From contig NZ_JH417833.1 in NCBI RefSeq assembly GCF_000239295.1, positions 1 to 45,724 of the forward strand: a stretch of DNA of 45,724 nt. The letters run 5' to 3'. The first letter of the stretch is position 1. Each line of letters opens with the position of its first letter. The stretch is from Flavonifractor plautii ATCC 29863 (GTDB lineage: Bacteria; Bacillota; Clostridia; Oscillospirales; Oscillospiraceae). The position numbers and the translations under genes were made by a program. The notes under the pieces are model-generated. The model did no database searches and was not told the DNA's origin. It saw only the letters and a program-made list of their open reading frames with translations. Below are positions 1 through 45,724 of the stretch, piece after piece.

Positions 1-2
1 AC

Positions 3-107
3 ATCCTGGCCCTGCCCCGCACCTTCACCACCGCCGCCGTCCACCTCTGCATGAAGGACCCCGCCCTCAACTCCGCCCCCGTGGGCGGCACCCCCTGCGG
101 CGGCTGA
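3..107 (+). CDS. C-terminal end of an unidentified protein (5' end outside window)
   Basis: An open frame enters from the left edge and stops at TGA 105-107, giving 34 residues that end in VGGTPCGG. Codon use is GC-rich at third positions, as in the window's other genes. The fragment is too short to assign a family. The next gene starts 88 bases downstream, so this is probably the last gene of a separate unit. The other two forward frames give low-complexity proline- or histidine-rich translations, which is why this frame was chosen. Confidence 0.45.
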   Translation: MLALPRTFTTAAVHLCMKDPALNSAPVGGTPCGG

Positions 108-150
108 GCCGCAAGGAGTGGCCGAGGAAAGAGGGGTGAGGAACCAAACA

Positions 151-179
151 TTGCTCCCGGTCTATTGGGTTCCAATAAT
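151..179 (+). promoter_or_regulatory. Possible promoter of the importer/dehydrogenase operon
   Basis: TTGCTC (151-156) and AATAAT (174-179) are separated by 17 bases, just upstream of the lipoprotein gene. The match to the vegetative consensus is moderate and the leader would be very short. GGAACC (130-135) and GGTTCC (168-173) also form an inverted repeat across it. Weak call. Confidence 0.3.
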
Positions 180-195
180 TGAAAGGAGAATGATT

Positions 196-1344
196 ATGAA
201 AAAGCTGTTGTCTCTTGTACTTTCGTTTGCTCTTGTCTGCACACTGATTTCCGGATGTGGCCCGAAGGGGGGAGGAGGAAACTCGAGCAACCAGCCTCTG
301 GACGCCGCTGAAACGACCTTCGGCCTGACGCCCCTGCCGGAGCGCACCACACTGACCATCGGTTTTTTCTCCGGCTCTGCCCACTCCATGCCCTGGTATA
401 TTGCTGATAGAATGGGATTTTTTGATGAATTAAACATCGATGTGGAGTATGAGTCCTTTATCGGCGGCCCGGCCATGATGGAGGCCAGCGCCAGTTGGGA
501 CATCTGTGATGTGGGTGCTCCCGGTATTCTGAACGGCATGAAGAACTATGATATCCAGATGCTGGGCCTGTGCGACAACGAGTACAATACCGCCCTGTTT
601 GTCCGTCCGGACAGCCCTCAGGCCGCCGATCCTACCAATCCTGAAGTATGGAAAGGGATTGAGTGCATTCTGCCCACCGGTACGACCCTGCAGTACATGT
701 TCCTCAGCTATCTTCAGTCACTGGGACTTTCCGCGGATGACGTGACAATTACCAATATGGATGTTACGCCCGCGCTGACCGCCTTCAATGCCGGAGAGGG
801 CGACGCACTGTGCGTTTGGAATGCCGTGGCATACAACGCCGAGGACAGCGGACTCGTCCGTATTACCGATGTCAGCGAATTGGGCATCAACAATGTCTGC
901 GGCCTGGCGGCCACAAAGGATGCTATGGAGAATAAGAGCGACCTGATCGACCTGGCCTGGATGGTCTATTATCTGACTTGGGACTGGTGCCAGCAGAGCG
1001 AGGACAATATGGCGCAGGCGGTGGAACTCTATGTGGAGTCCTGCGAGGACGAGGGTGTGGTATCCAATGAAAGCATCTGTCAGCGGGCTTTGGATATCTT
1101 TGCCTGCCCCAGCCCCTCTGAGGCCGTCAGCGTGATGACTACAGAGGAAGAGGATCGCCTTAGCTTGGCGGATCGTCCGGTGTTGGCCGCTGAAAACGAT
1201 CTGCTGGAGACAATGGACTTTTTCATCTCCATCGGCAGCTATACTGAGGAAGACCGTACCGCCATCCTTGATAAGGAGCTGGTGAACTCCTCTGTGGCGG
1301 AGCGGTGCGCCGAGACGCTTAAAACGCTGGGCTATCTGGAATAA
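196..1344 (+). CDS. NitT/TauT-type ABC transporter substrate-binding lipoprotein
   Basis: A 382-residue extracytoplasmic solute receptor. Residues 1-21 form a lipoprotein signal peptide (two lysines, hydrophobic core, lipobox LISGC with Cys21 as the lipidation site), followed by a Gly/Ser linker. The body resembles the SsuA/TauA/NMT1-like periplasmic-binding fold: an early TIGFFSGSAHSMPWYIADRMG segment followed by FFDELNIDVEY. The ligand in this family ranges over sulfonates, nitrate, bicarbonate and thiamine precursors, so the substrate cannot be named. An ATG lies at 190, but AAAGGAG (183-188) is correctly spaced only for ATG 196, and the signal peptide begins there. It heads an operon with two permeases, two ATPases and three redox genes. 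Confidence 0.85.
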   Translation: MKKLLSLVLSFALVCTLISGCGPKGGGGNSSNQPLDAAETTFGLTPLPERTTLTIGFFSGSAHSMPWYIADRMGFFDELNIDVEYESFIGGPAMMEASASWDICDVGAPGILNGMKNYDIQMLGLCDNEYNTALFVRPDSPQAADPTNPEVWKGIECILPTGTTLQYMFLSYLQSLGLSADDVTITNMDVTPALTAFNAGEGDALCVWNAVAYNAEDSGLVRITDVSELGINNVCGLAATKDAMENKSDLIDLAWMVYYLTWDWCQQSEDNMAQAVELYVESCEDEGVVSNESICQRALDIFACPSPSEAVSVMTTEEEDRLSLADRPVLAAENDLLETMDFFISIGSYTEEDRTAILDKELVNSSVAERCAETLKTLGYLE

Positions 1345-1369
1345 TCAGCTGCACATCTGCGCAACCCGG

Positions 1370-1407
1370 GGCTGCATTGTCGTTCCGCTTAGGCACGCAG
1401 TGCAGCC
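1370..1407 (+). other. Intercistronic RNA hairpin after the receptor gene
   Basis: GGCTGCATTG (1370-1379) pairs with CAGTGCAGCC (1398-1407), a 10-bp stem with one U-G pair, in the 111-base gap between receptor and first permease. No T-run follows. Hairpins here often stabilise the receptor message or trim read-through so that receptor exceeds permease. The role is inference. Confidence 0.4.
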
Positions 1408-1455
1408 TCCTTGCCTGCCAAACGGCGGGGAAACTTGTTGTAAGGGGGAAGTAAT

Positions 1456-2298
1456 ATGCAAAATGCTTCCAGCGCGGGCCGGAAGCTGACCAACGAGGAG
1501 CGCGTCGAAGTGGTCAAGCGGCAGAAAAAGCGCAACAGCTTCCAACTGGCTATGCTGTCGGTCATCGGCATATTGGGTTTTCTACTTCTCTGGCAGGCAG
1601 CTGTTCTGGCGGGTGTTCTGCCCAGCCGCTACGTCCCGGCGCCTACGGAGGTTATCGCACTGTTTGCTACAAAGCTGGTGGATCCCAATCCGGACGGCGC
1701 GGTGCTGGGGGTTCACATCATGGCCAGCCTCCAGGTGGCCCTGACGGGTTTTCTGCTGGCAATTGTCATCGGAATTCCTCTGGGGCTTTTTATGGGCTGG
1801 TTCCGGGGATTCGACAAATTTATGCGGCCCATCTTTGAAATTCTGCGGCCCATACCGCCGGTTTCCTGGATTCCGCTGACCATCATCTGGATGGGAATCG
1901 GCCTGCAGGCCAAGGCATTTATTGTATTCTTTTCAGCCTTTGTACCCTGTGTTATCAATGCATATACCGGCATTAAGCAGTCCAGCCCGGTGCTGATCAA
2001 TGTGGCCAAAACCTGCGGAGCCACCAATTTTACGGTGTTCCGCAAGATTGGAATTCCGTCTGCCATGACCATGACCTTTGCTGGCATCCGCGTGGCCCTA
2101 GGAAACGCATGGGCCACGCTGGTGGCCGCTGAGATGCTGGCGGCCAATGCCGGACTTGGGTACATGATCCTCCAGGGCCGACAGTTTGCCCGGGCCGACA
2201 TCATTATCCTGGGTATTGTTGTCATCGGCGTGATCGGCGTCATTTTCACCTCGGTCCTGGGACTGCTGGAGAAGAAAGTGCTGAGGTGGAAACGATGA
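1456..2298 (+). CDS. ABC transporter permease, NitT/TauT type (subunit 1)
   Basis: A 280-residue inner-membrane permease of the SsuC/TauC family. A charged cytoplasmic N-terminus (about residues 1-33) precedes a first membrane helix and then the BPD_transp_1 core of five more hydrophobic segments. The EAA-like coupling region lies around residues 180-215 (CGATNFTVFRKIGIPSAM), which docks to an ATPase. AAGGGGG (1442-1448) precedes ATG 1456 at good spacing. Its stop overlaps the ATG of the second permease (ATGA), indicating translational coupling. Most relatives use one permease gene to form a homodimer. Here a second, different permease follows at once, so a heterodimeric channel is likely. 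Confidence 0.85.
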   Translation: MQNASSAGRKLTNEERVEVVKRQKKRNSFQLAMLSVIGILGFLLLWQAAVLAGVLPSRYVPAPTEVIALFATKLVDPNPDGAVLGVHIMASLQVALTGFLLAIVIGIPLGLFMGWFRGFDKFMRPIFEILRPIPPVSWIPLTIIWMGIGLQAKAFIVFFSAFVPCVINAYTGIKQSSPVLINVAKTCGATNFTVFRKIGIPSAMTMTFAGIRVALGNAWATLVAAEMLAANAGLGYMILQGRQFARADIIILGIVVIGVIGVIFTSVLGLLEKKVLRWKR

Positions 2299-3119
2299 AA
2301 CAGAGCAGTACCAGTGTTGTTGTCATGAGCGACGCGGAGCGCCGTGAGAGACTCCGCAACCGGATTTACGCCGTGTTTCCTGTAGTTTCCGTCCTGCTTC
2401 TGATCCTGCTGTGGTTTTTGGCCGCGGGCGCGGAAAACAGCACCTTTCCCTCTCCTGTGGATATTTGGAATCGATTCCTGCTGCTGATGGAAAAACCGAT
2501 CAAGCAGCTCAACCTCTTTGGCCACATTTGGGCCAGCCTTCTGCGCGTATTTATTGCCCTGGCCTTTGCCTGGCTGCTTGGGATCTCTTTCGGCATTCTG
2601 ATCGGCTGGAACAAGAAGGCCAACGCACTACTGGGGCCCCTCTTTACCGCCTTTCGCTCTGTGCCGCCCCTGGCCTGGGTGCCATTGATGACCATGTGGT
2701 TTGGCACCGGTGAATTTCCCAAAATTCTGATTGTATTTATTGGCGCGCTGATGCCGGTGGTGGTCAACACGCAGGCGGGCATTTCCAATGTGCAGAACAT
2801 GTACCTCAATGTGGGTACCATTTTCCACGCCAACAAGCGGCAGATGCTCTTTGAAATCGCTATTCCATCGGCTCTGGACGCCATTTTTGCCGGTGTGAGA
2901 ACCTCTACCTCTGCCGGCTGGATGGTGGTGCTGGCTGCGGAGATGCTGGGCGGAAAGTCCGGCATTGGTTTCCTCATTACCCGCGGTATGGACTCCGGAG
3001 ACTATGCCCTGTGTCTGTTGTCCATGGTGTGTATCGGTTTGGTCGGCGCGCTGCTGGCCATCATTACCCAGCTCTTAGAAAGGATGGTTTGTCCATGGAC
3101 GGCAAGAAAGTCAAACTGA
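2295..3119 (+). CDS. ABC transporter permease, NitT/TauT type (subunit 2)
   Basis: A 274-residue membrane permease of the same family as its upstream neighbour but clearly diverged from it. It has a short charged N-terminus, about six hydrophobic segments and a coupling loop near IFHANKRQMLFEIAIPSAL. A GTG at 2286 is in frame, but GAGGTGG (2284-2290) lies over it and is spaced for ATG 2295, so the ATG was chosen. The start overlaps the previous stop, and the end overlaps the start of the next ATPase by 25 bases. This packing implies co-translation and a fixed subunit ratio. Together the two permeases should form the translocation path for the solute bound by the upstream lipoprotein. Confidence 0.85.
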   Translation: MKQSSTSVVVMSDAERRERLRNRIYAVFPVVSVLLLILLWFLAAGAENSTFPSPVDIWNRFLLLMEKPIKQLNLFGHIWASLLRVFIALAFAWLLGISFGILIGWNKKANALLGPLFTAFRSVPPLAWVPLMTMWFGTGEFPKILIVFIGALMPVVVNTQAGISNVQNMYLNVGTIFHANKRQMLFEIAIPSALDAIFAGVRTSTSAGWMVVLAAEMLGGKSGIGFLITRGMDSGDYALCLLSMVCIGLVGALLAIITQLLERMVCPWTARKSN

Positions 3120-3856
3120 GACTGGAGCATATTTCTCAGAGCTACATTGTCAAAAATGAGGTGTCAGACGCCGTGGTTGACGTGTCTCTGGATGTGTACG
3201 ACAATGAGTTTCTGGTCATACTCGGCCCCGGGCGCTGCGGTAAAACTGTACTGCTGAATATGATAGCCGGGCTGGAAAAGCCGGTGGACGGGAGTCTCTT
3301 CCTGGATGGAGAGGAGATCCATGGGAGCGACGAGCGTATTGGCATGGTGTTTCAGAAGCTGGCGCTGATGCCGTGGAAAACCGTAATGGAAAACGTAGAG
3401 TTCGGCCTCAAGATGAAGGGTGTGCCCAAGGCTCAGCGCCGGGAGACGGCCCAGAAGTACATCAACCTGGTGGGCCTGCAGGGCTTTGAAAAAAGCTATC
3501 CCAGCCAGCTCTCCGGCGGCATGAAGCAGCGGGCAGGCATTGCCCGCGCCTATACCAACAATCCGGAGATTATGCTGATGGACGAGCCCTTCGGACAGCT
3601 GGACGCCCAGACCCGATATTCCATGCAGGACGAGGTGCTGCGAATCTGGGAAAGTGAAAAGCGCACCTTTATCTTCGTCACCAACAATATCGAGGAGGCG
3701 CTCTATTTGGCCGACCGCATTGTGTTGCTGACCAACTACCCTGCGCAGGTCAAGGAAATCTATGACATCAACCTGCCCCGGCCCAGAGATACGGTCAGCC
3801 CTGAGTTCCTGCGCCTGCGGAAAATTATTAGTGACAACACGGATTTGGCGCTCTGA
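3095..3856 (+). CDS. ABC transporter ATPase 1, altered Walker A and H-loop
   Basis: A 253-residue SsuB/TauB-type nucleotide-binding subunit. Visible motifs: Walker A GPGRCGKT (44-51), Q-loop VFQKLALMPW (85-94), a canonical signature LSGGMKQR (139-146), Walker B IMLMDEP (159-165) and D-loop GQLDAQTR. Two features are odd. The usual Ser-Gly inside the Walker A loop is Gly-Arg, and the switch-loop histidine is Asn197 (VTNNIEEA where relatives have VTHD-EA). It can therefore supply a good signature to its partner while its own ATP site looks impaired. Start ATG 3095 is set by AAAGGATGG upstream. The longer in-frame ORF from 3011 lies inside the permease gene and was rejected. It most likely pairs with the ATPase encoded next. 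Confidence 0.85.
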   Translation: MDGKKVKLRLEHISQSYIVKNEVSDAVVDVSLDVYDNEFLVILGPGRCGKTVLLNMIAGLEKPVDGSLFLDGEEIHGSDERIGMVFQKLALMPWKTVMENVEFGLKMKGVPKAQRRETAQKYINLVGLQGFEKSYPSQLSGGMKQRAGIARAYTNNPEIMLMDEPFGQLDAQTRYSMQDEVLRIWESEKRTFIFVTNNIEEALYLADRIVLLTNYPAQVKEIYDINLPRPRDTVSPEFLRLRKIISDNTDLAL

Positions 3857-3871
3857 CGGAGGTGGTTAAGG

Positions 3872-4624
3872 ATGAGCGAACCAAAGAGTGAATACAAGGT
3901 GGAGGTTAAGAACCTCACAAAATATTTTGGGGATCTGCACGTGCTCAACGACATCTCCTTTAATGTCAGAAAGGGTGAATTTATCTGTATTGTGGGCCCT
4001 ACCGGCTGCGGTAAGACCACGTTTCTCAACCTGCTGACCCGCATTTACATGCCATCCAAGGGCGACCTTCTGATCGACGGAGAGTCCGCCGACCCCAAAA
4101 AGCACAATTTGGCCTTTGTGTTTCAGGAGCCGTCCTCTATTCCCTGGAAGACGGTGGAGGAAAACCTGCGCTTTGGGCTGGAGCTGAAAAAGCTGCCCAA
4201 AAAAGAGATCGACGAGCGGGTGGAAAACATTATTAAGCTGATGGGCCTGCAAAACTTTCGTGACGCCTATCCGCACCAGCTGTCGGTGAGTACCGAGCAG
4301 CGTATTATCATCGGCCGGGCCTTCGCCATGAACCCGGATCTGCTGCTGATGGATGAACCCTATGGGCAGATGGACATCAAACTCCGCTTCTACCTGGAGG
4401 ACGAGGTGGTTCGCCTTTGGAAGGAGACAGGCAGTACGGTGCTGTTTATTACCCACAACATTGAGGAGGCTGTTTACCTCGCCGAACGCATTCTGATCCT
4501 GTCTAACAAACCCACTACAATTAAAGAGGACTTTAAGGTAGACCTTCCGCGGCCCCGCGATGTGACTTCGCCGGAGTTTACCAAAATCCGCCAGTATGTT
4601 ACCGATCAAATCAAATGGTGGTAA
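3872..4624 (+). CDS. ABC transporter ATPase 2, degenerate signature motif
   Basis: A 250-residue SsuB/TauB-type nucleotide-binding subunit. Walker A GPTGCGKT (42-49), Q-loop VFQEPSSIPW, Walker B LLLMDEP (157-163) and the switch histidine His195 (ITHNIEEA) are intact. The signature is LSVSTEQR (137-144) instead of LSGGxxQR, and the D-loop is GQMDIKLR. These defects complement those of ATPase 1. In a head-to-tail heterodimer, this subunit's Walker motifs plus ATPase 1's signature make a consensus site, and the reverse pair makes a degenerate one. CGGAGGTGG (3857-3865) is the ribosome site. The gene lies 15 bases after ATPase 1. Confidence 0.87.
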   Translation: MSEPKSEYKVEVKNLTKYFGDLHVLNDISFNVRKGEFICIVGPTGCGKTTFLNLLTRIYMPSKGDLLIDGESADPKKHNLAFVFQEPSSIPWKTVEENLRFGLELKKLPKKEIDERVENIIKLMGLQNFRDAYPHQLSVSTEQRIIIGRAFAMNPDLLLMDEPYGQMDIKLRFYLEDEVVRLWKETGSTVLFITHNIEEAVYLAERILILSNKPTTIKEDFKVDLPRPRDVTSPEFTKIRQYVTDQIKWW

Positions 4625-4642
4625 GGGAGGCTTTTCAAACTA

Positions 4643-6094
4643 ATGTATGACGTTCTGATCATCGGCTGCGGAGTAATTGGGTCTGCCATGGCGTATACGC
4701 TGTCACGGTATCAACTGAAGGTCTGTGTATGTGAACGGTTCAACGATGTGGCCAACGGAGTAACCAAGGCCAACAGTGCCATTCTGCACGCCGGCTTTGA
4801 CTGCCCGCCCGGCAGCCTGGAGGCCCGCATGAACCTGGAGGGCATTGCTATGGCCCGGGAAATCTGCAAGAAACTAGATGTAGAGTACCGGGATATCCCC
4901 TCGTTTGTGATCGCCTTTGACGAGCGGGAGATGGAGTATGTAAGGGAGCTCTATGACCGCGGCGTGGCCAATGGCGTACCGGGCGTGCGTATTATTGACC
5001 GGGAGGAGGCGCTCCGGCTGGAGCCTGGCCTCAATCCCAAGCTGATCGGCGCCCTGTATGCCCCTGGCTCCGGTATTATTAATCCCTGGGAGTACGCCGT
5101 CGCCATGGCGGAGACGGCAGTACGCAATGGCGTGGAGGTGAAGTTGTCATCCCGCGTAACCGGGATTGAGCGGAATGAGGATCACTTTGTGGTGACAACC
5201 AGTTCCGGAAGCTATGAAGCCCGCTATGTTATCAACGCCGGAGGGGCCTTTTCCGCCCAGGTTTATGAGCTGGTGGGGGGCCACGGGCTGAAACAGACAA
5301 ATTTTTGCGGTCAGTATTACGTTCTGGACAAAAGCCAGGGGGGCATCATTAACTCCGTGGTATTCCCCTGTCCCGACGAGCACGGCTTCAAGGGAATCCT
5401 GGTGGCCCCCACGGTTCATGGAAACCTGATTGTGGGTCCCGACGCATATCAGGTGGAGGATGGCGACCATGTGGCCACGGTCGAACCCTATCTGAGTCAG
5501 GTGAAGAGCGGAGGACTGCGCTCTGTTCCGGGCATTGACTTCCGTCAGACGATTCATGAGTACGCCGGAGTGCGTCCCAATACGCAAATACCAGACTTTG
5601 TTATTGAAGAGTCCCCCATTTGTCCTCATTTCATCAACCTGGCGGGTATCAAGTCACCCGGACTCTCCGCAGCTCCGGCCATTGCCCTGGAGGGATTGCG
5701 CATACTGTCCGGGTGCGGTCTTGAGCTGACGGAAAAGGAGACGTTTATCGACCGGCGCAGGCGCATTAAGTTCCGGGAACTCAGCAATGCGGAGAAGGCC
5801 GCGGTGATTGCCGAAGATCCGCTCTACGGCCGGGTTATCTGCCGGTGTGAAACCGTGACGGAGGGGGAGATCGTTGAGGCGATTCACCGTCCCATTGTCC
5901 CCCGTTCCATTGACGCCATCAAGCGCCGCTGCAACGCGGGTATGGGGCGCTGTCAGGGCGGATTCTGCGGCCCCCGGGTGCATGAGATCCTGGCCCGTGA
6001 GTTGGGTGTTTCCCCAATGGATATAACAATGGATGAGGAGGGGACCTGGCTGCTCAGCTCCCCCATCAAGGAGGTGTCCGTCCATGACGCTTAA
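4643..6094 (+). CDS. GlpA-like FAD-dependent dehydrogenase with BFD-type [2Fe-2S] domain
   Basis: A 483-residue flavoenzyme. The N-terminus has the FAD dinucleotide motif (GCGVIG near residue 8), and residues 1-375 follow the DAO/glycerol-3-phosphate dehydrogenase fold also found in L-2-hydroxyglutarate oxidases. The C-terminal part (about 395-460) is a BFD-like domain with four cysteines, CRC and then CNAGMGRCQGGFC, expected to bind an iron-sulfur cluster. This is the architecture of the anaerobic GlpA subunit and clostridial relatives. The reaction would be oxidation of a hydroxy compound to a ketone, with electrons passed to the two following proteins. There is no glycerol kinase or facilitator nearby; the neighbour is an importer, so the substrate is probably the imported solute. 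The start follows AAGGGAGG. Confidence 0.82.
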   Translation: MYDVLIIGCGVIGSAMAYTLSRYQLKVCVCERFNDVANGVTKANSAILHAGFDCPPGSLEARMNLEGIAMAREICKKLDVEYRDIPSFVIAFDEREMEYVRELYDRGVANGVPGVRIIDREEALRLEPGLNPKLIGALYAPGSGIINPWEYAVAMAETAVRNGVEVKLSSRVTGIERNEDHFVVTTSSGSYEARYVINAGGAFSAQVYELVGGHGLKQTNFCGQYYVLDKSQGGIINSVVFPCPDEHGFKGILVAPTVHGNLIVGPDAYQVEDGDHVATVEPYLSQVKSGGLRSVPGIDFRQTIHEYAGVRPNTQIPDFVIEESPICPHFINLAGIKSPGLSAAPAIALEGLRILSGCGLELTEKETFIDRRRRIKFRELSNAEKAAVIAEDPLYGRVICRCETVTEGEIVEAIHRPIVPRSIDAIKRRCNAGMGRCQGGFCGPRVHEILARELGVSPMDITMDEEGTWLLSSPIKEVSVHDA

Positions 6095-7364
6095 CTATCA
6101 GGTGGTAGTGGTCGGCGGCGGCCCTGCCGGACTGGCCGCGGCCTGCAGCGCGCGTGAGGCGGGAGCGGAGCGGGTGCTGGTTCTGGAACGGGACAAGGAA
6201 CCGGGCGGCATTCTGAATCAGTGCATTCACAACGGCTTTGGACTGCACTATTTCAAGGAGGAGCTGACTGGCCCTGAGTACGCGGGACGTTTTATTCAGC
6301 GGGCTTCTGAGCTGGGAGTAGAGATCCTGCTGGATACTATGGTGCTCTCTGTGGAGGAGGATCACACGGTTCGTGCGGTCAATTGCCGGGACGGACTGCT
6401 GGAGATCCAGGCGGGTGCTGTCGTGCTGGCCATGGGCTGCCGGGAGCGTACCCGTGGGGCCATCGCCATTCCGGGAGACCGTCCGGCCGGAATTTTTACA
6501 GCCGGTACCGCCCAGCGATACATTAACATTGAAGGCTGGATGGTGGGCCGCCGGGTGGTTATTCTGGGCAGCGGAGACATCGGCCTGATTATGGCGCGCC
6601 GCATGACGCTGGAGGGGGCCAACGTATTGGCCTGTGTGGAACTGATGCCCTACTCCAATGGATTAAACCGAAACATTGTGCAATGCCTGAAGGACTATGG
6701 GATTCCCCTTTACCTCTCTCACACTATTACGAATATCGTGGGGCGGGAGCGGGTGGAGCAGGTTGTGGTCTCTGAGGTAGGCGCTGACCGCAGGCCAATA
6801 CCAGGTACGGAAATCAAGTTTGACTGCGACACCGTTCTGCTGAGCGTTGGACTTATTCCTGAAAACGAGCTGACCCGCGCCGCAGGAATTCCCATTGACA
6901 GCCGAACCAGCGGCGCCGTAGTTTTTGAAAACATGGAAACGGTGACTCCCGGAATTTTTAGCTGCGGTAATGTCGTCCATGTCCATGATCTGGTCGACTT
7001 TGTCACGGCGGAGAGCCGGCGGGCCGGTGCAGCGGCGGCCCGGTATGCGGCGGCAGGTCAGAGCTCCCCTGCCCTGTCCTGCCTGGAGGTGCAGAATGGC
7101 GCGGGGGTCACTTACACAGTGCCGCAGAAGATACGGCCCGCCCATGTGGAGAAGGGCGTGGATCTCTTTTTCCGGGTTGACAACGTGTACCGGAACCGTC
7201 GTATCTGCGTGACCTCTGCAGGGGAGGAGCTATGCAGCTTCTCCAGGGAGCACATGGCTCCGGGTGAGATGGAGCACATTCTCCTGCCCAAGCGTCTGCT
7301 GGAGCGGGCGGGGGACGGGGAACTGACGGTTTCCCTGGCGGCGGAAAAGGGGGCGAAGGAATGA
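6084..7364 (+). CDS. NAD(P)/FAD-dependent oxidoreductase, partner of the GlpA-like enzyme
   Basis: A 426-residue pyridine-nucleotide-disulfide-oxidoreductase-type protein. It has an FAD motif VVGGGPAGLAAA near the N-terminus, a second dinucleotide motif ILGSGDIG (about residue 160) for NAD(P), and a GIFSCGN flavin-contact segment near residue 295. No CxxC redox pair is visible, so it is not a thioredoxin reductase. Proteins of this type sit between a GlpA-like subunit and a DUF1667 protein in many clostridia and Thermotogae, and are thought to relay electrons to or from NAD(P) (family context, not proven). AAGGAGGTG (6068-6076) selects ATG 6084. The gene overlaps the upstream one by 11 bases and the downstream one by 4. 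Confidence 0.8.
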   Translation: MTLNYQVVVVGGGPAGLAAACSAREAGAERVLVLERDKEPGGILNQCIHNGFGLHYFKEELTGPEYAGRFIQRASELGVEILLDTMVLSVEEDHTVRAVNCRDGLLEIQAGAVVLAMGCRERTRGAIAIPGDRPAGIFTAGTAQRYINIEGWMVGRRVVILGSGDIGLIMARRMTLEGANVLACVELMPYSNGLNRNIVQCLKDYGIPLYLSHTITNIVGRERVEQVVVSEVGADRRPIPGTEIKFDCDTVLLSVGLIPENELTRAAGIPIDSRTSGAVVFENMETVTPGIFSCGNVVHVHDLVDFVTAESRRAGAAAARYAAAGQSSPALSCLEVQNGAGVTYTVPQKIRPAHVEKGVDLFFRVDNVYRNRRICVTSAGEELCSFSREHMAPGEMEHILLPKRLLERAGDGELTVSLAAEKGAKE

Positions 7365-7705
7365 CGGAGCTTACCTGTATTGTGTGCCCCAAGGGCTGTC
7401 GCCTGAATGTGGATGAGGAGAACGGGTTTCTGGTTACGGGGTATGGATGCCCCAGGGGAAAGGAATATGGACATAAGGAGCTGACAGCGCCCACCCGGAC
7501 GTTGACCAGCATTGTTCGGATAGAAGGGGCAATTCACCCCTGCTGTCCGGTCAAGACCTCGGGGGAGATTCCAAAGAGATTGATTATCCAAGCCATGAAT
7601 CTGTTAAAAAAAGTCCGCCTCAGCGCTCCGGTGGCCGCCGGAGCGGTGGTGGTTCAGGATATCTGCGGAACGGGTGTGGACTGGATTACCACAAAGAATA
7701 TGTAG
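7361..7705 (+). CDS. DUF1667 cysteine-motif protein, third member of the GlpA-like trio
   Basis: A 114-residue soluble protein. The N-terminus carries CIVCPKGC and then GYGCPRG, a four-cysteine layout suggestive of metal or iron-sulfur binding, followed by the PTRTLTSIVRIEG and CCPVKTSGEIPK segments typical of DUF1667. The family almost always follows a GlpA-like dehydrogenase and an NAD/FAD oxidoreductase, as here, and is presumed to act with them in electron transfer. Its biochemical role is not established as far as I know. It is joined to the upstream gene by an ATGA overlap and is the last gene before a strong terminator, closing the operon. Confidence 0.8.
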   Translation: MTELTCIVCPKGCRLNVDEENGFLVTGYGCPRGKEYGHKELTAPTRTLTSIVRIEGAIHPCCPVKTSGEIPKRLIIQAMNLLKKVRLSAPVAAGAVVVQDICGTGVDWITTKNM

Positions 7706-7728
7706 ACAGTCAAGGTGCTCAACAGCCC

Positions 7729-7762
7729 AGAGGCCCCGGAACCAGACGGTTCCGGGGCCTCT
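7729..7762 (+). terminator. Terminator of the importer/dehydrogenase operon
   Basis: A perfect 15-bp stem, AGAGGCCCCGGAACC (7729-7743) with GGTTCCGGGGCCTCT (7748-7762), has a 4-base loop. It lies 23 bases after the DUF1667 stop. The downstream T-run is weak (GTTATG), so efficiency is uncertain, but the position fits an operon end. Confidence 0.7.
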
Positions 7763-7799
7763 GTTATGCTGATTGCAGTTCGCCCGCCGGAGGCGGGGG

Positions 7800-7858
7800 T
7801 CATGAAGGACAGCGTTCCAGATTACACGTTAAACCGGAACAGGACGATATCGCCGTCC
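7800..7858 (-). repeat. Duplicate of the ychF 3' end (second copy 7992-8050)
   Basis: Bases 7800-7858 match 7992-8050, which contains the last codons and stop of ychF, at 55 of 59 positions. The copy encodes the same GDIVLFRFNV-stop ending but is detached from the gene. It lies beyond ychF's own terminator, so it is non-coding debris of a local duplication or a displaced gene end. Confidence 0.8.
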
Positions 7859-7889
7859 AGCCCCGCGGAATACATTCCGCGGGGGCCCC

Positions 7890-7929
7890 GAATTGAAAAA
7901 CAGCCGGTGGAAGTGAATTCCACCGGCTG
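7890..7929 (-). terminator. Rho-independent terminator of ychF
   Basis: On the minus strand CAGCCGGTGGAA (7929-7918) pairs with TTCCACCGGCTG (7912-7901) and is followed directly by TTTTTCAATT, a good stem plus U-run 85 bases beyond the ychF stop. A second hairpin without a T-run (CCCCGCGGAAT/ATTCCGCGGGG, 7861-7884) lies further on. Confidence 0.75.
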
Positions 7930-8013
7930 GCAGGGTTTTGCGGGCAAAACGCCTGCACGGCGCAGGGGCGCCGCGCCGCCTTTGGCGGGATTCATGAAGG
8001 ACGGCGTTCCAGA

Positions 8014-9123
8014 TTACACGTTAAACCGGAACAGCACAATGTCGCCGTCCTTCATGACGTACTCCTTGCCCTCGGAGCGCACCAGGCCTTTCTCCTTGGC
8101 CGCGTTCATGGAGCCGCAGGCCATCAGATCGTCGAAGTTGACCACCTCGGCGCGGATGAAGCCCCGCTCAAAGTCGGTGTGGATCTTGCCCGCGGCCTGG
8201 GGGGCCTTGGTGCCCCGTTTGATCGTCCAGGCGCGGCACTCGTCCTCGCCGGAGGTGAGGAAGGAGATCAGGCCCAGCAGGGCGTAGCTGGCCTTGATGA
8301 GCCGGTCCAGGCCGGACTCGGCGATGCCCAGATCGTCCAGGAACATCTTCTTCTCCTCGCCATCCAGCTCGGCGATCTCCGCCTCCAGCTTGGCACAGAC
8401 GGGGATGACCTGGGCCCCCTCCTTGGCGGCCAGCTCCTCCACCACCTTGTAGTAGGCGTTGGCGTGGCAGTCGGCAAAGCCCTCCTCATCCAGGTTGGCG
8501 GCGTAGATGATGGGCTTGAGGGAGAGCAGCTCGGCAGTGGCGATGATGGCGGCGTCGTCCTCGTCACAGTCGAAGGAGCGGGCGGAGTTGCCGTCGTTGA
8601 GCCAGTCCTTCAGGGCGGAGAACACCTCCACCTCGCGGAGATACTTCTTGTCCCCCTTGGCGGCCTTCTGGGCCTTGTCAATACGGCGCTCCACCATCTC
8701 CACGTCGGCCATGATCAGCTCAATGTCGATAACGCCGATGTCCCCGGCGGGGTCCACGGGCACGTTGCTGCTGGTGTCAGCTACCACATGCATGATGTTC
8801 TCATCGTCGAAGCAGCGCACCACATGCACAATGGCGTCGCACTCCCGGATGTTGGCCAGAAACTTGTTGCCCAGGCCCTGGCCCTTGGAGGCGCCCTTGA
8901 CCAGGCCGGCAATGTCCACAAATTCCACCACGGCGGGGGTGGTCTTCTTGGGGTGGTACATCTCGGTCAGCGCGTCCAGCCGGTGGTCGGGTACGGCCAC
9001 CACGCCCACGTTGGGGTCGATGGTGCAGAAGGGGTAGTTGGCGCTCTCAGCGCCGGCGTTGGTAATGGCGTTGAACAGGGTGCTCTTGCCCACGTTGGGA
9101 AGGCCCACAATGCCTAATTTCAT
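8014..9123 (-). CDS. ychF: YchF/OLA1-family translation-associated ATPase
   Basis: A 369-residue Obg-family P-loop protein, full length for YchF. The P-loop GLPNVGKS is at residues 7-14, switch II is DIAGLVKGASKGQGLGN, and the C-terminal TGS region ends in a conserved block (HTDFERGFIRAEV then FRFNV). YchF proteins prefer ATP to GTP, bind ribosomes and modulate stress responses; this is family knowledge. AAAGAGGG on the minus strand is about 9 bases before ATG 9123. It stands alone, has its own promoter (9159-9187) and terminator, and is divergent from a MATE gene. Its 3' end is partly duplicated downstream. Confidence 0.95.
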   Translation of the reverse strand: MKLGIVGLPNVGKSTLFNAITNAGAESANYPFCTIDPNVGVVAVPDHRLDALTEMYHPKKTTPAVVEFVDIAGLVKGASKGQGLGNKFLANIRECDAIVHVVRCFDDENIMHVVADTSSNVPVDPAGDIGVIDIELIMADVEMVERRIDKAQKAAKGDKKYLREVEVFSALKDWLNDGNSARSFDCDEDDAAIIATAELLSLKPIIYAANLDEEGFADCHANAYYKVVEELAAKEGAQVIPVCAKLEAEIAELDGEEKKMFLDDLGIAESGLDRLIKASYALLGLISFLTSGEDECRAWTIKRGTKAPQAAGKIHTDFERGFIRAEVVNFDDLMACGSMNAAKEKGLVRSEGKEYVMKDGDIVLFRFNV

Positions 9124-9158
9124 CGGTAAAAACCCTCTTTCGGTATGTTCGTTTCCAC

Positions 9159-9187
9159 ATTATATCCGATCCCGGTGGAAAAAACAA
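9159..9187 (-). promoter_or_regulatory. Promoter of ychF
   Basis: On the minus strand TTGTTT (9187-9182) and TATAAT (9164-9159) are separated by 17 bases. The -10 is a perfect consensus, about 35 bases before the ychF start. Confidence 0.7.
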
Positions 9188-9278
9188 GCGCGCCGGGCCA
9201 ATTCAAACAGCCGCCTGCGCAGCGGTGGGGTGTTCTGGCCGTCCGGGCATTTTTGCAGGGGAAAACGGCGCGCCCCCC

Positions 9279-9307
9279 TTGCTTTTCCGACAGGAAGCGT
9301 GTAGAAT
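9279..9307 (+). promoter_or_regulatory. Promoter of the MATE gene at 9353
   Basis: TTGCTT (9279-9284) and TAGAAT (9302-9307) with 17-base spacing lie 45 bases before the coding start. The rest of the 229-base gap holds the divergent ychF promoter and nothing else I can identify. Confidence 0.55.
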
Positions 9308-9352
9308 CTTAACGCTCCTTTAACGATACGACAAAATATGGAGGGATCTCCC

Positions 9353-10711
9353 ATGGGACTGCTGCGCCAGCCCACCAGTGATATCACCAAGGGCGTGATC
9401 TGGAAACAACTCCTCGCCTTTTTCTTCCCCCTGTGGTTCGGCACCTTTTTCCAGCAGCTCTACAATACGGTGGACACCCTGGTGGTGGGCCGGTTCGTGG
9501 GCAAGGTGGCCCTGGCCGCCGTGGGCTCCACCTCCGTCATCGTCAACCTGACGGTGGGCATCTTCACCGGCCTGGCGGCCGGAGCGGTGGTGGCCATCGC
9601 CCAGCACTTCGGCGCCCGCCGCTGGGACGAGGTGCACGAGTGCGTCCACACCGCCATGCTGCTGAGCATCCTCATCGGCGCATTTTTTATGGTGACGGGC
9701 TTTGTCCTCACCCCCTGGGCCCTGCGGGCCATGGGCACCACCGAGGATGCCCTGCCCGGGGCCATACTCTATCTGCGGGTCTATTTCCTGGGTATGGTGC
9801 CCAACGTCATCTACAACATGGGTACCGGCGTGCTGCGGGCCATCGGCGACTTTCGGCGGCCCCTCTACTTCCTCATGGCCGCATCCCTGTGCAACATTGT
9901 GCTGGATCTGCTGCTGGTGGTAGTGTTCCATATGGGGGTGGCCGGCGTGGCCATCGCCACCATCTGTTCTCAGCTTCTGTCCGCCGTGCTGGTGGTGATC
10001 TCACTCATGCGCTCCGAGATGACCTCCTATCAGCTCTTTCCCAAGCGGCTGCGCATCTATGCCATGCCCATGCGCAGCATCCTGATGATCGGTGTGCCCA
10101 CCGCCCTCCAGTCGGTGATGTACAACGCCTCCAATATCGTCATCCAGGCCTCCATCAACTCCTTTGGCACCGACGCTGTGGCCGCCTGGACCGCCTACGG
10201 CAAGATGGATATCATTTTCTGGATGACCATTACCGCCATGGCCCAGTCCATCACCACCTTTGCCGGGCAGAACTACGGCGCCGGGGAGTATGAGCGCCTG
10301 AAAAAGGGCGTCCGGGTATCGGTGGCCATGACGGCGGGCTTCACCGTCCTGCTCAGCACCGCCTTCTTCCTGCTGGCCCAGCCCCTGCTGGCCATCTTCT
10401 CCCCCGACCCCGATGTGCTGGAGGTGGGGGTGGAGATGGTGCGCTTCCTGGCCCCCTGCTACATCACCTATATCCTCATCGAGCTGCTCACTGGAGCCAT
10501 CCGGGGGGCGGGCAAGTCGGTAGCCCCCATGCTCATCTCGGTCTTCGGGGTGTGCGGCCTGCGGCTGCTGTGGCTGTTCACCGTCGTGCCCGCCCACCAC
10601 ACCCTGCTGGCTGTGGAGGCCAGCTACCCCATCACCTGGGCGGTCACCTCCGTGGCCATCCTGCTCTACTACCGCTTCGGCCGGTGGCTCCACCCGCCCA
10701 AGAAGGCGTAA
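9353..10711 (+). CDS. MATE family cation-coupled efflux transporter
   Basis: A 452-residue integral membrane protein with the two-bundle MATE pattern of about twelve helices. It opens with DITKGVIWKQLLAFFFPL, and QLYNTVDTLVVGRFVG is the family hallmark of helix 1-2. MATE proteins export drugs, dyes or metabolites in exchange for Na+ or H+; the substrate cannot be read from sequence. An ATG at 9338 is in frame, but GGAGGG (9340-9345) overlaps it and is spaced 7 bases from ATG 9353, so the later start is used. The gene is monocistronic, divergent from ychF. Two other MATE genes lie in this window (14630 +, 39107 -). Confidence 0.9.
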   Translation: MGLLRQPTSDITKGVIWKQLLAFFFPLWFGTFFQQLYNTVDTLVVGRFVGKVALAAVGSTSVIVNLTVGIFTGLAAGAVVAIAQHFGARRWDEVHECVHTAMLLSILIGAFFMVTGFVLTPWALRAMGTTEDALPGAILYLRVYFLGMVPNVIYNMGTGVLRAIGDFRRPLYFLMAASLCNIVLDLLLVVVFHMGVAGVAIATICSQLLSAVLVVISLMRSEMTSYQLFPKRLRIYAMPMRSILMIGVPTALQSVMYNASNIVIQASINSFGTDAVAAWTAYGKMDIIFWMTITAMAQSITTFAGQNYGAGEYERLKKGVRVSVAMTAGFTVLLSTAFFLLAQPLLAIFSPDPDVLEVGVEMVRFLAPCYITYILIELLTGAIRGAGKSVAPMLISVFGVCGLRLLWLFTVVPAHHTLLAVEASYPITWAVTSVAILLYYRFGRWLHPPKKA

Positions 10712-10758
10712 AAGCGCCGCCCCCATATTTTGCGGGGGGACGCCGTCATTGCAGAGCC

Positions 10759-10989
10759 GTAGGGGCGGGGGCCCACACCCGCCCGCGGTCAATCTGCGGT
10801 CGGATCGGCGGGCCGATGCGGGCATCGGCCCCTACGTTGTTCAGGAGGCGGAACGATACCCGCAGGATTGCAGGGGCGGGTCCTATCCCCGCCGCAGGGT
10901 TGGGGCGGGCGGCCACAAGGGCCGCCCCTACATTTGGAGGGAGCGGTACCATTGCAGAACTGTAGGGGCGGGGCTTGTCCCCGCCCGCG
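10759..10989. repeat. Cluster of GTAGGGGCGG-type palindromic intergenic repeats
   Basis: Three degenerate units: 10759-10835 begins GTAGGGGC and ends GCCCCTAC; 10869-10931 begins GCAGGGGCGGG and ends GCCGCCCCTAC; 10962-10989 begins GTAGGGGCGGGG. Each is GC-rich and self-complementary, with inner arms such as GGGCGGCC/GGCCGCCC. Related units flank the XRE genes at 40609-40660 and 40983-41009. They fill the 345-base gap between the convergent MATE and helicase genes and encode nothing. Confidence 0.7.
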
Positions 10990-11010
10990 TCTCCCTTGCC
11001 CCCGCCGCAG

Positions 11011-11052
11011 AAGAGAAAGAGGACGCGCACGCCGGAGGTGTGCGCGTCCTCT
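11011..11052 (-). terminator. Terminator of the DEAD-box helicase gene
   Basis: On the minus strand a 13-bp stem, AGAGGACGCGCAC (11052-11040) with GTGCGCGTCCTCT (11030-11018), is followed by TTCTCTT. It begins 5 bases beyond the helicase stop. Confidence 0.75.
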
Positions 11053-11056
11053 TGGT

Positions 11057-12796
11057 TTAGTCATGGCTCAGGTAGTAGGGCTTCATCAGGCTGGGCTGCT
11101 CGGTGGAGTCCTTCTGCCCATTGGTGCGCAAGGTGACCTCCGGGGGACGGCCCCGGCCGCCGTGGCGTCCGCCGCCCTTGCGCTTCCGCGCCGCCTGGGG
11201 CTCCGGCTTCGCAGGGGGTTCCGAGGGCCTGGCGGCCTTCTTCCGCTTTTTAGCGGGCTGTTCAACTGGTTTGTCCTTTTTCGGTGCGGCCTGGGCCCGG
11301 CCGCGAGGGGCCAGCAGGCGGGCGGTGGCGTCCATGATCACGTCGCTGGCCAGGGGGTCGGGCTTGTGGAAGTCGGCAAACTCCGCCTGAACCGGCCGGG
11401 CGGGGGCAGTGGCCGTCAGGGCCTCCTCCAGGGTGGCGCTGTTGCGCTGGCCCCGCTTGCGGCGCTTTTTGGCGGAGGTCTCCCCGGCTGGCTCCGGCTG
11501 GGGAGGCTGCTCCAGTACCTTTTGGTTGGCCTTGGCCTTTCGGGCCTCGGCGGCGGCCTTGTTGGCCGCATCCCGCTGGCGGCGGCGCTCCTTGGCGGCG
11601 GCCCGGGCCTCGGCGTCCTCTGGATTCACCACCCGGCCCTTCTTGTCGCGGGGCAGGGGCTCCAGCACCTCCATGGGCCAGGGGTGGACTTCCACCACAG
11701 GGATGGCGCGGCCGATGAGCTTCTCGATGGCCTTGAGCTCGTCCTTCTCGTTGATGTCGCAGAAGGAGATGGCGGTGCCGCCCCGCCCGGCCCGGCCGGT
11801 GCGGCCGATGCGGTGGACGTAGGTCTCCGGTACGTCGGGCAGGTTGTAGTTGAACACGTGGGAGAGCTCCTCAATGTCCAGGCCCCGGGCGGCGATGTCG
11901 GTGGCCACCAGAACCTGCACCGCGCCGCTCTTGAAGTCGGCCAGGGCCTGCTGTCGGGCGGTCTGGCTCTTGTTGCCGTGGATGGCGGCGGCGGAGATAC
12001 CCGCCTTGACCAGATCCCCGGCCACCTTGTTGGCCCCGTGCTTGGTGCGGGTAAACACCAGGGCGTTTTTCACGTCCAGCTCCCGGATGAGGGCGGCGAG
12101 CAGCCTGGTCTTGTTGCCGCGGTCCACGTAGTAGAGCTTCTGGTCGATCACCTCCACCGGGGAGGAGATGGGGTCTACCGCCACCTTGACGGGGTTGTGC
12201 AGCAGGGAGTCTACCAGCCCCTGCACCTCGGGGGGCATGGTGGCGGAGAAGAAGAGGGTCTGCTTTTGGGCGGGCAGCCAGCCAAGGATGCGGCGCACGT
12301 CGTGGATGAAGCCCATGTCCAGCATCCGGTCGGCCTCGTCCAGCACGAAGATCTCCAGCCGGGACAGGTCGATGAGCTTCTGGCCGTAGAGGTCGCCCAG
12401 GCGGCCGGGGGTGGCCACCAGGATGTCCACGCCATTTTTCAGCCGCTCCACCTGGGGGGCCTGGCCCACGCCGCCGAAGATGACGGTGGAGCGCAGGGGC
12501 AGGTACTTGCCATAGGCCTCAAAGCTCTCCTGGATCTGGAGGGCCAGCTCCCGGGTGGGGGTGAGGATCAGGGCCCGGATGGGGCGGCCCTGGGCCTTAC
12601 GGCCGCTGAGCTGCTGGAGAATGGGGGCGGCGAAGGCGCAGGTCTTGCCGGTGCCGGTCTGGGCGCAGCCCAGCACGTCCCGGCCGGTCAGCGCGGGGGG
12701 AATGGCTTTTGCCTGGATGGGAGAGGGCTGCTCGTAGCCCTGGTCGGCCAGGGCCCGCAGGATGGGCTCGTTGAGGCCGAGTTCTTGAAAGGTCAT
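11057..12796 (-). CDS. DEAD-box ATP-dependent RNA helicase
   Basis: A 579-residue RNA helicase. The Q motif lies near residues 3-30 ([16 protein letters not shown]), motif I AQTGTGKT at 45-52, motif II DEAD near 147, motif III SAT near 178 and motif [15 protein letters not shown] near 325. Residues from about 390 on form a long low-complexity tail rich in Lys, Arg, Ala and Pro with several KKRKR clusters, typical of RhlE/CshA-like enzymes that remodel ribosomal or cold-stress RNA. The tail is unlike the RNA-recognition domain of DbpA, so no specific symbol is given. AAAGGACG precedes ATG 12796. The gene has its own promoter (12942-12969) and a leader of about 140 bases. Confidence 0.92.
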
Positions 12797-12941
12797 GTTG
12801 TTCGTCCTTTACAGCGTTTTGGCCCCTCCTGCGCCGGGGGGCGGTTGCGGGTCATACCCCACCGCGCAGAGGTGGGGGAAAACGCGGCAAAGCCCGCCGG
12901 AAAACCAGCGGGCATTTCGCACGCGATATTCGTACTCCTAA

Positions 12942-12969
12942 AGTATACCACAAATTTGGAAAAATACAA
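12942..12969 (-). promoter_or_regulatory. Promoter and structured leader of the DEAD-box gene
   Basis: Minus strand TTGTAT (12969-12964) and TATACT (12947-12942) with 16-base spacing. The transcript would carry a leader of about 140 bases with a GCCCGC/GCGGGC hairpin (12892-12913). Long leaders are common for cold-shock helicases, but no specific regulatory element is recognised. Confidence 0.55.
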
Positions 12970-12980
12970 GTGGGCGCGGC

Positions 12981-13505
12981 TCAGCCCTGGGCCTGGGCGG
13001 TGTTGAGCCCCAGCAGGCCCTGGAGCACGGCGGCTACCGTCTCCTCCAGCCCTCTCCCCTCCCCCACGTCCACGGTGAGGTCGGCGTACCGCCGGTAGAG
13101 GGGTTCCCGGGCGGCGTACACGTCGGCCAGGGTCTGGCCCGGGGCCATGGCGATGCCCCGGGTGGTGATGTTGTGTATCCGCCGCTCCAGCTCCGACAGA
13201 GGGACGTGGAGGTAGACCACCCGGCCCAGGGCCCTCAGGTGGCCGATCGCCCCCGCCCGGCAGACGGCGCTGCCTCCGGGGGCGATGACGGCGCCCGTGC
13301 AGGCCAGGGAGCAGATGGCCGCCTCCTCTGCGTCCAGAAAGGGCTCCACGCCCCGGTTGTCCAGCAGCTCCTGTAGGAGGGCCCCCTCCCGCTGCTGAAT
13401 GAGGAGGTCCACGTCCACAAACTGAAAGCCCAGGGCCTTGGCCAGCAGGACGCCCACGGTGCTCTTGCCCGAGCCGGGCATGCCGATGAGAGTGATGTTA
13501 TTCAA
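12981..13505 (-). CDS. aroK: Shikimate kinase
   Basis: A 174-residue P-loop kinase that phosphorylates shikimate at O-3 in the chorismate pathway. The P-loop GMPGSGKS (8-15) is followed by FQFVDVDLLI, which places the substrate- and metal-contact aspartates, and by APGGSAV in place of the usual GGG loop. The start is inferred to be TTG 13505: AAGGAG lies 9 bases upstream and the P-loop is then at the expected distance. The longer frame from ATG 13649 runs back into the neighbouring gene and gives an unrelated N-terminus. It lies 16 bases after the zinc-ribbon protein gene, so the two are probably cotranscribed. Confidence 0.85.
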   Translation of the reverse strand: MNNITLIGMPGSGKSTVGVLLAKALGFQFVDVDLLIQQREGALLQELLDNRGVEPFLDAEEAAICSLACTGAVIAPGGSAVCRAGAIGHLRALGRVVYLHVPLSELERRIHNITTRGIAMAPGQTLADVYAAREPLYRRYADLTVDVGEGRGLEETVAAVLQGLLGLNTAQAQG

Positions 13506-13521
13506 TCTGATTTGCTCCTTT

Positions 13522-14397
13522 TTACACGGTTCCGACCGCGCCCCAGGGCAGCTCCAGGGGAATCTGATGGACGGCAGAGGGGGTGCTGCTGTCCGGCTCC
13601 CCCTCGTACAAAGCCAGCACGGCCCCGCCGGAGGCATCCTCGGGGACAAAGAAGATCATCTGGCCGTACAGGGGGTCCTCCCACTGGGCGTCGGAGAGGG
13701 TGACCAGATATACCCCCGCGTCCTTGAGCTGCCGGGCCAGGGAGGCGTCGTCCTCCGCCAGAAGGGCGGTGCCGTCCTCCAGCCGCAGCTCGGCGGGAAA
13801 AAAGGTCAGGTCGTCCCGGCGCTCGCCCCCCTCCACCCAGAGATCCACGGCCAGGCAGCGGAAGCCCTCCCGCCGGGCCAGGGGTACGTAGGTCAGATCC
13901 ACCTCCCAGGGGTCCTCCACGGTCACCTGCTGGGTACCGTGAATGGAAAAGGGCTCCCAAAGGGCGTGAGTCCCGCCGGCGGGCTCCGCCTGGGCAACCG
14001 CCCCCGGCTCTGGGCGGCGGCCCGCAAAGGCTTCGGACAGGTTAAGCATAAGACCCAACACGAAGGGCAGGACAATGCAGAGGAGGAACAGCGACACGAG
14101 CACGAGCACCAGAAGCTTGAGCGGGGAGCGCTGCCTCCGTGCGGGGGGCTCCTCCCAGGGCGTCCCTCCCTGGGGGCCGCCGTAGGACACCGTCCGGGGG
14201 CCCACCGGTGGGGTCTTGGGCTGGGCCGCCGGGCGCGGCCGGTCCTTGGAAGCGGCCGAAACGCGGGCGGGCGGAGCCTGCGCCGGGCGGGCCCCTGCGC
14301 GGTCCGGCGGGGGATTGTAGCTGCCGCACTTGGGACAGAAGTCGTCGCTGTCGTAGTCGTAGGGCCGGCCGCAACTCGCACAGGTCACCTTCCGCAT
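13522..14397 (-). CDS. Zinc-ribbon, single-pass membrane protein of unknown function
   Basis: A 291-residue protein. A zinc ribbon (CASC, then CPKC; residues 5-25) is followed by a Pro/Ala/Arg-rich linker to about residue 105, one hydrophobic helix near 112-140 (LLVLVLVSLFLLCIVLPFVL) and an extracellular domain of about 150 residues with no family I recognise. A charged stretch before the helix implies an inside-to-outside orientation. It could be a membrane-anchored sensor or stress protein, but function is unknown. ATG 14397 follows GAAGGGGG; the upstream in-frame ATG at 14502 lies before the promoter and was rejected. Shikimate kinase follows in the same unit. Confidence 0.75.
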   Translation of the reverse strand: MRKVTCASCGRPYDYDSDDFCPKCGSYNPPPDRAGARPAQAPPARVSAASKDRPRPAAQPKTPPVGPRTVSYGGPQGGTPWEEPPARRQRSPLKLLVLVLVSLFLLCIVLPFVLGLMLNLSEAFAGRRPEPGAVAQAEPAGGTHALWEPFSIHGTQQVTVEDPWEVDLTYVPLARREGFRCLAVDLWVEGGERRDDLTFFPAELRLEDGTALLAEDDASLARQLKDAGVYLVTLSDAQWEDPLYGQMIFFVPEDASGGAVLALYEGEPDSSTPSAVHQIPLELPWGAVGTV

Positions 14398-14437
14398 GAA
14401 AATGCCCCCTTCTCGGATTTTCCTTAGAGTTAATTCC

Positions 14438-14466
14438 ATTATAACAGAAAGCAGGCCCGGCGGCAA
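14438..14466 (-). promoter_or_regulatory. Promoter of the zinc-ribbon protein/aroK unit
   Basis: Minus strand TTGCCG (14466-14461), a 17-base spacer and TATAAT (14443-14438), about 40 bases before the coding start. Confidence 0.65.
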
Positions 14467-14502
14467 CCGTCCTCCGGCCATGACCAAGGCTTCATACCGC
14501 AC

Positions 14503-14555
14503 TTGACGGCCGACAGTGGTTTCTTATACCATAAAGCGGTACGGAATGGTATAAT
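14503..14555 (+). promoter_or_regulatory. Promoter of the second MATE gene with an operator-like dyad
   Basis: TTGACG (14503-14508) and TATACC (14525-14530) are 16 bases apart. A second, extended -10 (TGGTATAAT, 14547-14555) follows. A perfect inverted repeat, TTATACCAT (14524-14532) and ATGGTATAA (14546-14554) with a 13-base spacer, overlaps both -10 elements, so a dimeric regulator could block initiation. No regulator gene adjoins it. Confidence 0.5.
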
Positions 14556-14629
14556 GGAGCCAGACTTTGCGCCATCTGTACCGGTCGCAGGCCGGAGAAA
14601 CAGCCATGAGAAAGAGAGGACATTTATCC

Positions 14630-16003
14630 ATGACCAACCGCTTGGACCGCGACTTCCACCTGCCGGGGCTGCTGCGCTTTGCCCTGCCCACCATTATTAT
14701 GATGCTGGTGGTCAGCCTCTACACCATCGTGGACGGGGTGCTGATTGCCCGCCTGGTGGGAGAGAACGCCCTGGCCGCCGCCAATGTGGCCTATCCTGCC
14801 ATCAGCTTTACCCTGGCCATGGGGATCATGCTGGGCACCGGCGGCTCCGCCGTGGTGGCCCACAAGATGGGGGCCGGATATCTGGAGGAGGCCCGGAGGG
14901 ACTTCGGCTTTCTGGCCCTGGTGGCGGTGTGCATCGGCCTGGCGGTCTGCCTGGCGGGGGCCCTGTTCGCCGGGCCGCTGGCCCGGCTGCTGGGGGCCAG
15001 CGATCTGCTGCTGGACGATACGGTCACCTATCTGCGGGTGCAGCTCTGCTTTGCACCCATGGCCATGCTCCAGCTCCTCTTTGAGAGCTTCTTTGTCACT
15101 GCCGGGCGGCCCGGCCTGGGCCTGGGGCTGGCGACTGCGGCGGGCGTCACCAACGCCGTGCTGGACTATCTCTATATGGGGCCTATGCAGATGGGCATAC
15201 TGGGCGCTGCCCTGGGCACTGTTACGGGCTACTCGATTCCCGCCGTGGCGGGGGTGCTCTTTTTCCTGCTCCGCCGGCAGGGGCTCCGCTTTGGCCGCCC
15301 CCACGGGGATCTGCGCATGCTGGGCCGGGCCTGCTTCAACGGCGCGTCCGAGATGGTGACGAACCTGTCCATGGCGGTGACTACCTTTCTCTTTAACGCT
15401 ATTATGATGGCCTACCTGGGGGAGGCGGGCGTGTCCGCCATCACCATCGTGCTCTATGCCCAGTTCCTTCTGGTGGCCCTGTATATGGGCTTCTCCATGG
15501 GGGTGGCCCCGGTGTTCAGCTTCAACCGGGGGGCGGGGCGGTATGACCGGATGCGGCGTATTTTCGGCTACTGCCTGCGGTTTATCCTGGTTTCGTCCGT
15601 GGCTATTCTGGCGGTGGCCCTGGCCCTGTCCGGGGTGGTGGTGGGGATCTTCTCCACACCCGGCTCTCCGGTGTACGCCATCGCCCTGGACGGCTTTCGA
15701 CGGTTTGCCCCCGCTTTCCTCTTTGCCGGGGTAAATATCTTCTCCTCCGCCCTCTTTACCGCCCTGTCCGATGGGCGCACCTCCGCCATTATCTCGTTTG
15801 CCCGCACCTTCGGCTTCCTGCTGCTGGGGCTGCTTCTGCTGCCCCGGCTGCTGGAGGTGGACGGCGTGTGGCTGGCCGTGCCGCTGGCGGAGCTGCTCTC
15901 CTGCCTGCTGTCGGTCTGGTTCCTCCGCCGCAAGCGGGCCGACTTCGGCTTCGGCGGTGGGGATCTCCCCCGACACGGTGGACGCGGCGGCGGACGGACC
16001 TGA
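14630..16003 (+). CDS. MATE family efflux transporter
   Basis: A 457-residue protein with about twelve transmembrane helices. It starts with DFHLPGLLRFALPTIIMMLV and carries the MATE-type SLYTIVDGVLIARLVG segment. Export of an unknown cationic compound in exchange for Na+ or H+ is expected. Two starts are plausible: ATG 14606 (CCGGAGA upstream) and ATG 14630 (AGAGGA 9 bases upstream). The second is used because the common N-terminus of such proteins begins there. The C-terminus ends in an Arg/Gly-rich tail. The gene is monocistronic, with a dyad-containing promoter and a shared terminator at 16026-16050. Confidence 0.9.
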   Translation: MTNRLDRDFHLPGLLRFALPTIIMMLVVSLYTIVDGVLIARLVGENALAAANVAYPAISFTLAMGIMLGTGGSAVVAHKMGAGYLEEARRDFGFLALVAVCIGLAVCLAGALFAGPLARLLGASDLLLDDTVTYLRVQLCFAPMAMLQLLFESFFVTAGRPGLGLGLATAAGVTNAVLDYLYMGPMQMGILGAALGTVTGYSIPAVAGVLFFLLRRQGLRFGRPHGDLRMLGRACFNGASEMVTNLSMAVTTFLFNAIMMAYLGEAGVSAITIVLYAQFLLVALYMGFSMGVAPVFSFNRGAGRYDRMRRIFGYCLRFILVSSVAILAVALALSGVVVGIFSTPGSPVYAIALDGFRRFAPAFLFAGVNIFSSALFTALSDGRTSAIISFARTFGFLLLGLLLLPRLLEVDGVWLAVPLAELLSCLLSVWFLRRKRADFGFGGGDLPRHGGRGGGRT

Positions 16004-16025
16004 CGGAAGCGAAGCCATTATAAAA

Positions 16026-16050
16026 GCCCCCGGCGCAACGCGCCGGGGGC
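16026..16050. terminator. Bidirectional terminator between MATE and dehydrogenase genes
   Basis: GCCCCCGGCGC (16026-16036) pairs with GCGCCGGGGGC (16040-16050), an 11-bp stem with a 3-base loop. On the minus strand it is followed by TTTTATAA, a good U-run for the dehydrogenase gene. On the plus strand CTCTCATTG follows. Confidence 0.8.
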
Positions 16051-16065
16051 CTCTCATTGTACTTT

Positions 16066-17097
16066 TTAGAAGGTAATAATGCCCTTTTTCAGAATCTTGC
16101 GGTCCAGCAGCTTCTGGTAGGCCTCCACGGCCTGGTCAAAGGTGAAGTAGTCGGAAATAAAGTCCTTAATGTTCAGCTCACCGGAGCGCATCCACTCTAC
16201 CACCTGGGCGTGGGCCTCGCCTTCCTCGCGCTTGCGGGGCATCTGCTGGTAAATGACGCGCCAGTTGTAGTCGGCGGGGCTGAAGTCGATGGTGACCTCC
16301 TCCTTCTCGGGCACGCCGTAGCACAGCACTGAGCCCCGGTCCTTGATAAGCCCCATGCCCTGGTTTACAATGGCGGGGGAACCGGCCGCGTCCAGCACGT
16401 AGTCCACACCGCCGGGGAAGAGCTTGCGCACCTCGGCGCGCACATCGCACTCCTTGCTGTTAATGAGGTGAGTAGCACCGTAATTCCTGGCCTGCTCCAG
16501 TTTTTCGGGCAGGATGTCGCAGGCCACCAGATCCTTTACACCCAGCAGGCTCATAAACTTCAGGTATGTAAGACCCACAGGGCCGCAGCCAAACACTACC
16601 ACGGAGTCCTGGGGCTGGATACCGAAATAGCGGATGTTGGAGAGCACCTCACGGAAGGTGACGATCATAGTGGCGTCCACGGGGTCCAGATCGTCATCCA
16701 GCACCGTCTGAGCAAAGGCGCAGTCGGGAGCGCCGCCGGGCCAGGGGGCTTTGGGATCGCACACCACAGCGTACTCACTCAACGCGCCCCAGCCGGAGCC
16801 CAGCCCAGGCAGGTTTTCCGGGTCAGGATCCACAAAGGGCAGCAGCACCTTGTCGCCCACTTTAAGGCCTTTGACCTTGGAGCCCACCTCCACGACTTCG
16901 CCCACGCCCTCATGGCCCAGCATAATGGGGTAGACCGATTCGGGGAAGCCCTTAAAGGTGCGGTGGATGAGCTTGATGTCGGTACCGCACATGCCGCAGG
17001 CAATGGTCTTAACCAGCGCCTGATACTCGTTGTACCGGGGCTTGTTGACCTCGTGAACGGTAATCCTGCCATCTCTCTCGACGACCAGCGTTTTCAT
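16066..17097 (-). CDS. Medium-chain (zinc-type) alcohol/polyol dehydrogenase lacking the structural-zinc loop
   Basis: A 343-residue MDR-family oxidoreductase. Catalytic zinc ligands Cys37 (GMCGTD) and His62-Glu63 (LGHEG) are present, as is the NAD-binding GCGPVG near residue 170. The four-cysteine structural-zinc loop usual near residues 90-110 is absent; that stretch is Pro/Gly-rich (DPDPENLPGLGSG). This loop-less form occurs in some sugar- and polyol-active members. AGGAGGG lies just upstream of ATG 17097. The gene is divergent from the sugar importer operon, and a GntR-type operator lies in its promoter, so it probably acts in the same pathway, oxidising or reducing a sugar alcohol. Confidence 0.82.
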   Translation of the reverse strand: MKTLVVERDGRITVHEVNKPRYNEYQALVKTIACGMCGTDIKLIHRTFKGFPESVYPIMLGHEGVGEVVEVGSKVKGLKVGDKVLLPFVDPDPENLPGLGSGWGALSEYAVVCDPKAPWPGGAPDCAFAQTVLDDDLDPVDATMIVTFREVLSNIRYFGIQPQDSVVVFGCGPVGLTYLKFMSLLGVKDLVACDILPEKLEQARNYGATHLINSKECDVRAEVRKLFPGGVDYVLDAAGSPAIVNQGMGLIKDRGSVLCYGVPEKEEVTIDFSPADYNWRVIYQQMPRKREEGEAHAQVVEWMRSGELNIKDFISDYFTFDQAVEAYQKLLDRKILKKGIITF

Positions 17098-17124
17098 AAA
17101 AAAGGCCCTCCTTTAATGAATATC

Positions 17125-17152
17125 GTAATATTGGAATGTCACTACATAACAA
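17125..17152 (-). promoter_or_regulatory. Promoter of the 16066 dehydrogenase, containing an operator
   Basis: Minus strand TTGTTA (17152-17147), a 16-base spacer and TATTAC (17130-17125). The 14-base operator at 17135-17148 fills most of the spacer, so bound protein would block RNA polymerase. Confidence 0.5.
17135..17148 (+). promoter_or_regulatory. Predicted GntR operator 1
   Basis: AATGTCACTACATA matches the palindrome TATGTTACTACATA at 12 of 14 positions. The same palindrome recurs at three other control regions of the regulon (17436, 33114, 33952). The assignment to the GntR protein encoded at 33156-33902 is inference from this distribution. Confidence 0.6.
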
Positions 17153-17396
17153 GATAAAAAACAAAGCAGCATGTATTTACAAGAGAGATCATAACACAAA
17201 GCATTTAAAAATGCAACTAAATTAGATGTAAAAATAAAATGAGTTTTATACATATTTCCATGGAAAAGGAAGGAAATAAGCGGTATGATACTGCATATAT
17301 TATGATACAAAAACGGTTCCTATTACGCTTTTGTGCAGAATCAATAATTTGGACAGTGAAAAAACGTAAATTATGCACCAATTTATGAAAGCTATA

Positions 17397-17424
17397 TTGA
17401 CAAGTTTAAAATTTGAGCTATACT
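17397..17424 (+). promoter_or_regulatory. Promoter of the sugar importer operon
   Basis: TTGACA (17397-17402) and TATACT (17419-17424) with 16-base spacing, one of the best promoter matches in the window. It lies at the end of an AT-rich stretch (about 17110-17440) that holds a GCATTTAAAAATGC palindrome (17201-17214) and no gene. The leader to 17563 is about 130 bases and includes a small CGGCCG/CGGCCG hairpin followed by TTTT (17500-17522), a possible attenuator. Confidence 0.7.
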
Positions 17425-17435
17425 AAGGGCAACGA

Positions 17436-17449
17436 TATGTTACTACATA
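17436..17449 (+). promoter_or_regulatory. Predicted GntR operator 2
   Basis: TATGTTACTACATA is an inverted repeat, TATGT and ACATA around four bases, starting about 5 bases past the expected transcription start. It is identical to the site at 33114-33127, 15.7 kb away. Confidence 0.7.
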
Positions 17450-17562
17450 GTATCAATGCAACGCAGTCCGGCGCAAACCGGATACCATAAACACAAAGTC
17501 GGCCGCGGACAACGGCCGTTTTGTAAGCAAGGCAACCCAATACAAGAAGGAGGAACACCCGA

Positions 17563-18738
17563 ATGAAGAAGAAGAAACTCATTGCAACGGTCCTCTCCGC
17601 ATCCATGCTGGTCGGACTGCTGGCCGGCTGCGGCAGCAGCACAGATCCGGCTGAAAGCCCCACTGGCGGCGGTGAAACCACCCCGGCTCAGGGCGAGACC
17701 ACTCCCGCCCAGAACGACGTAGACTATGCCAATTTTGTGATCGATCCCGCCCAGATCCCACAGGAAAAGCTGGACACCACCCTGTACCTGGCCGTCTCTG
17801 TCCGCGGTCTGGAGAACCCGTACATCGCCACGATCAACGAGGGCATGAAGCTCTTTGCCGAATATCTGGATTCCATCGGTCAGAAGTATGAGATGCAGGT
17901 GCTGGATTCCCAGGGCGACAGCGCCAAGGAAGTCGACAACATGCGCCAGTTTGCGGCCAAGGCCAACGGCAACGCCATTGCCTACGCCGATCCCAACGAG
18001 GACACCATTGCCTACTCCCTGGCTGAAGCCATGGCGGAGTCCGGCGGCTATCTGGGCACGGCCTGGAACAAGCCCGCCGATGTGGGCCCCTCCGATCTGG
18101 ACCCCAACTGGGTGATCCACACCTCCCCCGACAACGTGGTGAACGGCTACAATATCGCCAAGGCCCTGTTCGACTCCATGGGCGGCGAGGGCCAGATCTT
18201 CGTGGTGCAGGGCCTGCTGGGCAACACCGCGTCCAACGCCCGTTATGAGGGCCTTCAGAAGGCTCTGGAGGAGTATCCCAACATTGAGGTCGTGGCGGAC
18301 GACACGGCCAACTGGAACACCGACGAGGCTCTGGCTCTGGTCGAAACCTGGCTGACCCAGTACCCCGACGTGGGCGGCATCTGGTGCGCCAACGACAATA
18401 TGGCCACTGGAGCTCTACAGGCGCTGGACGCGGCGGGCCTGAAGGGTAAGGTCGGCGTGTGCGGCATTGACGCCAACACCGATATTGTGGAGGCCATTGC
18501 CAACGGCGAGGCCACCGCTACCGTCTCCTCCAATGGATACCTCCAGGGCGGCTATACCCTGGCCATCTGCTACGCGGCCTGGGCCGGCCTGCTGGACCCC
18601 GCCGCGCTGCCCGCCGACTTCCGCGAGTTTGCCACCCCCACTGTGCTGATTGACAGCCCCGAGGCCGCGAAGGATTGGCAGAACTACAAGCCGGAGTTTG
18701 ACTTCAGCCGTCCCTTTGACTGCCGCGTGGCCGGGTGA
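17563..18738 (+). CDS. Sugar ABC transporter substrate-binding lipoprotein (RbsB-like)
   Basis: A 391-residue receptor. The signal peptide ends in lipobox LLAGC with Cys23 as the lipid anchor, then comes a Gly/Thr/Pro-rich linker to about residue 50. The body is a type I periplasmic-binding fold of the Peripla_BP_4 (ribose/galactose) class: YLAVSVRGLENPYIATINEG at the start, then two alternating domains with ICANDN-type hinge segments (IWCANDNMATGALQALDAAG). Ligands in this class are monosaccharides, polyols and autoinducer-2, so the exact sugar is unknown. AGGAGG is 7-8 bases from ATG 17563. It is the first gene of an operon under the strong promoter and operator just upstream. Confidence 0.88.
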   Translation: MKKKKLIATVLSASMLVGLLAGCGSSTDPAESPTGGGETTPAQGETTPAQNDVDYANFVIDPAQIPQEKLDTTLYLAVSVRGLENPYIATINEGMKLFAEYLDSIGQKYEMQVLDSQGDSAKEVDNMRQFAAKANGNAIAYADPNEDTIAYSLAEAMAESGGYLGTAWNKPADVGPSDLDPNWVIHTSPDNVVNGYNIAKALFDSMGGEGQIFVVQGLLGNTASNARYEGLQKALEEYPNIEVVADDTANWNTDEALALVETWLTQYPDVGGIWCANDNMATGALQALDAAGLKGKVGVCGIDANTDIVEAIANGEATATVSSNGYLQGGYTLAICYAAWAGLLDPAALPADFREFATPTVLIDSPEAAKDWQNYKPEFDFSRPFDCRVAG

Positions 18739-18780
18739 CCGGCCGGAGCACCAATCCTGAATAACGGATAGTCAGAACGG

Positions 18781-18810
18781 CCGGGGCTGGGATCGTGGTC
18801 CCAGCCCCGG
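18781..18810 (+). terminator. Intra-operon hairpin after the receptor gene
   Basis: CCGGGGCTGGGA (18781-18792) pairs perfectly with TCCCAGCCCCGG (18799-18810) around a 6-base loop, followed by CTTCATATTAAG, a poor U-run. It lies between receptor and permease and probably gives partial termination or mRNA protection, raising receptor above permease. The rest of the 155-base gap shows nothing else. Confidence 0.6.
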
Positions 18811-18893
18811 CTTCATATTAAGTCTCGCCGTCAGAGATCGCTGCCGTGGTGTGAGGGAGTGGTCCGTCCTAGAGCGAAATTGGAGCGACGATT

Positions 18894-19910
18894 ATGATGA
18901 AATTAAATCCTGCGGCGACCATCACGGAAGAGTTCGCCGAACGCATCAAGAGTGAAAACCGCAGCGCAAAAATGATGAAGCTGGCACCGTTGATCGTGCT
19001 GGCCTGTCTTGTGGTTGTCTTTCTCATTGTCTGTGGGGCCAGCTTCCTCTCCCCCAAGAATATTATGAATATTCTCAACCAGATGGCCCTGCCCCTGGTA
19101 GTGGCCCTGGGACTGACCTTTGTCATTATGCTGGGCAGCATTGATCTGTCCATTGACGGAAGCGTGGGCATGGCGGGCTCCCTGTTTGCCTGCTTTGTCC
19201 TCAACAGTGAATTTGCGTACGATCTGGGTTTCCTCAGCGTGGTTATTGCGGTAGGTGTGAGCATGCTCTGCGGTCTGCTCATCGGCCTGTGCCACGTCTA
19301 CCTCAAAATCCCCTCCTTCATGGCCTCCTTTGCCTTTATGTACATCTGCAAGGGCATCGGTATGGTCTCTTACCAGGGGCATCCTCCCACGATCAAGGAC
19401 CCCGTTATTACGGCTCTGCCCACCACCACCTTCCTGGGCATCCCCTTTATCACCTGGGTTGCCATTGTGATGTTCCTGCTGTGCTTTTTTATTCAGGAGT
19501 ATACCGCCTTCGGCCGGCATATTTACGCCGTGGGCACCAATGAGAACATTCCGCGCTCTGTGGGCGTCAGCGTGGAAAAAGTCAAAATCGGCGTGTTTAC
19601 CCTGGCCGGTTTCCTGTTCGGCGTGGCGGGCGTCATCGGCGCTATCCGCCTGGGCCAGGGCCAGATCGCCATCGGCGACGACAAGATGTTTCCCGCCCAG
19701 GCGGCCGTGGTGGTCGGCGGCACTTCGCTGGCCGGCGGCAAGGGCGGCGTGGTCAACACCATTGTTGGCGTGCTGATTATGACGGTGCTGGATAACGGCT
19801 TGGTCATGCTGAACGTCAACCCAAACATCCGCACCGGCGTCCAGGGTGTCATCATCCTGGTGGCCGTCATTCTGACTGCGGCCCGCGGCGCCAAGGTCAT
19901 CAGCAAATAA
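18894..19910 (+). CDS. Ribose-type ABC transporter permease (RbsC-like), subunit 1
   Basis: A 338-residue BPD_transp_2 permease with eight to ten hydrophobic segments. Family marks are LGLTFVIMLGSIDLSIDGSVGMAGS near residues 74-98, which is the GGIDLSVG-type segment of RbsC, and VVVGGTSLAGGKGG near residue 275. It forms the membrane channel for the sugar delivered by the upstream lipoprotein. TTGGAG lies 8 bases before ATG 18894. The second permease, after the ATPase, is distinct, so a heterodimeric channel is expected. Confidence 0.88.
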   Translation: MMKLNPAATITEEFAERIKSENRSAKMMKLAPLIVLACLVVVFLIVCGASFLSPKNIMNILNQMALPLVVALGLTFVIMLGSIDLSIDGSVGMAGSLFACFVLNSEFAYDLGFLSVVIAVGVSMLCGLLIGLCHVYLKIPSFMASFAFMYICKGIGMVSYQGHPPTIKDPVITALPTTTFLGIPFITWVAIVMFLLCFFIQEYTAFGRHIYAVGTNENIPRSVGVSVEKVKIGVFTLAGFLFGVAGVIGAIRLGQGQIAIGDDKMFPAQAAVVVGGTSLAGGKGGVVNTIVGVLIMTVLDNGLVMLNVNPNIRTGVQGVIILVAVILTAARGAKVISK

Positions 19911-19923
19911 GGGGGCGGGCAGA

Positions 19924-21519
19924 ATGAGTGAACTGGAACGCAAGAACGGCCCCTCCGCAGTGGCGGAGACCGTGACCAAGGACGGCCGCCGGATTGGAAC
20001 GGAGGTCCTCTTCAGCGCCAAGGACATCACCAAGACCTTTGGCGGCACCCAGGCCCTGAAGGGAGTGGAGCTTGAGATCCACCCCGGCGAGATCGTGGGC
20101 CTGGTGGGCGAGAACGGCGCGGGCAAGTCCACCCTGCTGAAGATCATTATCGGCGCCCAGCCCCAGACCTCTGGTACCATGAGCTTCCACGGCGCCCCCT
20201 ATGAACCCAAGACCCCCATGGACGCCAACAAGGCGGGCGTGGGCATGGTCTTTCAGGAGCAGTCCCTGATTGTTACCCTGAACGTGGCCCAGAACATTTT
20301 CTTTGGCCATGAAAAGGACTTCAGGAAGGCCGGCGTCATCAACTGGGCCAAGATGAACCGGGCGGCCGCCGAGGTGCTGGCCGCAGTGGACATCACCAAC
20401 ATCAGCCCCACCAAAAAGGTCAGCGATCTGAACTTCGCCACCCGCCAGATGGTGGAGATCGCCAAGGTTATGAACGTCACCAAGCAGTCCGGCAGCGAAC
20501 ACTGTCTGATCCTGCTGGACGAGCCCACTTCCGTGCTCAACGAGGCTGAGGTGGAAAACCTCTACAAGCAGATGCGCAAGATTGCGGCCCAGGGCCATGC
20601 GGTCATCTTTGTCTCCCACCACCTCAACGAGATTCTGGAGGTCACCGACCGCATCTATGTCTATAAGGACGGCACCAGCGTGGGCAGCCTGGACACCAGG
20701 GACGCCGACGAGGCCAAGCTGTACGAAATGATGGTGGGCCAGTCCACCACCACGGAGTACTACCATCTGGACCGCCAGACCGCACCCCAGGATGATGTAC
20801 TTCTGGAGGCCAAAGACCTGGGCCTGCACGGAATCTTCAAGCATGTCAACTTCCAGCTTCACCGGGGAGAGGTGCTGGGCCTGTGCGGCGTGGTGGGCTC
20901 CGGCGCGGAAGAGGTGTGCGAGGTGCTCTGCGGCGACGAGAAGCCCTCCTTCGGGGAAATCGCGGTCCGCGGCAGGGCCGTCCGCTTCCGCTCGCCCAAG
21001 CAGGCGCTGAGGGAGGGCATCCTTATGATCCCAAAGGAGCGCCTGTTTGAGGGCATCGTCTCTACCCTGTCGGTGGAGGATAACATTGCCCTGTCCAACG
21101 CCAAGCAGATGGCCAAGGGCCCCTTTGTTTCGGGCGCGGCGGTGCGCAGGCAGGCCAAGCACTGGATTGGCGAGCTGCGGATCAAGACCCCCGGGCCCCA
21201 GGCGCTGCTGCGCCAGCTCTCCGGCGGCAACCAGCAGAAGGTGGTATTCTCCCGGGCCCTGGCCAGCGGTGCGGACATCCTGCTGCTCAACCACCCCACC
21301 CGCGGCGTCGACGTGGGCGCCAAGGAGGAGATCTACGCCCTGATCCGCGACATGACGGATGAGGGCAAGGCTGTAATCGTACTGGGCGATACAACAGACG
21401 AATGTATCGGCTTGTGTTCCCGCCTGCTCGTCATGAAGGACGGCCTGGTCACCGGCGAATTTGACGCCCCCGCCGACCACAAGCCCTCCCAGGTTGACGT
21501 GGTCAGCCTGATGATGTAA
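19924..21519 (+). CDS. Ribose-type dual ABC ATPase (RbsA-like) with inactive second site
   Basis: A 531-residue protein with two fused nucleotide-binding domains. Domain 1: Walker A GENGAGKS (62-69), Walker B LILLDEPTS (195-203), switch histidine in FVSHHLNE. Its signature is altered to LNFATRQ. Domain 2 (from about 292) has a non-functional P-loop (GVVGSGAEE) but an intact signature LSGGNQQK (432-439). Its Walker B reads LLLNHPTRGVDVG, so the usual Asp-Glu is Asn456-His457. A degraded domain-2 P-loop is normal in RbsA; loss of the Walker B acids is not. One consensus and one dead ATP site are predicted. It starts 13 bases after the permease stop. Confidence 0.9.
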   Translation: MSELERKNGPSAVAETVTKDGRRIGTEVLFSAKDITKTFGGTQALKGVELEIHPGEIVGLVGENGAGKSTLLKIIIGAQPQTSGTMSFHGAPYEPKTPMDANKAGVGMVFQEQSLIVTLNVAQNIFFGHEKDFRKAGVINWAKMNRAAAEVLAAVDITNISPTKKVSDLNFATRQMVEIAKVMNVTKQSGSEHCLILLDEPTSVLNEAEVENLYKQMRKIAAQGHAVIFVSHHLNEILEVTDRIYVYKDGTSVGSLDTRDADEAKLYEMMVGQSTTTEYYHLDRQTAPQDDVLLEAKDLGLHGIFKHVNFQLHRGEVLGLCGVVGSGAEEVCEVLCGDEKPSFGEIAVRGRAVRFRSPKQALREGILMIPKERLFEGIVSTLSVEDNIALSNAKQMAKGPFVSGAAVRRQAKHWIGELRIKTPGPQALLRQLSGGNQQKVVFSRALASGADILLLNHPTRGVDVGAKEEIYALIRDMTDEGKAVIVLGDTTDECIGLCSRLLVMKDGLVTGEFDAPADHKPSQVDVVSLMM

Positions 21520-21533
21520 GGAGGAATCGAGCT

Positions 21534-22541
21534 ATGAAGACAAAAACTCCCAACGTGTCCGGCAGGAGTGCATGGCTGCGGGACAACATCACAAAATACT
21601 TCAGCTTTTCGGCCATCATTATTCTGCTGGTAGCCCTCTCCCTGACCCAGGACAACTTTCTGGGCACCAGCAACCTCAAAAACCTGCTGCGCGACACGGC
21701 GCCTCTGATGATTATGTCCGCAGGCATGACAATGGTGCTTCTGTTCGGCTCCATTGACCTGTCCATGGGCGCGGTGTGCTCCGTATCCAACGTGACCTAC
21801 ATCCACCTGATGCTGGCTTTCCAGGACAGCTTCAGCAATCCTCTCCTCACCAGCCTGGCGGCCATGGCGGTCTCTCTGGCGTTTGGCCTGGCCTCCGGTC
21901 TGGCGCTGGGCATCATTCACGTCAAGCTGAAGGTACCCTCCTTCATCGCCTCCCTGGGCTTTATGTCCCTATGGCAGTCGGTGGCCCTCCTCATCACGCA
22001 GAACCCCGAGTCGGTGCCCAAAGCCCTGTGGGGCACCGTGGAGTGGTACAAGATCGCCTTCGGTGTGGTGGGCCTGCCCCTGATTGTGGCAATCGCCATC
22101 ATCCTGTTCATCCACTGTGTTACCCGTTACACCCCCAGCGGACGGACCATTTTTGCCATCGGCGGCAACGAGCGCACTGCCCGGGTGGCCGGTATGGGCG
22201 TGGATAGGACGAAGATTCTGGTATTTGCCATCAACGGCGTGCTGGCCGCTCTGGCTGGTATCTTCCTGGCGGCCAACCTCCGCTCCAGCGCCCCCACCAT
22301 CGGAGACCCCTTTACCCTAAAGATTGTGGCGGCCTGCGCCCTGGGCGGCACCTCGCTGGCCGGCGGCAAGGGCAGCGAGCTGGGCACCATCCTGGGCGTG
22401 TTTACCGTGGCCATCATTGAAAACGGCATGAACTTTATCGGTGTCAACGCCTACTATCAGAACATTGTCTTTGGTATCTTTGTGTTGGCGGCCATCGCCC
22501 TTACGGTGGACCGCAGCATCCGCGGCCAGATCGTCAAGTAA
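21534..22541 (+). CDS. Ribose-type ABC transporter permease, subunit 2
   Basis: A 335-residue BPD_transp_2 membrane protein. It carries MTMVLLFGSIDLSMGAVCSV and CALGGTSLAGGKGSELG, the same two family landmarks as subunit 1, but the sequences otherwise differ markedly. AAGGAGG precedes ATG 21534 and the gap to the ATPase gene is 14 bases. With subunit 1 it probably forms an asymmetric channel. Confidence 0.88.
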   Translation: MKTKTPNVSGRSAWLRDNITKYFSFSAIIILLVALSLTQDNFLGTSNLKNLLRDTAPLMIMSAGMTMVLLFGSIDLSMGAVCSVSNVTYIHLMLAFQDSFSNPLLTSLAAMAVSLAFGLASGLALGIIHVKLKVPSFIASLGFMSLWQSVALLITQNPESVPKALWGTVEWYKIAFGVVGLPLIVAIAIILFIHCVTRYTPSGRTIFAIGGNERTARVAGMGVDRTKILVFAINGVLAALAGIFLAANLRSSAPTIGDPFTLKIVAACALGGTSLAGGKGSELGTILGVFTVAIIENGMNFIGVNAYYQNIVFGIFVLAAIALTVDRSIRGQIVK

Positions 22542-22560
22542 GAAAGAAGGAGTGCCTCTT

Positions 22561-23142
22561 ATGTCCGATGTAAAACCGTTTGTGCTGGACTTTGACCTTG
22601 TAAGCGGCTTCTGCACGAGCGGCAAGGTCAAGCCCACCCAGCGCAGAGTGTCCGACATGGTCGCCCAGTTTGCCAATGAGGCGGCGGCCCGGGCCATGGT
22701 GGAGGGGGGCGACCCCCTGCTGTATGAGTTCTACGGCCTGGATCTGCCCGAAGACGACTCCGGCGTGCTCCAGTTCGGCACCACCATCCTCTACCCCGGA
22801 AAGGTGGGGGAGGAGTATTTCATGACCAAGGGCCACTTTCACACCATCCTGGACACCTCCGAGATCTACTACGGCCTCAGCGGCCACGGCATGATGCTGA
22901 TGGAGACCCCCGAGGGCCAGGTGGACTGGAAGGAGATCGGCCCCGGCGAGGCCCTCTACGTCCCCGGACGCTGGGCCCACCGCAGCATCAACACCGGCAC
23001 CGAGCCTCTGGTGATGTTCTTCGTCTACCGGGGGGACGCCGGCCACGACTACGGCACCATCGAGGAGAAGGGCTACCGGAAGCTGGTGGTGGAGCGGGAC
23101 GGAAGGCCCGCCGTCATCGACAACCCCAAATGGAAGGTGTAG
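22561..23142 (+). CDS. Cupin-type (archaeal-type) glucose-6-phosphate isomerase
   Basis: A 193-residue metal-dependent isomerase of the Pyrococcus-type GPI cupin family, interconverting glucose 6-phosphate and fructose 6-phosphate. Cupin motif 1, KGHFHTILDTSEIYYGLSG, gives two His and a Glu; motif 2, YVPGRWAHRSINTG, gives the fourth ligand. The C-terminal DAGHDYGTIEEKG and DNPKWKV segments are characteristic. The ordinary Pgi fold is unrelated. Inside a sugar catabolic operon it may act on G6P or on another hexose 6-phosphate. AAGAAGGAG precedes ATG 22561, and its 3' end overlaps the HAD gene by 13 bases. Confidence 0.88.
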   Translation: MSDVKPFVLDFDLVSGFCTSGKVKPTQRRVSDMVAQFANEAAARAMVEGGDPLLYEFYGLDLPEDDSGVLQFGTTILYPGKVGEEYFMTKGHFHTILDTSEIYYGLSGHGMMLMETPEGQVDWKEIGPGEALYVPGRWAHRSINTGTEPLVMFFVYRGDAGHDYGTIEEKGYRKLVVERDGRPAVIDNPKWKV

Positions 23143-23795
23143 CCCCGCCCTTTGCGGCCGTCCTGTTTGATCTGGACGGCGTCCTGCGCAACACCGAGCC
23201 ATACCACCGCATGGCCTATGCACAGCTGGCCCGCAGCCTGTCCGGGGGCGCGCCCCCGGACGCCGGAGAGATCGCGGGTAAGTCCAACCTTCAGCTCTAT
23301 GAGGCTCTGGTGGCCCGCTTCGGCGGGCCGGCCACGGCGGAGGAGCTGTCCCAGCGGCACTTCCGGCTGGTCTGCCAGCTGCTGGAGGAGTACCGGGTGG
23401 GGCCGATGCCCGGCCTGGAGGAGGCTCTGTCGGCCCTGCGCCGCCGGGGCATTCCCTTTGGGGTGGTGTCCTCCTCCTGGCGCTGGTACGTGGAGCATTG
23501 CCTGCGGGAGTTGGGGATGTATGAGGACGCCGCGGTGATCGTCACCGGCAGCGACGGCCTGCCCCTCAAGCCCGCCCCCGCCCCTTATCAGGCGGCGGCC
23601 CGGGTCTTTCGCCCTGCCCCGCCCGGCGCGGTGCTGGCCGTGGAGGACAGCGGCAGCGGCGTCCGCTCCGCCGTGGCGGCGGGTCTGGCCTGCGCGGCGG
23701 TATACAACCCCGACTCGGGGGCGCAGGATCTGTCCCCGGCCCGGTGGCGGCTGAACAGCCTGTACGAGCTGCCCGCCCTGCTGGACGGCAACTAA
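23130..23795 (+). CDS. HAD-superfamily phosphatase/phosphomutase (beta-phosphoglucomutase-like)
   Basis: A 221-residue HAD hydrolase. Motif I is FDLDGVLRNTEP (nucleophile Asp and acid/base Asp), motif II is VSSSW, motif III is LKPAP and motif IV is VEDSGSG, with a helical cap between I and II as in subfamily IA. Relatives are sugar-phosphate phosphatases or beta-phosphoglucomutases; the sequence does not decide. No clear ribosome site precedes ATG 23130, which sits 13 bases inside the end of the cupin gene, so it is probably translated by coupling. It may remove or move phosphate on a sugar intermediate. Confidence 0.82.
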   Translation: MEGVAPPFAAVLFDLDGVLRNTEPYHRMAYAQLARSLSGGAPPDAGEIAGKSNLQLYEALVARFGGPATAEELSQRHFRLVCQLLEEYRVGPMPGLEEALSALRRRGIPFGVVSSSWRWYVEHCLRELGMYEDAAVIVTGSDGLPLKPAPAPYQAAARVFRPAPPGAVLAVEDSGSGVRSAVAAGLACAAVYNPDSGAQDLSPARWRLNSLYELPALLDGN

Positions 23796-23836
23796 ACCAA
23801 TCCGATTTTTGTTTACATAATAAGGAGGTCATTTCC

Positions 23837-24952
23837 ATGTCCATGCTGCAGCATTCCACCCGCGCCTGGGGCTCCCCCAGCCGCTACATCCAGGGCCGCT
23901 ATGAGCTGGAGAACATGAAAACCCACACCGAGGTCTACGGCCGCAGGGTGTTCTTCCTCATTGACGTGTTCTTCTTCGCCGACTACAAGAAGCGCTTCGA
24001 GGCCCTGTACGCCGGCAGCGACAGCCAGATCCAGTGCGAGCAGTTCGGCGGCCAGTGCACCGAGGAGGAGATCCTCCGCTGCACCGGCCTGGCCAAGGCC
24101 CTGAACCCCGACGTGGTGGTGGGCATCGGCGGCGGCAAGACCATGGACACCGCCAAGGCTGTGGCCGACAACTACAACGCGGCGGTGATCATCGTCCCCA
24201 CCACCGCCTCCACCGACGCTCCCGCCATGGGCCTGTCCGTCATCTACACCGCCGCGGGCGAGCACGTGGGCGCCCGCCACTACAAGAAGAACCCCGATCT
24301 GGTGCTGCTGGACACCGACATTCTGGCCAAGGCGCCCATCCGCTTCCTGGTGGCCGGCATGGGCGACGCCCTGTCCACCTACCCGGAGTGCCGGGCCAAC
24401 GTGCAGTCCGCCTCCCCCAACTACGTCAACAGCGGCTATCACCAGACCATCGCCTGCATTGCCGTGTCCAAGGCGTGCCACGAGACCATCCTGACCAAGG
24501 GCGTCAGCGCCAAGCTGGCCGCCGAGCAGGGCCTGTGCACCAAGGACGTGGAGGACGTCATCGAGGCCAACACCCTGCTGTCCGGCCTGGGCGTGCAGAA
24601 CGGCTCCTGCGCGGGCGCTCACTCCATCGCCGAGGGCATCACCGTCCTGGAGCCCTGCGCCAAGTTGCTGCACGGCGAAGTGGTGGCCTTCGGCATCCTG
24701 GTGCAGCTCATCGTGGAGGGCGCCCCCGCCGAGGAGCTTGACGAGCTGTACACCTTCTTCGAGGAAGTGGGCCTGCCCACCACCTTTGACGATCTGGGCA
24801 TTCCCGACGCCACCGAGGCCGACATCAGGAAGGTGGCCGAGACCTCCATGCACTCCTACTGGGACGTGGAGCCCTTCGCCGTCAACCCGCAGATGGTCTT
24901 TGACGGCATCATGATGGCCAACACCCTGGGCAAGCGCCGCAAGGGCCTGTAA
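23837..24952 (+). CDS. Glycerol-dehydrogenase-family (GldA-like) NAD-dependent polyol dehydrogenase
   Basis: A 371-residue metal-dependent dehydrogenase. The NAD-binding GIGGGKTMDTAKAVAD lies near residue 95. The metal ligands of GldA are visible as Asp in MGDALSTYPEC, His in GAHSIAEGI and His in LHGEVVAFG. GldA oxidises glycerol to dihydroxyacetone, but family members also act on other vicinal diols and hydroxyketones; the operon points to a sugar-derived substrate. AAGGAGGTC is 7 bases before ATG 23837. An upstream in-frame ATG at 23744 lies inside the HAD gene and was rejected. Confidence 0.88.
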   Translation: MSMLQHSTRAWGSPSRYIQGRYELENMKTHTEVYGRRVFFLIDVFFFADYKKRFEALYAGSDSQIQCEQFGGQCTEEEILRCTGLAKALNPDVVVGIGGGKTMDTAKAVADNYNAAVIIVPTTASTDAPAMGLSVIYTAAGEHVGARHYKKNPDLVLLDTDILAKAPIRFLVAGMGDALSTYPECRANVQSASPNYVNSGYHQTIACIAVSKACHETILTKGVSAKLAAEQGLCTKDVEDVIEANTLLSGLGVQNGSCAGAHSIAEGITVLEPCAKLLHGEVVAFGILVQLIVEGAPAEELDELYTFFEEVGLPTTFDDLGIPDATEADIRKVAETSMHSYWDVEPFAVNPQMVFDGIMMANTLGKRRKGL

Positions 24953-24986
24953 GCGGGCCGCGGCCGGACGGAAAGGAAGCGCACGC

Positions 24987-26006
24987 ATGAAAGCCATTCA
25001 ATACACCGCCCCCCGGCAGTTTGCCGTGGTAGATCTGCCCAAGCCGGAGCCCGGCCCCCACCAGGTGGTCATCCGGGTCAAGGCCTGCGGCATCTGCAAG
25101 ACCGACCTGACCATCCACGACGGAAGCTTTCTGGCCAAGTTCCCCCTGGTGAACGGCCACGAGTTCGCCGGCGTGATCGACTCGGTGGGCAGCGCCGTCA
25201 CCGAGTGGAAGGTGGGCGACCGGGTCACCGCCGACAACACTGAGCTGTGCGGCTACTGCGAGCCGTGCCGCAGCGACAAGCCCCTGTACTGCGAGAACTT
25301 CAACTCCCACGGCTGCAACATGCCCGGCGGCTTTGCCGAGTATGTGCTCATCAACCACGACAAGGTGTTCGCCCTCAGCGACAAGCTGTCCTTTGAGGAG
25401 GCCACCTTTACCGAGCCCACCGCCTGCGCGGTCCACGGCGTGGACCGCATCGCCCCCCGCTTCGGCGACTCCATCCTCATGTTCGGCGCAGGCCCCACCG
25501 GCATCATCCTGGCCCAGCTGCTCCGCCGGGCGGGGGCGGGCCGCATGGTCATCGCCGATCCCCACGCCGACAAGCTGGACATTCTGCGCAAGTACGGCTT
25601 TACCGACCTGGTGGTCATGGACAAGGCCGACCCGTCCAAGCACACCGCCGAGATCAAGGCCATCATGCCCAAGGGCTTCGACATTGTCATCGACGCCACC
25701 GGGGCCGCCTCGGTGTTCGAGTCCTGCTTCCACTTTGTCCACATGGGCAGCAAGATTGTGGCCTACGGCGTCTGCGCCGCCGACGCCAAGGTACCCGTCA
25801 GCCCCTACGACATTTTCAGCCAGGAGTACACCATCCTCGGCTCCTTCGCCCAGACCCACTGCTTTGGCCGGGCGCTGGAGTATCTGGAGAGCGGCGCGGT
25901 GCAGGTCAAGGAGTTGATCTCCCACGAGCTGCCGCTGGAGGACTACGGCAAGGGCCTGGACTACATCGTCCAGAAGCAGGCCCGCAAGGTTATCATTCAC
26001 CCCTGA
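24987..26006 (+). CDS. Zinc-dependent medium-chain polyol dehydrogenase (sorbitol/threonine DH type)
   Basis: A 339-residue MDR enzyme with complete zinc sites: catalytic Cys37 (GICKTD), His58 and Glu59 (NGHEFAG), and structural Cys88, Cys91, Cys94 and Cys102. The nucleotide fold has FGAGPTG near residue 165. It probably interconverts a secondary alcohol of a polyol or sugar and the ketone with NAD(H). It is the last gene of the importer operon, 34 bases after the GldA-like gene, with AAGGAA upstream. Two other zinc dehydrogenases lie nearby on the minus strand (16066 and 34493), each clearly different from it. Confidence 0.9.
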   Translation: MKAIQYTAPRQFAVVDLPKPEPGPHQVVIRVKACGICKTDLTIHDGSFLAKFPLVNGHEFAGVIDSVGSAVTEWKVGDRVTADNTELCGYCEPCRSDKPLYCENFNSHGCNMPGGFAEYVLINHDKVFALSDKLSFEEATFTEPTACAVHGVDRIAPRFGDSILMFGAGPTGIILAQLLRRAGAGRMVIADPHADKLDILRKYGFTDLVVMDKADPSKHTAEIKAIMPKGFDIVIDATGAASVFESCFHFVHMGSKIVAYGVCAADAKVPVSPYDIFSQEYTILGSFAQTHCFGRALEYLESGAVQVKELISHELPLEDYGKGLDYIVQKQARKVIIHP

Positions 26007-26031
26007 GAGCGCCTCCTCTCCGTGTGCCGAA

Positions 26032-26070
26032 AAAAGCCCGCCCGCCCCGGCTTGGGGTGGGCGGGCTTTT
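26032..26070. terminator. Bidirectional terminator between the two convergent sugar operons
   Basis: AAAAGCCCGCCC (26032-26043) pairs with GGGCGGGCTTTT (26059-26070), with a further CCCC/GGGG inside the loop. T-runs occur on both strands, so it can end both operons. Confidence 0.85.
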
Positions 26071-26080
26071 ATGTTTCTCG

Positions 26081-27073
26081 CTAGGGCTCCACGTCCAGCA
26101 TCGCCATGGTGGCGGGCATTTCGTGGGCGGTATTGACCTTCTCCTCGTCGGTGACCAGATCGAAGCAGGAGACGATGATCTTGTCCCCCCAGACGCACGG
26201 CTCGCCCGGCTCGTCCAGCTCGCCGTGGAAGCCGTCGGTGTCGGGGGAGCAGGCCATCCGCGTCACCCGGCCGTCGGGGGTGATGCGGGCGATGGCGTTG
26301 GCCGAGAAGTCGGCCACGTAGATGTTGCCGTAGGGATCGATGGTCATGCCGTCGGTGGACTTCAGGTTGGCCGGATCACAGGCCCACTTGCGGTTCTCCT
26401 TCACCGAGCCGTCGGGGTTGAAGGTGATTTTGTGCACCACCCCGTCGCCGAAGTTGCCGACGTAGAGGTTGCCGTCGTGGTCGAACACGATGCCGTCCAC
26501 GCCGTACTGGCACTTGGGGTTCTCGGTGATAAAGGTGAGGAAGATGTGGGGATCGGCCAGGGTGTTGGTGCAGTGGATGCCCTCGGCGTCCAGGGGGAAG
26601 CGGTAGACACAGCTCATGAGCTTGCCGCTGTCCGTCTTCTGGCGGGTCATGCAGCTCTGGGTGACGTACATGTAGTCCCCCCAGATGCGGATGCCGTTGG
26701 GGTGCTCCATGTTGTCAGCCACCACGGTGCACTTCACCACCCCCGCGTCGTTGAGCCGCAGGCGGAGGATGCGCCCGGTGAACACCATGTGGGGCTCTCC
26801 GGTCCAGCCCGCGTTGTCCACCAGATAGAGGTCGCCGTCGGGGCCGAACTCGATGCCCATGGCCCGGGCCTCACCGGTGTACTCGTTGCGCGGCACGTCA
26901 AACCACTTCTTGATGTTGCGGTCCTTGTCGATTTTCAGCACGCAGCTGGGCATGGACAGATCCGCAAAGTTGGGACAGGACAGAATCAGGTTGCCGTCCC
27001 TGTCGATGGCCATGCCGTCGGGGGTGCACACCAGCTCCTCCGGCAGCAGGGTGAACAGCTTGGATGTTTGCAT
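26081..27073 (-). CDS. SMP-30/gluconolactonase-family sugar lactonase
   Basis: A 330-residue six-bladed beta-propeller of the SMP-30/Gluconolactonase/LRE class. Repeated GNLYVGNFGDGVVHKI, GNIYVADFSANAIARI and GDLYLVDNAG strands with conserved Asp and Asn are typical; members hydrolyse aldonolactones using a divalent metal. It lacks a signal peptide, so it is cytoplasmic. Two starts exist: ATG 27082 is only 2 bases from AGGAGG, while ATG 27073 is 11 bases away; the second is preferred. It is the last gene of the minus-strand operon. A second, unrelated lactonase-type protein heads the same operon (32120-33076). Confidence 0.82.
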   Translation of the reverse strand: MQTSKLFTLLPEELVCTPDGMAIDRDGNLILSCPNFADLSMPSCVLKIDKDRNIKKWFDVPRNEYTGEARAMGIEFGPDGDLYLVDNAGWTGEPHMVFTGRILRLRLNDAGVVKCTVVADNMEHPNGIRIWGDYMYVTQSCMTRQKTDSGKLMSCVYRFPLDAEGIHCTNTLADPHIFLTFITENPKCQYGVDGIVFDHDGNLYVGNFGDGVVHKITFNPDGSVKENRKWACDPANLKSTDGMTIDPYGNIYVADFSANAIARITPDGRVTRMACSPDTDGFHGELDEPGEPCVWGDKIIVSCFDLVTDEEKVNTAHEMPATMAMLDVEP

Positions 27074-27091
27074 AAAGCGCATTGCCTCCTT

Positions 27092-27976
27092 TTACGCGGT
27101 CAGCTCCTTGAGGAACCGGCAGGCCCGGCCCGCCATCTCGTCCAGCCCGGCCTCCCCGGCCCCGCCGCTGAGATCCCGCCAGACCTTGATATCATAGGGA
27201 ATGGTACCCCCCATGAGCACGAAGGGCTCCATCACAATGGCCCCCTGGTAGTTCACCTGCTTGAGGGCGGCGGCCATGTCCTTCCAGGGCAGGCGGTTGG
27301 TGGAGCCGGCGGGGCGGCGGTTGTTCTCCCCCACGTGGAAATGCCCCAGCCAGGGGCCCGCCTCCAGAATGGCGTCCACCATGCTGTCCTCCTCGATGTT
27401 CATGTGGAAGGTATCCAGCAGCACCCGGGCGTTGGGACTGCCCAGGCGCTTGACAAACTCCACGCCCTCTTTGGCGGTGTTGAGCAGGTACTGCTCGAAG
27501 CGGTTGACCACCTCGCAGCAGTAGAGCACGCCGCAGTCCTCCGCCACCTTCATGAGCCGGGACATGGACTCCAGGGCAAGCTCCTCCTTGCGGCGCTTCT
27601 CGTCCAGGGTGATTCCGTGGTCGGGCAGGGCCTGCCACCCGGCGTAGGACACGCCGTTGAGGATGGCCGCCCCCACCTTGGGCATGCTCTCCAGGATGCG
27701 GGTGACATGGCGGATGCCGTTCTCCCGCACCGCCGGATCGTCGCTGGCCAGGTCGTATTTGGCCTCCAGGCCGATGGAATAGGTGATGCCCAGGCCGTTG
27801 TGATCGGCGCAGGCCTTCAGCTCCCGCAGCCTGGCGTCGTCGTAATAGCCCCACTCGGCGGAGGCCACCTCGCAGATGTCAAAGCCCAGCCAGGCCAGCT
27901 TCTCCATCAGGGGTATGTATGCAATCTCGTCCCAGTTGTGGCTCCAGAAGCCGTAGTGCATTCCAATCGGGTTCAT
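27092..27976 (-). CDS. D-allulose (psicose)/D-tagatose 3-epimerase family protein
   Basis: A 294-residue TIM-barrel epimerase. The four metal ligands of ketose 3-epimerases fall at Glu155 (CEVVNRFE), Asp188 (LLDTFHMNIEEDS), His214 (GHFHVGENNRR) and Glu250 (IVMEPF). The wording around them (NTAKEGVEFVK, DIKVWRDLSGGA) closely resembles the known D-psicose 3-epimerases of Agrobacterium and Clostridium as I remember them. The expected reaction is C3 epimerisation of a free ketose, such as allulose to fructose or tagatose to sorbose. Start ATG 27976 follows a GAGG site. The gene lies 8 bases after the aldolase and 18 before the SMP-30 gene. Confidence 0.88.
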   Translation of the reverse strand: MNPIGMHYGFWSHNWDEIAYIPLMEKLAWLGFDICEVASAEWGYYDDARLRELKACADHNGLGITYSIGLEAKYDLASDDPAVRENGIRHVTRILESMPKVGAAILNGVSYAGWQALPDHGITLDEKRRKEELALESMSRLMKVAEDCGVLYCCEVVNRFEQYLLNTAKEGVEFVKRLGSPNARVLLDTFHMNIEEDSMVDAILEAGPWLGHFHVGENNRRPAGSTNRLPWKDMAAALKQVNYQGAIVMEPFVLMGGTIPYDIKVWRDLSGGAGEAGLDEMAGRACRFLKELTA

Positions 27977-27984
27977 GGCGCGCC

Positions 27985-28629
27985 TCACTGGCCCCGGGCA
28001 GCGCGAATCTTCTCCACAAACTGGCGGGCGGTCTCGGTAATCTTGCCGTAGTCGCCGGTCTTGGCCCCGGCGGTCAGGCTGCCGCCCGCGCCCACGGCCA
28101 CCGCGCCGGCCGCAATCCACTCGGCCACGTTGTCCAGAGACACGCCGCCGGTGGGCATCAGCTCGGCCTGGGGGATGGGGCCGTGGATGGACTTGAGAAT
28201 CTTCGGCCCGAACAGCTCGCCGGGGAACACCTTGATGATGTCCGCACCCGCCTCCATGCCGGCCACCACCTCGGCGATGCTCATGGCGCCGGGCATGCAG
28301 GCCACGCGGTAGCGGTTGCACAGGCGGACGGTGTCGCCGTTGAAGTAGGGGCTGACCACATACTGGGCGCCGGAGAGGATGGCCATGCGGGCGGTCTCGG
28401 GGTCCATGACGGTGCCCGCGCCGATGACAAAGTCGGTGCCGTCATACTCTCTGGCCATCTTCTCAATGATGGCGTTGACGCCGGGGGTGGTGTAGGTCAG
28501 CTCGATGCCGGCGCAGCCGCCCTCGATGCAGGCCTCGGCGATGCGCATGGCGTCGTCGGCGTCCTTGGCGCGGACCACGGCCACCAGGCCGCAGGAGCGA
28601 AGCTTGGCAAGTACCTGTTCCTTTTTCAT
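27985..28629 (-). CDS. KDPG/KHG-type 2-keto-3-deoxy-acid aldolase
   Basis: A 214-residue class I aldolase of the Eda family. The Schiff-base lysine is Lys133 (IIKVFPGE), the catalytic acid Glu43 (GIELTYTTPG), and MPTGGVSLDN forms the phosphate-binding loop. It would split a 2-keto-3-deoxy sugar acid, normally phosphorylated, into pyruvate and an aldehyde. AAGGAGG is 8 bases before ATG 28629. The longer frame from 28707 runs into the kinase gene and was rejected. The usual partner, a sugar-acid dehydratase, is not visible in this window. Confidence 0.9.
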   Translation of the reverse strand: MKKEQVLAKLRSCGLVAVVRAKDADDAMRIAEACIEGGCAGIELTYTTPGVNAIIEKMAREYDGTDFVIGAGTVMDPETARMAILSGAQYVVSPYFNGDTVRLCNRYRVACMPGAMSIAEVVAGMEAGADIIKVFPGELFGPKILKSIHGPIPQAELMPTGGVSLDNVAEWIAAGAVAVGAGGSLTAGAKTGDYGKITETARQFVEKIRAARGQ

Positions 28630-28642
28630 GGGAAAAACCTCC

Positions 28643-30172
28643 TTACGCATTCTTGTGGGACGCCATGTACTCGTAGACGGGCAGCATGGCCTTGTAGCAC
28701 ACCTCAAATGCCTCCTTCACCGGGCCGTAGGCGGCCACGGCTTCGGGGTCGGGCTCCACCGTGCGGTTGAGCTCGAGCATCTGGTCGATGACCTCAAAGC
28801 CCTTGAACACCCCCACGCCCACGCCGCCGGTGACCGCGGCGCCCATGGAGGTGGCCTCCTCCAGCAGGACGGGCACCTTGATGCGGGCGTTGTAGACGTC
28901 GGCCATCATCTGGCACCAGAGGGCGCCCTTTGCGCCGCCGCCCACCACCAGCAGCTCGTCGATGGGGATGCTCCGGCGGAAGGACTCCAGGATAATGTTC
29001 AGGTTGAGGGTGACCCCCTCCAGTACGGCCCGGAAGAGGTCGCAGCGCTGGTTCTCCATTTTCAGCCCCAGCCAGGCGGCCGTGGCATCCGGGTTCCAGC
29101 GGGGGGCCCGCTCCCCCAGCAGATAGGGCAGGAAAAGGACGCCGTTGGCGCCTACGGGGCTCTTTGCCGCCTCCGCGTTGATGAGATCGTAGGGGCTGAT
29201 GCCCTGCACTTTGGCCACGGCGGTCTCATATTTGGCCACCTGGCCCTTGAGCCAGTTGTAGGAACTGCCGCCGGCCTGCATGGTGCCGGTGGGCGAGTAC
29301 AGCCCGGGGACGATGTGGGCCCAGGTGAAGGTGCGCATCTCCTCGTCAAAGAGGGGCTTCTCGCTGGTGGTGGCCACCCAGGCGGAGGTGCCGATGCAGC
29401 TAAAGGTGCGGCCCGGGCTGATGGAGCCGGCGCCCACGTTGGAGCACAGGCCGTCGCCGCCGCCCATGACCACCGGCGTGCCCGCCTTCAGGCCGGTCTG
29501 CCCGGCGGCCCAGGGGGTGACCTCCCCGGCCACGGTGGTGGAGGGGACGATCTCAGGCAGCTTGTCGCCGTCGATGCCCGAGGCGTTGACGATCTTGTCC
29601 GACCACTGGAGGGTGTTCAGATCAATGCAGGCGTTGGAGGTGGCGTCGGAGGGCTCGGTATAAAACTTCCCCGTCAGGCGCAGGACGATGAAGTCCTTGG
29701 CGTTGAGGACCTTGTAGGTCTTGGCATACACCTCCGGCTCGTTGTCCCGCACCCACATGAGCTTTTGCAGGCCGTAGGAGGCGCTGTTGCGGTGCCCGGC
29801 GATGTGGTAGAAGTCCCGCAGGGAGATCTGCTCCCCCAGGGCGGCGGCCTGGGCCTGGGCCCGCTGGTCGGCCCAGATGATGGAGGGCCGCAGGGGGTTG
29901 CCCTGCTTATCCACGCACAGGCACCCCATCATCTGGCCGGAGAAGGAGACTGCGGCGATGTCGCCGGGGTCGATGCGGGCCTTGTCAATCAGGTTGCGGC
30001 TGGTGACGCAGATGGCCTTCCAGAAATCCTCGGGATCCTGCTCGGCCCAGTTGGTGTTGAAGTAGTGGCAGTCGTAGCGGAACACCTCGCTGGTGATCAT
30101 TTTCCCCTCGTCGCTGAACAGGGTTGCCTTGTTGCCGGAGGTGCCCAGATCGTGGGCCAGTATGTATTTCAT
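28643..30172 (-). CDS. FGGY-family carbohydrate kinase (xylulokinase-like)
   Basis: A 509-residue sugar kinase of normal family length. The N-terminal phosphate loop is DLGTSGNKATLF, the substrate segment includes SGQMMGC and WADQRA, and the C-terminal ATP-binding signature has VGGGAKGALWCQMMADVYN. FGGY kinases phosphorylate ketopentoses, glycerol, fuculose, gluconate and similar compounds. The sequence is most like xylulokinases, but specificity should be left open. In context it could phosphorylate the ketose made by the epimerase or a dehydrogenase. It is 15 bases downstream of the 2-hydroxyacid dehydrogenase gene. Confidence 0.9.
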   Translation of the reverse strand: MKYILAHDLGTSGNKATLFSDEGKMITSEVFRYDCHYFNTNWAEQDPEDFWKAICVTSRNLIDKARIDPGDIAAVSFSGQMMGCLCVDKQGNPLRPSIIWADQRAQAQAAALGEQISLRDFYHIAGHRNSASYGLQKLMWVRDNEPEVYAKTYKVLNAKDFIVLRLTGKFYTEPSDATSNACIDLNTLQWSDKIVNASGIDGDKLPEIVPSTTVAGEVTPWAAGQTGLKAGTPVVMGGGDGLCSNVGAGSISPGRTFSCIGTSAWVATTSEKPLFDEEMRTFTWAHIVPGLYSPTGTMQAGGSSYNWLKGQVAKYETAVAKVQGISPYDLINAEAAKSPVGANGVLFLPYLLGERAPRWNPDATAAWLGLKMENQRCDLFRAVLEGVTLNLNIILESFRRSIPIDELLVVGGGAKGALWCQMMADVYNARIKVPVLLEEATSMGAAVTGGVGVGVFKGFEVIDQMLELNRTVEPDPEAVAAYGPVKEAFEVCYKAMLPVYEYMASHKNA

Positions 30173-30187
30173 CGCTGTCCTCCCGCC

Positions 30188-31111
30188 CTACAGGCCCAGA
30201 TCGTGGATGAGGTTGGCAGTAGCCATGCGCCCCATGTTGCGGGACGCGCCCGCCGTGGAGGCGGCGCAGTGGGAGCCGAGCACCACGTTGTCCAGGGTAA
30301 ACCAGCGGGGATCCTTGGGCGGCTCGGAGGAGAAGGCATCGATGCCCGCGCCGCAGAGGCGGCCCGCCTCCAGCGCGTCCAGCAGGGCGTTTTCATCAAT
30401 GAGGCCGCCCCGGGCGGTGTTGATCAGGATGGCGTCCGGCTTCATTTTGGCCAGCTCCGCCGCGCCGATGAAGTTCTCCGTCTCCGGCGTCAGGGGCAGG
30501 TGGAGGGAGATGACGTCGCACTCGGCGAAAATCTCGTCGGGGGCGGCGCGGGTGATGCCGTGGGCCTTGGCGTACGCCTCGTCCCAGAAGGGGTCGTGGG
30601 CCAGCACCTTCATGCCGAAGCCCTGGGCCCGCTGGGCCACGTTGCGGCCGATGGCCCCCAGGCCCAGGATGCCGATGGTGCCGCCGGTCACGTCCCGGGT
30701 GGTGATCTTCTTCCAGTCGCCCTGGCGGCAGTGCTGGTCAATGAGCACCGTCTTGCGGGCCACCGCCAGGAGCAGGGCCATGGCGTAGTCCGCCACCGCC
30801 TCAGCGTTGGCGCCCACCGTGCGGGAGACCTTGATATCCCGGGCCTTGGCGGCGTCCAGATCAATGTTGTCCACCCCCACGCCGTATTTGGCGATGGCCT
30901 TGAGCTTGGGGGCGGCGGCGATCACCTCGGCGTCTATGGGATCCACTCCCACGATCACGCCGTCGCAGTCGGCCAGCAGGGCTTTCATGCCCTCCCTGTC
31001 CAGGATCCCGCCCGTCTCATTGCGCACCACCTCCAGGCCGGCGGCCCGGAGCATGGCAAAGACCTCGGGATCGGTTTTCCCGTAAGAACGGGGTGTGGTA
31101 AGTACCTTCAT
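30188..31111 (-). CDS. D-isomer-specific 2-hydroxyacid dehydrogenase (SerA-like)
   Basis: A 307-residue NAD-dependent dehydrogenase of the phosphoglycerate dehydrogenase group, without the C-terminal regulatory domains of longer SerA proteins. Motifs: ILGLGAIGRN (nucleotide fold), INTARGGLIDE (substrate arginine), the catalytic Glu in FSSEPP and the catalytic His in GSHCAAST. It oxidises or reduces a 2-hydroxy/2-keto acid. In this operon a sugar-acid intermediate is more likely than serine synthesis. It ends 15 bases before the kinase gene. Confidence 0.88.
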   Translation of the reverse strand: MKVLTTPRSYGKTDPEVFAMLRAAGLEVVRNETGGILDREGMKALLADCDGVIVGVDPIDAEVIAAAPKLKAIAKYGVGVDNIDLDAAKARDIKVSRTVGANAEAVADYAMALLLAVARKTVLIDQHCRQGDWKKITTRDVTGGTIGILGLGAIGRNVAQRAQGFGMKVLAHDPFWDEAYAKAHGITRAAPDEIFAECDVISLHLPLTPETENFIGAAELAKMKPDAILINTARGGLIDENALLDALEAGRLCGAGIDAFSSEPPKDPRWFTLDNVVLGSHCAASTAGASRNMGRMATANLIHDLGL

Positions 31112-31132
31112 GACAGAGCCCTCCCCTTGGCG

Positions 31133-32074
31133 TCACTTTCTCATTTCCCGGGCCAGCCGGTCGCAGGCGGCCAGCCGCTCTCCGGTGATGTCGATGTGGA
31201 AGACCTCGGCGATCACCTGGGTCCAGCCATGGATAAAGTATGTCCAGCCGTCCTCAATCAGAAGCCCCCGGCGCTCCCGCTGGGCCTCCGCCTGGTGCAT
31301 GAACTCCAGGGTGCCCCGGTAGTTGAGCTCCCACACCAGGCCGTTCTCGGGGAATTTGCAGTGGTCGGTGAGGGGGGAGCCGGGCCGGTCCTTGCCCAGC
31401 CCGGTGGCGTTGATGACCAGGGAGCCGGCGGGCAGGGCCTCCACAATCCTGTCGTTGAGCTCGGGGGTCTTGCACAGATGGTAGCTCATGGGGACGTTCA
31501 GGTACTCCAGGATGCGCACGCCCTCGGCCAGGCGGGGGGCGGAGCGGTTGTTCAGGTGGATGCGGCTGGGCAGATCCTTGCCGTGCCGCTCCTCATTGCC
31601 CAGGTAGGCGGAGATGGACAGGGCGGAGCCGCCGGCGCCGATGATGCACACCTCCGCGCCGGTCTTAAGCCAGTGGCCCTCGGGCACGAAGGCGTCCAGG
31701 GCCAGGCCGGAGGAGATGGGATCCTTGGCGTGGGCGCGGAGCTGGCCGTCCAGCTTGGAGATGGAGGACAGCTCCCCGAAGCGCTGGGCATAGGGGTCCA
31801 GGTAGTCGAACATATCCTTTGCGGCGTTATACATGTCAATTTTGTGTGTGGTCACCAGCGCGCCCAGGGACAGGGGGTCATCCCGGAAGAACTGCACCAC
31901 CGCCCGGTAGTCCTCGGCGGGGGCGTGGATGGGCAGGTCGATGCCCTTGATCTCCGCGTCCAGCCCCAGCTCCTTGGCCCAGATGGGGAACATTTTCATG
32001 ATGGAGGACTGTCCGGTGGTGACGCCCACAAAGTACATGGTGGGTCGTTTGGCGGGTTCGGGGAGTTTGATCAT
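31133..32074 (-). CDS. Divergent shikimate-dehydrogenase-family (AroE-like) oxidoreductase
   Basis: A 313-residue two-domain dehydrogenase. The catalytic Lys-Asp pair is conserved (Lys78 in VTTHKIDM, Asp127 in LALDAF), and IIGAGGSALS is the dinucleotide loop, as in AroE. The substrate carboxylate site and C-terminal helix differ: FVGVTTGQSSIM replaces the GxPxxHSxSP motif, INATGLG replaces NATPLG, and the C-terminus (FIHGWTQVIAEVFH) lacks the usual pattern. So it is probably not an aromatic-pathway enzyme but a family member recruited to sugar catabolism. ATG 32086 overlaps the AAAGGA site; ATG 32074 is spaced from it and preferred. Confidence 0.8.
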   Translation of the reverse strand: MIKLPEPAKRPTMYFVGVTTGQSSIMKMFPIWAKELGLDAEIKGIDLPIHAPAEDYRAVVQFFRDDPLSLGALVTTHKIDMYNAAKDMFDYLDPYAQRFGELSSISKLDGQLRAHAKDPISSGLALDAFVPEGHWLKTGAEVCIIGAGGSALSISAYLGNEERHGKDLPSRIHLNNRSAPRLAEGVRILEYLNVPMSYHLCKTPELNDRIVEALPAGSLVINATGLGKDRPGSPLTDHCKFPENGLVWELNYRGTLEFMHQAEAQRERRGLLIEDGWTYFIHGWTQVIAEVFHIDITGERLAACDRLAREMRK

Positions 32075-32119
32075 GGTCAGGCGCATCCTTTCTTGACTGA
32101 TTTGGTATTGAAATACCGG

Positions 32120-33076
32120 TCAGCCGGCGAAGAGCCGCCGGCAATTGAGCACGGTGAAATCCGCAAGGGTTCCGGGGGGGAAGCCGGCCGCCTCCAGCCG
32201 GGGCAGAAAGCGCTCCAGCAGGTAGCACAGGCTGATCTCGCCGCCGTAGGCGGCCATGCGCTGGGCGGTGGTGTCCAGAGACAGGAGCAGCCTCTGGGCA
32301 TACCCCCGCTCACACATGTGCCGCAGCAGCGCCATCTCCTCCTCGTCGGAGTGGTACTTGAAGCGGCCGATGGTGTCGTAGTCCAGGTACACGCCGGTGG
32401 CGGCGATGGCGTCATGGGGGCCGAAGTCGGCGGCCTGCCGGTCCACGTGGCAGACGATGAGCCGTTCCGGCGTCAGGCCCGCCCGAAAGCAGAGCTCCAG
32501 GGCGGGCAGGGTATTCTCCCCCCGCTCCGTGTGGAGCATCAGCGGCACCCCGCAGCACACCGCCGCCCGGGCGGCCGCCCGCAGCAAAACGGCGTACCGG
32601 CCCTCGGCGCCTTCGGCCGGAATGGCGGCCTTTACCAGGCCCGCCCGAAAGGCCGTCGGCTGCGCCGGGCGGCGGTCCGGCTCGGGCCGCCAGGGGAGCA
32701 TGCCCTCCAGCAGCTCACCGCAGTAGAGGTCGTACAGGCCCTCCTCATCCAGGCTGTGGACCCAGCAGTCCGCCGGGTAAAAGCCCAGCAGATGGTAGCC
32801 GGTAGAGGCCGCCACCGCCACGCTGCTCTCCCGCGACAGCGCGCCGAGGCGCTCTGCATCCCGTCCTGCGGCCACGGGCTGGGCGTCCGCCAGGAAGCCT
32901 CCCCCCGCCGCCCGGTAGGCGCGCAGCTCCTCCAGTGAACGAGCCGGGTCGTCCAGCCGGAGGGCGGGGTTTTTCTCCGCCATGGGCGTCCGGTGGACAA
33001 AGATGTGTTCATGGATCTGGCTGTGCCCCAGCGCGTCCGGTGCGATGGGGCCGCTGACGGTTTGCACATGGAACAT
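32120..33076 (-). CDS. Phosphotriesterase-family (PTE-like) lactonase
   Basis: A 318-residue amidohydrolase-superfamily protein. The binuclear metal site of PTE proteins is complete: His22 and His24 (IHEHIF), bridging Lys149 (GLVKAA), His182 (LHTERG), His210 (VCHVD) and Asp268 (SLDTT). Characterised relatives include sugar-lactone and sugar-phosphate-lactone hydrolases, which fits here better than organophosphate hydrolysis. AGGAGG is 7 bases before ATG 33076. It is the first gene of the seven-gene minus operon, whose promoter carries the exact GntR operator. Confidence 0.82.
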   Translation of the reverse strand: MFHVQTVSGPIAPDALGHSQIHEHIFVHRTPMAEKNPALRLDDPARSLEELRAYRAAGGGFLADAQPVAAGRDAERLGALSRESSVAVAASTGYHLLGFYPADCWVHSLDEEGLYDLYCGELLEGMLPWRPEPDRRPAQPTAFRAGLVKAAIPAEGAEGRYAVLLRAAARAAVCCGVPLMLHTERGENTLPALELCFRAGLTPERLIVCHVDRQAADFGPHDAIAATGVYLDYDTIGRFKYHSDEEEMALLRHMCERGYAQRLLLSLDTTAQRMAAYGGEISLCYLLERFLPRLEAAGFPPGTLADFTVLNCRRLFAG

Positions 33077-33111
33077 GACCTGACCTCCTGATAAAGTATC
33101 GTAGGATTGTA

Positions 33112-33140
33112 ACTATGTTACTACATAAAAGGGGAAGCAA
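33112..33140 (-). promoter_or_regulatory. Promoter and GntR operator 3 of the lactonase-to-SMP-30 operon
   Basis: Minus strand TTGCTT (33140-33135), a 17-base spacer and CATAGT (33117-33112). The palindrome TATGTTACTACATA (33114-33127, plus-strand reading) overlaps the -10 and spacer and is identical to operator 2. Confidence 0.65.
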
Positions 33141-33155
33141 ATTCCGCGCGTGCAC

Positions 33156-33902
33156 TCACTCGCGGAACAGCTCGACACGGAACCGGCTCTGGTCGCCCCG
33201 GTAGTGGGCAAAGGAGAGCTCAATCAGCTTGCCGCTCTGGTTATAGCCGATGGTCTGGAAATAGTGAACCGGGCGGCCCCGCTTCAAGCCCAAAACCGCG
33301 GCGTCCTCCGGGTCGGCGGCCCGGGCCTCGCAGATACGGGTGACGTGGGTGACCCGGGTGTCGTCCCGCTTGGACAGCACCTGATAGAGGGACTCCCGGT
33401 TAAAGTCGTGTCCCAGGATAAAGCTGCACGCTTCATAGGGCAGGTAGGTCTCCACCCGGACGATGGGCTCGTCGTCGGCAAACCGCTTGCGGTAGAGATA
33501 GATGGCCTTGGTGCCCGCGGGCAGCTCCATAAGCTGCGCCACCTCGGGCTCCAGCTCCACCAGCTTGAGATCCAGTACCTCGGTGCTGGGGGTACGGCCG
33601 GTGCTGCGTACGTCGTCGTCAAAGGACTGGATGCTCTGAATGAAGCCCTGTACCAGCTTGGGGTGGGCCACAAAGGTGCCCTTGCTCTTGATGCGGTACA
33701 GGTGCTCCTCCCGCACCAGGTCGGAGATGGCCTGGCGCACGGTGGTACGGCTGATGCCGAACATCTGGCTGAGCTCCATTTCGGTGGGAATCATGCTCCC
33801 CACCGGGTAATTTCCGTTGTCGATCTCCTCCAGGATCAGCTTTTCAAGCTGGAAATACAGGGGAATAGGCACATCCTTATCCAGTCTCTTGTCTTCCAGC
33901 AT
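33156..33902 (-). CDS. GntR-family (HutC subfamily) transcriptional regulator
   Basis: A 248-residue repressor-type protein. Residues about 10-78 form the GntR winged helix (PLYFQLEKLI, then IPTEMELSQMFGISRTTVRQAI and KSKGTFVA). The rest is a UTRA effector domain that binds a small ligand, usually a sugar or sugar phosphate. It is placed upstream of the minus sugar operon but with its own promoter, and a degenerate copy of the operator palindrome lies there, suggesting autoregulation. Its probable targets are the four units carrying that palindrome. The inducer is probably a pathway intermediate. Confidence 0.9.
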   Translation of the reverse strand: MLEDKRLDKDVPIPLYFQLEKLILEEIDNGNYPVGSMIPTEMELSQMFGISRTTVRQAISDLVREEHLYRIKSKGTFVAHPKLVQGFIQSIQSFDDDVRSTGRTPSTEVLDLKLVELEPEVAQLMELPAGTKAIYLYRKRFADDEPIVRVETYLPYEACSFILGHDFNRESLYQVLSKRDDTRVTHVTRICEARAADPEDAAVLGLKRGRPVHYFQTIGYNQSGKLIELSFAHYRGDQSRFRVELFRE

Positions 33903-33951
33903 GGCACGATCCCTTCCTCTCTTTTTACAGTCATTGCTTTAACTAGATTGG

Positions 33952-34000
33952 ATTGTTGTAACATATATACATTATAGTCTATAAAGGGGCCCCTTGGCAA
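33952..34000 (-). promoter_or_regulatory. gntR promoter with GntR operator 4 (degenerate)
   Basis: Minus strand TTGCCA (34000-33995), an 18-base spacer and TATAAT (33976-33971). ATTGTTGTAACATA (33952-33965) matches the reverse complement of the operator consensus at 11 of 14 positions and falls at the start of the transcript. A CCCCTT/AAGGGG hairpin at 33990-34005 may end the upstream dehydrogenase unit. Confidence 0.5.
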
Positions 34001-34086
34001 GGGGGTCAGGCAAATTCTCTAATTTTGCACAAAGAAATGAGTCAGATATCGCCGAACTGACCAGTCGCAGCCAGACGCTGCGCGGC

Positions 34087-34479
34087 CTACAGCCTCTGGC
34101 TGAACTCCACCGTCTCTCCGTTGGGGCCCAGTAGGTTGAAAAAGCGCACGCCGTTCTCCCAGAAGGGGAGGAACTGAATGGCATCTTCCAACGGGGCCAG
34201 GCCGGCCATCCGCACTTCCTCCCAGGCGGACTCAATGTCGTCCACGTCCAGGGCCAGGTGGTCGATGGCTCCGGGCCGGCGGGCGGGCGCGGCGCACTCG
34301 TAGGTTTCGATGCACAGGCCGCCGCAGGTGAGAAAGCACACCCGCTCCCCCGTGCCGGGATTGACAGTGCTGTGGGCCCGGACAAAGCCAAGGGACTCAT
34401 AAAAAGCGGCGGTCTCGTCCAGCGCGGCGGTGGGAAGCCCCAGGTGCTGTAGGCCGGTTACATGCTCTGCAATGCTCAC
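34087..34479 (-). CDS. VOC-superfamily (glyoxalase/bleomycin-resistance-like) protein
   Basis: A 130-residue two-module protein of the vicinal oxygen chelate fold. LQHLGLPTAALDETAAFYESLGF opens module 1, IDHLALDVDDIESAW opens module 2, and the end (LLGPNGETVEFSQRL) supplies a terminal Glu. His in module 1, His in module 2 and the final Glu are candidate metal ligands. VOC members include glyoxalases, epimerases and dioxygenases; this one cannot be assigned further. The start is GTG 34479, preceded by GAGGAGGGG. It lies 13 bases after the zinc dehydrogenase gene and is probably cotranscribed with it. Confidence 0.78.
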   Translation of the reverse strand: MSIAEHVTGLQHLGLPTAALDETAAFYESLGFVRAHSTVNPGTGERVCFLTCGGLCIETYECAAPARRPGAIDHLALDVDDIESAWEEVRMAGLAPLEDAIQFLPFWENGVRFFNLLGPNGETVEFSQRL

Positions 34480-34492
34480 GGAGCTCCCCTCC

Positions 34493-35542
34493 TCAGTCGT
34501 CGCTGGGGTCCACGTCGATGAGGACCTTCATGGTGGTTTCCTGGTGCGTATCGATGTACTCGTAAGCGGCCAGATAGTCGGTAAAGGCAAAATGCCTGCT
34601 CATCAGGGGCTGGAGCTGTACCATGCCCTCGCGTACAAAGCGGATGGCATCCACATAGTCCTCGTGGCGATACATCATGGTGGTGTTCAGATCCAGTTCG
34701 GAGTCGTTGAGCTTGGCCAGATCACAGTGGGCCAGGCCAGCGTACACCGCAACCAAGATGATGACGCTTCCCTTCCGGGCGTTCTGGATGGCCTGATCCA
34801 TGGTGGTGTCATTGCCCGCGCAGTCGTAGATGATGTCCGCCTTGTCGGGGCCGAAGCACTCCGTCAGAGCCGCGCCAAAGGGGCGGGTTTTGGTGTTGAC
34901 AGCGTAATCCGCTCCGCAGGTGCGGGCCAGCTCCAGCCGATAGTCGGAGATATCGGTGGCCATGACCTCGGCCGCGCCAAAGGCCTTCAGGGATTGAACC
35001 AGCAGAATGCCGATAGGGCCGCAGCCCAGCACGCATACCTTCTTGCCCGCTATGTCCCCCGCCCGCCTGGCGGCGTGCACCGTGACGGCCAGAGGCTCCA
35101 GCATGGCGCCCTCGTCATAGCTCATTCCCGCAGGCAGCGCCGTCACCTTTGAGGCGTCCACCGCGAAGTATTCACTGGCAGTTCCGGTGGTCTGAAAGCC
35201 CATAACCTTCAGGTTCTCGCAGAGGTTATACTTGCCGTGGGTGCAGGGGTAGCATTCGCCGCAGTACACCTGGGGTTCAATGGTCACCCGCTGACCCACC
35301 TGGAATTGGGTGACTCCCTCCCCCAGCGCCGCGACCTGGCCGGAGACCTCGTGGCCCTGGGTGACCGGGTACTTGGTGTAGGGGTGCTTGCCGTGGTATA
35401 CGTGGATGTCGGAGCCGCAGATGCCGATGCGCTTGATTTTCACCAGCACCTGCCCGGGCCCGGCCGTGGGAACGGGCACCCTGTCAAACCGGATCTCCCT
35501 GGGGGCCGTCATCACTTCCTGCAGCATGGTTTCTTGCATCAT
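34493..35542 (-). CDS. Zinc-dependent polyol dehydrogenase (L-iditol/threonine DH type)
   Basis: A 349-residue MDR enzyme. Catalytic ligands Cys42 (GICGSD), His64 and Glu65 (QGHEVSG) and structural Cys94, Cys97, Cys100 and Cys108 are all present, as is the nucleotide loop GCGPIG. Substrate would be a polyol or a 2-amino/2-hydroxy compound. The GTG at 35548 is too close to AAAGGAG; ATG 35542 has 7-base spacing and is used. It has its own promoter without the GntR palindrome, so it may be outside the sugar regulon although adjacent. Confidence 0.88.
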   Translation of the reverse strand: MMQETMLQEVMTAPREIRFDRVPVPTAGPGQVLVKIKRIGICGSDIHVYHGKHPYTKYPVTQGHEVSGQVAALGEGVTQFQVGQRVTIEPQVYCGECYPCTHGKYNLCENLKVMGFQTTGTASEYFAVDASKVTALPAGMSYDEGAMLEPLAVTVHAARRAGDIAGKKVCVLGCGPIGILLVQSLKAFGAAEVMATDISDYRLELARTCGADYAVNTKTRPFGAALTECFGPDKADIIYDCAGNDTTMDQAIQNARKGSVIILVAVYAGLAHCDLAKLNDSELDLNTTMMYRHEDYVDAIRFVREGMVQLQPLMSRHFAFTDYLAAYEYIDTHQETTMKVLIDVDPSDD

Positions 35543-35607
35543 ACTCACACTCCTTTGTTTGGTCCCGTCCGGTGTGCAGGGAGGCCGGACGGGTAAAATC
35601 CATCTAT

Positions 35608-35636
35608 ATCATGCGAGTATGGGAGGGGAAAGTCAA
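35608..35636 (-). promoter_or_regulatory. Promoter of the zinc dehydrogenase/VOC unit
   Basis: Minus strand TTGACT (35636-35631), a 17-base spacer and CATGAT (35613-35608). TATAGA just downstream is an alternative -10. Confidence 0.45.
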
Positions 35637-35694
35637 GAGGATTTTCGTGAAAAATGCACAGAACATCAGGTAAAATCAGCACCCCGCCGGGGAG

Positions 35695-35735
35695 AGAGCA
35701 GGGGCACTCCGGCTTACCCGGAGAGCCCCTGCTCT
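35695..35735 (-). terminator. Hairpin terminator after the stalk-domain protein gene
   Basis: AGAGCAGGGGCACTCCGG (35695-35712) pairs with CCGGAGAGCCCCTGCTCT (35718-35735), 18 bp with one mismatch, 5 bases beyond the stop. No clear T-run follows on the minus strand. Confidence 0.6.
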
Positions 35736-35739
35736 GGAA

Positions 35740-37293
35740 TCAGCCCTCTGTGACGCCGATAAAGCCGCCGCCGGTGGTGTAAATCTTATCAATGACCACC
35801 TCGGCTGGATCCCCAGAGGTGGGAACCGGGTCGGCGGGGGCCTCGGGGGCGGTCAGATCCACCACCACGGCCCCCTTGGGAGGCTCGGTTTCAGGGGCGG
35901 TCTTGCCCTCGGTGTACCGGCCGGACATGGAGAATTCCAAGTCCATCAGACCGGCGGCATCACACTGCATAGAGGCCTCCATCCTGCCGTCGGCGTCCAT
36001 GGACTCCTGGAGGAAGATGGACATGGGAGCGGAACCGTCGACATCGGCGGAGAGCTCTACGGACAGGTCATAGGCGGATACGTCATCTCCCCGCATGGTG
36101 AGGGTGAAGGTGAAGTCGGCGGCCACGCCGTCCTGCTCCAGGGCGTAGTGAAGGATGCGGTCGTTCCCGCTGACCGCCCAGGCGTCGTCCCGCAGGAGCT
36201 GGGCGGCCAAATCTACGGCCTGGGTCAGCTCGGAATAGGCGGTGTCCTTGTCATTGGGCTCCACGGTGGAGAGAAGCAGGGACAGCAGGGCGGTATAGTC
36301 CACGTCGCCGGTGGTCATCTCCATGAGGGCACCGTAGTCCAACCCCATGTCCTCATATATGGCACTCATATCCATAGAGTACCAAGTGTCGGCGGGCAGG
36401 CCGGCGGCCTGCTCCAAAAATGCTCCGCCCAGGCTGATATAGAGCTGTCCGGCCTCCAGATCGCCCCGGAGCTCCATATGGATACCTTCCTCGGCAAGGG
36501 CATCCAACAACTCGGTATCGCTGGCGCTCATACCTCCGTTCTGGCCATCCGTCAGAGCCTTCAGGAAGGGGCGCAGGTCCATAGTCAGGCCCATAGCGGC
36601 GTCCATCTTCGCGCCGCCGGCCATGACGCCCTCCAGAGTGCCGTCCAGGGTAATGGGCGCAGATTCCGCCGTACTTCCCAGAAGAAGGCCCGTCATGTCC
36701 AGAGAGGCGTCAAAGTCGGCGTTCATGTCCCAGATTCCCGTGCGGTACTTCTGGCCGTATGCCAGGTATTTTTCCAGATAGGTAAAGTCATACTTGGATA
36801 GGGTCTCCTCCACCAGCTTTTCCATGTCAATGAGGATCACGGTGCGGTCGCCGGCGTCCCAGCCCACGGCGCAGCCAAAGGCCTGAGCGGCAAAGCGTAC
36901 GGGCACATAGGTGCGGTTGTCGTGGGCGTAGGGGGCCGCGTCCATGGGGATGTGGGTGGTGACGCCGCTGCGCTCCACGGTGGCTGTTGTGCCGCCCAGG
37001 GCCATGGTGACGGTGGTGCCGTCCCGAACGGCGGTAATGGTCTGAGCGGCGGGGGAATAGCTCACCTCGGCCCCCATGGCCTCAAACACGGTGCGCACAG
37101 GCAGGAAGGTGCGGCCGTCCCTCGCCTCAGGTGCGGCGTCAGGGAAGGACAGATTCCGGCCGTCCAGTTGGACGGAGATGGCGGTGGATGGGGCGGAGGC
37201 GGGGACGGACTCCGCGGCCAGGGCGGAGGTGCCGTTACCCAACAGGGCTGCCGCACAGGCGACAGCCAGGGCGCGCTTGGGAAGTGTGTGCAT
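35740..37293 (-). CDS. Secreted protein with copper-amine-oxidase-type stalk domain
   Basis: A 517-residue exported protein. Residues 1-27 are a signal peptide (KRALAVACAAALLG, then ALAAE). Residues about 38-155 carry the Cu_amine_oxidN1 stalk repeats: DGRTFLPVRTVFEAMGAEVSYS and then DNRTYVPVRFAAQAFGCAVGWD. Despite the domain name there is no enzyme part. The remaining 350 residues are acidic, rich in Asp, Met and Ala, and match no family I recognise; they include repeated D-M-G-L-type strands suggesting an elongated beta fold. Probably a cell-wall or secreted binding protein. AGGAGG precedes ATG 37293; the longer frame from 37386 starts before the promoter and was rejected. Confidence 0.78.
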   Translation of the reverse strand: MHTLPKRALAVACAAALLGNGTSALAAESVPASAPSTAISVQLDGRNLSFPDAAPEARDGRTFLPVRTVFEAMGAEVSYSPAAQTITAVRDGTTVTMALGGTTATVERSGVTTHIPMDAAPYAHDNRTYVPVRFAAQAFGCAVGWDAGDRTVILIDMEKLVEETLSKYDFTYLEKYLAYGQKYRTGIWDMNADFDASLDMTGLLLGSTAESAPITLDGTLEGVMAGGAKMDAAMGLTMDLRPFLKALTDGQNGGMSASDTELLDALAEEGIHMELRGDLEAGQLYISLGGAFLEQAAGLPADTWYSMDMSAIYEDMGLDYGALMEMTTGDVDYTALLSLLLSTVEPNDKDTAYSELTQAVDLAAQLLRDDAWAVSGNDRILHYALEQDGVAADFTFTLTMRGDDVSAYDLSVELSADVDGSAPMSIFLQESMDADGRMEASMQCDAAGLMDLEFSMSGRYTEGKTAPETEPPKGAVVVDLTAPEAPADPVPTSGDPAEVVIDKIYTTGGGFIGVTEG

Positions 37294-37323
37294 GATTCCA
37301 TTCCTCCTTTTATCGGTAGAGCC

Positions 37324-37352
37324 ACTATAGCACGCTTTTTTTGCGGTGACAA
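37324..37352 (-). promoter_or_regulatory. Promoter of the stalk-domain protein gene
   Basis: Minus strand TTGTCA (37352-37347), a 17-base spacer and TATAGT (37329-37324), 30 bases before the start codon. Confidence 0.65.
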
Positions 37353-37435
37353 GAGGGCGGGAGCTCTTCTTATGAGGAAAAATCAAATTTTTTACTTTGC
37401 TTAGTCATGTTTGGAATAATCATCGCAGAGCCCCC

Positions 37436-37683
37436 GTGATACTGTCAACTGAGGTTATCTATCTTTGGGATAAACGGGGTGCGGAGCTTGAAGATCTACA
37501 GACCGGGCGGGGCTGAGCCAGGAGCAGCTCGCAGTCCGGCTCCAACTGGACGGGCTGGGGCTGACCCAAAAGGCCATCAGCCGGATGGAGACCGGGGAGC
37601 GGGTGGTGGCGGACTATGAGCTGGTCCACCTGGCCCGGGCGCTGGAGGTTGGTGTTCTGGAGCTGCTGGGCCTGGAGCCATAA
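37436..37683 (+). pseudogene. Broken XRE-family helix-turn-helix regulator
   Basis: The frame ending at TAA 37681-37683 encodes RAGLSQEQLAVRL, then LTQKAISRMETGERV and LARALEVGVLELLGLEP, a clear Cro/C1-type helix-turn-helix. The frame is closed upstream by a stop at 37486, and no start codon precedes the first helix. The preceding residues (GAELEDLQT) appear in another frame, so a frameshift near 37500 plus loss of the start is likely. Not functional as it stands. No other gene is visible in the 388-base gap, which also holds the stalk-protein promoter. Confidence 0.65.
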
Positions 37684-37720
37684 AAAGGGGGGCGTTCCCG
37701 TAGGGAACGCCCCCCTTTTT
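37682..37720. terminator. Strong bidirectional terminator
   Basis: AAAAAGGGGGGCGTTCCC (37682-37699) pairs perfectly over 18 bp with GGGAACGCCCCCCTTTTT (37703-37720) around a 3-base loop, with T-runs on both strands. It serves the MATE gene on the minus strand and the XRE remnant on the plus strand. Confidence 0.9.
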
Positions 37721-37724
37721 GGGG

Positions 37725-39107
37725 TTAGATGGGCCTGTGCTCCAGCTCCAGGCGCCGCTTTTCGAGAATGCGGGGGAGGCGCCAGAAGAAGATAGCGCCG
37801 GTGGTGGTGGCGGCCAGGATATCGGCCACCGGCTCGGCCAGAAACACGGCGAAAACCTGGTCGCTGAGGAAGCGGGGCAGGAGCAGGATCAGGGGAATCA
37901 GCAGGATCACCTTACGCAGCAGGGCTAGAAAGAGGGAGACGCGGGTCTGGCCCAGCGCCACGAAGGTCTGCTGGCAGGAGAACTGCACCCCCAGCATGAA
38001 CATACCGGCGGCATAGATGTGCAGCGCCCAGACGGCGATCTCCACCAGCTCCGGCTTGTCGTTAAACAGCGAGACAAACAGGCCCGGAAAGAGCTCCAGG
38101 GCGGCGCAGGCGGCACAGCTAAAGCACAGGGAGGAGAAAAAGAGCAGGCGAAAGGTCCGCTTGACCCGGTCCAACTGCCCGGCGCCGTAATTATAGCCCA
38201 CAATGGGCTGGGCCCCCTGGGACAGGCCCTGAAACAGAAGGGAAAAGACCTGCATGATACTGGAGCAGATGGTCATGGCGCCCACCGCCGGGTCGCCTCC
38301 GTAGGTCTTGAGGGAGGAATTGAAGGCGATGTTGACCAGACTCTCGGTGGACTGCATAATGAAGGGTGAGAGCCCCAGGGCCAGCACCGGAGCCAGCACC
38401 TTGGCATCCAGACGGAGAAGCCGCCGCTGAATCCGCAGCTTGGTGCGCCTGCCGCACAAAAAGCGCACCACCCACACGGCGGAGACGGCCTGGGCGGTGA
38501 TGGTGGCCAGAGCCGCGCCCTTTACGCCCATATTCAGGCCGAAGATAAGGATGGGGTCGAGGACGATATTGACCACCGCGCCGATAATCACCGAGGCCAT
38601 ACCGACGGTGGAGAAGCCCTGGGAGGTGATGAAGAAGTTCAGGCCCAGGGCCAGCTCCACAAAAATGGAGCCGTAGAGGTAGATATTCAAATAGTCCATG
38701 GAGTAACCGATGGTGTTCTCCGTAGCGCCGAAGAGGTAGAGCATGGGCTCCTTGCAGAGCTGGAATACCACGGTGGCGGCCAGGCCCAGGATCATCAGCA
38801 GCAGGGTGCAGTTGCCCAGAATTTTGTTGGCCTCGTCCAGCTTCCCCTCCCCCATGCGCACCACCGCCCGGGAGCCGCCCCCCATGCCCACCAGGGCGGA
38901 GATGGCGGAGACAAACAGAATCACGGGGAAGCAGATGCCCAGGCCGGTGAGGGCGAGATCGCCCTCACCGGGGATGTGCCCGATGTAGATGCGGTCCACG
39001 ATGTTGTAGAGGGCGTTGACCAACTGGGCGGTGACGGTGGGCACCGCCAGCCGCAGGAGGAGCTTGCCGATGGGATCGCGGCCCAGGTCGTTTTCGCGCT
39101 TTGCCAT
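37725..39107 (-). CDS. MATE family efflux transporter (third in window)
   Basis: A 460-residue membrane protein with about twelve helices. It opens with DPIGKLLLRLAVPTVTAQLV, then NALYNIVDRIYIGHIPGEGDLALTG, a MATE landmark with an acidic residue in the first bundle. Substrate unknown. AAAGGAGGAG precedes ATG 39107 by about 11 bases. It starts 3 bases after the stop of the HD-domain gene, so the two form an operon. It ends just before a strong terminator. Confidence 0.9.
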   Translation of the reverse strand: MAKRENDLGRDPIGKLLLRLAVPTVTAQLVNALYNIVDRIYIGHIPGEGDLALTGLGICFPVILFVSAISALVGMGGGSRAVVRMGEGKLDEANKILGNCTLLLMILGLAATVVFQLCKEPMLYLFGATENTIGYSMDYLNIYLYGSIFVELALGLNFFITSQGFSTVGMASVIIGAVVNIVLDPILIFGLNMGVKGAALATITAQAVSAVWVVRFLCGRRTKLRIQRRLLRLDAKVLAPVLALGLSPFIMQSTESLVNIAFNSSLKTYGGDPAVGAMTICSSIMQVFSLLFQGLSQGAQPIVGYNYGAGQLDRVKRTFRLLFFSSLCFSCAACAALELFPGLFVSLFNDKPELVEIAVWALHIYAAGMFMLGVQFSCQQTFVALGQTRVSLFLALLRKVILLIPLILLLPRFLSDQVFAVFLAEPVADILAATTTGAIFFWRLPRILEKRRLELEHRPI

Positions 39108-39110
39108 GGA

Positions 39111-39695
39111 TCAGCTCTCCTCCTTTTCCAGGAAATAGGTGGCCTCCATGTCGGCCACGCTGAGGGCGAAGGCCAGGGGATACTGCTGGAGGGCCTGGCC
39201 CACCAGCCGCTTGTCCTCGTCGCCGGAGAAGCCCATATGCCAGCGGATGGCCATGGCCTCCTCCCGGGTGAGGCGCAGGAAGCCGGAGAGGATGTAGACG
39301 CTCTTCTCCCCGTGGCCGTAGGGCAGGGGGTCCTCGTAGAAAAAAGTGGGCACCGCCTGCCACTTGCCGTCGGGGCCCTTCACGTTGCGGGAGCCCTCCC
39401 TGTAGCAGCCCGTCTTGCACACGTCGTGGAGCAGTGAAACCAGCGCGGCGCTCTCCGCCGGGTACTCCAGGCCGTACAGCTCCTTCACCCGCTCCCGCTC
39501 CAGGTAGGCGGTCAGGCAGTGGTAGACATTGACGCTGTGCTCACACAGGCCGCCCGCGTAGGCCCCGTGGAACCGGGCCGAGGCCGGGGCGGTGAAAAAA
39601 TCGCTTTTGTGCTCCAGGTAGTCCAGCAGGGCATCCGCCCCGTCCCGCCGGATGTTCTCCCGGTAGATCTCGATAAATTCTTCCTTGGCGCTCAT
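39111..39695 (-). CDS. HD-domain metal-dependent hydrolase
   Basis: A 194-residue protein. HD-fold metal ligands are seen as His in CEHSVNVY, the His-Asp pair in SLLHDVCK, later His in YGHGEKS and IRWHMG, and Asp in VADMEATYF. The family covers phosphohydrolases and nucleases; YhaM-type 3'-5' exonucleases have a similar HD half, but the nucleic-acid-binding OB domain is missing here, so a nucleotidase or signalling hydrolase is also possible. GGGAG precedes ATG 39695. It is the first gene of a two-gene unit with the MATE exporter. Confidence 0.8.
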   Translation of the reverse strand: MSAKEEFIEIYRENIRRDGADALLDYLEHKSDFFTAPASARFHGAYAGGLCEHSVNVYHCLTAYLERERVKELYGLEYPAESAALVSLLHDVCKTGCYREGSRNVKGPDGKWQAVPTFFYEDPLPYGHGEKSVYILSGFLRLTREEAMAIRWHMGFSGDEDKRLVGQALQQYPLAFALSVADMEATYFLEKEES

Positions 39696-39734
39696 GGGGC
39701 AGTCTCCCTTTCCGTTTCACAGATAGTAAAATCC

Positions 39735-39763
39735 AGTATAGCATAAATTCCGGTGAAAAGCCA
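39735..39763 (-). promoter_or_regulatory. Promoter of the HD-domain/MATE unit
   Basis: Minus strand TATACT (39740-39735) with an extended TG upstream (TGCTATACT). TGGCTT (39763-39758) is a weak -35 at 17-base spacing. Confidence 0.5.
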
Positions 39764-39819
39764 CCCTCGGCACCCCTGTTTCACACCCGGCATAGGATGG
39801 ACGGAATAGGAGGAGTGCT

Positions 39820-40386
39820 ATGGAATGGCTTTCGCTGCTTCTGGCCGCGGTCCTGTTTGCCGCGGCCTGTAATCTGGATACTGTAATTCTCTCCATGGGC
39901 TACGCGGTGAAGGGCGTGCGGGTCTCCCTGTCCCACAGCCTGATTATCGCCGCCCTCACCACCCTGATCACCTGGGCCTCCCTGCTCCTGGGGGCCGGGG
40001 CCGCCCGGGTGCTCAGCGGGCCGCTGCCCAACCTGCTGGGCGGGCTGGTGCTGGTGGGCATCGGGGCGTGGTTCGTGCTGGACTGGCTGCGCCGCCTGGG
40101 ACCCGCCGGGGAGGCGGAAGGGGAAAACCGGGCCGCCACCCTCTGGGGGTGCGTCTCCCTGGCCGCCGCCCTGGCGGTGAACAACGCGGGCATCGGCGTG
40201 GCCGCCGGGGTGTCCGGTATCGCCCCCGGCTGGGCGGCCCTGGCGAATTTCCTGGTCACCCTGGCCGCCCTCCCCCTGGGCCGCGCCCTGGGGGATAAGC
40301 TGGCCGGGCGGCTGCTGGGCAAATACGCCCTCCCCCTCTCCGGCGCGCTGCTGGTGCTGCTGGGCATCTGGGAGGCGGTGGGCTAG
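39820..40386 (+). CDS. MntP/YtaF-like six-helix membrane protein
   Basis: A 188-residue integral membrane protein of about six helices in two similar halves. The first helix carries NLDTVILSMGYAVKGV and the fourth AVNNAGIGVAAGVSG, corresponding to the Asp-containing repeats of MntP manganese exporters and their sporulation relative YtaF. The NLD and NN motifs are closer to YtaF, so manganese export is only one option. TAGGAGGAG precedes ATG 39820. Its TAG stop lies in the left end of a MITE-like element, so the natural C-terminus may have been altered by insertion. Confidence 0.78.
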   Translation: MEWLSLLLAAVLFAAACNLDTVILSMGYAVKGVRVSLSHSLIIAALTTLITWASLLLGAGAARVLSGPLPNLLGGLVLVGIGAWFVLDWLRRLGPAGEAEGENRAATLWGCVSLAAALAVNNAGIGVAAGVSGIAPGWAALANFLVTLAALPLGRALGDKLAGRLLGKYALPLSGALLVLLGIWEAVG

Positions 40387-40549
40387 GCCTTGTTTGAAAA
40401 TAGTCAACACGCCCAATCGCCGGGCCGTTTGCCCTCTGGACGGCCCAATTTTTCCTTGAAATCCGCCAGGATTCCTGCGAAAAAATTGCTTGCCAGCGGG
40501 CAAAATTCCTCGCCGCTGGTCATATTGCTATTTTTCAAACAAGGCCTAG
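40383..40549. mobile_element. 167-bp MITE-like element with about 21-bp terminal inverted repeats
   Basis: The left end CTAGGCCTTGTTTGAAAATAG (40383-40403) is the reverse complement of the right end (40528-40549), apart from one extra T. Inside, GGGCCGT/ACGGCCC and CCAGCGG/CCGCTGG form further hairpins. There is no coding capacity. A CTAG at each outer edge may reflect the target site. Transposition would need a transposase encoded elsewhere. Confidence 0.7.
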
Positions 40550-40608
40550 AGTCAGCCCCCATCTACAGGGGTACATCCAGCAGGGGACCCGCCCCAGTAC
40601 ATAACGGC

Positions 40609-40660
40609 GTAGGGGCGACCCTTGTGGTCGCCCGCGGGCGGCCATAAAGGCCGCCCCTAC
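40609..40660. repeat. Palindromic GTAGGGGCG repeat before the first XRE gene
   Basis: It begins GTAGGGGCG (40609) and ends CGCCCCTAC (40660), with GGGCGGCC-ATAAA-GGCCGCCC inside. Read from the minus strand it supplies the stop codon of the XRE gene at 40657. Same family as 10759-10989 and 40983-41009. Confidence 0.7.
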
Positions 40661-40875
40661 GGGTTGCGCTCCCGGCGGTCGGAGCGTCCGACCAGATAGT
40701 CCAGGGAGACATTGAAATAATCGGCCAGGGCGATCAGGCCAAAGTAATCAGGATGGCGCGTCTCATTTTCATAGGCCCGAATACACCGCTCTGTTACGCT
40801 CAGCTCCTGTGCAAAGGTCTTTTGCGTATAACCTCTTTCTTTCCGCAGCATGCCCAGTCTCTGTCCAAACGTCAT
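40657..40875 (-). CDS. Small XRE-family helix-turn-helix regulator A
   Basis: A 72-residue Cro/C1-type DNA-binding protein: RLGMLRKERGYTQKTFAQEL (helices 1-2), SVTERCIRAYENETRHPDY (recognition helix and turn) and LIALADYFNVSLDYLVGRSD (final helices). GGGGG precedes ATG 40875. The last 20 codons are nearly identical in DNA to those of regulator B at 41006, while the N-terminal halves differ. Its TAG stop is the first part of a palindromic repeat. The target is unknown. Confidence 0.8.
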   Translation of the reverse strand: MTFGQRLGMLRKERGYTQKTFAQELSVTERCIRAYENETRHPDYFGLIALADYFNVSLDYLVGRSDRRERNP

Positions 40876-40982
40876 AATGATTCCCCCAATTTATCAACAG
40901 GCTCAATTTGTTCCTGTTCAGAGGCATCTATTGCTATGTTTGACCGATTGCAATTCCAACAGGGCCGGGCCTGCTCCTGACT

Positions 40983-41009
40983 GCGGGCGGCCACAAGGGC
41001 CGCCCCTAC
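40983..41009. repeat. Palindromic repeat at the end of XRE gene B
   Basis: GGGCGGCC-ACAA-GGGCCGCCC followed by CTAC, a shortened member of the GTAGGGGCGG family, which again contributes the TAG stop of the adjoining XRE gene. The gap 40876-40982 holds nothing else I recognise. Confidence 0.65.
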
Positions 41010-41227
41010 GGGTTGCGCTCCCGGCGGTCGGAGCGTCCGACCAGATAATCCAGGGAGACGTCGAAATAGTCGGCCAGGGCGATCAGGCCATCAAAATCCG
41101 GCCGGTTTTTCCCCGCCTCATAATTGTGAACTGCCCAGCGGGACACGTTCAAGGCATCCCCGATCGCCTGTTGTGACACCCCTGCTTTCGTACGCAGCTT
41201 TGTAAGCCGCTCCTCAAAAGTGGCCAT
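41006..41227 (-). CDS. Small XRE-family helix-turn-helix regulator B
   Basis: A 73-residue Cro/C1-type protein, paralogous to regulator A: RLTKLRTKAGVSQQAIGDAL, NVSRWAVHNYEAGKNRPDF and LIALADYFDVSLDYLVGRSD. AGAGGAG is 6 bases before ATG 41227, favoured over the in-frame ATG 41248. It is divergent from the DUF6809-like gene; the 54-base gap contains a GAG-TTATT-CTC dyad (41250-41260) that could be its operator. Confidence 0.8.
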   Translation of the reverse strand: MATFEERLTKLRTKAGVSQQAIGDALNVSRWAVHNYEAGKNRPDFDGLIALADYFDVSLDYLVGRSDRRERNP

Positions 41228-41281
41228 TTTCCGCTCCTCTCTTGACATGTGGAGTTATTCTCAACAAAAGGAGGTTCTATC

Positions 41282-41539
41282 ATGTTTGATCTCTTAGAAT
41301 TACAGCAGTTGATGACCCATGAGACTTCTCCAGAATACCGCAAGCAGCTTGCCGTTGTCGATACTTACATGACCCGCCTTGGAAAGGGCTTCTCCGCCGC
41401 GTTCCTGGACGACTTCTGGTCGGAGCTGTGCAAGCTCTCCGCCATCGAGAGCGACGAACAGTTCCGCTCCGGGCTGTATCTGGGCTCCCAACTCATACTT
41501 GCTCTTTCGCAACCGCCTGCCAGAATTCCTCGCCCCTGA
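41282..41539 (+). CDS. Small DUF6809-like protein
   Basis: An 85-residue acidic, helical protein (LLELQQLMTHETSPEYRKQL; DDFWSELCKLSAIESDEQFRSG; LYLGSQLILAL). The arrangement resembles the small DUF6809 proteins often found beside XRE genes in Clostridia; function unknown. AAGGAGG is 7 bases before ATG 41282. The last 16 codons run antiparallel into the end of addB (47 shared bases) and read PPARIPRP, unlike the typical family ending, so the C-terminus may have been extended or replaced by rearrangement. Confidence 0.65.
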   Translation: MFDLLELQQLMTHETSPEYRKQLAVVDTYMTRLGKGFSAAFLDDFWSELCKLSAIESDEQFRSGLYLGSQLILALSQPPARIPRP

Positions 41540-44500
41540 CGGCAGGCAGGAAGCGCCGTCGGTCGCCGCCCCGGCCCTCCTCGAAGTGACAGGCGGCGGC
41601 GTACTCGCACCACTGGCAGGCATTGTGATCCGGCCCCTGCCAGAAGGGGTCGGCGGCGATGTTGCCGGCGGCCAGCTCCCGGCCAATCTCCTCCAGAATC
41701 CGCCCGGTGTGCCGGGCCAGCTTGCCCAGCCGCTCGGCGGAGACCAGCGCCTCGCCGGTGATGGCCCCGGCCTTGTTCACCTTCACGGGCAGGAAACGGA
41801 TGCCCGCCTCCCCCGGCTCCTCCATGGCGGCGAGCACCTCCGGCTCGTCCAGCACAATGCCGCGCCGCCGCAGCTCGGCGTCCACCTTTCTCCGGCGCTC
41901 GGCCTCGCTCATGGCCCGGCTGCCCGCGACCACCGCGTCCCGGGCGGGCAGGTAGAGCACGCCGGCCGGGATGATCTCCCGGTTGTAAAGCGCTTCCCCC
42001 TCTCGCTCCAGGGTGAACAGGTAGAGCAGCATTTGAAGGCCCATGCCGTTCCAGATATCCGTCAGATCAAAGGTTTTGCGCCCCGTCTTGTAGTCCACGA
42101 CCCGCAGATAGAGCCGCCCATCGTGCTCCCAGCCGTCCACCCGGTCCACGAAGCCGGAGATGCTGACCGTCATGCCGTCCACACTCAGCTCCACCGGAGG
42201 CAGATCCTTCCCCGCGCCGAAGCCCAGCTCGAAGGAAATAGGCTGGAACTGGGATGCGCGCAGCTCCTCCGCCACGTTGTCCACCACGGCGTACACCGAT
42301 TTGAGCAGCCGCCGGAACAGATAGCGGAAGCGGGCGGTCTCGTGCTCCAGCCCGCCCAGCTCCTCGCTGACGTACCGCTCCACCGCCGCCTGGGCCAGGG
42401 TGCGCAGCTCCTCCGCCGGAACCTCCTTCACGCCACCCCGCTCCCGGCAGGCCCGCAGCACGTGCTCCAGCACATAGTGGACGAAGGTGCCGTACTCCGG
42501 GGCCTGGAACCCGGCGGCCCGCCGGGGCTCGGCCTTCAGGCCGTACTGCATGAAATAGGAGAAGTGGCAGGACTTGTACTTGTCCATCCGGGAGGCGGAC
42601 ATGGGCACCCGCCTCCCATAGAGGGCGTCCACCGCCGGGCGGGTGAGCCGCCCCCGCTCCATCCGGGCGGCCCGCTCCATCCGCTCCACCAGGGGGGCGT
42701 ATTCCGGCAGGGCGCGCAGGGCCGCCCCGGCCTGGGGGAACCGCCCCGCCAGCTCCAGGGCGGGCCGGGGGGCCGCCAGCCGGAAGGAGCCGTCCAGCCG
42801 CCCCTCCTCCACCCGCCGGGCCTGAGGGAACAGGAAATTCAGCTTGGACTGGAGGAAGGAGGGCCGCCGCTCCTCCCCGTCGGGCCCGGCCGCCGCCCAG
42901 CTCACATAGAAGCGCCGCTGGGGCAGGGCGCAGGTCTCGTAGACGATGGTCATCTCCCGGTACAGCTTGTCGGACAGCCGGGGGGCCAGCTCCAGCCCGT
43001 AGGAGGCCAGCAGGCTCCGGTCGTCGTCGTTGAGCAGGCCCGGCGACGGCGCGGCGGCGGGGATGGCCCCGTCGTCCGCCCCCAGCAGGAACACCACCGG
43101 GCAGGCCCGGTGGGCCAGGCGGGGCATGTCGCCCACATTCACCCGGTCCAGGGACACGGGGATGGAGCCCACGTCGTACTGGGAGAGCACCAGGGCAAAG
43201 AGCTTGGAGAACTCGTCCAGCTCCATGGGGGCGTCCCCCAGGATCTGAGCGCACTGCTCCAGGCCGCCGCAGAGGATCTCCCAGAGCTGGGCATACTCCT
43301 CCGCCAGCGCGGCCTGCCCCCGGCGGTTCAGCTCCTCGGTGCGCTGGGCCAGCCGCTCCGGCACCCCCGCCGCCTCCAGAAAGGTGTAGAGGGCGATCGC
43401 CTGCCCCCGGCCCGTCTTGTCCGGGTTCTTCCGCAGGCCCTCCAGGGGCTGGGCCACCTGCCGCCGCAGCGTGTTGAGCCGGGCCAGCAGGGCCCGGTCC
43501 ACCTCGGAGAAGGGCAGGCCATACCCCCTGGGGTGGTTCGCCCAGTCCCGCGCCCCCGTCCAGGCGCTCCCCTCCAAGCTCCACTTGAGCACGTAGTTCT
43601 CCAGCAGATCCACGTCCTCCGCCGACAGGCCGGTGAGCCCGGTTTTCAGATAGCGAAACACGTCGTCATAGCGGTAGCCCCCCGACGCGGCCTCCAGGGC
43701 GGAGGTGATGAGGGCCAGAATGGGCTTTTGCAGAATGTCGCTCATCCGGCTGAGGAACACGGGCACGCCGTACCGGGCGAAGATGGTCTCGACGAGGGAG
43801 CCGCAGCCCTCCAGGCTGCGGGCGCACACGGCGATGTCCCGGAAGCGGTACCCCTCCTCCCGCACCAGGCGCAAAATCTCCGCCGCCGTCCACTCCACCT
43901 CGGAGTAGGGGCTGTTGGCCTTCAGCATGGTGAGCTCCTCCGCCGCGCCCTCATAGGGGGCGGGCCGGGTGGCAAAGAGCTGGCCCTCCAGGTGGGCCAG
44001 GGCCGCCGTCTTGGGCCCGGCCCCGCCGGCGCGCACCTCAATTTCCCGGGAAACGCCCCGCTCCTGGGCCAGCCGGAGGAGCTGGCGGGCGGTGCGGCGG
44101 GCGGGGGAAAAGATCCCCGCGCCCCCCTCGTCCTCCTCCAGCTTGTCGCAGGTGAGGGCCACGGTGACGGAATTGGCCTTCCCCAGCAGGGCGGAGAGCA
44201 CCGCCCGCTCCTGGGGGGTGAAGTCGGTGAAGGCGTCCAGGTAGAAGTCCTTCCCAACCGCCCAGTCCTCCCGGGTGAGCGCCTCCGCCAGCCGGGTCAG
44301 CCGGTCCCGGGGGTCGGCCCCCTGGCGGGCGGTCATGGCCTCGTAGGCGCCGTAGATGAGAGAGAGGTCCCGCAGCTTGTCCCCCTCCCCGCCGCCGCTC
44401 TCCTCCCCCGCGGTCCAGAGCTGCTCCGGGGTGATGCGGCAGGTCTTGAGCTCGTCCACCGTGGCCAGCAGGCCGGAGAGAAAGGCGGGCTTGCGGGAGG

Positions 44501-44819
44501 GGCGCTGGTACACCCGCAGCTCCGGGGCCACCGACTTGAGGGCGGCGCACAGCAGCAGCAGGCGGCCGCCCCCGTCCAGCGCCGGGGCGGCTAAACCGCC
44601 GTACACGGAGAACACCCGGTTGGCCAGCCGGGTGAAGGAGAGCACCTCGGCGAAGAGGGACACCCGGCTGCCTCCGATGGCGCAGAGCTGGCGCTCCATG
44701 CTGTGGGAGTGCTGCTCGGGGACGATCAGGATCTGGGGCCGCCCGTCCCCGGCGGCCATGGCCTCCAGCAGAGCCCGGGTCTTTCCCGTCCCCGCCCGGC
44801 CCAGCAGCAGCTTGAGTAT
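41493..44819 (-). CDS. addB: ATP-dependent helicase/nuclease subunit B (AddB), apparent ATA start
   Basis: About 1108 residues, normal for AddB of the AddAB double-strand-break repair nuclease that creates recombinogenic ends. The Walker A GRAGTGKT is at residues 7-14. The C-terminal nuclease has VVDYKTGRK and GLQMLLYL, and the iron-sulfur cluster ligands are Cys in KYKSCHF and the trio CQWCEYAAAC. The first ATG (44757-44759) lies after the Walker A motif. The frame is open only back to a TGA at 44841-44843 and contains no ATG, GTG or TTG upstream of the motif. ATA 44819, at the position of the usual Met in MLKLLLGRAG, follows GGGGGGAGA and is taken as the start. addA is not in the window. 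Confidence 0.88.
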   Translation of the reverse strand: MLKLLLGRAGTGKTRALLEAMAAGDGRPQILIVPEQHSHSMERQLCAIGGSRVSLFAEVLSFTRLANRVFSVYGGLAAPALDGGGRLLLLCAALKSVAPELRVYQRPSRKPAFLSGLLATVDELKTCRITPEQLWTAGEESGGGEGDKLRDLSLIYGAYEAMTARQGADPRDRLTRLAEALTREDWAVGKDFYLDAFTDFTPQERAVLSALLGKANSVTVALTCDKLEEDEGGAGIFSPARRTARQLLRLAQERGVSREIEVRAGGAGPKTAALAHLEGQLFATRPAPYEGAAEELTMLKANSPYSEVEWTAAEILRLVREEGYRFRDIAVCARSLEGCGSLVETIFARYGVPVFLSRMSDILQKPILALITSALEAASGGYRYDDVFRYLKTGLTGLSAEDVDLLENYVLKWSLEGSAWTGARDWANHPRGYGLPFSEVDRALLARLNTLRRQVAQPLEGLRKNPDKTGRGQAIALYTFLEAAGVPERLAQRTEELNRRGQAALAEEYAQLWEILCGGLEQCAQILGDAPMELDEFSKLFALVLSQYDVGSIPVSLDRVNVGDMPRLAHRACPVVFLLGADDGAIPAAAPSPGLLNDDDRSLLASYGLELAPRLSDKLYREMTIVYETCALPQRRFYVSWAAAGPDGEERRPSFLQSKLNFLFPQARRVEEGRLDGSFRLAAPRPALELAGRFPQAGAALRALPEYAPLVERMERAARMERGRLTRPAVDALYGRRVPMSASRMDKYKSCHFSYFMQYGLKAEPRRAAGFQAPEYGTFVHYVLEHVLRACRERGGVKEVPAEELRTLAQAAVERYVSEELGGLEHETARFRYLFRRLLKSVYAVVDNVAEELRASQFQPISFELGFGAGKDLPPVELSVDGMTVSISGFVDRVDGWEHDGRLYLRVVDYKTGRKTFDLTDIWNGMGLQMLLYLFTLEREGEALYNREIIPAGVLYLPARDAVVAGSRAMSEAERRRKVDAELRRRGIVLDEPEVLAAMEEPGEAGIRFLPVKVNKAGAITGEALVSAERLGKLARHTGRILEEIGRELAAGNIAADPFWQGPDHNACQWCEYAAACHFEEGRGGDRRRFLPAVRGEEFWQAVAKEQV

Positions 44820-44904
44820 GTCTCTCCCCCCATTCTTTGGTCAGATATTAAATTATATCATATCCCGCCCCGCCGCGCAATCTTGGACAGCGGGGACTTC
44901 CCCG

Positions 44905-44933
44905 TTGAGCACATCCCTCCGATATGCTACAAT
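44905..44933 (+). promoter_or_regulatory. Promoter of the DUF6064-like gene
   Basis: TTGAGC (44905-44910), a 17-base spacer and extended -10 TGCTACAAT (44925-44933), 31 bases before the coding start. Confidence 0.55.
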
Positions 44934-44964
44934 AAACAATATCGCAATTTGGAGGTGCGGCAAA

Positions 44965-45567
44965 TTGGACGCACAGATCTTCTGGAAGGTAATCGGGGCC
45001 TATAATATGGATACATGGGGCCTGCAAATCGTCCTCTTGCTCGTTCTCCTGATTATGTTCGCGCTGTCCTACACCCAAAAGGCACCATGGGCGGCAAAGT
45101 TTGCCCTCGGAATCGCAAACTTGTGGATCGGTCTCGCTTTTTTCGCCCGTTATGGATCAGAACCTATCCAGAAGTATTTTGCGCTTCCGCTCTATCTGCT
45201 CTTCGGCATTCTGTTCCTGTATGAGAGCAGGCACAACGGAGCGGATACGCTCCAAAAACCCACCGCCGTGCAGGCCCTGCTTCTGCTGCTCTGGCTGCTT
45301 TACCCCCTCGTCTCCCTCCTTCTGGGAAACGCCTTTCCGCAAATGGTGACACATATTATGCCCTGTCCCATTGTCAGTCTGAGCATCACGGTCTGTGCGG
45401 GTTACCGGCACAAGAACAGGCTTCTCCTTGCTCTTCTGACTCTTTGGGGGCTGACTGGGATTAAATCGATCTTTTTTCACGCCTATGAGGACACAATTCT
45501 CCTGCTCTGCGGCCTGTATGGGGCTGTACAGCTTGTCATGGCCGTAAGGTCGGCTAGGCGGAACTAG
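44965..45567 (+). CDS. DUF6064-like membrane protein
   Basis: A 200-residue protein with about six transmembrane segments (LQIVLLLVLLIMFAL, FALGIANLWIGLAFF, LPLYLLFGILFLY, LLLLLWLLYPLVSLLL, LLALLTLWGLTG, ILLLCGLYGAVQLV). The N-terminus IFWKVIGAYNMDTWGLQ matches the opening of DUF6064 proteins (FW-x-I-x-YN-x-TW). That opening precedes the first ATG (45007), and TTG 44965 is preceded by GGAGGT at 9 bases, so the TTG is used. The function is unknown. Codon use is less GC-rich than in addB. Confidence 0.7.
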   Translation: MDAQIFWKVIGAYNMDTWGLQIVLLLVLLIMFALSYTQKAPWAAKFALGIANLWIGLAFFARYGSEPIQKYFALPLYLLFGILFLYESRHNGADTLQKPTAVQALLLLLWLLYPLVSLLLGNAFPQMVTHIMPCPIVSLSITVCAGYRHKNRLLLALLTLWGLTGIKSIFFHAYEDTILLLCGLYGAVQLVMAVRSARRN

Positions 45568-45684
45568 TTTTCAAAGGGGAGCGGCGTTTCGCTGTTCGGG
45601 GCGCTGGCGGAGGAGCGGAAGCTCCATCTGCTCCATACCGCCGTCCACAACGGCATGACCGAGCTGGTCTATGTCCCCCGCTAG
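45568..45684 (+). pseudogene. Remnant of the C-terminal end of an unidentified gene
   Basis: After the previous stop the same frame stays open to TAG 45682-45684 and encodes LFGALAEERKLHLL and HTAVHNGMTELVYVPR, which look like genuine protein sequence, but there is no start codon or ribosome site at its beginning. Probably the tail of a gene whose front was lost. Family not recognised. Confidence 0.35.
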
Positions 45685-45706
45685 TCTCCATGCGCGCGAG
45701 ACGGCC

Positions 45707-45724
45707 GCCGCCCAAATGGGCGGC
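45707..45724. terminator. Hairpin at the right edge (may continue outside)
   Basis: GCCGCCC (45707-45713) pairs with GGGCGGC (45718-45724) around AAAT. The window ends here, so any T-run is unseen. Confidence 0.4.

Follow-up and report, generated by a model that had tools for sequence, protein, structure and literature searches.

The window, a stretch of 45,724 nucleotides from Flavonifractor plautii ATCC 29863, carries about 19 genes that form a set and seem for the most part to be co-regulated. Their probable role is the import and oxidative breakdown of a rare sugar or sugar alcohol. A preliminary description had named 17 genes between positions 16066 and 33902, and ORFs, Pfam and NCBIfam place all 17 there. 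Those coordinates hold for the listed genes but not as the limit of the set, as two more genes lie beyond 33902. These two, encoding a glyoxalase-fold protein and the dehydrogenase ZnC, adjoin the set also in the orthologous loci L016, L022, L023, L024 and L027. The features are (coordinates, strand, description):

16066-17097, -, zinc-dependent dehydrogenase ZnA, with its own operator-bearing promoter (PF00107/PF08240; no NCBIfam equivalog cut-off reached)
17136-17147, no strand, operator ATGTCACTACAT before ZnA
17437-17448, no strand, operator ATGTTACTACAT before the importer operon
17563-18738, +, ribose-type substrate-binding lipoprotein (PF13407; best solved relative 2rjo, E 3.6e-55)
18894-19910, +, ABC permease 1, RbsC type (NCBIfam)
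19924-21519, +, ABC ATPase with two domains, RbsA/AraG type (NCBIfam)
21534-22541, +, ABC permease 2, RbsC type (NCBIfam)
22561-23142, +, cupin-type phosphoglucose isomerase homologue (PF06560)
23130-23795, +, HAD phosphatase (PF13419; no match in the orthologous stretch of relative G160)
23837-24952, +, GldA-like iron-type alcohol dehydrogenase (NF006941, 405 bits, cut-off 336)
24987-26006, +, zinc-dependent dehydrogenase ZnB (PF08240/PF00107)
26081-27082, -, SMP-30-like beta-propeller, possible lactonase (PF08450, 68 bits; solved relatives weak ones only)
27092-27976, -, ketose 3-epimerase (NF051856)
27985-28629, -, KDPG/KHG-type aldolase (PF01081, NF005119)
28643-30172, -, FGGY sugar kinase, xylulokinase-like (PF00370/PF02782)
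30188-31111, -, 2-hydroxyacid dehydrogenase (2HADH), NAD-type, PGDH-like (PF02826)
31133-32086, -, AroE-fold dehydrogenase, hub of the cassette (no Pfam match; fold from a model)
32120-33076, -, PTE-type hydrolase, proposed phospho-sugar lactonase (PF02126)
33115-33126, no strand, operator ATGTTACTACAT before the PTE operon
33156-33902, -, GntR/UTRA regulator (PF00392 and PF07702)
33953-33964, no strand, weak operator with one mismatch, before the GntR gene
34087-34479, -, glyoxalase-fold protein (PF00903), linked in orthologous loci
34493-35548, -, zinc-dependent dehydrogenase ZnC (PF08240/PF00107), linked in orthologous loci

A shared operator and the unity of the gene set

The palindrome ATGTNRYNACAT precedes three transcription units of the set; in its 15-base form it has three copies in the whole genome of 3.82 Mb, all of them in the cluster (reversed control, 2). 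The one-mismatch site before the GntR gene is not significant alone, with four matches against 1.87 expected and 10 of 100 shuffles reaching four; the site at that place is exact in L024, L025 and L027. Inspection of the stretch upstream of ZnC revealed no operator. Among 37 Bacillota relatives the palindrome was found 46 times, 41 of them no more than 350 bp upstream of genes in the cluster and none within such a gene, and 29 loci left out of the motif derivation held 24 sites against 1.3 expected. L042 carries one operator before GntR and another before the run 2HADH-PTE-AroE-cupin-aldolase. From sequence, we propose the GntR/UTRA protein as the regulator that binds these operators, a repressor encoded within its own regulon.

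The importer and PTE operons are convergent and have separate promoters, as they would be if they were mere neighbours under independent control. That reading is very improbable, given that one operator is common to both operons, here as well as at orthologous loci, and that the blocks are still together in the relative G160 (loci L016 and L106), where their relative arrangement has changed and the HAD gene is absent. Because G160 keeps the blocks despite rearrangement and three exact operators precede three transcription units, the gene set is more than a chance neighbourhood. The earlier suggestion of a sugar or polyol regulon is thus supported by an operator conserved next to genes of the cluster across many genera, by blocks of genes that remain linked when their arrangement changes and by the family-wide distribution described below.

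A recurring five-enzyme cassette

The core of the set consists of the cupin phosphoglucose isomerase homologue, the AroE-fold dehydrogenase, a lactonase, the PGDH-like dehydrogenase and the KDPG-family aldolase. All five lie within 8 kb at 38 of 61 well-flanked loci (13/20 in Bacillota, 25/41 in others), and the oxidative branch anticipated in the preliminary description thereby gains support as a recurring cassette. Lactonase, 2HADH and aldolase co-occur or are co-absent (Fisher p 7e-6 to 0.013 in six tests, which ignore kinship among the loci). No lactonase is found nearby at 6/41 non-Bacillota and 4/20 Bacillota loci. In a search of 11 genomes for an MBL-fold relative, four had none and one more had no better match than 28%. 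Together, these absences indicate that the cupin and AroE-like genes can occur as a pair on their own. Loci such as L058 and L073 encode an importer, kinase, cupin and AroE-like protein with no lactonase, 2HADH or aldolase nearby.

The conserved set was sought across the family, where 6 of 250 genomes have the AroE-like gene and these same 6 have the strong cupin matches, one of them (G078) with two copies of each; five further genomes have only weak and partial cupin matches. Across the phylum, 5 of 398 genomes encode the AroE-like gene, one match being partial. By both counts the system is rare.

The AroE-like protein has no Pfam match at E 0.001, and its structure model (pLDDT 93.1) has the shikimate dehydrogenase fold by Foldseek (3toz_D, E 1.7e-18, TM 0.67 by query length). 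Its best score to a shikimate dehydrogenase NCBIfam equivalog is 27.8 bits, below the cut-off of 221. K82 and D122 are invariant in 54/54 rows and, judging by the motifs, we take them to be equivalent to the catalytic pair Lys65 and Asp102 of AroE; the NRS..R motif is presumably NADP-type. The cupin protein matches PF06560 with 113.4 bits (cut-off 20.7) and the Pyrococcus-type phosphoglucose isomerase 1j3p with E 7.8e-62. Its H92, H94, E101 and H140, presumably the His-His-Glu-His metal ligands, are kept in 65/65 rows, and residue 162 varies by clade (His in 25 rows, Gln in 40).

The lactonase is PTE-type in Bacillota and a UlaG-like MBL-fold enzyme elsewhere. These hydrolase families are unrelated, and among 86 loci PTE is found at 28, the MBL fold at 39 and both together at none. 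On the AroE tree, the Bacillota side has 29 PTE and 8 without either, the other side 32 MBL and 9 without; this single deep split suggests about one swap event. The solved structures closest to the PTE-type enzyme include 3msr/3ovg, with 3msr in first place, and 3pnz in third; we take these to be phospho-sugar lactonases. H22, H24, K149, H182, H210 and D268, presumably its binuclear metal site, are kept in at least 92% of 28 rows. Scores to the phospho-furanose lactonase equivalog NF045706 fall below its cut-off of 630 bits (99.1 for the window protein, 131.4 for that of L044). The MBL-fold enzyme has other hydrolases as its best NCBIfam and PDB matches, NF001911 being the best NCBIfam match for L087 (59.8 bits, cut-off 144).

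In the 2HADH, R234, E263, H281 and D173 are kept in at least 92% of 65 rows. The aldolase exceeds the cut-offs of NF005119 (286.2 against 238 bits) and TIGR01182 (182.1 against 156.05), and its E43 and K133, the Schiff-base lysine, are found in 42/42 rows. An arginine kept in 35/42 aldolases is threonine in the window aldolase.

A candidate oxidative route and its alternatives

For the set we infer the following substrates, step order and cleavage products. A rare hexitol or hexose, or alternatively a pentitol, would enter through the ribose-type importer, be oxidised to a ketose by the zinc and GldA-like dehydrogenases, be adjusted by the 3-epimerase and be phosphorylated by the FGGY kinase. 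The cupin isomerase would convert the ketose phosphate to an aldose phosphate, which the AroE-fold enzyme, as an analogue of glucose-6-phosphate dehydrogenase (G6PDH), would oxidise at C1 to a phospho-lactone. The PTE-type lactonase would open this lactone, the PGDH-like enzyme would oxidise the product at C2, and the aldolase would cut between C3 and C4, giving hydroxypyruvate together with glyceraldehyde 3-phosphate from a C6 substrate or glycolaldehyde phosphate from a C5 one. Pyruvate is what KDPG aldolases normally use, and hydroxypyruvate would be an unusual product. Also counting against this flow, PF02595 glycerate kinase is absent from the genome, although a DUF4147-type enzyme is present. 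One catabolic regulon under its own GntR/UTRA repressor, with phospho-lactone flow as above, has in our judgment slightly less than an even chance of being correct.

The epimerase exceeds the D-psicose 3-epimerase cut-off (NF051856, 326.5 against 300 bits) and matches D-tagatose 3-epimerase 4xsl with E 1.1e-67 (query, 252 residues of the epimerase). The kinase falls just under the cut-off for xylulokinase XylB (TIGR01312, 380.0 against 380.25 bits). The epimerase score agrees with rare ketoses as entry compounds, suggested earlier, but no specific substrate is supported. An alphaproteobacterial binding protein is close to 4RY9, whose ligand we take to be D-talitol; this likeness hints at altritol, allulose or tagatose. 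Four-carbon substrates are unlikely on chemical reasoning, since phosphorylation of a tetronate at position 4 precludes a 1,4-lactone.

The oxidised product might instead lose water through an enzyme encoded outside the set, giving a 2-keto-3-deoxy-phosphoaldonate, from which the aldolase would release pyruvate as in the classical Entner-Doudoroff pathway, with the 2HADH in another role, for example in reducing hydroxypyruvate or glyoxylate. The aldolase is above the KDPG/KHG cut-offs, three ILVD/EDD genes lie on other contigs of the genome, and the 2HADH scores also to glyoxylate/hydroxypyruvate reductases in NCBIfam. However, neither the 19 genes of the set nor the annotated gene groups common to the loci include a recognisable dehydratase, 6-phosphogluconate dehydratase among them; at one locus, L020, an unscanned ORF resembles an enolase-family dehydratase. 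Moreover, at the 61 well-flanked loci the aldolase is never near without the 2HADH (25/31 against 0/10, and 16/17 against 0/3), and we regard the dehydration scheme as unlikely.

The AroE-like enzyme might also be a ketose- or polyol-phosphate dehydrogenase that forms no lactone, the cupin isomerising its product and the lactonase taking a lactone from a zinc dehydrogenase. L058 and L073, with their cupin and AroE-like genes alone of the cassette, would fit this, as would the presence of 5-ketofructose reductase (7cok, 7col) at Foldseek ranks 28, 31 and 38. This AroE-fold enzyme acts on an unphosphorylated sugar, and such a reductase is, according to PMC7954740, related to shikimate dehydrogenases. 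However, identity to that reductase is only 16-18%, equal to that with ordinary AroE, and the same paper describes a reductase-like putative shikimate dehydrogenase of Clostridium pasteurianum as inactive on 5-ketofructose (PMC7954740). In addition, the compact L042 cassette has no dehydrogenase other than the 2HADH to make a lactone. This assignment appears rather improbable.

Taken more broadly, the phospho-lactone route could be a third way of oxidising phospho-sugars, beside G6PDH and Entner-Doudoroff, that would serve in the use of rare hexitols and ketoses and span at least five phyla. It would combine a cupin-fed, AroE-fold, NADP-dependent aldose-phosphate dehydrogenase with interchangeable PTE/MBL lactonases, a C2 dehydrogenase and a hydroxypyruvate-releasing KDPG-family aldolase. 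This generalisation is doubtful, but has a real chance of being right.

Relation to known systems

A keyword search of open-access papers found no published description of the gene set, in agreement with the earlier view that the pathway is undescribed. If correct, the proposal would assign functions to bacterial cupin phosphoglucose isomerases, to two orphan-type lactonases and to an AroE-fold subfamily that no Pfam family matches. It would also define how gut Clostridia and soil Alphaproteobacteria break down rare sugars and sugar alcohols, compounds in use as sweeteners. Through its operator, the regulon can be tested directly.

The non-Bacillota versions share a UlaG-like MBL-fold hydrolase with the L-ascorbate (Ula) pathway, but the match of L087 to UlaG, the L-ascorbate-6-phosphate lactonase, is weak (43.3 bits, cut-off 306) and not its best, and no other ula genes were recognised in the annotated regions. 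Similarly, a zinc dehydrogenase and the TIM-barrel epimerase weakly match IolM and IolO of the Thermotoga-type myo-inositol pathway, but far under the cut-offs (for IolM at most 194.5-198.5, with 118.8 for ZnA, cut-off 450; for IolO 99, cut-off 300), and the annotated genes of the set include no inositol dehydrogenase. D-altritol/galactitol catabolism in Agrobacterium tumefaciens has, like the set, a CUT2 importer, polyol dehydrogenases, an FGGY-type kinase and a ketose epimerase. It differs in that it ends in fructose 6-phosphate and is not known to include an AroE-like enzyme, a cupin isomerase, a lactonase or a 2HADH. The upper part of the oxidative pentose phosphate and Entner-Doudoroff pathways would be similar in logic, with an aldose 6-phosphate passing through a phospho-lactone to a phospho-aldonate, followed by a KDPG-family aldolase. 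As differences, the cassette has a 2HADH and no dehydratase, and the genome has no G6PD_C match; the AroE-fold dehydrogenase and the PTE- or MBL-fold lactonase are non-homologous to G6PDH and 6-phosphogluconolactonase.

Gene set and operator

All 17 genes that the preliminary description named within 16066-33902 lie where it placed them, in two blocks that converge at about 26.0 kb of the window.

Genes of the cluster (window coordinates)
16066-17097, - strand: ZnA, a further zinc dehydrogenase, divergent from the importer
+ strand block: importer, cupin isomerase, HAD, GldA-like, zinc dehydrogenase
Minus (-) strand block: GntR, PTE-type, AroE-like, 2-hydroxyacid dehydrogenase (2HADH), FGGY kinase, KDPG-type aldolase, ketose 3-epimerase, SMP-30-like
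34087-34479: glyoxalase-fold protein, past 33902
34493-35548: third zinc dehydrogenase (ZnC), past 33902

The end it had set at 33902 has to be moved, since the last two genes are also linked; they adjoin the PTE operon in five loci of relatives as well (L016, L022, L023, L024 and L027). A relative's genome, G160, has the same two blocks in another arrangement and without the HAD gene. Elsewhere in the window, a gene for a DUF6064 protein, a family of unknown function (44356-45567), overlaps the 5' portion of an AddB-like gene encoded on the opposite strand, so one of the two starts is probably misplaced. At 4643-7364, an FAD-dependent oxidoreductase with a BFD-type [2Fe-2S] domain is followed by a pyridine nucleotide-disulphide oxidoreductase, a pair we take to resemble a GlpA-type glycerol-3-phosphate dehydrogenase system.

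Comparison of the stretches upstream of orthologous loci yielded a palindrome, ATGTNRYNACAT, with three exact copies in the window against 0.07 expected, upstream of ZnA, the importer operon and the PTE operon. Its flanked form, WATGTNRYNACATWS, has three copies in the entire 3.82 Mb genome, each at one of these sites; the reversed pattern, used as a control, occurs twice. A copy with one mismatch, by itself not significant, precedes the GntR gene in the window, and the site at this place is exact in L024, L025 and L027. Among relatives, the 37 Bacillota loci with an AroE-like gene (577 kb; a group assigned by hand from record titles and handles that matches the tree labels for the rows shown there) hold 46 sites and no reversed control, and the 49 other loci (904 kb), most of which are GC-rich and carry other regulators, hold one of each. 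None of the 46 sites falls inside a window-homologous gene, and 41 lie at most 350 bp upstream of one. As L039 and L041 share the DNA that holds three of the sites, the 46 represent 41 distinct contexts, of which 37 are upstream of a window-homologous gene. One of the other four (L039) is 40 bp upstream of a binding-protein gene; the remaining three (L042) have no such gene next to them. Genes directly 3' of sites encode ZnA, PTE, AroE-like, GntR, binding protein, GldA, 2HADH, FGGY, cupin, SMP-30 and glyoxalase-fold proteins.

In the 29 loci outside the motif derivation there are 24 sites, counting the three common to L039 and L041, against 1.3 expected, and 20 first-order shuffles of these loci gave at most four. 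This excess, the confinement of all three exact genome copies to the cluster and the conserved linkage bear out the earlier claim of one regulon. That two unrelated operons merely converge here is very unlikely, given the common operator and the conserved linkage. Judged from sequence, the gene set is a real and coherent regulon.

Distribution and the five-enzyme cassette

Six of the family's 250 genomes carry the AroE-like gene, and these six are also the ones with strong cupin matches (E 4e-28 or better); five further genomes have weak, partial cupin matches alone (E 1.7e-4 to 9.6e-4). As the AroE-like gene is absent from all four same-genus genomes, the cluster is accessory. One family genome, G078, carries two separate AroE-like/cupin clusters (L017, L018), whose importers and partner genes differ. 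The two clusters may act on separate substrates. A genome-collection scan with the AroE-like protein found 131 relatives; 80 of these, together with the six family loci, make up the 86 loci compared, 61 of which have the gene flanked by 5 kb at either end.

Of these 61 well-flanked loci (20 Bacillota, 41 others), 16 Bacillota and all 41 others have the cupin at most 8 kb from the AroE-like gene; by the same measure the 2HADH is found in 17 and 31, a lactonase in 16 and 35, and the aldolase in 16 and 25; all five enzymes are found in 13 and 25. Lactonase, 2HADH and aldolase come and go jointly (Fisher p 7e-6 to 0.013, kinship ignored). The gene order in L042 is GntR, then 2HADH, PTE, AroE-like, cupin and aldolase, with operators upstream of GntR and of 2HADH. 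In Rhizobiales it is cupin, aldolase, AroE-like, 2HADH and an MBL-fold hydrolase, then a regulator annotated as a MurR/RpiR or SIS-domain protein, with an importer and FGGY kinase nearby, mostly divergent.

The MBL-fold hydrolase thus occupies the place of the Bacillota PTE-type enzyme: 28 of the 86 loci have PTE, 39 have MBL (35 before a tblastn recount) and none has both. Many independent exclusions are not the explanation, as the AroE tree (built from 78 of the 87 AroE-like sequences, with lengths of 290-360 aa) places the switch at essentially one split. The lack of a lactonase in nine loci at the first count was partly an artefact of ORF selection; MBL relatives are present in the genomes of L055, L063, L065 and L083. 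Five other loci (L058, L073, L050, L095 and L100) have cupin and AroE-like genes with no lactonase, 2HADH or aldolase near. Since four of these genomes have no MBL relative and that of L100 only a 28% match, the two genes may serve a simpler purpose in these loci. In the tree, the AroE-like protein of L058 (Mycobacterium sp. KBS0706) clusters with Inquilinus limosus (100/100); either the genus name of the record or the contig may therefore be wrong.

Enzymes and proposed chemistry

The cupin is similar to phosphoglucose isomerase of the Pyrococcus type (E 7.8e-62), and its presumed metal-binding residues are conserved in 65 of 65 rows, with His or Gln at one further position. No Pfam family matches the AroE-like protein; it scores 27.8 bits against the shikimate dehydrogenase profile (cut-off 221), and its confident structure model predicts the shikimate dehydrogenase fold. 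In a structure alignment of 54 of 65 suitable-length sequences, the window's included, all 54 have the Lys and Asp presumed to be catalytic; R181 is present in 54, and S182 and R185 in 53 each. By analogy with AroE, this arginine/serine/arginine pattern suggests NADP use. For the PTE-type protein, the nearest solved structure is 3msr and the third 3pnz, both presumably phospho-sugar lactonases; the MBL-fold protein is weakly like SaxA and UlaG. The 2HADH carries the R/E/H triad. Aldolase K133 and E43 are present in 42 of 42 rows, and the window's enzyme has threonine at a position with arginine in 35 of the 42. The epimerase is D-psicose/D-tagatose 3-epimerase-like, and the FGGY kinase falls 0.25 bits below the xylulokinase cut-off.

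In the simplest order using each cassette enzyme once, the cupin would convert a ketose phosphate to an aldose phosphate, the AroE-like enzyme would oxidize this to a phospho-lactone, PTE or MBL would open it to a phospho-aldonate, the 2HADH would yield the 2-keto-phospho-aldonate, and the KDPG-family aldolase would cleave that, with hydroxypyruvate and glyceraldehyde 3-phosphate (for C5, glycolaldehyde phosphate) as the proposed products. No G6PD_C gene was found in the organism's own genome, so the cassette would be its phospho-aldose oxidation. A DUF4147-type glycerate kinase gene is present on another contig, and the PF02595 type is absent from the genome. This chemistry is a reasoned proposal, held tentatively and open to a dehydration route in its place: three ILVD/EDD genes lie elsewhere in the genome, and in G196 the cluster (L020, 14853-18214) also includes a DeoC-like gene and an ORF that, on visual inspection, looks like an enolase-superfamily dehydratase and would fit such a branch.

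Substrate and relation to known systems

The epimerase and the dehydrogenases of polyol type are consistent with rare ketoses and hexitols. In the Ensifer locus L087, the gene next to the kinase, cupin and AroE-like genes encodes a binding protein with high similarity to 4RY9 from Verminephrobacter eiseniae (phmmer E 1.4e-119; 62% identity in a structure search with a poor model, pLDDT 50.4). We take the ligand of 4RY9 to be D-talitol, the same compound as D-altritol; a text search of the open-access literature found no mention of the code. The window's binding protein is of a different type (best solved match 2rjo), so its ligand may differ. The inositol pathway was rejected on profile scores far below the cut-offs, and the four-carbon polyols erythritol and threitol are disfavoured by reasoning, because a 4-phosphate would prevent 1,4-lactone formation.

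No description of the gene set or pathway was found in the open-access literature searched, which does not prove its absence from print; the regulon is apparently undescribed. 5-Ketofructose reductase, a sugar enzyme, has the fold of the AroE-like protein; it is reported to be a relative of shikimate dehydrogenases, and a clostridial protein related to it showed no activity towards 5-ketofructose (PMC7954740).
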